The notes under the pieces were generated by a model. It ran no database searches. It was not told where the DNA came from and saw nothing but the letters and a program-made list of their open reading frames with translations. 34,889 nucleotides of DNA, from NCBI GenBank assembly GCA_007116035.1, contig SKJG01000098.1, positions 1 through 34,889 of the forward strand, written 5' to 3'. The first letter of the stretch is position 1, and every line of letters starts with the position of its first letter. Source of the DNA: Thioalkalivibrio sp. (GTDB taxonomy: Bacteria > Pseudomonadota > Gammaproteobacteria > Ectothiorhodospirales > Ectothiorhodospiraceae). A program made the translations under genes and the position numbers. Below, in pieces: positions 1 to 34,889 of the stretch.

Positions 1-311
1 GACGGCGGATGACGGCCTGCGGCCTCTTGCCCTCTACGCTGGCGCTTATGGAGTGCGGGAGTTCTGTAGGTCGGGTGAGCGTAGCGTAATCCGACGTGCC
101 GGGGACGACGCTCCTCTGCGGCCACGGGTGGGTGCGAGACCCGTCGGGTTACGCCCGTTGGGCTAACCCGACCTACAGTTTGCTTCCGCCCGACGCTTCC
201 GCGATCCGGCGCCGGGGAGACCCCGGCGCCCCACAGCGGCCGCAAGCCGCCGCACTCCATAGGCACTTGCGCTTTCATCATTCGGGGTGGCGCGCTCCGA
301 GGCCATGACAG
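1..311. repeat. Mosaic of palindromic intergenic repeats
   Basis: This stretch has no supportable gene and is almost entirely repeat. An outer inverted repeat (42-58 and 250-266, 15 of 17 positions matching) encloses the remains of a first hairpin (gcgggag at 56-62), a separate 115-bp palindrome at 64-178, a perfect 10-bp stem (GGCGCCGGGG at 208-217 with CCCCGGCGCC at 221-230) and a second hairpin (236-243 with 246-253). Positions 273-311 carry a further module also found near 28081 and, reversed, near 7811. It lies at the 3' end of the lipid A acyltransferase gene, so it may also act in transcript 3'-end formation; that is inference. Confidence 0.8.
64..178. mobile_element. 115-bp MITE/REP-like palindrome inserted in another repeat
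   Basis: The element has perfect 13-bp terminal inverted repeats, CTGTAGGTCGGGT at 64-76 and its complement at 166-178. The similarity continues inward, to about 96 on the left and 143 on the right. The flanks are TT on both sides. It carries no open frame for a transposase, so any movement would need help in trans. The bases on either side (gcgggagtt and TTTGCTTCCGC) rebuild the first hairpin of the double-hairpin repeat family found at 28160, which indicates insertion into that hairpin's loop. A 20-bp left-end fragment (19 of 20 identical) occurs at 27966-27985. Confidence 0.65.
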
Positions 312-1217
312 TTAGCGCCGGTACGGATCCGGGGCGCCAGACGGGGCCGGCCGGAAGCGCTTGTAGACCCAGTTGTACTGCTCCGGGCACTGCCGCACCA
401 GGGCCTCGACCAGGCGGTTGATCTCGGCGGCGGCGCGCCGGGGGTCGGGATCGGCGATCTCTGGGCCGGCCTCGAGTTCGTGGTAGCGGAACCCGCGCCC
501 ACGCGGCAGGCGCTCCGCGAAGACGAACACCACGCGGTCGTCGCGTCCGCGCAGCAGGCGCGGCAGCAGGGTCATGGTCAGCGCGGGATGACCGAAGAAG
601 GGCGCGAACGCGCCGGTGGCGCGCCGCGGACTCTGGTCGGGCAGCATGCCGATCATCTCCCCGCGGTCGCGCGCGGCCCTCAGTTGGCGCAGGCCCTCGC
701 GCGTCGCCGGGGCGAGCTGCGCTCCGGTGGACGCCCGCGCATCGCGGATCCAGCGGTCGATCGCGGGGATGGGCAACGGGCTGTACAGGGTGGTCATCGG
801 GCCGTAGGTCGCGGTGTGCAGACCCCCGAACTCCCAGGACCCGAGATGCGGCGTGATCAGGAACAGTGCCTGTCCCTCGGGACGCCTGCCCGCGGGGTCG
901 CAGACGGCAGGATAGGCCCCGAGGGAACGCAGGCGGTCCGGGTTCGCGCGCCACAGCCAGGGCGCCTCGGTCAGCGCCTTGCCCATCTCCATCAGCGAGC
1001 GGCGCACAACGCTGCGGCGCCAGCCGCGACTTTGCTCGGGAAAGCAGAGTTCGATGTTGATCCGGGCGATGCGGGCCATCCGCGTAGGCAGCAGCCAGGC
1101 CAGCCAGCCTAGCGCCCCGCCCAGCGCATGGTTCAACGGCAGCGGCAGAAATGCCAGCAGTTGCAACACCTTACCCAGCCAGCGATCCCGCGGACGGGCC
1201 GCCCTGCCCCGCGTCAC
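312..1217 (-). CDS. Lipid A biosynthesis lauroyl/acyl acyltransferase (LpxL/HtrB family)
   Basis: This inner-membrane enzyme transfers a secondary acyl chain from acyl-ACP to the Kdo2-lipid A precursor. The 301-residue form fits the family length. It has an N-terminal hydrophobic anchor (about residues 17-45) and the catalytic HX4E motif as HLGSWE, with His124 and Glu129. The DQSPRR stretch and the C-terminal YNWVYKRFRP end are also family-typical. I chose the GTG at 1217 because the family homology begins just after it. The frame stays open upstream to an ATG at 1370, six bases after the stop of the gene before, with a GAGG in front. That would add about 50 Arg-rich residues unlike the family. 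It probably shares a transcript with the upstream TtcA-like gene. Which acyl chain and which position it modifies cannot be read from sequence. Confidence 0.88.
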   Translation of the reverse strand: MTRGRAARPRDRWLGKVLQLLAFLPLPLNHALGGALGWLAWLLPTRMARIARINIELCFPEQSRGWRRSVVRRSLMEMGKALTEAPWLWRANPDRLRSLGAYPAVCDPAGRRPEGQALFLITPHLGSWEFGGLHTATYGPMTTLYSPLPIPAIDRWIRDARASTGAQLAPATREGLRQLRAARDRGEMIGMLPDQSPRRATGAFAPFFGHPALTMTLLPRLLRGRDDRVVFVFAERLPRGRGFRYHELEAGPEIADPDPRRAAAEINRLVEALVRQCPEQYNWVYKRFRPAPSGAPDPYRR

Positions 1218-1376
1218 TTCTGGCCCCCGACGAACGAGCGGGCGACGCTCGCTGCGGACGCCGCCGGGAAGTCGGCGCTGCGCAGTCGTGTCGAAGCGCC
1301 CGTGGCCGCAGGATCCGCGAACGCCTTCACGACCTGACCTTTTCGGCAGGTGCAGCACGAATGGGCCCATCAAGCC

Positions 1377-2129
1377 TCACGACGCCGCGCCTTCTTCCGG
1401 CGGCAGACCCTCGCGCATCAGCGGTCCCAGGGTGGTCCGGAGGTTGCGAAACAGGCGCGGATGCAGGGCCTCCTCGCGCGCCAGCAGCGCCTTCATGTGT
1501 TCCCGCTGGGTGGGCTTGGAGAAGCAGGCGGGGCAGTTGTCCAGGATCACCGGGAGTTCCGCCGCCGCGGCGAAGTCGCGGGTCTGCCGCTCGCGCACGT
1601 AAACCAGGGGGCGGATCACGCGCAGATCACCCGCATCGATGCGGTAGTGGGCCTTCATCGTGCGCAACTGGCCGCCGTGAAAGGCGCTCATCAGGAAGCT
1701 CTCGGCGAGATCGTCGAGATGCTGCCCCAGGGCGATCACGTTGTAGCCGTGTTCGCGCGCGGTGCGGTAGATCAGTCCGCGCTTCATGCGCGAGCAGAAC
1801 GCGCAGAAGGAGTCCTTGCCCATGTGCCTGGCCGCGAGTTCGGCGATGGGCTCGGAGACGAAGAAATAGGGAATCCGATGCGCGCCGAGATCGTCGCGCA
1901 CGCGCCCCGGCTCGAAGCCCTCGATCTCGGGATCGATGGTCACCGCGCCGACCTCGAACCGCACCGGCGCGCGCCGGGCGAGATCCTGCAGCAGCCAGAG
2001 CAGGGTCAGCGAATCCTTGCCGCCGGAAAGCCCGACCAGGATGCGGTCGCCGGCGCGGATCATGTCGAAGTCGGCGATCGCCTTGCCGGCGAGACGGCGG
2101 ATCGACGCAGGGACGCGGGGCATATTCAT
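1377..2129 (-). CDS. TtcA-like PP-loop ATPase (tRNA 2-thiocytidine synthetase family)
   Basis: The protein belongs to the PP-loop ATPase group that activates a tRNA base for sulfur insertion. The family's TtcA makes 2-thiocytidine at tRNA position 32 using a [4Fe-4S] cluster. Visible here are the PP-loop SGGKDS (residues 35-40), a first CxxC (Cys109, Cys112 in CAFCSR) and a second Cys pair (Cys199, Cys202 in CPAC). It differs from E. coli-type TtcA, as I recall it, in having HLDD where HRDD is usual, and in a distinct C-terminal tail ending FRNLRTTLGPLM. It may therefore be a paralogue with another target. Starts at 2156 (GTG), 2129 (ATG) and 2123 (ATG) are all possible. None has a strong ribosome binding site, so 2129 is a compromise. 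It is divergent from pip and lies upstream of the acyltransferase. Confidence 0.75.
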   Translation of the reverse strand: MNMPRVPASIRRLAGKAIADFDMIRAGDRILVGLSGGKDSLTLLWLLQDLARRAPVRFEVGAVTIDPEIEGFEPGRVRDDLGAHRIPYFFVSEPIAELAARHMGKDSFCAFCSRMKRGLIYRTAREHGYNVIALGQHLDDLAESFLMSAFHGGQLRTMKAHYRIDAGDLRVIRPLVYVRERQTRDFAAAAELPVILDNCPACFSKPTQREHMKALLAREEALHPRLFRNLRTTLGPLMREGLPPEEGAAS

Positions 2130-2245
2130 GGAGCGGGAACATACCCGGAAACGCACCGCCGCCGCCAGAAGCCGACGCGCGACGGCTTTTCAGGCGTGCG
2201 GGTTTTGGCCACACTGCGCTGCACCCCCCGCGAGGAAACGCCGTG

Positions 2246-3196
2246 ATGGATGCGCTGTACCCACCGATCGAAGCCCGCCGCACCGGCAGCCTGGACGTCG
2301 GCGACGACCACCGACTGTACTGGGAGGAATCCGGGAACCCCGACGGCCTCCCGGCGCTGTTCCTGCACGGGGGACCCGGGTCCGGCTGCGAGCCCTGGCA
2401 CCGGCGCTTCTTCGATCCGGAACGCTACCGCATCGTGCTGTTCGACCAGCGCGGCGCGGGCCGCTCGACCCCGCATGCCGGGCTCGAGGCGAACACCACG
2501 CCGCACCTGATTGCCGACATCGAGGCGCTCCGCGATCGACTCGACGTGGAGCGCTGGGTGGTCTTTGGCGGCTCCTGGGGATCGACACTGGGTCTGGCCT
2601 ACGCCGAGGCCCATCCGGAGCGGGTGCTGGGGCTGATCCTGCGCGGCATCTTCCTGTGCCGCCCCCGGGACATCCAGTGGTTCTACCAGTCCGGCGCGGA
2701 CCGGCTATTCCCGGAGGCCTGGGCGGAATACCGGGCGGCGATCCCCGCTACCGAGCACGGCGACATGGTCCGGGCCTTTCACCGCCGGCTGACCGATCCC
2801 GATCGCGCCGTGCGCGAGGCCGCGGCCCGGGCCTGGTCGGTCTGGGAGGGACGCACCTCCTGCCTGCGTCCCAACCCGGGCGTACTGGCCCACTTCGCCG
2901 AACCCGCGGTGGCGGTCAGCCTTGCGCGGATCGAGTGCCACTACTTCGTCCATGACTGCTTCATGGAACCGGATCAACTGCTGCGCGACGCCGGGCGGAT
3001 CGCCGGGATCCCCGGCTTCATCGTGCACGGCCGGTACGATGTCGTCTGCCCGGTGGAGCAGGCCCTGGCACTGCACCAGGCGTGGCCGCGCGCGGAACTC
3101 CAGATCGTCCCCGACGCCGGGCACTCCGCGGCCGAGCCGGGCATCGCGCAACGCCTGGTCGCCGCGACCGACGCACTCGCGGCGCAGACGGGATGA
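2246..3196 (+). CDS. pip: Proline iminopeptidase (alpha/beta hydrolase, S33)
   Basis: This cytosolic aminopeptidase removes N-terminal proline from peptides. The 316-residue length matches the bacterial family. Motifs in order are HGGPG (41-45, oxyanion region), FDQRGAGRS (66-74) and the nucleophile elbow GGSWGS with Ser110. The acid is Asp265 in HGRYDVVCP and the base is His293 in AGHS. The ATG at 2246 follows a GAGGA site at 2232-2236 and sits directly after an in-frame GTG at 2243, so either codon could start it. Its stop overlaps the dtd start as ATGA, which implies translational coupling. The pair is divergent from the TtcA-like gene. Confidence 0.93.
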   Translation: MDALYPPIEARRTGSLDVGDDHRLYWEESGNPDGLPALFLHGGPGSGCEPWHRRFFDPERYRIVLFDQRGAGRSTPHAGLEANTTPHLIADIEALRDRLDVERWVVFGGSWGSTLGLAYAEAHPERVLGLILRGIFLCRPRDIQWFYQSGADRLFPEAWAEYRAAIPATEHGDMVRAFHRRLTDPDRAVREAAARAWSVWEGRTSCLRPNPGVLAHFAEPAVAVSLARIECHYFVHDCFMEPDQLLRDAGRIAGIPGFIVHGRYDVVCPVEQALALHQAWPRAELQIVPDAGHSAAEPGIAQRLVAATDALAAQTG

Positions 3197-3636
3197 TCGC
3201 GCTGATCCAGCGGGTATCCGAGGCCAGCGTGCGGATCGAGAGTGAAGTCGTCGGCGCGATCGGCCCCGGCCTGGTCGCGCTGGTCGCGGTGGAGGCCGAG
3301 GACACGCCGCGGGCCGTGGCCCGCACGCTCGAGCGGCTGCTCGGCTATCGGGTGTTTCCCGATGACCAGGGACGGATGAACCGGAGCCTGCGCGAGACCG
3401 GCGGCGGGTTGCTGCTGGTGCCGCAGTTCACGCTGGCCGCGGACACCCAGAAGGGCATGCGCCCCAGCTTCAGCGGCGCCGCCAGCCCGGAACACGGGGC
3501 CACGCTGTTCGAACGGCTGCTGACCCAGGCGCAGTCCGCACACCCCATCGTGGCGAGCGGTCGTTTCGGCGCCGACATGCAGGTCGGGCTGATCAACGAC
3601 GGGCCCGTGACCTTCTGGTTGCAGACGCGCCCCTGA
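3193..3636 (+). CDS. dtd: D-aminoacyl-tRNA deacylase
   Basis: Dtd hydrolyses D-aminoacyl-tRNAs, and glycyl-tRNA(Ala), as a quality-control step. The 147-residue product aligns along its full length with E. coli Dtd as I recall it. It begins MIALIQRVSEASV, has the active-site strand VPQFTLA (76-82; Pro is in the place usually held by Ser) and QKGMRPSF, and ends with the cross-subunit Gly-cisPro motif in NDGPVTF (GPVT at 137-140). The start codon overlaps the pip stop by four bases (ATGA). Just downstream, 3637-3642 and 3652-3657 form a weak 6-bp hairpin with no T-run. Confidence 0.95.
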   Translation: MIALIQRVSEASVRIESEVVGAIGPGLVALVAVEAEDTPRAVARTLERLLGYRVFPDDQGRMNRSLRETGGGLLLVPQFTLAADTQKGMRPSFSGAASPEHGATLFERLLTQAQSAHPIVASGRFGADMQVGLINDGPVTFWLQTRP

Positions 3637-3947
3637 CCGTCACCCGGGCCCTGACGGGCGCGGCGAATATCCGAGCGGCGGAATCCTACAATCGAGACTT
3701 CGCGGATATTCTGGTGCTATAAGTGTGGCAGACCGAGCCTGGGGCGCCATTTCGTGAACCTGGCATCCCAGGCTCCGGCAGGATTTCGGGACGGTACACG
3801 TTCTTCCCGGTCATCCACCGGTCCATTCCCAGGACGGTCCAACGGCGCTGTCAGCCGGCCGGGAACTGGCGGGACGGGGCTTCCCCATCCCGTACAAAAC
3901 AAAATGGGCCGAGCCGCGAGCACGGTCCGAACGAGGAGAAAACGACC
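3637..3947 (+). promoter_or_regulatory. Gene-free leader of the TRAP operon with 9-bp inverted repeat
   Basis: No gene is supportable here. A perfect 9-bp inverted repeat (GAATATCCG at 3665-3673, CGGATATTC at 3703-3711, 29 bases apart) is followed at once by TATAAG (3718-3723), a plausible -10 box. No convincing -35 box lies 17 bases before it. That arrangement suggests an operator for an activator or repressor of the transport operon, but no regulator gene is adjacent. The remaining roughly 220 bases to the start would be a long leader ending in the GAGGAG site at 3933-3938. Confidence 0.35.
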
Positions 3948-4931
3948 ATGAACCACAGACTGACTCGCTGGGTGATCGTGGCGGCGACCGCACTCGCGCT
4001 CACCGCGACCGGCGCCATGGCACAGGACCGCACTGACTGGCCTCGCAACATCACCATCGGCACGGCAAGCGTCGGCGGTGTGTACTTCGTCTACGGCAAC
4101 GGGCTCGCCAGCTTCATCGGCGAGTCGCTCGGCATCAATGCCAGCGGCGAGATCACCGGTGGCCCGACGCAGAACGCCACGCTGGTGCAGATGAAAGAGC
4201 ACCAGATCGGGCTGGTGACCATGGGCCCGATGTACGAGGCCTGGACTGGCCGGAGCGAACTGGCCCCGGGCATGCCGCACAACGACGTGCGGGCGCTGTT
4301 TCCGATGTACGAAACCCCGCTCCATGGCATCGCGCTGCGGCGCTCCAACATCCGGTCGATCGCCGACCTTGAGGGCAAGCGTGTGAGCGTGGGTCCCGCC
4401 GGCGGTACCGCGGGCACCTACTGGCCGCGGTTCTTCGAAACGCTGGGCGTTAGGGTGCGCCCGTCGTTCAGCGGGGCTTCCGACGCCGCCAGCCAGCTGA
4501 AGGACGGCCTGATCGACGCCTTCGCATTTGCGGCCGGTGTGCCGATCGGCGCATTCTCGCAACTCGCGGCCGAAACCGACGTTCGGACCTTCGGATTCTC
4601 GCCGGAAGAACACGCGAAGATCCTCGAGAATTTCCCTGAGGTCGCTGCGTACACCATCCCGGCCGGCACCTACTCGGGACAAACAGAGGATGACGCCACG
4701 GTAGCGATGTGGAACTTCGCGATCGCCCATCGCGACATGCCGGAGAGCCTGGCTTACGAGATCACCAAGCTGGTGCTCGAAAACAACGATCGGATGCTGC
4801 AGATCCACGCGGCCGCCAGGGCCACGCTGACCGAGAACTGGGTCAACAACGGCTTCCTGCCCTTCCACCCCGGTGCGGTGCGTTACTTCGAGGAACAGGG
4901 AATCACGATTCCCGACGAACTCCGGGGCTGA
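3948..4931 (+). CDS. TRAP transporter periplasmic receptor, TAXI family
   Basis: This is the substrate-binding protein of a sodium-coupled tripartite TRAP transporter. It is 327 residues with a Sec signal peptide (positive N-terminus, hydrophobic 9-22, likely cut after AMA at residue 25). The mature part opens with the TAXI-type sequence ITIGTASVGGVYFVYG. It later has the family-typical KRVSVGPAGGTAGTYW and a FHPGAVRYFEE-like C-terminus. The start has a good GAGGAG site nine bases upstream. The fused permease and a UspA follow. A 10-bp hairpin in the gap after it fits the common pattern of receptor made in excess over permease. TAXI receptors bind glutamate-like or other organic acids, but the ligand here cannot be told. 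Confidence 0.92.
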   Translation: MNHRLTRWVIVAATALALTATGAMAQDRTDWPRNITIGTASVGGVYFVYGNGLASFIGESLGINASGEITGGPTQNATLVQMKEHQIGLVTMGPMYEAWTGRSELAPGMPHNDVRALFPMYETPLHGIALRRSNIRSIADLEGKRVSVGPAGGTAGTYWPRFFETLGVRVRPSFSGASDAASQLKDGLIDAFAFAAGVPIGAFSQLAAETDVRTFGFSPEEHAKILENFPEVAAYTIPAGTYSGQTEDDATVAMWNFAIAHRDMPESLAYEITKLVLENNDRMLQIHAAARATLTENWVNNGFLPFHPGAVRYFEEQGITIPDELRG

Positions 4932-4953
4932 CGCAACCGCGCGTCTGACGGAC

Positions 4954-4989
4954 CGGGCCAGAGACTGCAACGACTGCGGCTCTGGCCCG
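4954..4989 (+). terminator. Intra-operon hairpin between receptor and permease genes
   Basis: A perfect 10-bp stem, CGGGCCAGAG (4954-4963) with CTCTGGCCCG (4980-4989), encloses a 16-base loop in the 97-base gap. No T-run follows, so it is better read as an mRNA-stabilising or partial-attenuation element that would raise receptor over permease. The function is inferred from position. Confidence 0.5.
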
Positions 4990-5028
4990 CTTGTCCTGCG
5001 CTGACGAAATCATACGGAAGGGGGTCTG

Positions 5029-7233
5029 ATGACCACCGACGCACCCCGGGGCTCCGCATCCGGCGATCCCGCACCTCGTGACACCGGTCAGGAGCCGACA
5101 GTACCGGTCGTGGCACACGCCTCCAGCGCCGTCGACGCCGAGGTCGTAACGGCCAACCAGCGCGTATTCGTCGGGATCCTCGGAGTCCTGTTTGCAACCG
5201 CCTGCGTCCTCTATACCGCCTTCCACATCGGGGTGATGAACCTCTACCCCCTGGAAACCTGGGTCTACCGACTGATCCACGTGTCTGGGGGCCTTGCGCT
5301 GGGTTTCATCTTCTTTTCCGCGCGCGCCTTCCCCGAGCAGGACCGTGGGCAGCGCCCCATCACGAAACTGGAATGGCTGCTGCTGCTGCCTGCGGCGGTC
5401 ACGATCTTCACCGCGCTGTTGCAGATCACATGGGCGATGGTCACCGACGACCGCGTTCCCACCGGTGCCCCGCCGGACAAGATGCTGATAACCTTCGGGT
5501 ATCCGATCATCGTCGGGACGGTGCTCGCGATCCTGGCATCCTGGACCTCCCCGGTGCGCGAACGCAGCCGGTTGCCAATGCCCGACCTGCTGTTGGCGGT
5601 CGCCGCGATCACCGTGGGCCTGTACATTATCTCGCACGCCGAGTTCCTGCGTTTCCGGGCGAGCGTCTTCCCGCATCCCAACGACATGTACGCAGCGATC
5701 GCGGGCATCCTGCTGATCCTGGAGATGACGCGGCGGCTGGCGGGATTGCCGCTGGTGATCATCGTCGCGGTCTTTATCGCCTACGGCTTCGTCGGCCCCT
5801 GGCTGCCCGGCGTACTCGAACATCGCGGCTACGCACCCGCGCGCTTCTTCGCCTTCATCTACACCGACAATGGCGTCCTCGGTCCGACCACTGCGGTGTC
5901 GTCGACCTACATCATCCTGTTCATCACCTTTGCGGCCTTTCTGCAGGCGAGCCGTGTCGGCGAATACTTCGTGAACTTCGCCTTCGCCGCGGCCGGCGGC
6001 GCACGCGGTGGCCCGGCCAAGGTGGCGGTGTTCTCGTCGGGTCTGATGGGCATGATCAATGGGACCTCGGCGGGTAACGTGGTGTCCACCGGCTCGCTGA
6101 CCATCCCGCTGATGAAGCGGGTCGGCTACCGGCCCCAGACGGCCGCATCCGTTGAAGCAGCGGCCTCCTCCGGCGGGCAGATCCTGCCGCCGATCATGGG
6201 GGCCGGGGCCTTCATCATGGCCGAGATCACGGGCATCGCCTACACCGACATCGTGATCGCGGCGATCATCCCGGCCGCGCTGTATTTCCTGTCCGTGTAT
6301 TTCATGGTGGACAAGGAGGCGCTGAAGATGAACATGCGCGGCCTGCCGCGCAGCGAACTGCCCAAGTTCGCGACGATGGTACGGCGCGTCTACCTGTTCA
6401 TCCCGGTGATCATCCTGATCGGCGCGCTGTTCATGGGGTACTCGGTGATCCGCGCGGGAACGCTGGCGATGGCGTCTGCCGCGATGGTGAGCTGGCTCAC
6501 CCCGTTCCGCATGGGGCCGAAACAGATCGCCTACGCGCTGGAGATCGCCGCTCGGATGTCGCTGCAGCTGGTGGCCGTCTGCGCCGCCGCGGGCGTCATC
6601 GTGGGCGTGATCGCGCTGACCGGCATCGGAGTACGCTTCTCCTCGCTGCTGCTCGCCGTCGCGGGGCAAAGCCAGATCCTCGCGCTGTTTTTCGCGATGC
6701 TGGTGGCGATCATCCTCGGCATGGGTATGCCCACCACGGCTGCCTACGCGGTCGCGGCAAGCGTGATCGCGCCGGGCCTGATCCAGCTGGGCATCGATCC
6801 GCTGACCGCGCACTTCTTCATTTTCTATTTCGCGGTGATGTCGGCGATCACGCCCCCGGTGGCGCTCGCCGCTTACGCGGGAGCTGCGATCGCACGCTCG
6901 GATCCGATGCGCACCAGTGTCGAGAGCTTCAAGATCGGCATGGCTGCGTTCGTGGTGCCGTTCATGTTCTTCTACTCGGCACCGATGCTGATGCAGGGCG
7001 AGTGGCACGAGAACCTCCATGCCTTCCTGACCGCGGCACTGGGGATTTACCTGCTGGCCTCGTCGATCCAGGGCTGGTTCTTCGGGCGAATCAACTGGAT
7101 CATCCGCGGGCTGGTGTTGGGAGCCGCGCTGGCGATGATCGGCGGCGGGCTCCAGTCGGATATCATCGGGCTCAGTGTCGCCGGGGTCATCTTCGCGCTA
7201 CAGCGGTTGATGTTGAATCCCGCCAAGGCCTAA
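5029..7233 (+). CDS. TRAP transporter fused permease (DctQM)
   Basis: This integral membrane protein of 734 residues joins the small (DctQ-like) and large (DctM-like) TRAP subunits in one chain, as is usual for TAXI systems. After a hydrophilic tail of about 45 residues come four or five membrane helices in the first 200 residues. The DctM core follows, with family motifs such as GMINGTSAGNVVSTGS near 340, ASSGGQILPPIMGAGAF near 380 and the repeat-related GMGMPTTAAY and SAITPPVALAAYAGA near 565-610. These are the Na+ and substrate sites of the inverted-repeat fold. It couples solute uptake to the sodium gradient. An AAGGGGG tract precedes the ATG at 5029. It sits between receptor and UspA in one operon. 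Confidence 0.92.
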   Translation: MTTDAPRGSASGDPAPRDTGQEPTVPVVAHASSAVDAEVVTANQRVFVGILGVLFATACVLYTAFHIGVMNLYPLETWVYRLIHVSGGLALGFIFFSARAFPEQDRGQRPITKLEWLLLLPAAVTIFTALLQITWAMVTDDRVPTGAPPDKMLITFGYPIIVGTVLAILASWTSPVRERSRLPMPDLLLAVAAITVGLYIISHAEFLRFRASVFPHPNDMYAAIAGILLILEMTRRLAGLPLVIIVAVFIAYGFVGPWLPGVLEHRGYAPARFFAFIYTDNGVLGPTTAVSSTYIILFITFAAFLQASRVGEYFVNFAFAAAGGARGGPAKVAVFSSGLMGMINGTSAGNVVSTGSLTIPLMKRVGYRPQTAASVEAAASSGGQILPPIMGAGAFIMAEITGIAYTDIVIAAIIPAALYFLSVYFMVDKEALKMNMRGLPRSELPKFATMVRRVYLFIPVIILIGALFMGYSVIRAGTLAMASAAMVSWLTPFRMGPKQIAYALEIAARMSLQLVAVCAAAGVIVGVIALTGIGVRFSSLLLAVAGQSQILALFFAMLVAIILGMGMPTTAAYAVAASVIAPGLIQLGIDPLTAHFFIFYFAVMSAITPPVALAAYAGAAIARSDPMRTSVESFKIGMAAFVVPFMFFYSAPMLMQGEWHENLHAFLTAALGIYLLASSIQGWFFGRINWIIRGLVLGAALAMIGGGLQSDIIGLSVAGVIFALQRLMLNPAKA

Positions 7234-7294
7234 ACATAGGGGCAACCGGTGGACCCGGGGCCCCCTGCTCTGTTTCGAGGAGAAGAGGAAGAGC

Positions 7295-7768
7295 ATGTAT
7301 CGACACATATTCGTCGCGATCGACGACAGCCCGACGTCACGCAAGGCGTTGAAAGAGGCGATCTCTCTCGCCCAGATCCATGGCGCGACGCTGGAGATCG
7401 CGCATGCGATCGACGAGAACCTGGTGCACGTGTTTCACGCCAAGGGCATGACCACGACCACCCGAAAAGAGCTCAAAAAGGTGCTCCGAACCGATGCGGA
7501 GGCCTGCCTGGAAAGCGCGGTGAAACAGGCTGAGAAGGCCGGCGTGAAGGCCACGCCCCGACTGCTCCGGGGGCACGGCGAACACAACTCCGATCTCATC
7601 GCCAGCGCGATCCAGGAGTCCCAGGCCGACCTGCTCGTGGTCGGCTCGCACGGTCGCCGCGGGGTGCGCCGGCTGTTCCTCGGCAGCGTGGCGGAAAACC
7701 TGGCGCGCAAGGTGAGCATCTCGGTCCTGATGGTGCGTGGCACGGAGCCCGCCGAAAACGAGGGATGA
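7295..7768 (+). CDS. Universal stress protein UspA family, TRAP-associated
   Basis: This soluble nucleotide-binding protein has 157 residues. It begins with the beta strand and Asp typical of Usp (YRHIFVAIDDS) and carries the full ATP motif G-x2-G-x9-G-S as Gly117, Gly120, Gly130 and Ser131. An ATP-binding Usp is therefore expected. A GAGGAAGAG stretch lies directly before the start. It is the last gene of the TRAP operon, 61 bases after the permease. The arrangement parallels TeaD, the Usp that negatively regulates the TeaABC ectoine TRAP transporter of Halomonas; a similar tuning role here is inference. Confidence 0.88.
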   Translation: MYRHIFVAIDDSPTSRKALKEAISLAQIHGATLEIAHAIDENLVHVFHAKGMTTTTRKELKKVLRTDAEACLESAVKQAEKAGVKATPRLLRGHGEHNSDLIASAIQESQADLLVVGSHGRRGVRRLFLGSVAENLARKVSISVLMVRGTEPAENEG

Positions 7769-8264
7769 CGGCGGCGCGACGAATGGCAGGGGCCTATGCG
7801 CACAAACACCCCAGGGCCCTGCGCCACCCCTGACGATGAAAAGCCGCAAACTGGAGGTCGAATTCGCCCAAACGGCGTAAACGGACGGGTCTGGCACCCA
7901 CCCAAAGCCGCAAAGCAGCGCCGTCCCCGGCGCCCTGAAGGATCAAAATGAGCCACGGAAGAGCACGGACACACACGGAAGTCATCAAAAATAACCTGAT
8001 GATCACGAAAGCTCCGCAGAGGACCCTTCGCGCGCAAGGCAAGCTCCCACGGGTCCTTGCCCTTGTAGGAGGCTGCGTTGCAGACGAAGGTGTTGGCGGC
8101 TTCACTGCGATCCATGCGATGTTCCCGGCCTGCGGAGGATTCGTGATAATGAGGAAAAATAGGCGTTCACGATCCATTCCGTGTGCATCCGTGCTCTTCC
8201 GTGGCTGTATTTTCACATTAACGTAGCGAACGTCCTTCAAGTCCGCAAACCTGGAGAAGCGAAC
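7769..8264. repeat. 496-bp gene-free gap with long palindromic repeat
   Basis: I see no credible gene. Positions 7811-7840 hold, in reverse, the conserved module also present at 273-311 and 28081-28111. From about 7945 to 8220 there is a large imperfect palindrome whose arms are 7952-7980 and 8178-8206 (27 of 29 matching). The pairing resumes further in, around 8006-8023 against 8132-8150. The centre (8065-8090) has a GTAGGAG-type sequence related to the REP at 9277-9301. The same order of ends, the CCTGACGATGAA end and the GTATTTTCA end, recurs at 27988-28095. The only separate regulatory signal seen is the GGAG at 8253-8256 for the next gene. Confidence 0.75.
7952..8206. repeat. CACGGA-box long inverted repeat, copy 1
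   Basis: The left arm holds three CACGGA boxes at 7954, 7964 and 7974, exactly ten bases apart. The right arm holds their complements TCCGTG at 8178, 8188 and 8198, again exactly ten apart. Arms of 29 bases match at 27 positions and are separated by 197 bases. A second copy with a shorter centre is at 27997-28074. The spacing puts every box on the same face of the helix, which is unexpected for a simple RNA hairpin and suggests protein binding; that is inference. Confidence 0.75.
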
Positions 8265-9251
8265 GTGCCTTCCGCAATACCCCGACCCAACATCCAGTTT
8301 CACGACCTGCATCCCACGTTGGCCGATTTCCGGCACGAGGCCGTCGCCGGGCTGCGCCAAAGACCGCGCAGGATCCCGCCGAAGTTTTTCTACGACGAGC
8401 GCGGGTCGCAACTCTTCGATGCCATCACCGCGACGGCCGAGTACTATCCGACCCGCTCGGAGATGGAGATCCTCGAGACCCGCGCCGGCGAGATCGCGGA
8501 ATGCATCGGTACCGGCAGCCTGCTGGTGGAACCGGGCGGCGGCAGTTGCGCCAAGGTGCGCATCCTCCTCGGCGGACTGGAGCCGGTCGCCTACGTCCCG
8601 ATGGACATCTCCCGCGACCACCTGCACGCGGCGGCGCAGGAGTTGGCGGCGGAATTTCCCTGGCTGGAGGTGCACGCAGCGCATGCCGACTTCACCCAGC
8701 AGATGGAGCTGCCGCCGGGTGCGCCCGAGGGGCCGAGGGTGGCCTTCTTTCCCGGCTCCAGCATCGGAAACTTCGATCCCGACGCCGCGGTGGACTTCAT
8801 CGCCGCGGTGGCGGAGCTGGTCGGTCCCGGCGGTTTCCTGCTGATCGGCGTTGACCTGCGCAAGGACAAGGCCGTGCTCGACGCGGCCTACGACGACGCG
8901 GCGGGTGCGACCGCGGCGTTCAATCTGAATCTGCTCGAGCGGATGAACCGCGAACTGGAGGCGGACTTCGACCTGGACGCCTGGGCGCACCGCGCGGGCT
9001 TTAACGAGCCGCTGGGCCGGGTGGAGATGCACCTGTTGAGCCTGCGCGATCAGCAGGTGCGCGTCGCCGGCGAGGTCTTCGATTTCAGTGCGGGCGAAAC
9101 GATCCACACCGAGAATTCCTACAAGTACCGCATCGAAGAATTCCAGGACCTGGCCCGCCGCGCCGGCATGGATTCCGTGGGCGCCTGGACCGACCGCAAA
9201 GGCATGTTCAGCGTGCACCTGCTCCGCAACATGGCCGCCGGCGGGGCCTGA
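8265..9251 (+). CDS. egtD: EgtD-like L-histidine N-alpha-methyltransferase
   Basis: The family makes hercynine from histidine with three SAM molecules, the first step of ergothioneine synthesis. The 328-residue product has the family landmarks PPKFFYDERGSQLFDAIT (residues 38-55), EYYPTRSE (59-66), a SAM-binding LVEPGGGSCAKVRILL (87-102) in which Pro and Gly replace the usual residues around the Gly loop, FFPGSSIGNF (161-170), and a C-terminal IHTENSYKY. I chose the GTG at 8265 because a GGAG lies eight bases upstream and the repeat ends just before it. No egtB (sulfoxide synthase) is adjacent, so either it lies elsewhere or the gene serves another histidine-betaine use. It converges with uvrD. 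Confidence 0.85.
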   Translation: MPSAIPRPNIQFHDLHPTLADFRHEAVAGLRQRPRRIPPKFFYDERGSQLFDAITATAEYYPTRSEMEILETRAGEIAECIGTGSLLVEPGGGSCAKVRILLGGLEPVAYVPMDISRDHLHAAAQELAAEFPWLEVHAAHADFTQQMELPPGAPEGPRVAFFPGSSIGNFDPDAAVDFIAAVAELVGPGGFLLIGVDLRKDKAVLDAAYDDAAGATAAFNLNLLERMNRELEADFDLDAWAHRAGFNEPLGRVEMHLLSLRDQQVRVAGEVFDFSAGETIHTENSYKYRIEEFQDLARRAGMDSVGAWTDRKGMFSVHLLRNMAAGGA

Positions 9252-9276
9252 ACCGTCCGGCTGTGGCCCCCCGTCC

Positions 9277-9301
9277 GATCGCGGCCGGAGGCCGCTCCTA
9301 C
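9277..9301. repeat. REP-like GTAGGAGCGGCC palindrome between egtD and uvrD
   Basis: The stem GCGGCC (9281-9286) pairs with GGCCGC (9290-9295). Outer bases on the minus strand give the common GTAGGAGCGGCC...GGCCGCGAT form of proteobacterial REP sequences. It lies in the 67-base gap between convergent genes and may block read-through from both sides. Confidence 0.6.
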
Positions 9302-9318
9302 GGGGGGCTTGGCGGTGA

Positions 9319-11514
9319 TCAGGGCAGGGGCTCGAGGCGGGCGAAGCTGAGCACCAGCCACTTGGCGCCGCCGTTGGCGAAGTGGACCTGGACCCGGGCC
9401 GAGGCGCCGCCGCCCTCGTACTGGGTGATCACCCCCTCGCCGAATTTTGCGTGGCGCACGCGCGCACCGATGGCCAGGCCCGCCTCCGCCGCGGCAGCCT
9501 GCTGCGGGTTCAGGCCGGACCCGGTGCGATTCCCGGCGAAGCGGCCAGCGGGCCGGCTCCGGGCCTGCGGGCGCAGCGCCTCGACCATCGCCTCCGGCAG
9601 TTCGCGGACGAACCGCGAAGGCAGGTTGTAGGACTCGCGCCCGTACAGGCGCCGGCTCTCGGCGTAGGTCAGGTAGAGCTCACGCTCGGCCCGGGTCATG
9701 CCGACATAGGCCAGGCGGCGCTCCTCCTCCAGGCGGCCCGGCTCCTCCAGCGAGCGGGCGTTCGGAAACAGGCCCTCCTCCAGCCCGACCAGGAACACCA
9801 GCGGAAACTCCAGGCCCTTCGCCGAGTGCAGGGTCATCATCTGCACCGCGTCCTCGTGGGGATCGGCGGCCCCCTCGCCGGCCTCGAGCGCGGCGTGGGC
9901 CAGGAACTCGGTCAGGCCGCCCGCGCGCTGCTCCGCGTCCGGGGGCAGTTCCTGCTCGAAGGCGCGGGCCGCGCCGATCAGTTCGTCCAGGTTCTCCAGC
10001 CGCGCCTGACCGCGCTCCCCCTTCTCGTTGGCGTAGTGCTCGCGCAGGCCGGAGCGCTCGATGGTGCGCTCGACCTGGTCGGGCAGCGGCAGCGCGTCGG
10101 TCTCGTCACCCAGCTGGACCAACAGCTGCAGAAAGCCGGCCACCGCGTTGCGCGCGCGGCCCGCCAGCAGACCGTCCTGCACCGCCTGCACGGCAGCGCG
10201 GTACAGGCTGCTGTCGTCGCGCTGGGCCAGTTGGCGCAGTTCGTCGAGGGTCTTCTCGCCGATCCCGCGCGGGGGCTGGTTGACCACGCGCAGGAATGCG
10301 GCGTCGTCATCGCGGTTTCCGGCCAGGCGCAGGTAAGCCAGCGCGTCCCGGACCTCCTGGCGCTCGAAGAAACGCAGCCCGCCGTACACCCGGTAGGGCA
10401 TGCGCCGGGCGATGAAGGTCTCTTCCAGCACCCGCGACTGCGCGTTGGAGCGATACAGCACCGCGCATTCCCGGTACAGGCCGCCGCGCTCGACGTGACG
10501 GACGATGGTCTCGGCGACGAAACGGGCCTCGTCCTGTTCGTTGATGGCGGCAAACAGACGCACCGGCGCGCCGTCGTGTCCCTCGGTCCAGAGTTCCTTG
10601 CCCATGCGCCCCTGGTTGTGCCGGATCAGGGCATTGGCGGCGTTCAGGATGTTGGCGCTGGAGCGGTAGTTCTGCTCCAGGCGCAGGACCTGGGTACCCG
10701 GAAAATCCTTCTGAAAGTGCTGCAGGTTCTCGATCCGGGCGCCGCGCCAGCCGTAGATGGACTGATCGTCGTCCCCGACCGCGAACACCGGCGCCCCGGC
10801 ACCCGCGAGCAGGCGCAGCCAGGCGTACTGGATGTCGTTGGTATCCTGGAACTCGTCCACCAGCAGGTGCCGGAAGCGATCGCGGTAATGCGTGAGCAGT
10901 TCCTCGTTGTCGCGCAGCAGTTCCAGCGCACGCAGCAGCAGTTCGGCGAAGTCGACCACGCCGGCGCGGGTGCAGGCCTGCTCGTAGGCGGTGTAGACCC
11001 GCACCCACTGGCGCGAGATCGGGTCGCCACTGTCCGGGAGGCTCGCCGGGCGCCGGCCCTCGTCCTTGCGCGCATTGATGAACCACTGCGCCTGCCGCGG
11101 CGGCCAGCGCGCCTCGTCCATCTCCAGGGCGCGCAGCACCCGGCGGATCAGCCGCAGCTGGTCGTCGCTGTCGAGGATCTGGAAACCCTGCGGCAGCTTC
11201 GCCTCCTGCCAGTGCTGGCGCAGCAGGCGATGCGCGAGGCCGTGGAAGGTGCCAACCCAAAGCCCGCTGACCGGCTGACCGAGCAGCGTTTCGATGCGCC
11301 CGCGCATCTCGTTCGCCGCCTTGTTGGTGAAGGTCACCGCCAGCAGCCCCCAGGGCGCGATCCCCTCGACCTCGATCAGCCAGGCGATCCGGTGCACCAG
11401 CACCCGGGTTTTGCCGCTGCCGGCACCGGCCAGCACCAGCGTCGGCGCGGGCGGCGCCGCGACGGCTTCGCGCTGGGCGGGATTCAGGGGGTCGAGCAGG
11501 CGGGAGACGTCCAT
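9319..11514 (-). CDS. uvrD: DNA helicase II, UvrD/Rep superfamily
   Basis: This 3'-5' SF1 DNA helicase acts in nucleotide excision repair and mismatch repair. At 731 residues it matches UvrD (about 720 in E. coli). Motifs are Q-motif LNPAQREAV (10-18), Walker A GAGSGKT (30-36), Ia AVTFTNKAANEM, II VDEFQDTN, III GDDDQSIYGWRGA, IV VLYRSNAQSR, V MTLHSAKGLEF and VI VGMTRAERELY. The C-terminus (GARVRHAKFGEGVITQYEGGG...VHFANGGAKWLVLSFARL) is the Tudor-like fold that binds RNA polymerase. This, with the overall length, favours UvrD or PcrA over Rep. It is divergent from sucA across 230 bases, where an 8-bp inverted repeat (11555-11562, 11593-11600) is the only structure I see. Confidence 0.95.
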   Translation of the reverse strand: MDVSRLLDPLNPAQREAVAAPPAPTLVLAGAGSGKTRVLVHRIAWLIEVEGIAPWGLLAVTFTNKAANEMRGRIETLLGQPVSGLWVGTFHGLAHRLLRQHWQEAKLPQGFQILDSDDQLRLIRRVLRALEMDEARWPPRQAQWFINARKDEGRRPASLPDSGDPISRQWVRVYTAYEQACTRAGVVDFAELLLRALELLRDNEELLTHYRDRFRHLLVDEFQDTNDIQYAWLRLLAGAGAPVFAVGDDDQSIYGWRGARIENLQHFQKDFPGTQVLRLEQNYRSSANILNAANALIRHNQGRMGKELWTEGHDGAPVRLFAAINEQDEARFVAETIVRHVERGGLYRECAVLYRSNAQSRVLEETFIARRMPYRVYGGLRFFERQEVRDALAYLRLAGNRDDDAAFLRVVNQPPRGIGEKTLDELRQLAQRDDSSLYRAAVQAVQDGLLAGRARNAVAGFLQLLVQLGDETDALPLPDQVERTIERSGLREHYANEKGERGQARLENLDELIGAARAFEQELPPDAEQRAGGLTEFLAHAALEAGEGAADPHEDAVQMMTLHSAKGLEFPLVFLVGLEEGLFPNARSLEEPGRLEEERRLAYVGMTRAERELYLTYAESRRLYGRESYNLPSRFVRELPEAMVEALRPQARSRPAGRFAGNRTGSGLNPQQAAAAEAGLAIGARVRHAKFGEGVITQYEGGGASARVQVHFANGGAKWLVLSFARLEPLP

Positions 11515-11744
11515 CGGCGCATGGTAGCAAAAGGTCGCCAGCCCGGAGACACTGGCGCCTTCGTAGTGAATCCGCCCTTATACGCAGTGAGTGAAGGCGC
11601 ATTGGGGAACCACAGCGCCCGAGCACGGCCAACAGGTATGTAGATCAAGGGTGCTGCAACGCGGAATTCTGGCGCTGTTCGCGCTAAGCTGTCAGGTACA
11701 GAAACTGTCATTCCCGACACGACTCCGGAGAGTCAGGAAAGGTC

Positions 11745-14573
11745 ATGAACGAACCTCCCTCCAGGCAGCAGGCCCTCGCCATGCTGCGCCGCATGGATCT
11801 CCATCCCGACAGCATGGCGTTTGCCGAGGACCTGTTCGAGCGCTTCCTCGCCGATCCGGAATCGGTGCCGGCCACCTGGGCCGACTACTTCGGTGCGCTG
11901 GACCGTGAGCCCGGACCCACGCCCCGTCGCCGCGCCGCCGACCGGGACTGCATCGAGAACCGCGATCTTCAGCTCGAGCGGATGCAGGTCAGGGTGCTTC
12001 AGTACATCAACTCCCACCGCTTCCTCGGCCACTTCGCGGCGCGGCTGGATCCGCTGGGGCGCACGTCCCCGGACACGCCCGAGGAACTCAACCGGGGCTA
12101 CCACAATCTCGAAGACGTCGACCCCGAACAGGTCTTCGACCCCGGCTCGCTGCATGGCCCGAACCCGGCCCGCCTGGACGAGATCGAGTCCATCCTCAAG
12201 GACACGTACTGCGCCTGCATCGGTTCGGAGTTCATGCACCTGTCTTCCACCGCGGAGAAGCGCTGGCTGCAGCAGCGCCTCGAGTCGGTGCACGGTCACT
12301 TCGGGTTCGACCATGCCACGCGCATCGCCATTCTCGAGCGCCTGACCGCCGCCGAGGGCCTGGAGCGCTACCTGCACAACCGTTACGTCGGCCAGAAGCG
12401 CTTCTCGCTGGAGGGCGCGGAGAGCCTGATCCCGCTGCTGAACGCGCTGGTGCAGCGGGGCGGCGCGCGCGGGTTGAAGGAGATCGTGGTCGGCATGGCC
12501 CACCGCGGCCGACTGAACGTGCAGGTGAACATCTTCGGCAAGTCGCCGCGCGAGCTGGCCGACGAGTTCGAGGGCCGGCACAGCCGCAACCGGGGTAGTG
12601 GCGACGTCAAGTATCACCTCGGCCTTTCCGCCGACATCCAGACGCCCGGCGGGCGCCTGCACCTGGCGCTGGCCTTCAATCCCTCGCACCTGGAGATCGT
12701 CACGCCGGTGGTCCAGGGCTCGGTGCGCGCCCGTCAGGTGCGCCTGCGCGACCGGTCGGGGCAACGCGTCATGCCCGTGGTGATCCACGGCGACGCCGCC
12801 TTCGCAGGCCAGGGCGTGGTCATGGAGACCCTGAACATGTCGCAGACGCGGGGCTTCTCGACCAAGGGCACGATCCATATCGTGGTGAACAACCAGATCG
12901 GCTTCACCACCAGTACACTGAAGGACGCGCGTTCCAGCCATTACGCGACCGACGTCGCGAAGATCGTCAGCGCGCCCATCCTGCACGTGAACGGCGACGA
13001 TCCCGAGGCGGTGGTGTTCGTGACCCAGGTCGCACTGGACTATCGCATGCGTTTCGCGAAGGACGTCGTCATCGATCTGGTTTGCTACCGGCGCCAGGGC
13101 CACAACGAGGCCGACGAGCCGGCGGCGACCCAGCCGATGATGTACCGCACCATCCGCAGCCTGCCGACCACGCGCGAGCGCTACGCGGCCAGGCTGGTCG
13201 AGGGAGGGGTACTCGATGCGGGCACGGCCGCGCAGATGCAGGAGCGCTACCGGGATTCGCTCGAGGCCGGCGAGTCGGTGGTCCCGGGCCTGCTGTCGAC
13301 CGCGAGGGAAATCGACAGTCACCTGCCCACCGACTGGGTCTCTTTCGCCAACCAGACCTGGGATCAGGACGTCGCCACCGGCGCACCCGAGGAACAGCTG
13401 GCGTCGCTGCTGCAACGCCTGAACGCACTTCCCGAGGGATTCACGGTGCATCCCCGCGTACGCCGCATCCTCGACGCGCGGCAGGCGATGGCGGCAGGCG
13501 AACAGACCCTGGACTGGGGCACCGCCGAGACGCTGGCCTACGCGACCCTGCTGCAGGACGGGTACCGGATTCGCATGTCGGGCCAGGACTCCGGCCGCGG
13601 CACCTTCTTTCACCGCCACGCGGTGTTGCACGACCAGGAAACCGGTGAGGCCTTCGTTCCCCTGCGCCAGCTCGACCCGGAAAATCCGCGCTTCCTGGTG
13701 ATCGATTCCCTGCTGTCCGAGGAAGGGGTGCTGGCCTTCGAATACGGCTATGCCACTGCCTCGCCCAACGTGCTGGTCCTCTGGGAAGCCCAGTTCGGTG
13801 ACTTCGTGAACGGGGCCCAGGTCGTGATCGACCAGTTCATCAGTTCCGGCGAGCAGAAGTGGGACCGCCTCTGCGGGCTGGTGCTGCTGCTGCCGCACGG
13901 CTACGAGGGGCAGGGGCCGGAACACTCCTCCGCCCGCCCCGAGCGCTTCCTGCAGCTCTGCGCGCAGGAGAACATGCAGGTCTGCGTGCCGACGACGCCG
14001 GCGCAGATGTTCCACCTGCTGCGCCGGCAGCTGCTGCGACCCTATCGCAAGCCGCTGGTCGTGATGACGCCGAAGAGCCTGCTCCGGCACAAGCTCGCGG
14101 TCAGCGAGCTCGGCGAACTGGCGGAGGGGAGCTTCCAGCCCGTGATCGACGATATCGATTCCCCCGCGCCCGAAGCCGTGCGCCGCGTGCTGCTGACCGC
14201 GGGGCGCATCTACTACGACCTGCTGGCCGAGAAGCGCGAAGGTGAGCATGGCGACACTGCGATCGTGCGGCTGGAACAGTGCTATCCCTTCCCCGAGGCC
14301 TTGCTGACCCGGCTGCTGGGACGTTATGACCAGGCCACCGAGTTCGTCTGGGTCCAGGATGAACCCGAGAATCAGGGCTACCTGGACTTCGTCGAGCCGC
14401 GCCTCAACGCCTTGCTCCAGGTGCGCGGGCAGAGTCTGCACGCGGTGGCGCGCGACCCTGCGGCCGCCCCGGCGGTGGGTTATCCCGAGGTGCACAAGAG
14501 CGAACAGCAGGCACTGTTGCGACGCAGCTTCGGGCCCATCACCTCCCGGGACACGCCGCGGCCCACCGAATGA
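11745..14573 (+). CDS. sucA: 2-oxoglutarate dehydrogenase E1 component
   Basis: SucA is the thiamine-diphosphate-dependent E1 that decarboxylates 2-oxoglutarate in the TCA cycle. The 942 residues fit the family (about 930). It starts with the short E2-interacting segment (AFAEDLFERFLADPESVPATW). Family blocks follow: GMAHRGRLNV, the ThDP/Mg region with VVIHGDAAFAGQG and VVNNQIGFTTS, CYRRQGHNEADEP, SLLSEEGVLAFEYGYA, and LPHGYEGQGPEHSSAR with the active-site His. The start has AGGAAAGG (11735-11742) just before it. sucB follows after 30 bases. The E3 gene (lpd) is not next to them, nor anywhere else in this window. Confidence 0.97.
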   Translation: MNEPPSRQQALAMLRRMDLHPDSMAFAEDLFERFLADPESVPATWADYFGALDREPGPTPRRRAADRDCIENRDLQLERMQVRVLQYINSHRFLGHFAARLDPLGRTSPDTPEELNRGYHNLEDVDPEQVFDPGSLHGPNPARLDEIESILKDTYCACIGSEFMHLSSTAEKRWLQQRLESVHGHFGFDHATRIAILERLTAAEGLERYLHNRYVGQKRFSLEGAESLIPLLNALVQRGGARGLKEIVVGMAHRGRLNVQVNIFGKSPRELADEFEGRHSRNRGSGDVKYHLGLSADIQTPGGRLHLALAFNPSHLEIVTPVVQGSVRARQVRLRDRSGQRVMPVVIHGDAAFAGQGVVMETLNMSQTRGFSTKGTIHIVVNNQIGFTTSTLKDARSSHYATDVAKIVSAPILHVNGDDPEAVVFVTQVALDYRMRFAKDVVIDLVCYRRQGHNEADEPAATQPMMYRTIRSLPTTRERYAARLVEGGVLDAGTAAQMQERYRDSLEAGESVVPGLLSTAREIDSHLPTDWVSFANQTWDQDVATGAPEEQLASLLQRLNALPEGFTVHPRVRRILDARQAMAAGEQTLDWGTAETLAYATLLQDGYRIRMSGQDSGRGTFFHRHAVLHDQETGEAFVPLRQLDPENPRFLVIDSLLSEEGVLAFEYGYATASPNVLVLWEAQFGDFVNGAQVVIDQFISSGEQKWDRLCGLVLLLPHGYEGQGPEHSSARPERFLQLCAQENMQVCVPTTPAQMFHLLRRQLLRPYRKPLVVMTPKSLLRHKLAVSELGELAEGSFQPVIDDIDSPAPEAVRRVLLTAGRIYYDLLAEKREGEHGDTAIVRLEQCYPFPEALLTRLLGRYDQATEFVWVQDEPENQGYLDFVEPRLNALLQVRGQSLHAVARDPAAAPAVGYPEVHKSEQQALLRRSFGPITSRDTPRPTE

Positions 14574-14603
14574 TCGCCCACCGCTAGAGCCCAAGGAACC
14601 GTC

Positions 14604-15965
14604 ATGTCCCCAGAACGCACCACCCTTCGCGTCCCCGAGTTACCGGAATCAGTCGCCGACGCCACCGTCGTCGCCCTGCACAAGAAGGCCGGCGAACGGG
14701 TTCGGCGCGACGAGTTGCTGGTCGAACTGGAGACCGACAAGGTCGTGCTGGAGGTGCCGGCGCCGGCCGACGGCGTGCTGGATGAATTCACGGTCGAGGA
14801 AGGCACCGTGGTGGAGGCCGACGCCGTACTCGGCTACATCACGCCGGGAGCGGCCGGGAAAAAGGCCGACGCCGAGGGGGATGCGGAGCCCCGGGGCGAG
14901 GCGGCTGCACCCTCCGCAGCGGGCAGGTCCGCCACGGAAACCGCGCCAGCGGCCGACGAGGACACGGCGTCCACGGAGGCCAGGGACCGGGAAACGGGCG
15001 ACGCGCCACCCCCGAGCCCGGCAGTACGGCGCCTGCTCGCCGAACACGACGTCGACGCGAGCGAGATCAAGGGTACCGGCCAGAACGGCCGGCTGCTGAA
15101 GCAGGATGTGGAGCGCTTTGTCGCCGGGCGGGAAGAGATCCCCCAACCGCCACCCGCCGACACCGCGGCCACCGGGAGCAGCGAGGAAGCGAGGTCCGAA
15201 CCCGCGCCGGCAGCACCACCGGAACGCGAGCCTTCACGCGCCCCCGCGCCGACGCCGACCGGGTCCCGCAGCGAGGAGCGGGTGCCCATGTCGCGGCTGC
15301 GTACGCGCATCGCCGAGCGTCTGCTGCAGGCGAAGCAGACCACGGCAATGCTAACCACCTTCAACGAAGTCGACCTCACGGAGGTCATGGCGCTGCGCGC
15401 ACGACACCGGGACGCGTTCGAGAAGCGCCACGGCGTGCGCCTCGGATTCATGGGTTTCTTCGTGGCCGCCTGCGCGCTGGCCCTACGCCGGTTCCCGGTC
15501 GTCAACGCGGCGCTGGACGGCAACGAAATCGTGTACCACCATTACAGCGATATCGGTATCGCCGTGTCGTCGCCCCGCGGGCTGGTCGTTCCGGTGCTGC
15601 GCGACGCCGGCCAGATGTCCCTGGCCGCGATCGAGCAGCAGATCCGCGAATTCGCCGAGCGCGCCCGCACCGGCAAGCTCGAGTTGGATGAACTGCGCGG
15701 CGGCACCTTCACCATCACCAACGGCGGGGTGTTCGGCTCGCTGCTTTCCACGCCGATCCTGAACCCCCCGCAGAGCGCGATCCTCGGGATGCACAAGGTG
15801 CAGGACCGGCCCGTGGCGTTGAACGGAGACGTGGTCGTCCGGCCGATGATGTACCTGGCGCTGTCCTACGATCACCGCCTGATCGACGGTGCGGATGCGG
15901 TGCGCTTCCTGGTGGCCATCAAGGAATCGCTGGAGGATCCCGGCCGCATGCTGCTCGACCTTTGA
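14604..15965 (+). CDS. sucB: Dihydrolipoyllysine succinyltransferase, E2 of 2-oxoglutarate dehydrogenase
   Basis: SucB forms the core of the complex and passes the succinyl group to CoA. Its 453 residues divide into an N-terminal lipoyl domain with the modified lysine in ETDKVVLEV (Lys46), an acidic Ala/Pro/Glu-rich linker (about 82-135), a peripheral E1/E3-binding domain ([20 protein letters not shown], about 137-172), a second Pro/Ala linker (about 178-218) and the acyltransferase domain. The latter ends with the catalytic motif [12 protein letters not shown] (His424, Asp428). AAGGAA precedes the ATG. The two linkers are long for this family (453 residues against about 405 in E. coli). Confidence 0.96.
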
Positions 15966-16007
15966 GCCCCGCTGGAGTTCATCGACGACAGCCCGAGCGC
16001 AGCCGTT

Positions 16008-16110
16008 GGACGGTGGGAGCCTGCTCCCGATTTTCCGGTGCCGGAACCTGGCCGCACCCCCCAGAGCGGCGGCAGTCCGCCGCACTCCACGGGCGCTACG
16101 CGCAGCGGGG
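16008..16110. repeat. Double-hairpin intergenic repeat, copy B
   Basis: Hairpin one is GGGAGC (16015-16020) with GCTCCC (16023-16028). Hairpin two is GCGGCGG (16066-16072) with CCGCCGC (16077-16083). Between them lies the family spacer with GATTTT and CCGGTGCCGGAACC. After the second hairpin comes the shared GCACTCCA...GGCGCTACGCGC tail. It sits right after sucB, so it may define or stabilise the 3' end of the sucAB transcript. No T-run is present. Confidence 0.75.
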
Positions 16111-16159
16111 AATAACTCGGGCGGGCTGGAACGTCTGGTAGACTCAGACCTGCACTGCC

Positions 16160-16185
16160 AAGACGTACCACCAAGACCTACCACC
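16160..16185 (+). repeat. 13-bp tandem repeat in the leader of the DUF302 gene
   Basis: AAGACGTACCACC (16160-16172) is followed directly by AAGACCTACCACC (16173-16185), 12 of 13 identical. It ends two bases before the AGGAGG ribosome binding site. It may be chance expansion or a post-transcriptional binding site; nothing in the sequence decides. Confidence 0.6.
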
Positions 16186-16199
16186 CCAGGAGGAACCCG

Positions 16200-16709
16200 A
16201 TGAAGAAGATCCTTTTGTCGCTTATGCTGGCTTTAGGCCTGATGGCCACCGCACAGGCGTCCGAGATGGAAATGGACCGCGAAATGATGCAGCAGATGGT
16301 CCAGCAGAGCATCCAGAAGTGGAAGATCGAGGACGGTGTCTCGGTACAGGACGCGGTCGACTCCATGCAGCTGCGCGCCAACCTGCTGAACTTCATGATG
16401 GTCTCCGACCTGCCGCTCTCCGAGCAGGTGCAGGCCATGGGCCATGAGGCCAACTACATGCGCATCCTCGCCTTCTGCGACGCGCTGATCGCCAACGAGA
16501 TGGTCAAGTACGACATCATCTTCTCCGGCTTCCTCCCCTGCCGCATCGCCGTCGTCGAGGATGAGCATGGCCAGGGCTGGATCACCACCATGAACATGGA
16601 CATGATGCTGCACGCGGTCGACCTGACCCCGGAGCTCGAAGTCCTCGCAACGCGGGTTCGCGACATCATCTACGAGATCGTCGACGCCGGCGTCACCGGC
16701 GACTTCTGA
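16200..16709 (+). CDS. Secreted DUF302-family protein
   Basis: The 169-residue protein has a clear Sec signal peptide (MKKILLSLMLALGLMATAQA, cleaved near residue 20) and a Met-rich start to the mature chain. Its middle and C-terminal parts (NLLNFMMVSDLPLSEQVQAM and FLPCRIAVVEDEHGQGWITT) resemble DUF302 domains, which I recall as common near sulfur-oxidation genes in Chromatiales; their activity is not established. Two cysteines, Cys93 in AFCDAL and Cys114 in LPCRIA, could form a disulfide in the periplasm. It has a strong AGGAGG ribosome binding site at 16187-16194 and a terminator of its own, so it is probably transcribed alone. A TAGACT near 16138 is a possible -10 box. Confidence 0.75.
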   Translation: MKKILLSLMLALGLMATAQASEMEMDREMMQQMVQQSIQKWKIEDGVSVQDAVDSMQLRANLLNFMMVSDLPLSEQVQAMGHEANYMRILAFCDALIANEMVKYDIIFSGFLPCRIAVVEDEHGQGWITTMNMDMMLHAVDLTPELEVLATRVRDIIYEIVDAGVTGDF

Positions 16710-16737
16710 TCCCAGGCGTCGATCGCCGGATTGCCAG

Positions 16738-16761
16738 CGGCCCTTCGGGGCCGTTTTTTTT
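16738..16761 (+). terminator. Rho-independent terminator of the DUF302 gene
   Basis: The stem CGGCCC (16738-16743) closes on a TTCG tetraloop with GGGCCG (16748-16753), followed by eight T residues. It is the only textbook intrinsic terminator I see in the window. It sits 29 bases past the stop codon and 36 bases before the 3' end of the opposing ggt gene. Confidence 0.92.
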
Positions 16762-16796
16762 CGTCCTCGGGACGGAACGCCGGCCGCCCACCAACG

Positions 16797-18530
16797 TCAG
16801 TCCAGCGGGGAAAGCACGACCGCCGAACCGTCGCCGCGCGGGTCCGAGGCGGCCTCGACGCGGCCATCCCGGCGGTCCCACAGGATCACCTGCATGTTGC
16901 CGAAGGGGCGCAGCTGAGGGGCCAGGATGTGGCCGCGGCGGGCCAGATCCAGCAGCACCTCGGTACCGAACGCGCCACTCTCGAACTCGATCCGGTCGGG
17001 CAGGTACTGGTGGTGGATGCGCCGGATCCGCACGATCTCCTGCGCGTCGGCCCCCTCGAGGGCCGCGAGAATGCCGTACAGTACCATGGTAATGATGCGG
17101 CTGCCGCCGGGGGTACCCAGCACGGTGATCCGGTCCGGGGTCTCCACGAAGGTCGGGGTCATGCTGGAGAGCGGACGCCGGTGGGGGCCGATGGCATTCG
17201 CCTCGAACCCGATCAGACCATAGACGTTGGGCACCCCGGGCCGCGCCGAAAAATCGTCCATCTCGTTGTTCAACAGGATACCGGTCCCCGGTGGAACGAA
17301 GCCCGATCCAAACGGATAATTCAGGGTGATGGTGGCAGCCACCCGGTTGCCGTCGGCATCGAGCACCGAAAAGTGGCTGGTCTGGGGGCTCTCGCCCAAC
17401 GACCTCTCGACCGACGCAGTCTCCTCCACCAGCGGCAGTTCGGCGCTGGGCGTGGCCCGCTCGGGATCGATACCCTCCCGCAACTGGGCCGCATATTCGG
17501 GAGAGAGCAGACGCGTCACCGGAATATGCACGTGGTCCGGGTCGCCCAGATGGACGGCCCGGTCCCGGTAGGCCCGGCGCATGGCCTCGACGAGCAGGTG
17601 GACCCGAAGGGCCTCGTCGTCGTCCGGCCCTTCTTCCCGCGCCTCCAGGATATTCAGGATCTGGCCAATGGCGATGCCGCCGGAGGAGGGCGGTGCTGCG
17701 GTGACGATGCGCGCATCCCGGTACTCGAGCACCACCGGGCTGCGCTCGACCACGGTGTAACCGGAGAGGTCTTCCAGGGTCCAGATCCCGCCCGCCGCCT
17801 GGACGCCGTCGACCAGCCGTTCAGCGATCTCGCCCGCATAGAAGCCCGCGAGCCCCTGCTCCGCCAGTCGCCGCAGGGTGTGGGCAAGATCCGGTTGGAG
17901 GATCCGTTCGCCTTCGGCCGGCAACGCGCCATCGCGCAGGAAGATTTCGGCGGCATCGGCGCCGGCGCGCATTGCGTCCAGACGGAAGCGCGCCATCTGC
18001 TGGAAGGTGGCATCCACCGGAAACCCCTCTTCCGCGAGCCGGATGGCGGGTGCCAGACTCGCGTCCAGGGTCAGACGACCGTACCGGCCGGCGAGATGCA
18101 CCAGCGCCGCGGGCATCCCGGGGATGCCCGCGGCGAGGGCGCCGTCCAACGACAGCCCGGGGACGACTTCGCCGTCCGCATCCTGGTACAGGCCACGGTG
18201 CGCAGCGGCGGGGGCGGTCTCACGGGCGTCGAGCATCACCGAACGGCCCGGCTCCGCCTCATGCAGCAGGAAGAAGCCGCCCCCGCCCAGACCCGACCCC
18301 TGTGGCTCGACGACGCCCAAGGCCGCGGTCACGGCAACCGCGACGTCGAAGGCATTGCCGCCGGCAGCGAAGACCTCCTCCCCCGCGGCGGTGGCCAACG
18401 GATGCGCACTGGCCACCGCATGCTGGCCAGGGGCCGCCTGCCCCGAGGTAGCGAGGGTCAACAGCCCTGAGGCGCAAAGCAATGCGCATGACTTGCGCGC
18501 GCGCAGGCGTAAGGGTGGCAACGGCTTCAA
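16797..18530 (-). CDS. ggt: Gamma-glutamyltransferase (glutathione hydrolase)
   Basis: This periplasmic Ntn-hydrolase cleaves the gamma-glutamyl bond of glutathione after self-processing. Counting from the TTG at 18530 it is 577 residues, as in E. coli (580). A twin set of Arg and a hydrophobic stretch (residues 8-32) form a signal peptide. DARETAP (101-107) supplies the substrate-binding Arg103. The processing site is at PQTSHFSV, with Thr384 as the new N-terminal nucleophile. LNNEMDDF, PLSSMTPT and GTPGGSRII line the active site. The usual TTH is TSH here, but the nucleophile itself is kept. The frame stays open upstream through the ferredoxin gene, but no good ATG or ribosome site exists. 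TTG 18530, four bases after the ferredoxin stop, is the likeliest start and suggests coupling. Confidence 0.88.
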   Translation of the reverse strand: MKPLPPLRLRARKSCALLCASGLLTLATSGQAAPGQHAVASAHPLATAAGEEVFAAGGNAFDVAVAVTAALGVVEPQGSGLGGGGFFLLHEAEPGRSVMLDARETAPAAAHRGLYQDADGEVVPGLSLDGALAAGIPGMPAALVHLAGRYGRLTLDASLAPAIRLAEEGFPVDATFQQMARFRLDAMRAGADAAEIFLRDGALPAEGERILQPDLAHTLRRLAEQGLAGFYAGEIAERLVDGVQAAGGIWTLEDLSGYTVVERSPVVLEYRDARIVTAAPPSSGGIAIGQILNILEAREEGPDDDEALRVHLLVEAMRRAYRDRAVHLGDPDHVHIPVTRLLSPEYAAQLREGIDPERATPSAELPLVEETASVERSLGESPQTSHFSVLDADGNRVAATITLNYPFGSGFVPPGTGILLNNEMDDFSARPGVPNVYGLIGFEANAIGPHRRPLSSMTPTFVETPDRITVLGTPGGSRIITMVLYGILAALEGADAQEIVRIRRIHHQYLPDRIEFESGAFGTEVLLDLARRGHILAPQLRPFGNMQVILWDRRDGRVEAASDPRGDGSAVVLSPLD

Positions 18531-18534
18531 GAAG

Positions 18535-18792
<258 letters not shown>

Positions 18793-18837
18793 TCAGGGTG
18801 TGTTATCGATAGCTAGCCGACCCGTCGACCCGCTGGC

Positions 18838-19452
<615 letters not shown>

Positions 19453-19503
19453 CTATGGGTCGGGGGGTTGCAACCTGCCTGCCGGATAGAATGGAGGAAT
19501 CCG

Positions 19504-19734
19504 ATGCACGACGACTATCGCCCTCCGCTGGCCGATTACTGGGATTCGCTGGAGACCCGGTACGGTAGCGGCTTCTCACTGGACGCCATCAAGCTTGAGG
19601 AGCTGCGGGAACTGGAACGACACCTGCGCGCGGCCGTGGAACAGGACCCAAAGGTCACCCCGGTCGAGAAGACCAATCTGGGCATGGTGCTGCGCCATGC
19701 ACAGAGCGTCCTGCAGCGACGCGCAGACGGCTGA
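19504..19734 (+). CDS. Small conserved-looking helical protein, unknown function
   Basis: I do not recognise this 76-residue protein. The start is well supported by a GGAGGAA ribosome binding site (19493-19499). The sequence opens with an acidic, aromatic segment (MHDDYRPPLADYWDSLETRYG). It continues as an amphipathic helix rich in Glu, Arg and Leu (AIKLEELRELERHLRAAVEQ) and a second helix (VEKTNLGMVLRHAQSVLQRR). There is no signal peptide, membrane segment or cysteine. It is probably cytosolic, perhaps a small adaptor or regulator of helical-hairpin type. It stands alone between coaD and the PA2778-type gene, converging on the latter with only 17 bases between their ends. Confidence 0.7.
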   Translation: MHDDYRPPLADYWDSLETRYGSGFSLDAIKLEELRELERHLRAAVEQDPKVTPVEKTNLGMVLRHAQSVLQRRADG

Positions 19735-19751
19735 ACAGCGCGCGGAGCCGT

Positions 19752-20822
19752 TCAGCGCCTTGCTGCGGTCGCCATCCCGGCGGCCGAATCCGTGCGCTGC
19801 CCGAAGCCGGGACACGGAGGGTTCGGGCGGCACGCCTCGCCGCCGGAACCCGCAGCCATGACGGTGCGTGCGGTGCGTTCGTACACCGCGACCTGCGGCG
19901 CGAGGGCGACGGCGCACTCGGCGGCGCCGCGGGCCTGGCGACCGCACTGGCGCGCGGCCAGCACATGGGCCAGGTTGTTCCAGGCCTCGTGCCGCTGCGG
20001 CTGCTGCTGCAGCAGGTCGCGCAGCGCACGCTCCGCCAGCGCGAACTCGGCCATCGCGAACCGGGCGTTGGCCAGGCCAAGATAGCCGATATGCTGCTCC
20101 GGCCAGCGCTCGATGGCGGCCTGGTAACCGCTCGCCGCAGCGGTGAGCATGCCGGTCTGCTCGAGTTCGTTCACCGCCCGCAGCCAGGACAGGGGCTCGG
20201 CCGTGGCCGGCAGCCGGTCGGGCGGCAGCGCGATGAAAGCCCAGCGTTCGCCACGCGCCCAGGTCCTCTCGAAACGCGGCAGATCGTTCACGTGCCGCTC
20301 GATGGTGCCGCTGCGCAGCACGATCCGGCCCGCGTCGAGGTCGTAGCCGATCACCACTGCGTAGTGCCAGCGGGGCGCGAAGCCCAGGCCCAGGTTCTGA
20401 AACACCAGCACCGGGTTCCCTGCGGCGACCTCGGCCAGTATGTCGGCGAGTTCGGGGCGCAGACGATAGGCGACCAGGCCACGGGCGCGAGCCGCCGCCC
20501 GCATCTCGGCCTGCAGGCTGCCCTGCCGCTCCGGCACATAGACCTCCCCGACCAGTTCCTCCGGCGCAACCTCGATGCCCTGCCCGACCAGTAACGTGGC
20601 CAGTGCCGCCGGGCCGCACTGGTAATCCTCCTGGGGAAAGAAGGCGGTATCGGTGAGTTCCGCGCGCGCAGGCAGGTCAGCCGGTACCGCCTGACTGATG
20701 CGTTGACTCTGTGGCGCCGTGGCGCATCCCGAAAGCAGGGCCATCGCAAGTGCCAGAAAAGTCAGGCTGAAGAGCCGCCGCCTCCGTTCGGGGGCAGCGG
20801 CGCTGGTACGCAACCGACGCAT
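19752..20822 (-). CDS. PA2778-family C39-like cysteine peptidase lipoprotein with TPR
   Basis: The 356-residue protein has an Arg-rich N-terminus, a hydrophobic segment and a lipobox ALLSGC (Cys33), so it is a lipoprotein. Residues about 60-195 look like the bacteriocin-processing C39 peptidase fold: catalytic Cys69 in DYQCGPAALATLL, His153 in RWHYAVVIGYD, and an Asp shortly after. The region from about 205 to 320 consists of TPR-like helices (NELEQTGMLTAAASGYQAAIERW onward). This architecture matches the family named PA2778 after Pseudomonas aeruginosa; its substrate is not known. It starts three bases after the stop of the PA2779-type gene, so they are coupled. The last 35 residues are Pro/Gly-rich and poorly conserved-looking. 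Confidence 0.85.
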   Translation of the reverse strand: MRRLRTSAAAPERRRRLFSLTFLALAMALLSGCATAPQSQRISQAVPADLPARAELTDTAFFPQEDYQCGPAALATLLVGQGIEVAPEELVGEVYVPERQGSLQAEMRAAARARGLVAYRLRPELADILAEVAAGNPVLVFQNLGLGFAPRWHYAVVIGYDLDAGRIVLRSGTIERHVNDLPRFERTWARGERWAFIALPPDRLPATAEPLSWLRAVNELEQTGMLTAAASGYQAAIERWPEQHIGYLGLANARFAMAEFALAERALRDLLQQQPQRHEAWNNLAHVLAARQCGRQARGAAECAVALAPQVAVYERTARTVMAAGSGGEACRPNPPCPGFGQRTDSAAGMATAARR

Positions 20823-20825
20823 TCG

Positions 20826-21221
20826 TCAGCGCGTAGGTCGTACAAACGCGAAGATGTCGGTGATGCCGAGCGCATCCGTGATCACGAACACCAGGAATAC
20901 GATCAATACGACCTCCAGGGCACCCGCACCTGCCGGCACCTGGTCCAGGCGAGCGTTCAGATCGGCTATCTGGGTCGGAGTCAGCCGATCCACCCGCACT
21001 TGGGCGTCGGCCGGATCCACGCCCATGCGCGCAAGCGCCGACCGGAATTCCTCGGATGCGAGACGCTGCACCAGCGCCGCGCGGTCGGCATCGGCGCCGG
21101 CCGCCGTGATCAGGGTGTTCGTGTCGAGCATCCCGGCCATCACGGGCGTCGCCGGGAGCAGCGCGAGCAACAAGGTGCAAAGAAAGATCAGCGTACGAGC
21201 CGACCGCCGTTTGGTCTTCAT
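20826..21221 (-). CDS. PA2779-family membrane protein (partner of PA2778 peptidase)
   Basis: The 131-residue protein has a signal peptide (basic start, hydrophobic 10-27, PVMAG) and a soluble segment of helices. That segment holds two alternating motifs, RAALVQRLASEEFRSALARM and RVDRLTPTQIADLNARLDQV. A C-terminal membrane segment follows (ALEVVLIVFLVFVITDALG), with a conserved tail ITDIFAFVRP. This is the family called PA2779, found next to PA2778-type peptidases. The ATG at 21221 follows AGGAGG, whereas the frame extends further upstream without support. Function is unknown. The fixed pairing suggests it is a membrane partner or substrate of the peptidase. Confidence 0.85.
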   Translation of the reverse strand: MKTKRRSARTLIFLCTLLLALLPATPVMAGMLDTNTLITAAGADADRAALVQRLASEEFRSALARMGVDPADAQVRVDRLTPTQIADLNARLDQVPAGAGALEVVLIVFLVFVITDALGITDIFAFVRPTR

Positions 21222-21469
21222 GTTCTGCCTCCTGGTGAAGGTTTCGTCGTCATGGATCCCATCGGGGCAGGGCACAACAGGCCCGATGCTGCCCCGGCAA
21301 GAGAGCCTCAATACTACACCGTTGCCCTGGAAAGCCCCCCAGATCGGTCATTCGCCCGTCGCGGCTCGTGGGCCAAGCCGAAGGTTCGAGAGCCCTTTGC
21401 CGGTAGCCATGCCGCACGGCTTTGCGACCGGGCGCACGACCCTGGGTGCCGTCTCGCCTGTTCGGCGCG
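21222..21469. other. Gap between the PA2779-type gene and the phosphofructokinase
   Basis: No gene is supported in these 248 bases. On the side of the PA2779-type start there are two overlapping, mutually exclusive inverted repeats, CATCGGG (21260-21266) with CCCGATG (21282-21288) and GGGGCAG (21264-21270) with CTGCCCC (21289-21295). These could act as an operator or leader structure. I see nothing clear near the 3' end of the phosphofructokinase gene. Confidence 0.35.
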
Positions 21470-22735
21470 TTACGCCTCGTCGACCCGGAACTCGGGGCAA
21501 CGCTTGGGACGCAAGACGCCGCGAATGCGGGGGTAGCACGGCAGGCCGTTCAGGAACGGTGGGTAATCCTCTCCCTCGATCAGGGGCCGCAGGTAGTCGC
21601 GGCAGGCCTGGGTGATCCCGTAGCCGTCCGGCGAGATGAATTCCAGCGGCATGCCGCGCTCGACGTTGGCCACGCGCTCGAGCGGCACCCGGTCGATCAC
21701 CCAGCGGTAGGGCACGCTGGCCTCGCGCCGGATCACCGGCATGAAGCTGTGATGCCCGGCAACCACGCCCTCGACCGCGGCCTTGCCCACCGCGTACGCC
21801 TGCTCCACGTCCACCTTCGAAGCCAGGTGGCGCGCGGCGCGCTGGATGTAGTCCACGACCGACCAGTGCAGCTTGTGTCCGGTCTCCTTCTTGATCATCT
21901 CGGCCAGGCGTGGCACCGCACCACCCAGCTGGGTGTAGGCGTAGACGTCGTGGCTCTGGGCCACCGCGTAGAGCGATCCGTCCTTCTTCTTCAGCCCCTC
22001 GGAGACGACCACCACGCAGTAGCCGTGACGCTCGATCGTCCGCGCCAGGCTGGTCAGGAAATCGGCCTCGTCGAAGGGCACCTCTGCGAACAGGATCAGC
22101 ATCGGCGGCTGTCCGTCGTATTCCTGGGCCAGCGCGGCGGCCGCGGCGAGCCAGCCCGCGTGCCGGCCCATGACCTCCAGGATGAAGACCTTGGTGGAAC
22201 TGGTGTGCATGGACTCGACGTCCAGGCTGGCCTCGCGCACCACGGTCGCGATGAACTTGGCCGCGGAACCGAAGCCGGGGCTGGTGTCGGTGCAGTCGAG
22301 ATCGTTGTCGATGGTCTTGGGCACGCCGACCGCGGTGATCGGGTAGCCCATCAGGTCACCGATGCGCGCAACCTTCAGCGCCGTGTCCATCGAACCGCCG
22401 CCGCCGTTGTAGAAAAAGGTACCGATGTCGTGCGCCTGGAACACCTCCACCAGGCGTTCGTACTGCCTGCGGTCCCGATCCGGGTCGCCCAAATCGAACC
22501 GGCACGAGCCGAAGGCACCGCCCGGGGTGTGGCGCAAGGCCGCCAGGGTGAAGGGATCCTCCTGGTCGAGATCGATCAGCTCTTCGTTGAGCACGCCGAG
22601 GATGCCATCGCGGGCTGCGAAGCAGGTGCCGAAGTGGGCGGGATGCGCCCGCACGGCCTCGATCACGCCCCAGGCACTGGCGTTGATCACGGCCGTGACC
22701 CCGCCCGACTGGGCATACAGCGCATTCTTGGGCAT
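21470..22735 (-). CDS. pfp: 6-phosphofructokinase, PPi-type clade
   Basis: The enzyme phosphorylates fructose-6-phosphate. Its 421 residues, the N-terminal AQSGGVTAVINAS in place of the ATP-enzyme loop, and VPKTIDNDLDCTD (Lys140) place it with PPi-dependent enzymes of methanotrophs and sulfur oxidisers. MGRHAGW and the C-terminal PxxxGxxRG region also fit. However, the loop that in this clade reads GGGDS or GGDDS is GGGGS here (111-115). The Asp thought to bar ATP is thus Gly. Phosphate-donor choice is therefore open. It is divergent from fbp, which catalyses the reverse net reaction. In related organisms such enzymes also act on sedoheptulose phosphates. Confidence 0.88.
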   Translation of the reverse strand: MPKNALYAQSGGVTAVINASAWGVIEAVRAHPAHFGTCFAARDGILGVLNEELIDLDQEDPFTLAALRHTPGGAFGSCRFDLGDPDRDRRQYERLVEVFQAHDIGTFFYNGGGGSMDTALKVARIGDLMGYPITAVGVPKTIDNDLDCTDTSPGFGSAAKFIATVVREASLDVESMHTSSTKVFILEVMGRHAGWLAAAAALAQEYDGQPPMLILFAEVPFDEADFLTSLARTIERHGYCVVVVSEGLKKKDGSLYAVAQSHDVYAYTQLGGAVPRLAEMIKKETGHKLHWSVVDYIQRAARHLASKVDVEQAYAVGKAAVEGVVAGHHSFMPVIRREASVPYRWVIDRVPLERVANVERGMPLEFISPDGYGITQACRDYLRPLIEGEDYPPFLNGLPCYPRIRGVLRPKRCPEFRVDEA

Positions 22736-23080
22736 CCAAATCCTCCCGATCGATGAGCAGGCGTCCTGAACGGGTACCTATGCAGAAAGAGTACCAGCGG
22801 GACGATCGCACAGCTTTTGCTAATATGTCCGGGTTTTCCATCCGAGCTTCTGGCTCGGTGCATTCCCGGACCTCCGGGCGCAGTTGCTCGGCACGCCGCA
22901 TGGCGCAAGCATTGGGACGCGATTTTGTGGCCCCGCGCAGCGGCATGCAAACCCAGGGGGTGCGACGGCACCCCACGAGGCGTCCGACGACCGCGTTCGA
23001 ACCGGCCCGAACCTGCACCATGATCGTGCACGGAATGCACCGCCCTGGCCCGCCACCCACCCGCTTTCAGGAACCAGACC
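22736..23080. promoter_or_regulatory. Divergent pfp/fbp control region with structured palindrome
   Basis: No gene is supported in these 345 bases. An extended -10-like TGC-TAATAT (22818-22826, plus strand) is followed at once by nested inverted repeats: GTCCGGG (22827-22833) with CCCGGAC (22865-22871), and inside it CCGAGC (22842-22847) with GCTCGG (22853-22858). Read towards fbp this gives a leader of roughly 240 bases, structured at its 5' end. The same palindrome could instead be an operator shared by both genes. No adjacent regulator gene is present. Confidence 0.4.
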
Positions 23081-24094
23081 ATGCACATCGGCACCACACT
23101 GACCAACTACATCATCGAGACCCAGCGCCAGATCCAGGGCGCCACCGGGGAATTCACCGGCCTGCTGAACGACATCGCCGTCGCCTGCAAGAAGATTTCC
23201 GACCTGGTGAACAAGGGCGACCTGATCGGGGTGCTCGGCTCGGCGGGCTCCGAGAACATCCAGGGTGAGACCCAGAAGAAGCTCGACGTGATCACCAACG
23301 AGGTCTTCCTCGAGGCGCTGGCCCACAACGGCCACGTCGCGGGACTGGCCTCCGAGGAAATGGACGAGATCTACCAGCTCCCCGCGGACGCCCCGCGCGG
23401 GCACTACCTGGTGCTGTTCGACCCCCTGGACGGCTCCTCGAATATCGACGTCAACGTCTCGGTCGGAACGATCTTCTCCATCATCAAGGCGCCCGAGGGC
23501 GTGACCCACCCCACCACCGAGGACTTCCTGAAGCCCGGCGCCGAACAGTGCGCCGCCGGCTACTGCCTGTACGGGCCATCGACCATGATGGTCTTCGCCA
23601 CCCGCGACCGCGGCGTGCAGATGTTCACGCTGGACAAGGACTTCGGGGAATTCCTGCTGACCCACGAGGACGTGAAGATTCCCGAGGACACGGCCGAATT
23701 CGCGATCAACGCCTCCAACAGCCGCTTCTGGGAGGCCCCGATCAAGCGCTACGTGGACGAGTGCCTCGCGGGCAAGGACGGTCCGCGCGGCAAGGACTTC
23801 AACATGCGCTGGATCGCGTCCATGGTCGCCGAAGTGCATCGCATCCTGACCCGCGGCGGCGTGTTCATGTACCCAGTGGACGAAAAACTCAAGACCAAGG
23901 GGCAGGGCGGCAAGCTGCGCCTGATGTACGAGGCCAACCCGATGGGCCTGATCATCGAACAGGCGGGCGGCGCCTGCACCACGGGCCGCGAGCGCATCCT
24001 GAGCCTGCAGCCCGAGGGCGTGCATCAGCGCGTGCCGGTGATCCTGGGCTCGAAGAACGAGGTGGAGCGCATCACCAGCTACCACGCCGTCTGA
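23081..24094 (+). CDS. fbp: Fructose-1,6-bisphosphatase class I
   Basis: Fbp hydrolyses fructose-1,6-bisphosphate in gluconeogenesis and, in autotrophs, the Calvin cycle. The 337-residue product has the metal-binding sites SEE (91-93) and DPLDGSS (114-120), the NAS...RFWEAP segment, [14 protein letters not shown], and the substrate region GGVFMYP followed by [20 protein letters not shown]. The ATG at 23081 begins the family-typical [13 protein letters not shown]. Ribosome binding is weak (CAGGAACC about ten bases before). It is divergent from the phosphofructokinase gene, so control of the two opposing steps may be joint. A GC-rich hairpin (24106-24117 with 24122-24132, no T-run) follows the gene. 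Confidence 0.95.
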
Positions 24095-24105
24095 GCGGCA
24101 CGGTG

Positions 24106-24132
24106 CGCCCTCCCGGGCACACCCGGGGGGCG
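24106..24132. terminator. GC-rich hairpin between fbp and HDOD gene
   Basis: CGCCCTCCCGGG (24106-24117) pairs with CCCGGGGGGCG (24122-24132) around a CACA loop with one bulged T. It lies between convergent genes. The lack of a T-run makes intrinsic termination uncertain, but the strength and position fit a bidirectional 3'-end structure. Confidence 0.45.
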
Positions 24133-24178
24133 TGCGACCGGCCGGGCCGGCGCCGCCCGTCGCGGTGCGGTGCGGGTA

Positions 24179-25600
24179 TCAGGAAGCCAGTGCGTCGGCG
24201 AGGGATTTCGGCAGGGCCTGCGGGCGGGCCATCAGCCTTGGCTTGACCTTCTGGTGGAACAGATCCTGTTCGCCGATGCCGGTCAGCCCCAATGCGGCCA
24301 GATACTCGTCGGAGAAGGGCCCGTTCCTGCTGCCGTCCCCGGTATGAATCCGGTCGCGGAAACGATTGGCCAGGTGCAGCAACGCCACGTTCTCGCGCAC
24401 GTCGCCGGGCACATGCTCCGGTAGCGCGAACTCCGGATAATGCTGGAACTGGATGCTCCGGCACAGACTCTCCGGCAGGTTCCAGGCACGCAGAAGCTCG
24501 GCACCGAGCCCCGCGGAGTCCATGGTGGCCAGGAGCCCCTCGAGCCGCGGATTCTGCGATTTCAGCAGCTCCAGCACGACGCTGCCGATCTCGCGCAGCA
24601 GCCCAATCGTGGAGACCTCGGCCGGTCGCCCGACGCCCACGGCCTGTGACGTCGCGAAGGCGAGCTGCGAGGTCTCCAGCGACCGCTGGTAGATCTCGAG
24701 GAACCGCGGCGTCTCCGGGAGGCTCTTGCGCATGCTTTCCGACAGGATCAACTGGTGAACGGCGTCGAACCCCAACAGGGTCACCGCATGGTTCACATTG
24801 TCGATCTTGTGCTGAAGGCTGTAGAGGGCGGAATTGACGGCCTTCAGCAGGGTGCTGGTCAGCGAGGGATCGGACTTGACCAGGTCGACCACCTCGGCGT
24901 GGGTGGTGCGCTCGTCGAAGAGCTTGGCAAGCAGGGTAGCCGTCGATACCGGTAACCGTGGCACCTTCCGGATGACCTCGCCCACGGCCTCGCTCCGGGA
25001 AAACCCGGTGTCCGCTGCCAGCCGGGAACGGTAAAGCGCTTCCACCAGCGCCTGATTCCGCGCACTCAGATCCCGGTCGCGTGCTGCGAGCCGCTGGATC
25101 AGGGCCTGCTGCCGCAGCTGCCTCTGGCTGAGCAGTCGAAGCTTGATGCCTTCACCCAGGCCATCCACCGTTTCGCGGCTGAGCGACAGGATCGACGCGG
25201 GACCCCGCGCGATCGTCGAATAGAACACCTCCTCCGCTGCATCCGAATCGAGACCCCCGATCGAGTCACCCGGCCCCATCTCGAGCAACGTCGCGCCGGC
25301 CCCGTCCTGCAGGCCGACCTCGCCCTTGATCAGCAGGTGGATCGCCGGGTCCCGGTCACCGGCACGCAACACGAAGTCGCCCGCGTCGAGCACCCGGATC
25401 GGCGCCAGGCTGCAGAGCGCCGCAAGATCGGTATCGCGCAAACCCGCGACCGCGCCCGAACCGACCATTTGACCGAGAGGCGGCACGGGCACATGTGCGG
25501 AACGACGACTGACCGCCGCGGGATCGGCGACCGCCGCAGGGCGCGCCTGCTCCCCGGCGCCCGCGACCGCCGCGACCCTCTTTCTCCAGAAACCGAACAC
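24179..25600 (-). CDS. cNMP-binding domain plus HDOD signalling protein
   Basis: The 473-residue protein joins two signalling domains. Residues about 50-150 form a cyclic-nucleotide-binding fold (RVLDAGDFVLRAGDRDPAIH, then GEVGLQ and a GPGDSIGG turn). The canonical phosphate-binding RxA is not evident, so ligand binding is doubtful. A helical linker (about 155-205) leads to an HDOD domain (about 210-400) with PRLPVSTATLLAKL and the VNSALYSLQHKIDNVNHAVTLLGF segment. HDOD domains resemble HD hydrolases without the metal residues and usually act as scaffolds. The GTG at 25600 has GAGGGGG upstream, while the frame runs on without support. There is no membrane segment. It is divergent from deaD. 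No cognate kinase or response regulator is nearby. Confidence 0.8.
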   Translation of the reverse strand: MFGFWRKRVAAVAGAGEQARPAAVADPAAVSRRSAHVPVPPLGQMVGSGAVAGLRDTDLAALCSLAPIRVLDAGDFVLRAGDRDPAIHLLIKGEVGLQDGAGATLLEMGPGDSIGGLDSDAAEEVFYSTIARGPASILSLSRETVDGLGEGIKLRLLSQRQLRQQALIQRLAARDRDLSARNQALVEALYRSRLAADTGFSRSEAVGEVIRKVPRLPVSTATLLAKLFDERTTHAEVVDLVKSDPSLTSTLLKAVNSALYSLQHKIDNVNHAVTLLGFDAVHQLILSESMRKSLPETPRFLEIYQRSLETSQLAFATSQAVGVGRPAEVSTIGLLREIGSVVLELLKSQNPRLEGLLATMDSAGLGAELLRAWNLPESLCRSIQFQHYPEFALPEHVPGDVRENVALLHLANRFRDRIHTGDGSRNGPFSDEYLAALGLTGIGEQDLFHQKVKPRLMARPQALPKSLADALAS

Positions 25601-25848
25601 GGAATACCCCCTCGATCCGGAATTCACCCCGGGGCCGGTCGCTGGCAGCGTCCTCGCCCGCTCCGGCCCGCCCCTACCTACAGCCCAGAGTCTATATCGT
25701 CCGAAAGGAGAATGCCTACCACGAAGCCGGTTGGCCAAGGCATGGCGCCGCAGAGCCCCCTGCCCGCACCGGTCGTGTATACTATCTGGTTTGGCGTTAC
25801 CCGCCCCATCCCGTCGGAATCCGTTTCGGCCCTCCCGAGTACCCTGTT
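25601..25848 (+). promoter_or_regulatory. Upstream region of deaD with possible promoter
   Basis: TATACT at 25778-25783 (followed by AT) is a good -10 candidate, and no clear -35 box is 17 bases before it. Transcription from there would give a leader of about 60 bases. No Shine-Dalgarno sequence is visible before the deaD ATG. The bases just upstream are pyrimidine-rich (CCCTGTT), so translation may depend on leader structure or another factor, which suits a cold-shock type helicase; the link is inference. Confidence 0.35.
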
Positions 25849-27816
25849 ATGTCGCACTCCCCCTCATTCTCCGAGCTCGGCTTGTCCGAGCCGTTGGCGC
25901 TGACCGCAGAGCGCCTTGGTTTCACCCAGCCGACCCCGGTTCAGGCGGCCTGCATCCCTGCGCTCCTCGGCGGCCGTGACGTGCTCGGCGAGGCCCAGAC
26001 CGGCACCGGCAAGACCGGCGCCTTCGGCCTGCCGCTGCTCGATCGCATCGACGCCGGAAACCGCGCGGTGCAGGCGCTGGTCCTGGCGCCGACGCGCGAA
26101 CTCGCGAACCAGGTGGCCGCAGCGCTCGCCAGCTTTGCCGAGGCGATGCGCGGCATCGACATCCTGCCCGTCTACGGCGGCCAGCCCATGGGCGTGCAGC
26201 TGCGCCGGCTGCACGCCGGCCCGCAGATCGTGGTCGGCACACCGGGCCGGATCGTCGATCACATGAAGCGCGGCACGCTGAAGCTCGACGCATTGCGGCT
26301 CGTGGTCCTGGACGAGGCCGACGAGATGCTGCGCATGGGCTTCATCGACGACATCGAGTGGATCCTGGAGCAGACCCCGAAGGAGCGGCAGACCGCGCTG
26401 TTCTCGGCCACCATGCCGGCGCCGATCCGGCGCATCGCGCACCGCCACCTCCGCGATCCCGAAGAAATCCGCATCGGTGCCGGCAACGAGGCCGGAACCG
26501 ACATCGACCAGGTCTACTGCCTGGTCGATCAGCGCCACAAGCTGGAGGCGCTCGGCCGGATGCTGGAGGTCGAGACCGACCGCGACGCGGCGCTGGTGTT
26601 CGCGCGTACCAAAGCCGCGACCCTGGAGATCGCCGATGCGCTGGCCTCGATGGGCCACGCGGTTTCGGCCCTGAACGGCGACATGGAACAGAAGGAGCGG
26701 GAACGCGTGGTCGCGGAACTGCGCAACGGCCGGCTCGACGTGATCGTCGCCACCGACGTGGCCGCCCGCGGCATCGACGTGCCGCGCATCAGCCATGTCT
26801 TCAACTTCGACGCCCCGGGTGACGCGGAGGCCTACGTGCACCGCATCGGCCGTACCGGCCGCGCCGGACGCAAGGGCCGCGCGATCCTGTTCCTGGAGCC
26901 GCGCAAGCGCCGCATCCTGCACGAAATCGAGCGCCTGACGCGCAAGCCGGTGCGTGCGCTGCCCGTGCCCGACCTGAAGGCCGTCACCGCCAGCCGCGAA
27001 GCACGCTTCGCGGGCAAGGTCGAGGCGATGCTGGCGTCCGGGCACTCCGGGCAGCACAACGAGCTGGTCGACGCACTGCTCGCGCGCTGCAACGCCTCGG
27101 AACGCGACCTGGCGAGCGCCCTGGTGGCACTGGCCACCGAGATGACGCCGCTGCTGGCGCCGGGGAACGCGGCCGCGGACCCCCTCACGCACACCAGCCA
27201 CGCGCGCGATACGACCCGCAAGCCGCCCCGGACTACCGAGGGCAGGGAACGCGGCGGCCGCGAGGACACCCGTCCTGCCGCCGCGCGCGTCCCGCGCGCG
27301 CCACGCGGCCCCGACGGCGAAATGGTGCGCTACTACATGCCGGTCGGCCGGCAGGACGGCATCGGCGCTCGCGAGATCGTCGGGGCACTGACGCACGAGG
27401 GCGGATTGTCAGGGGGTGACATCGGCCGGATCGGGCTGATGGATCACCACAGCCACGTGGATCTCCCGGCAGCGCTGAACGAGGCCGCGATCCGACGCCT
27501 GGCCCGCATCCACGTCGCCCAGCGCAAGCTGGAACTGACGCTGGAAACCCCGGAGATCGCGGACAGGCGTCCGGAGACCGAGAAGACCGTGCCACGCGTG
27601 CGGATGGCGCCGACGCAGGACGACAGGCCTGCGCGCCCGGGCAAACCCGCCCGCTTCGGCAAGCCGGCGCACGCCAAGGGCGGCAAGGCTCCGCAGGATC
27701 GAAAGCGGCACGGCTTCGGCGGCCCAACCGCCAGCCGCGGGCGCGGCCCCGGACCGGGCAAGCCCTTCTCGGCGCGCGACGCCGGCACCCTCGCCATCCG
27801 CCGCAAGCCGGTCTGA
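25849..27816 (+). CDS. deaD: DEAD-box RNA helicase, DeaD/CsdA type
   Basis: This ATP-dependent RNA helicase is for ribosome assembly and mRNA turnover at low temperature. The 655 residues contain the Q motif (FTQPTPVQ), motif I AQTGTGKT (49-56), PTREL (81-85), TPGR, DEAD (155-158), SAT (186-188), ATDVAARGID and HRIGRTGR (331-338). A dimerisation-like segment (about 380-435) follows. The DbpA/DeaD RNA-recognition fold is at about 492-565 (MVRYYMPVGRQDGIG...VHVAQRK-like). A basic, disordered Arg/Lys/Gly/Pro tail ends the protein. The linker at 440-490 is also Arg-rich. It stands alone, divergent from the HDOD gene. Confidence 0.95.
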   Translation: MSHSPSFSELGLSEPLALTAERLGFTQPTPVQAACIPALLGGRDVLGEAQTGTGKTGAFGLPLLDRIDAGNRAVQALVLAPTRELANQVAAALASFAEAMRGIDILPVYGGQPMGVQLRRLHAGPQIVVGTPGRIVDHMKRGTLKLDALRLVVLDEADEMLRMGFIDDIEWILEQTPKERQTALFSATMPAPIRRIAHRHLRDPEEIRIGAGNEAGTDIDQVYCLVDQRHKLEALGRMLEVETDRDAALVFARTKAATLEIADALASMGHAVSALNGDMEQKERERVVAELRNGRLDVIVATDVAARGIDVPRISHVFNFDAPGDAEAYVHRIGRTGRAGRKGRAILFLEPRKRRILHEIERLTRKPVRALPVPDLKAVTASREARFAGKVEAMLASGHSGQHNELVDALLARCNASERDLASALVALATEMTPLLAPGNAAADPLTHTSHARDTTRKPPRTTEGRERGGREDTRPAAARVPRAPRGPDGEMVRYYMPVGRQDGIGAREIVGALTHEGGLSGGDIGRIGLMDHHSHVDLPAALNEAAIRRLARIHVAQRKLELTLETPEIADRRPETEKTVPRVRMAPTQDDRPARPGKPARFGKPAHAKGGKAPQDRKRHGFGGPTASRGRGPGPGKPFSARDAGTLAIRRKPV

Positions 27817-27854
27817 GCCTGGTGGTCCGTGGGCACCATGCCCCGGGGCCGGGT

Positions 27855-27956
27855 GGCCACGGGGCTGTCCGCCAGCGGGACGCCGTGAATACATCCCTGT
27901 AGGCTTGACGGCCGCATCCCTGCGGCCGACACCCGCCGGCGGACAGCCCCGTCGCC
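27855..27956. repeat. Inverted repeat enclosing a perfect hairpin
   Basis: The arms 27855-27880 and 27931-27956 match at 23 of 26 positions and contain ACGGGGCTGTCCGCC. At the centre GGCCGCA (27910-27916) pairs with TGCGGCC (27921-27927) around TCCC. The central part, GTAGGCTTGACGGC followed by CATCC and a GCC-rich return, resembles a widespread proteobacterial intergenic repeat. It follows deaD by about 40 bases. Confidence 0.65.
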
Positions 27957-27987
27957 CCCTCCCAAGTTCTATAGGTCGGGTGAGCTT

Positions 27988-28095
27988 GAAAATACGGCCA
28001 CGGAAGGACACGGACGCCACGGAAAGCAAAGGGCATTCAAACCCTCTTCCGTGTGTTTCCGTGTTTTTCGTGGCGCACCTGTTCATCGTCAGGGA
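27988..28095. repeat. CACGGA-box long inverted repeat, copy 2
   Basis: CACGGA boxes occur at 27999, 28009 and 28018. Their complements occur at 28048 (TCCGTG), 28058 (TCCGTG) and 28067 (TTCGTG). The spacing is nine or ten bases and the centre is only about 22 bases, against 197 in copy 1. Both copies begin with TGAAAATAC before the first box and end with the complement of CCCTGACGATGAA, so they are the same element with different interiors. Confidence 0.7.
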
Positions 28096-28143
28096 TGGCG
28101 CTGGGCCATGACAGTTGATGTGAAACTCACGGCCATACCAACC

Positions 28144-28247
28144 CCTACGCCCCCGCTCATGGAATGCGGGAGCTTGCTCCCGCTATTCGGCACCGGGGTC
28201 AACCCAGCTGCCCAGAGCGGCGGCAAGCCGCCGGACGCTATGCGCGC
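28144..28247. repeat. Double-hairpin intergenic repeat, copy C
   Basis: This is the cleanest copy. Hairpin one is GCGGGAGC (28167-28174) with GCTCCCGC (28177-28184). Hairpin two is GGCGGC (28220-28225) with GCCGCC (28228-28233). The left flank CCCCTACGC...GCTCATGGAATGCGGGAG matches the left flank of the copy at 33-62. It serves as the reference for the uninterrupted form of that copy. Confidence 0.75.
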
Positions 28248-28450
28248 ATCCAAGAGGGGGTTAAACATTCCAAGCCGGAACAACCAAGACACTGAAGGCC
28301 GATGCGGGGGTGCCGTGGCCGGACCGTTGGCGACCATGGATGGCCGCCATCGAGCGCCCAGGGACGGCTTGAGCGTGTCCGGCCACGGCGCACCCGTGTC
28401 GGCCACGGGCACGACCATGGACATGGCACGGTGCGTAGCGACGGACGAGC

Positions 28451-29458
28451 CTACACCAATCGGTTCAGGCAGGGCTCGTCGTTGCTCAGGCAGCGCAGGT
28501 TGTCGACGGTAGTGCGGGCGATCTCTTCCATCGCCTGCCGGGTCAGGAAGCCCTGATGTCCGGTGACCAGCACGTTGGGGAAGGTCAGCAGCCGCTGGAA
28601 CAGGTCGTCCTGGATGACTTCTTCGGAGAGATCCTTGAAGAACAGGTTCTCTTCCTGCTCGTAGACATCCAGGCCCAGGCTGCTGATGCGCCCGCTCTTC
28701 AGGCCCGCGATGACCGCATGGGTGTCGATGATCGCGCCGCGACTGGTGTTGATCAGCATCACGCCGGGCTTCATCAGTGCGATCGCGTCGGCGTCGATCA
28801 TGGCGTGGGTCTCCGGCGTCAGCGGGCAGTGCAGACTGATGATGTCGCAGCGGCTGAGGAAGGCATCCCAGGGCAGGTATTCGATGCCCATCTCCTCGAC
28901 CTCCGGGTCGGGATAGGGGTCGAAGCCCACCACCTCGCAGCCGAAGCCCTGCATGATGCGCCCGAAGGTCCGGCCGATCCTGCCGGTACCGACGATCCCG
29001 ACCGTGCCGCCGTTGAGGTCGAAGCCGATCAGCCCGTCGAGCAGGAAGTTCCCCTCGCGGACCCGGTTGAAGGCGCGGTGGGTCTTGCGGTTCAGGGTCA
29101 TGATCAGCGCCACGGCATGCTCGGCCACGGCGCTGGGCGAATAGGCGGGCACACGCGCGACGCGCACACCGAGATCCTCCGCCGCCTGCAGGTCGACGTT
29201 GTTGAAGCCCGCGCAGCGCAGCGCGACCAGATCGATTCCGGACTCCTTCAGGGCCTTGAGTACCTCGGCGTCGAGACGGTCGTTCACGAAGGCGCAGACG
29301 GCTGTCGCGTCCTGCGCCAGGATCACGGTATCCGGCTCCAGCCGAGGCTCGAGAAAGTGGAACTGAACGTTGCTGTCGGTCGCGGCCTGGGTCAGGAACA
29401 GGCGGTCGTACTTCTGTGCGCTGAAGACCGCGACACGGCATTCGCGGGAATCGCTCAT
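28451..29458 (-). CDS. ldhA: D-lactate dehydrogenase (D-2-hydroxyacid dehydrogenase family)
   Basis: This NAD-dependent enzyme reduces pyruvate to D-lactate. Its 335 residues contain the Rossmann motif GIVGTGRIGRTFGR (Gly157-Gly162), NTSRG with the substrate-binding Arg240, the Glu in LDVYEQEE and the catalytic His301 in VTGHQGFLT. The first 20 residues (RVAVFSAQKYDRLFL) and the VALRCAGFNNVDL block are typical of fermentative LdhA rather than of glycerate or formate dehydrogenases. The ATG at 29458 has GAGAGG about ten bases upstream; an earlier TTG at 29473 falls in that site. A role in dark fermentation or anaerobic redox balance is plausible. Confidence 0.9.
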   Translation of the reverse strand: MSDSRECRVAVFSAQKYDRLFLTQAATDSNVQFHFLEPRLEPDTVILAQDATAVCAFVNDRLDAEVLKALKESGIDLVALRCAGFNNVDLQAAEDLGVRVARVPAYSPSAVAEHAVALIMTLNRKTHRAFNRVREGNFLLDGLIGFDLNGGTVGIVGTGRIGRTFGRIMQGFGCEVVGFDPYPDPEVEEMGIEYLPWDAFLSRCDIISLHCPLTPETHAMIDADAIALMKPGVMLINTSRGAIIDTHAVIAGLKSGRISSLGLDVYEQEENLFFKDLSEEVIQDDLFQRLLTFPNVLVTGHQGFLTRQAMEEIARTTVDNLRCLSNDEPCLNRLV

Positions 29459-29510
29459 CGAGATGCCTCTCAAGGATTGGAGAGCCCTCTAGGTTACCAG
29501 ACCAGGCGCC

Positions 29511-29990
29511 TCATGAGAGCGGCAGCCACAGCCTTGCCGCATAGTCCCGCGCCGCGTCCCTGACCGGCAGGCGCGTGAATCCGCGGCGGGCGAAGAAGCC
29601 CTCGGCATCGGCCTGGGCCCGGACCAGGATGCCCTCATGGCCGCACGACCGCGCGGCGCCGGACGCGTCGTCCAGCAAACGTGCGCCCAAGCCCTCTCCG
29701 TGCCGTGCGGGGTCCACATACAGGCCATGCAGCAGCATCCCCGACCCCGTTCCCGGCAGGTCGCGCCGGTCGGCCAGCTCCCAGGCGGCGACAGCGACGA
29801 TACCGGAGGACTGCTCCAGCACCCGCAGATGCAGGTGTCCAAGATCCTCCGGAGTGTAGCGGTAGACCGGCAGGGCCAGGCGCTTGACCCGGTCGGGCAG
29901 TTTCCAGGTGTGGATCGCCGCCTCGACCACGGTGTTCACCGCGTCGAGATCGACCCTGGTCGCATCGCGGATCCGGCTTTGCTCGGTCAT
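29511..29990 (-). CDS. GNAT-family N-acetyltransferase
   Basis: The 159-residue single-domain protein has the acetyl-CoA-binding region LHGLYVDPARHGEGLGARLLDDA, with the R/Q-x-x-G-x-G/A loop as RHGEGLG (about residues 96-102), and the GFFARRGFTRL motif B. The N-terminus IRDATRVDLDAVNTVV is typical of the family. Substrate is unknown. It starts four bases downstream of the DUF2061 stop, so the two form an operon. The combination gives no obvious shared function. Confidence 0.85.
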   Translation of the reverse strand: MTEQSRIRDATRVDLDAVNTVVEAAIHTWKLPDRVKRLALPVYRYTPEDLGHLHLRVLEQSSGIVAVAAWELADRRDLPGTGSGMLLHGLYVDPARHGEGLGARLLDDASGAARSCGHEGILVRAQADAEGFFARRGFTRLPVRDAARDYAARLWLPLS

Positions 29991-29994
29991 GGCA

Positions 29995-30198
29995 TCAACC
30001 CCGCAGCACGGCGGCGGGCCGCGCCGGGGTACGGGCTCGGATCCGGTCCCAGACCTTTTCGTGATAGTGATAGGCCAGGGTGTTGACCAATGGCTCGATC
30101 ACGGCCACCAGACCGCCGATGACCAGGCTGCCGGTCAGTGCGAACACCACGGCGAATGCCACGGTAAAATGGACGATGCCGAACGAGATGGTCTTCAT
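29995..30198 (-). CDS. DUF2061 small membrane protein
   Basis: The 67-residue protein has two hydrophobic segments (about 4-24 and 27-45) separated by GSLVIGG and followed by EPLVNTLAYHYHEKVWDRIR, the core signature of DUF2061. It is predicted to lie in the inner membrane; no activity is established for the family. The ATG at 30198 is supported by AGGAGG ten bases before. The frame extends nine codons further upstream without a ribosome site. It is the first gene of a pair with the GNAT protein and divergent from the PDC-sensor gene. Confidence 0.85.
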   Translation of the reverse strand: MKTISFGIVHFTVAFAVVFALTGSLVIGGLVAVIEPLVNTLAYHYHEKVWDRIRARTPARPAAVLRG

Positions 30199-30239
30199 TA
30201 TGACGCTGCCTCCTGTTCCAACCAATCCACCTTCCCGAT

Positions 30240-30362
30240 ACTTGTACCCTGATCAGCGCAGTAGTGAAAGATAATCGCAACTAATTTTATGATAGATTCG
30301 GACAATCGCACAAACGGCCGGCCACGGTTCGAATCCGGCGCCGCGTCAGGACACCAAGCTGA
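30240..30362. promoter_or_regulatory. AT-rich divergent promoter region
   Basis: In this very GC-rich window 30262-30300 is unusually AT-rich (AATTTTATGATAGATT). TATGAT at 30288-30293 is a -10 candidate for the PDC-sensor gene. TATCTT on the opposite strand near 30269-30274 could serve the DUF2061 gene. No strong -35 boxes are visible. Confidence 0.35.
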
Positions 30363-31310
30363 ATGGACATACTCCAGAACACCATAGATGAAGCGCGGCG
30401 AAGGCTGCAGAGAGAGCTCCAGGACCCTCTCGATGGCATTGCCCAGCGGCTGCCGGAGGTGTGGTTCAGCCGCGAGGCACTCTCGAGGGTCCTCCAGGAA
30501 TCAATTCGCGAGCTACCGCAGTGCACCTTCGTGTACGCCCTGAACACCGGCGGCATCCAGATTAGCGACAATGTCTCCCATGCGGGCCTGCTGCCGGAGC
30601 ACTTCGGGCGCGACCGCTCACAGCGCCCGTATCTGAAGCAGGTCGTGCCGGCCGATGGGTTCCTGCTTTCCGAGGCCTATATCAGCCTGCTGGGCCGGCG
30701 GCCGTCGCTCACGGCCCTGCAGTTGATCCGCGACGCCGACGGTACGGTCCTGGGTTTCCTGGGAGCGGATTTCGACCTGCGCAACCTGCCGACCACCGGG
30801 AGCCTGTACGAAGAGTCCACGGAATGGCGCCAGATCAAGGGGGACCCGTCGATTCGCGGCACCGTCTTCCTGCAGACGCGCACGGAGAGCCTGATGGACC
30901 GCGACATGGACAGCGTCCTGTCGGTCCTCGAGGAGCTCTTCACCGAGCGCGGGGTGTTCCAGTGCGTGCTGCATTTCTCGAGCAGCCGGGCCACGGTCTG
31001 GACGCTGGAAGATCCCTACCGTTATCGCATCCTGACCCACGAGGCACTCAGCGATCCGGACACCTGCCTCGCTTTCCCCAGCATGCCTTATCCGGCGAAC
31101 GCATTGATGCCCGCCGAGGCAATCCCCCGAATCCTCGAGAACCTGAAGCACCTGCGCTTCGCCGACGAAACGGTCTACCTTCGCTCGTCGTCGCTCAACA
31201 TCTTCAACGGCATGATCAGCCTGACCTTCTCCTGCGACGGCTCGCACTACATGACCTGGAAAGACTTCCTGGACCGTTCCGTGGGCTTCTGGCTGGGCAG
31301 CGACGGCTGA
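30363..31310 (+). CDS. Soluble PDC/Cache-type sensor protein without output domain
   Basis: The 315-residue protein begins with a helix (MDILQNTIDEARRRLQREL) like the stalk before Cache domains. A PDC/Cache-like fold follows: CTFVYALNTGGIQISDNV, the GRDRSQRPYLKQV block with its Arg and Tyr, FLLSEAYISLLGRRPSLTALQLI, and VLGFLGADFDLRNLP (about residues 50-145). The remainder (about 150-315) is acidic and aromatic and unlike any output domain I know. There is no signal peptide, membrane segment, HAMP, kinase, GGDEF or methyl-accepting region, so sensing would be cytosolic and passed on through partners. The ribosome site is weak. The gene converges with thiC. Confidence 0.65.
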   Translation: MDILQNTIDEARRRLQRELQDPLDGIAQRLPEVWFSREALSRVLQESIRELPQCTFVYALNTGGIQISDNVSHAGLLPEHFGRDRSQRPYLKQVVPADGFLLSEAYISLLGRRPSLTALQLIRDADGTVLGFLGADFDLRNLPTTGSLYEESTEWRQIKGDPSIRGTVFLQTRTESLMDRDMDSVLSVLEELFTERGVFQCVLHFSSSRATVWTLEDPYRYRILTHEALSDPDTCLAFPSMPYPANALMPAEAIPRILENLKHLRFADETVYLRSSSLNIFNGMISLTFSCDGSHYMTWKDFLDRSVGFWLGSDG

Positions 31311-31313
31311 CGC

Positions 31314-31412
31314 GGAGCGCGGGAGCTCGGTCCCGTTTTTTGGCGCCGGAACCGCCACGGATTCCCCATAGCGGCGGCAAGCCGCCGCACTCCAAAGGCG
31401 CTGCGCGCCGGG
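31314..31412. repeat. Double-hairpin intergenic repeat, copy D
   Basis: Hairpin one is CGGGA (31320-31324) with TCCCG (31331-31335), followed by a run of six T (31335-31341 region). Hairpin two is a perfect 8-bp stem, GCGGCGGC (31371-31378) with GCCGCCGC (31381-31388). It fills the whole gap between the convergent PDC-sensor and thiC genes. With the T-run it could terminate the plus-strand transcript. Confidence 0.78.
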
Positions 31413-31413
31413 G

Positions 31414-33441
<2,028 letters not shown>

Positions 33442-33460
33442 CGTAATGCCTTCGCCAGAC

Positions 33461-33542
33461 GCTATAGGACCCGTGCGCGCTTTGCAAGAAGTCGCGCCAC
33501 GGCAACGCGCCGTAGGAGGCCGGGACTGCGTGCAAAGCGCGC
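33461..33542 (-). promoter_or_regulatory. thiC promoter overlapping a 12-bp inverted repeat
   Basis: On the minus strand TATAGC (33461-33466) and TTGCAA (33482-33487), 15 bases apart, form a plausible sigma-70 promoter that would start transcription about ten bases before the riboswitch. The -35 lies in one arm of a perfect 12-bp inverted repeat, GCGCGCTTTGCA (33475-33486) with TGCAAAGCGCGC (33531-33542), 44 bases apart. A factor bound to both arms would cover the -35 and the start of the neighbouring DUF305 gene. Confidence 0.5.
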
Positions 33543-33580
33543 AAAAGCGAACACCATGCGTTTCTTGAAGTGACCGACGC

Positions 33581-33802
33581 ATGCACGCGGAGATGAACAT
33601 CGCCTTCACCGGGGACGCCGACGTCGACTTCGTGAAAGGCATGATCCCGCACCACGTCGGTGCGATCGAGATGGCGCGCGTGGTCCTGGAATACGGCGAG
33701 GACCCGGAAATCCGCGCGCTGGCTGAAGAGGTCATCGCGGCCCAGGAAGAGGAGATCGAGCAGATGCGCGCCTGGCGGGCCGAACGCGGCCACGGGGAGT
33801 AG
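33581..33802 (+). CDS. Minimal DUF305 protein
   Basis: The 73-residue protein is the core of a DUF305 domain: [42 protein letters not shown], with His24, His25, Met21 and Met31, residues proposed to bind metal in CopM-like copper proteins. DUF305 proteins are usually about 120-200 residues with a signal peptide and a second, N-terminal half, all absent here. It could be a true minimal form or an N-terminally truncated remnant. No good ribosome site precedes 33581 or the second ATG at 33593, which favours caution. It converges with pyrE. Confidence 0.6.
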
Positions 33803-33814
33803 ACGTTTTCGGGA

Positions 33815-33842
33815 CGGGGACAGATTTATAAATCTGTCCCCG
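33815..33842. repeat. Perfect 28-bp palindrome (CGGGGACAGATTTA half-site)
   Basis: The half CGGGGACAGATTTA (33815-33828) is followed without a loop by its exact complement (33829-33842). The motif GGGGACAGATTTATAAATC is one I recall as widespread in proteobacterial intergenic DNA, often near REP-associated transposases; none is present here. It sits between the convergent DUF305 and pyrE genes. Confidence 0.8.
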
Positions 33843-33874
33843 GGCATTCCCGGGGCACCGGGGCGCTGTGCCGC

Positions 33875-34510
33875 TCAGACGCCGTACTCGTCCCGGTAGG
33901 CCCTTAGCGCCGCAAGGTGCGCCGGGTCCCGCCCTTCCGCCTCGAGCATCGCGATCAGGTCGGTCAGGCGTGCGACGCGGATAACTTCCAGGCCGAAATC
34001 GCTCTCGACCTCCTGGATGGCCGAGCGATCGCCGCGGCCGCGTTCCTCGCGATCCAGGGCGATCGCCACGGCCACCGGCTCGGCGCCGGCTGCACGGATG
34101 ATCTCGACCGACTCGCGGATGGCCGTGCCGGCGGTGATCACGTCGTCCACGATCAGCACCCGACCCTGCAGCGGCGCGCCGACGATGTTGCCGCCCTCAC
34201 CATGGTCCTTGGCCTCCTTGCGGTTGAACGCCCAGGGCAGATCGCGCCCGTGGTCCAGATGCAGCGCTATCGCCACCGCCGCCGCGAGCGGTATGCCCTT
34301 GTAGGCGGGACCGAAGATCAGGTCGAACTCCAATCCGCTGGCGACGACCGCCTCGGCGTAGTAGCGGCCCAGCCGCGAGAGATCCGAGCCGCGGCTGAAC
34401 AGCCCGGCGTTGAAGAAATACGGGCTCACACGGCCCGACTTCAGCGTGAGCTCCCCGAAGCGCAACACCTCGCGCTCGAGGCAGTAGGCAAGGAATTCCT
34501 TGGCGGACAT
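33875..34510 (-). CDS. pyrE: Orotate phosphoribosyltransferase
   Basis: PyrE joins orotate and PRPP to give OMP in pyrimidine synthesis. The 211 residues fit the family (213 in E. coli). It has [14 protein letters not shown] near residues 24-36, the catalytic flexible loop [12 protein letters not shown] (about 96-107) and the PRPP-binding loop [13 protein letters not shown] (118-130). The ATG at 34510 starts the typical [12 protein letters not shown]. The frame extends 16 codons upstream without support. It is divergent from the exonuclease III/Crc-type gene 113 bases away, a gene order also known from Pseudomonas (pyrE-crc). Confidence 0.96.
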
Positions 34511-34623
34511 GCGAAACACCCCGAAAAACCGCCATTGTGGCACAGCGCATGCCGCCATGGGGTGCGGCCAGCCGCTGCGCCCGCTCTTCCCCAGGCGCGT
34601 CGGCAGGGGTATCGTTCGCGCCC

Positions 34624-34889
34624 ATGCGCATCCTCAGCCTCAACGCCAACGGCATCCGAGCCGCCGCCCGCAAGGGCTTCTTCGACTGGTTGCCGGAGGT
34701 CGGTGCCGACGTCGTCTGCCTGCAGGAGACCAAGGCCCGCATCGAGCAACTGGCGGACCCGATTTTCCACCCCGACGGTTATCACTGCGCCTACGTGGAC
34801 GCGGAAAGACCGGGCTACAGCGGTGTCGCGATCTACAGCCGGAAGCAGCCGGACGCGGTCATCACCCACTGCGGGCTCGACGAGGCCGA
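34624..34889 (+). CDS. Exonuclease III / Crc family protein, 5' end only
   Basis: Only the first 88 codons are in the window and the frame is open to the end. The product begins [20 protein letters not shown] with the metal- and DNA-contacting Asn7. It continues with [11 protein letters not shown], in which Glu35 is the catalytic metal ligand of the exonuclease III/AP endonuclease fold, then [12 protein letters not shown]. Pseudomonas Crc, which lies at the same place next to pyrE, has Asp at the LQET position as I recall it and is not an active nuclease. The Glu here favours a working Xth-type enzyme. The missing C-terminal two-thirds, with the catalytic Asp and His, would settle it. Confidence 0.85.

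Follow-up and report, generated by a model that had tools for sequence, protein, structure and literature searches.

Two CACGGA-box palindromes of a Thioalkalivibrio genome lie inside a dispersed element and resemble the inverted arms around GxxExxY genes

The two CACGGA-box palindromes in the window (the whole 34,889-nt stretch of Thioalkalivibrio sp. DNA analysed here) are best explained on two layers, as interiors of a larger dispersed element of the genus, designated M, and as gene-less members of a type of element in which inverted box arms enclose a GxxExxY gene; we put the probability of this reading at about 60%. The two repeats look mobile and centre on a hairpin of short boxes at even intervals. 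Boxed arms of the same type surround the gene of a little-studied nuclease-like protein in many bacteria, and the results suggest a compact mobile element of wide occurrence. As shown in Table 1, the two copies stand in opposite orientation to each other. Reading them as one 20-kb inverted repeat was rejected, since the genome has some 50 dispersed copies, of which these are two.

Table 1. Features of the two palindrome copies and of the enclosing element M (positions in the window)
Feature	Positions	Strand	Basis or remark
M left end, copy 1, GTTAATGTGAAAATACAG	8205-8222 (8211-8222 common to both copies)	-	Aligned with left end of own-genome copies
Copy 1 box arm beside left end, three CACGGA 10 bp apart (8178, 8188, 8198)	8177-8206	-	93% match to L024 1482-1527
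160-bp inserted MITE, centre of copy 1	7995-8154		Ends match insert in L108
MITE terminal inverted repeats, imperfect, ~25 bp	7995-8019 and 8130-8154		
8-bp near-duplication around insert, AAAAATAA and partner AAAAATAG	7987-7994 and 8155-8162		7/8 alike
Copy 1 other box arm (CACGGA at 7954, 7964, 7974)	7951-7980	+	93% complementary to 8177-8206
Copy 1 right part	7815-7950	-	Apparent join of two element types
M right end, copy 1, TTTTCATCGTCAGGGGTGGCGCAGGGCC	7812-7842	-	Repeat pairing and own-genome copies
M left end, copy 2, GTGAGCTTGAAAATACGG	27980-27997 (27980-27991 common to both copies)	+	Alignment
Copy 2 left box arm, boxes 27999, 28009, 28018 (steps 10, then 9)	27998-28024	+	
Copy 2 right box arm, boxes 28048, 28058 (step 10), degenerate third TTCGTG (28067-28072)	28045-28074	-	
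M right end, copy 2, small hairpin TGGCGCTGGGCCA and terminal GTTGA	28080-28118 (28080-28116 common to both copies)	+	"Weak" score, 2 mismatches
Truncated M unit, second of a tandem begun by copy 2; left end GTTGATGTGAAA	28114-28248	+	

The boxes are real. CACGGA taken singly occurred in the window about as often as expected (29 matches versus 27.4). Phased triple boxes were enriched in the genome, with 25 matches versus 0 for a reversed-pattern control. Among 62 adjacent same-strand CACGGA pairs no more than 40 bp apart, counted at 18 own-genome loci chosen for carrying triplets, 25 were spaced by 9 bp, 31 by 10 bp and the remaining 6 were scattered; spacings of 11 or 12 bp did not occur in the own-genome pattern search, although the gaps permitted them. 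Box spacing was constrained (56/62 at 9 or 10 bp), and the 9 or 10 bp noted originally for copy 2 agreed with its box positions (27999-28072). An exact 10-bp step describes copy 1 throughout but is not a general rule, since 9 and 10 bp were about equally common in the own genome and 8, 9 and 10 bp all occur in the wider family. Strict 10-bp helical phasing was not supported: in the arms around GxxExxY genes, spacings of 8, 9 and 10 bp were counted 34, 88 and 44 times in 53 arm pairs (53 of 68 loci, those above the score cut, with a box pattern that presets C1, C3 and A6 and restricts positions 2, 5 and 7).

Both window copies lie within M, whose layout is TTAG/CGTGAAA...TTTCATCnTnnGGGGTG-hairpin-ATGAnnGTTAG. 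Common outer ends had been noted for the two copies and do exist, but the limits given were too narrow, the M left and right ends reaching beyond the boxes. The centres, described as unrelated, do differ in length, but that of copy 1 is the inserted 160-bp element; an insert with matching ends at locus L108 was absent from the orthologous L107. In the right part of copy 1, 7929-7950 matched a box-type right end (L024) and 7815-7935 aligned at 84-85% with the latter half of an M element of REP type (L055 and L056), so that by its matches this part is a recombined join of box type and REP type. The truncated M unit that follows copy 2 has another REP-type interior, assigned by eye against L135 and L138; within this unit repeat D1 recurs at 28210-28248.

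Fifty M right ends were found in the own-genome loci scanned (51 stretches, at least four more matches lying outside them, one at window position 272); 41 were well scored and 9, including that of window copy 2, were "weak". The interiors at the 41 well-scored ends were a box palindrome (16), a REP doublet (17) or neither (8), and of six "other" interiors inspected by eye four contained another REP-like doublet and one a doublet of GTAGGGCGG. Palindromes are swapped within one conserved frame. The predicted combination of conserved arms and a replaceable interior holds one level up, where the M ends are kept, the box palindrome itself being one of the replaceable interiors. Tandem M units were joined at GTTAGCGTGAAA. 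The search pattern for the right-end hairpin presets its two outer pairs; among the 17 distinct sequences that fitted it, the next pair was G-C in 8, C-G in 6 and some other combination in 3. The two M ends had only short CGTGAAA/TTTCATC complementarity. By eye, an insertion within the M left end of L108 resembles an IS110-family element.

MITEs and nonautonomous IS200/IS605-type elements are short and dispersed with a fixed short target, and IS200/IS605 elements carry a hairpin near the right end before the cut site. M resembles them in being short, dispersed and multi-copy, in needing no ORF, and in its TTAG target and right-end hairpin followed by a presumed cut site. At one locus presence and absence were both seen: L101 was filled directly 3′ of TTAG, with TTAG on both sides of M, and L102 was the unfilled site. 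M differs from these elements in that its ends are not plain inverted repeats, its interior is exchangeable and no mobilising transposase appeared among 32 Y1 transposase loci. The M right end was present at 0 of the 32, and an M consensus gave only 14- and 10-base matches to four own-genome Y1 loci; on these results a Y1 transposase was judged unlikely to be the owner of M. M probably behaves like a MITE-like or single-strand-type insertion with one of several palindromes as its interior, and an enzyme would cut at TTAG sites to move it. The original suggestion that a mobile element recognises such a site as its end comes close to the best reading.

Triple boxes were found in many phyla (at least 120 stretches), and some of the listed cross-phylum matches look like coding repeats. 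In the cassette form, a GxxExxY gene stands between a box arm and an inverted box arm; the boxes read CRCnnAK, 8-10 bp apart, and the outer box mostly begins ACC or GCC. Strict phased boxes lay within 250 bp of the GxxExxY gene at 16 of 30 loci, the best-scoring locus per genome being taken in each of three 30-locus sets; the 49 genomes for PF13366 sampling came from 50 hand-picked, palindrome-looking triplet loci. Strict box hits numbered 34 in 25.1 kb near these genes versus 7 in 65.9 kb far from them. An arm score of 18 or more was reached by 25 of 38 GxxExxY loci. It was also reached by 19 of the 29 testable loci in a box-blind set (30 loci of one taxonomic family, genomes drawn regardless of boxes, L404 left out for its short flank), the other 10 scoring lower. 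The cross-locus control gave 1.8% for the 38-locus set and 6.3% for the box-blind set, random window pairs reached the score in 8 of 1500 cases, and Y1-transposase genes had such arms at 0 of 20 control loci (taken from 28 in the genus). The two arms of one element resembled each other far more than arms of different elements, and had an identical spacing pattern in 38 of 44 cases. These results indicated that boxed arms enclose most of the GxxExxY genes examined.

A PF13366 (GxxExxY) gene was present in 8 of 25 genus genomes and triplet matches in 20 of 25, some of the latter being plain tandem arrays. Two genus cassettes (L351 and L352) have the gene between CACGGATGGA arms and a third (L348) between CACAGAG arms; at L349 and L350 the gene has no arms. 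In one intergenic gap with a strong flank match in 11 genus species, the GxxExxY gene was present in six and absent from five; no target-site duplication was established for any GxxExxY cassette. In a phylum sample the association at genome level was modest: 13 genomes had triplets at 9-11 bp and PF13366 occurred in 6 of them, versus 57 of 385 others (p 0.009, uncorrected for relatedness; the 13-of-398 table was compiled by hand and excluded four genomes with only longer-gap triplets). With the longer-gap genomes included the figures were 7 of 17 versus 56 of 381 (p 0.009).

The GxxExxY protein corresponds to PF13366 (TIGR04256), named PDDEXK_3 in Pfam. Its predicted structure had a pLDDT of 95.5. 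The top PDB match was SSO0001 (Z 9.8), Hjc resolvases scored Z 5.8-6.8 and all other rows were below 8; Foldseek gave no match at E 0.001. Among 22 GxxExxY proteins E27 and K79 were invariant and D67 and E77 nearly so. The protein is predicted to have a PD-(D/E)XK fold with a conserved D...ExK motif, consistent with a putative nuclease activity.

The window arms, inverted CACGGA boxes 9-10 bp apart, conform to the inverted CRCnnAK pattern at 8-10 bp; window boxes are followed by A or C, cassette boxes mostly by G or T. There is no GxxExxY gene between the window arms. Because PF13366 had 0 matches in the own genome, the window included, we call these palindromes gene-less relatives and not cassettes, and any trans action there would therefore be past or foreign. 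In Thiohalobacter thiocyanaticus (the L173 genome), gene-less palindromes and a cassette have a common arm of ~30 bp that is near identical. Likeness between cassette and palindrome arms of the same genome had a permutation p of 0.016, owing mainly to one genome. Of the 169 triplet matches listed, the strict pattern gave only 57 an inverted arm no more than 2.5 kb away; by the same test the others were single arrays, coding repeats or degenerate. Counting against our reading are this minority of paired arms, the lack of the gene in the own genome and in most genus genomes, the modest phylum association, the armless L349 and L350, the lower-scoring box-blind loci and an absence of compensatory changes in own-genome box stems, where 11 of 19 extracted copies gave 0 two-sided and 3 one-sided changes, with 18 broken, in 241 cells.

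In the mechanism we propose, the arms would pair as a long hairpin or cruciform in DNA, or as a stem in RNA. The GxxExxY protein, a small putative PD-(D/E)XK-fold nuclease, would recognise and cut the box-bearing DNA, and the cut would let the cassette be copied into new sites. Gene-less palindromes, possibly derived from such cassettes, may have spread through trans action of the protein or by hitch-hiking in elements such as M. To our knowledge no role is known for GxxExxY genes, S23 genes or such box palindromes, all common in bacterial genomes. Should arms and gene form a single element, a widespread family of "hypothetical" proteins would acquire a function open to testing, and numerous intergenic repeats that now lack an explanation would have an origin.

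A different account, possible though unlikely, is that the arms act as RNA, the stem closing an inserted RNA for excision by RNase III or for tolerance in transcripts or genes, with the protein secondary and the DNA moved by ordinary recombination. The dismissal of an RNA structure in the original prediction was not upheld, since arms within one gene-bearing element match each other best, as a hairpin requires; in these elements arm pairing is kept while the box words vary. Copy 2 folded better as RNA (z -3.35, 0 of 200 shuffles as good) and as DNA (z -2.55, 3 of 200) than its shuffles, and palindromes lie in frame within an aminotransferase-like ORF in two species (L101 and L102). Against the RNA account, M holds many of the palindromes and may well go untranscribed, and unit length follows protein family (7 bp for S23, 8-10 bp for GxxExxY), a rule that base pairing of RNA would not by itself demand. 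As regards a match to S23 intervening sequences, the window palindromes have no 23S rRNA setting, Rfam having matched nothing in the window other than a TPP riboswitch, and their unit is 9-10 bp and not 7.

It is less likely still that the box palindromes are another repeat of REP kind, which Y1 transposases move or M carries along, and that they look like GxxExxY arms because both converged on a simple motif. In favour of this, the own-genome palindromes frequently occupy M, other copies of which have REP interiors of GTAG type; 22 of 25 genus genomes have Y1 genes; and the GxxExxY gene is absent from the own genome. Against this stand the lack of M right ends at Y1 loci and the near-identical gene-less and gene-bearing arms of Thiohalobacter. 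At its outer end the box palindrome reads GCCACGG and has no GTAG or CGTC foot tag, whereas sibling M interiors carry GTAG; strict-pattern box palindromes were found at 0 of 28 Y1 loci. Thioalkalivibrio is among the hosts described for REP/BIME/REPIN repeats with RAYT (Y1) genes, and the accessible text of these sources describes repeats that are, like ours, small, dispersed and often inverted doublets (PMC2817692, PMC3116915, PMC3733652). GTAG doublets also fill the M frame, but the box palindromes differ in their lack of a tag, their arms of several short boxes and the absence of M right ends from the 32 Y1 loci.

A nucleoid or segregation factor site, as originally proposed, is highly improbable and not supported: spacing is constrained at about one helical turn, but it is 8-10 and not 10-10.5 bp in the wider family, presence is patchy within the genus (0 to 71 matches per species), and sites were without significant positional clustering in two complete genus genomes (Rayleigh test on positions hand-picked one per cluster: G010, 32 clusters, 37 of 71 matches, p about 0.09; G012, 19 clusters, 23 of 35 matches, p about 0.46).

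Returning to the reading of the palindromes as gene-less members of a GxxExxY-type element, the layout was also seen at another gene family. With the strict CRCRRA pattern no box was found near S23 genes (0 of 30), and they had served as a negative control, which was dropped when arm alignment found inverted arms of another, 7-bp unit at 20 of 30 loci. We know of no nuclease motif in S23 genes; as they have the same layout, the arms need not be nuclease substrates. S23 genes are known from intervening sequences of 23S rRNA (e.g. in Coxiella), which the accessible part of one source describes as RNase III-cut inserts with heptamer repeats beside an ORF; it terms the Coxiella insert a selfish element and discusses a role of the ORF in mobility (PMC4990558). 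As far as that text goes, such an insert is like a GxxExxY cassette in being small, with complementary ends, short tandem units and one small ORF; the cassettes differ in their 8-10-bp boxes and their unrelated PD-(D/E)XK-type protein. We tentatively suggest, at somewhat less than even odds, a cross-phylum class of minimal mobile elements with one small gene between inverted arrays of family-specific units (8-10 bp for GxxExxY, 7 bp for S23/four-helix-bundle proteins). Gene-less palindromes would be its nonautonomous forms; each protein would read the unit register in the arms around its gene, and within each element these arms would co-evolve. If so, S23 intervening sequences are one case of a wider class. 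A search of the open-access literature found no description of such cassettes, a weak absence as it covered open-licence papers only; it returned nothing for the box sequence words or for a four helix bundle protein with an inverted repeat, and the accessible texts on GxxExxY do not mention arms.

Two further kinds of repeat are comparable. Rickettsia palindromic elements are palindromes in frame inside ORFs, as are those of L101 and L102; we know of no tandem boxes or linked gene in them. The P6b stem of the Nostoc tRNA-Leu intron differs from box arms in its 7-bp units and group I intron setting, and an inner gene is not mentioned in the accessible text of the source; as described there, it is built of seven-base repeat motifs in which one repeat class was replaced by another, and so is like the box arms in being a stem of short repeat units with class exchange (PMC4476775).

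The positions of the CACGGA boxes in the original prediction were confirmed in the window sequence. Single CACGGA words were not enriched there; phased triplets of boxes gave 25 matches in the genome of this assembly against 0 for the pattern read backwards as a control, far above chance. Over 18 own-genome loci fetched because they carry triplets, adjacent boxes (pairs at most 40 bp apart) were spaced by 9 or 10 bp in 56 of 62 pairs.

A 142-nt consensus, made by hand, of the dispersed genus element M (from CGTGAAA after TTAG to a small hairpin and ATGAnnGTTAG) matched 50 places in the 3.03-Mb genome. About half of these matches spanned most of the unit and many covered the right end only; in the six right-end-only matches printed, the interior was a GTAG-type REP doublet, not boxes. 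Fifty right ends were scored in 51 own-genome stretches, and the interiors of the 41 well-supported ones were box (16), REP (17) or other (8). Six of these eight were viewed by eye: four were a further REP-like doublet, one was a GTAGGGCGG doublet, and in the sixth nothing was recognised. Since such different interiors lie behind common right ends, M is a conserved frame in which the palindromes are exchangeable. Of 17 distinct right-end sequences (loci L001–L142), counting only those that fitted a search pattern with the two outer pairs fixed, 8 had G-C as the third pair of the hairpin, 6 had C-G and the remaining 3 had neither.

In orthologous stretches from two species of the genus, a M unit was present in one (L101) exactly where the other (L102) has TTAG, and TTAG flanks the unit on either side. 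Units of tandem arrays were joined at GTTAGCGTGAAA. By analogy, this placement resembles insertion by a single-strand-type transposase beside a fixed short target; no transposase gene with M ends was found among 32 loci of Y1 (REP-associated) transposases. An insert within a M left end of another locus (L108) had by eye the look of the IS110 family and GTTAGCGTG-like sequence on both flanks, and IS110 elements may use the left ends of M as a target.

Features of the window and of related loci
Feature	Location	Description
Copy 1	window, 8222 down to 7812	patchwork, in order: box-type left part; centre with MITE; second box arm; REP-type half
MITE, 160 bp	window, 7995-8154	inserted in copy 1 centre; ~25-bp inverted ends (CCTgATgATCACGAA...); 8-bp near-duplication beside insert
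Relative of MITE	L108, 3477-3758	missing from orthologous L107
Copy 2	window, 27980-28118	plain box-type M, then truncated M in tandem with different interior
Further REP-type repeats (families D1, D3)	window, 229-289	adjoins another M right end (272-289)
	window, 28114-28248	truncated M following copy 2 in tandem
	window, 16031-16108	
	window, 31336-31413	
IS110-like insert	L108, 1136-2723	compared with L107
Box palindrome in ORF loop	L101, 7054-7248	
Box palindrome in ORF loop	L102, 12940-13092	
TPP riboswitch (RF00059)	window, 33351-33446 (-)	

Copy 2 was among nine weaker rows in the right-end scoring, and the far part of copy 1 corresponded to the latter half of a REP-type M (84-85% identity). 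The centres of the two copies, originally taken as unrelated, do differ, but the patchwork make-up of copy 1, including its MITE, explains the difference.

The triplet pattern was detected in 21 of 40 genomes including this one (genus, 20/25; outside the genus, 1/15) and in 17 of 398 genomes of a phylum sample, own genome included, four of the 17 having longer-gap triplets only and one being a long tandem array. Among the matches listed, named genomes with triplets (at least 120 stretches, phylum names from record titles) belonged to Verrucomicrobia, Planctomycetes, Acidobacteria, Nitrospiria, Bacteroidetes, Spirochaetia, Gammaproteobacteria and others. When a strict pattern was applied, an inverted arm lay within 2.5 kb of 57 of the 169 triplet matches listed, and at some listed loci the arms enclosed a gene. 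When the ORFs of the listed loci were searched with one such gene, at least seven genes of the GxxExxY family (PF13366) were found, five between or next to boxes and two more than 1.5 kb away.

PF13366 genes were present in 40 of 49 genomes with palindromes (from 50 hand-picked loci among the matches listed), compared with 63/398 in the phylum sample and 3/14 control genomes. Triplet genomes of the phylum sample carried them more often (6/13 versus 57/385, p 0.009, uncorrected for relatedness), and 8 of 25 genus genomes had one. Of 30 GxxExxY genes, 16 had strict phased boxes at most 250 bp away. A motif-free test was employed, in which the 170 bp upstream of a gene were aligned to the reverse-complemented 170 bp on its downstream side. 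Arm scores of at least 18 were obtained in 25 of 38 GxxExxY loci and, among 29 phylum-sample loci drawn regardless of boxes and all of one family, in 19, with 24 reaching at least 14. Pairing arms of different loci brought 1.8% (38-locus set) and 6.3% (29-locus set) to 18 or more; random window pairs from palindrome contigs gave 8/1500, and Y1 genes 0/20. Box spacing was 8 bp in 34, 9 bp in 88 and 10 bp in 44 cases, and its pattern was identical in the two arms of one element in 38/44. The arm scores, the low cross-locus scores and the matched spacing indicate that in most elements the box word is particular to that element and shared by its two arms.

Within the genus, the GxxExxY gene lay between CACGGATGGA arms at L351 and L352 and between CACAGAG arms at L348; arms were partial or degenerate at L353 to L355, and none were found at L349 and L350. 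One intergenic gap, with a strong flank match in eleven species, held the gene in six and lacked it in five; in the six (L348, L349, L350, L353, L354, L355) box words differed or arms were absent. In Thiohalobacter thiocyanaticus a ~30-bp arm was common to gene-less palindromes and the GxxExxY cassette; over all genomes the same-genome excess of cassette-palindrome arm likeness was weak (permutation p 0.016) and came mostly from this species. We came across no account of GxxExxY genes enclosed by box arms in the open-licence literature searched.

The L348 protein was assigned to TIGR04256, and its structure model was confident (pLDDT 95.5). The best solved structural match was SSO0001 (Z 9.8), followed by restriction enzymes, Cas4-like and other nucleases (Z at most 7.5) and Hjc resolvases (5.8-6.8), a range that, by the tool's warning, may mean merely a common arrangement. 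Foldseek gave no match to this model at E 0.001 or better. Motif residues were kept across 22 GxxExxY proteins, and the modelled protein is a putative nuclease. The window repeats are ordinary as dispersed MITE-like copies and unusual in content, being gene-less palindromes of the kind that elsewhere enclose this gene. The anatomy of palindromes and cassettes is well supported; we infer mobility, cutting and the descent of the gene-less palindromes.

Of the 49 palindrome genomes (from hand-picked loci among the matches listed), 40 also had S23/four-helix-bundle genes, and these too lay between inverted arms, scoring at least 18 in 20 of 30 loci (L356-L385). Their arm unit was 7 bp in 20 of the 23 loci scoring at least 14, versus 8-10 bp in GxxExxY, so unit length follows the protein family in the samples examined. 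According to PMC4990558, a published S23 insert in rRNA has complementary ends and heptamer repeats upstream of its ORF and is excised by RNase III; heptamer or 7-bp units and complementary ends are common to it and the S23 loci here. The S23 arrangement favours placing both kinds of locus in one class of small gene-in-palindrome elements. The arms may also act at the RNA level, which the S23 loci and the excised insert would fit.

At L432 and L340, the GxxExxY gene was flanked by two apparently complete palindromes, not two half arms. Two different box palindromes occupied the same loop of an ORF in L101 and L102, which we take to be aminotransferase-like; both frames were open and read through.
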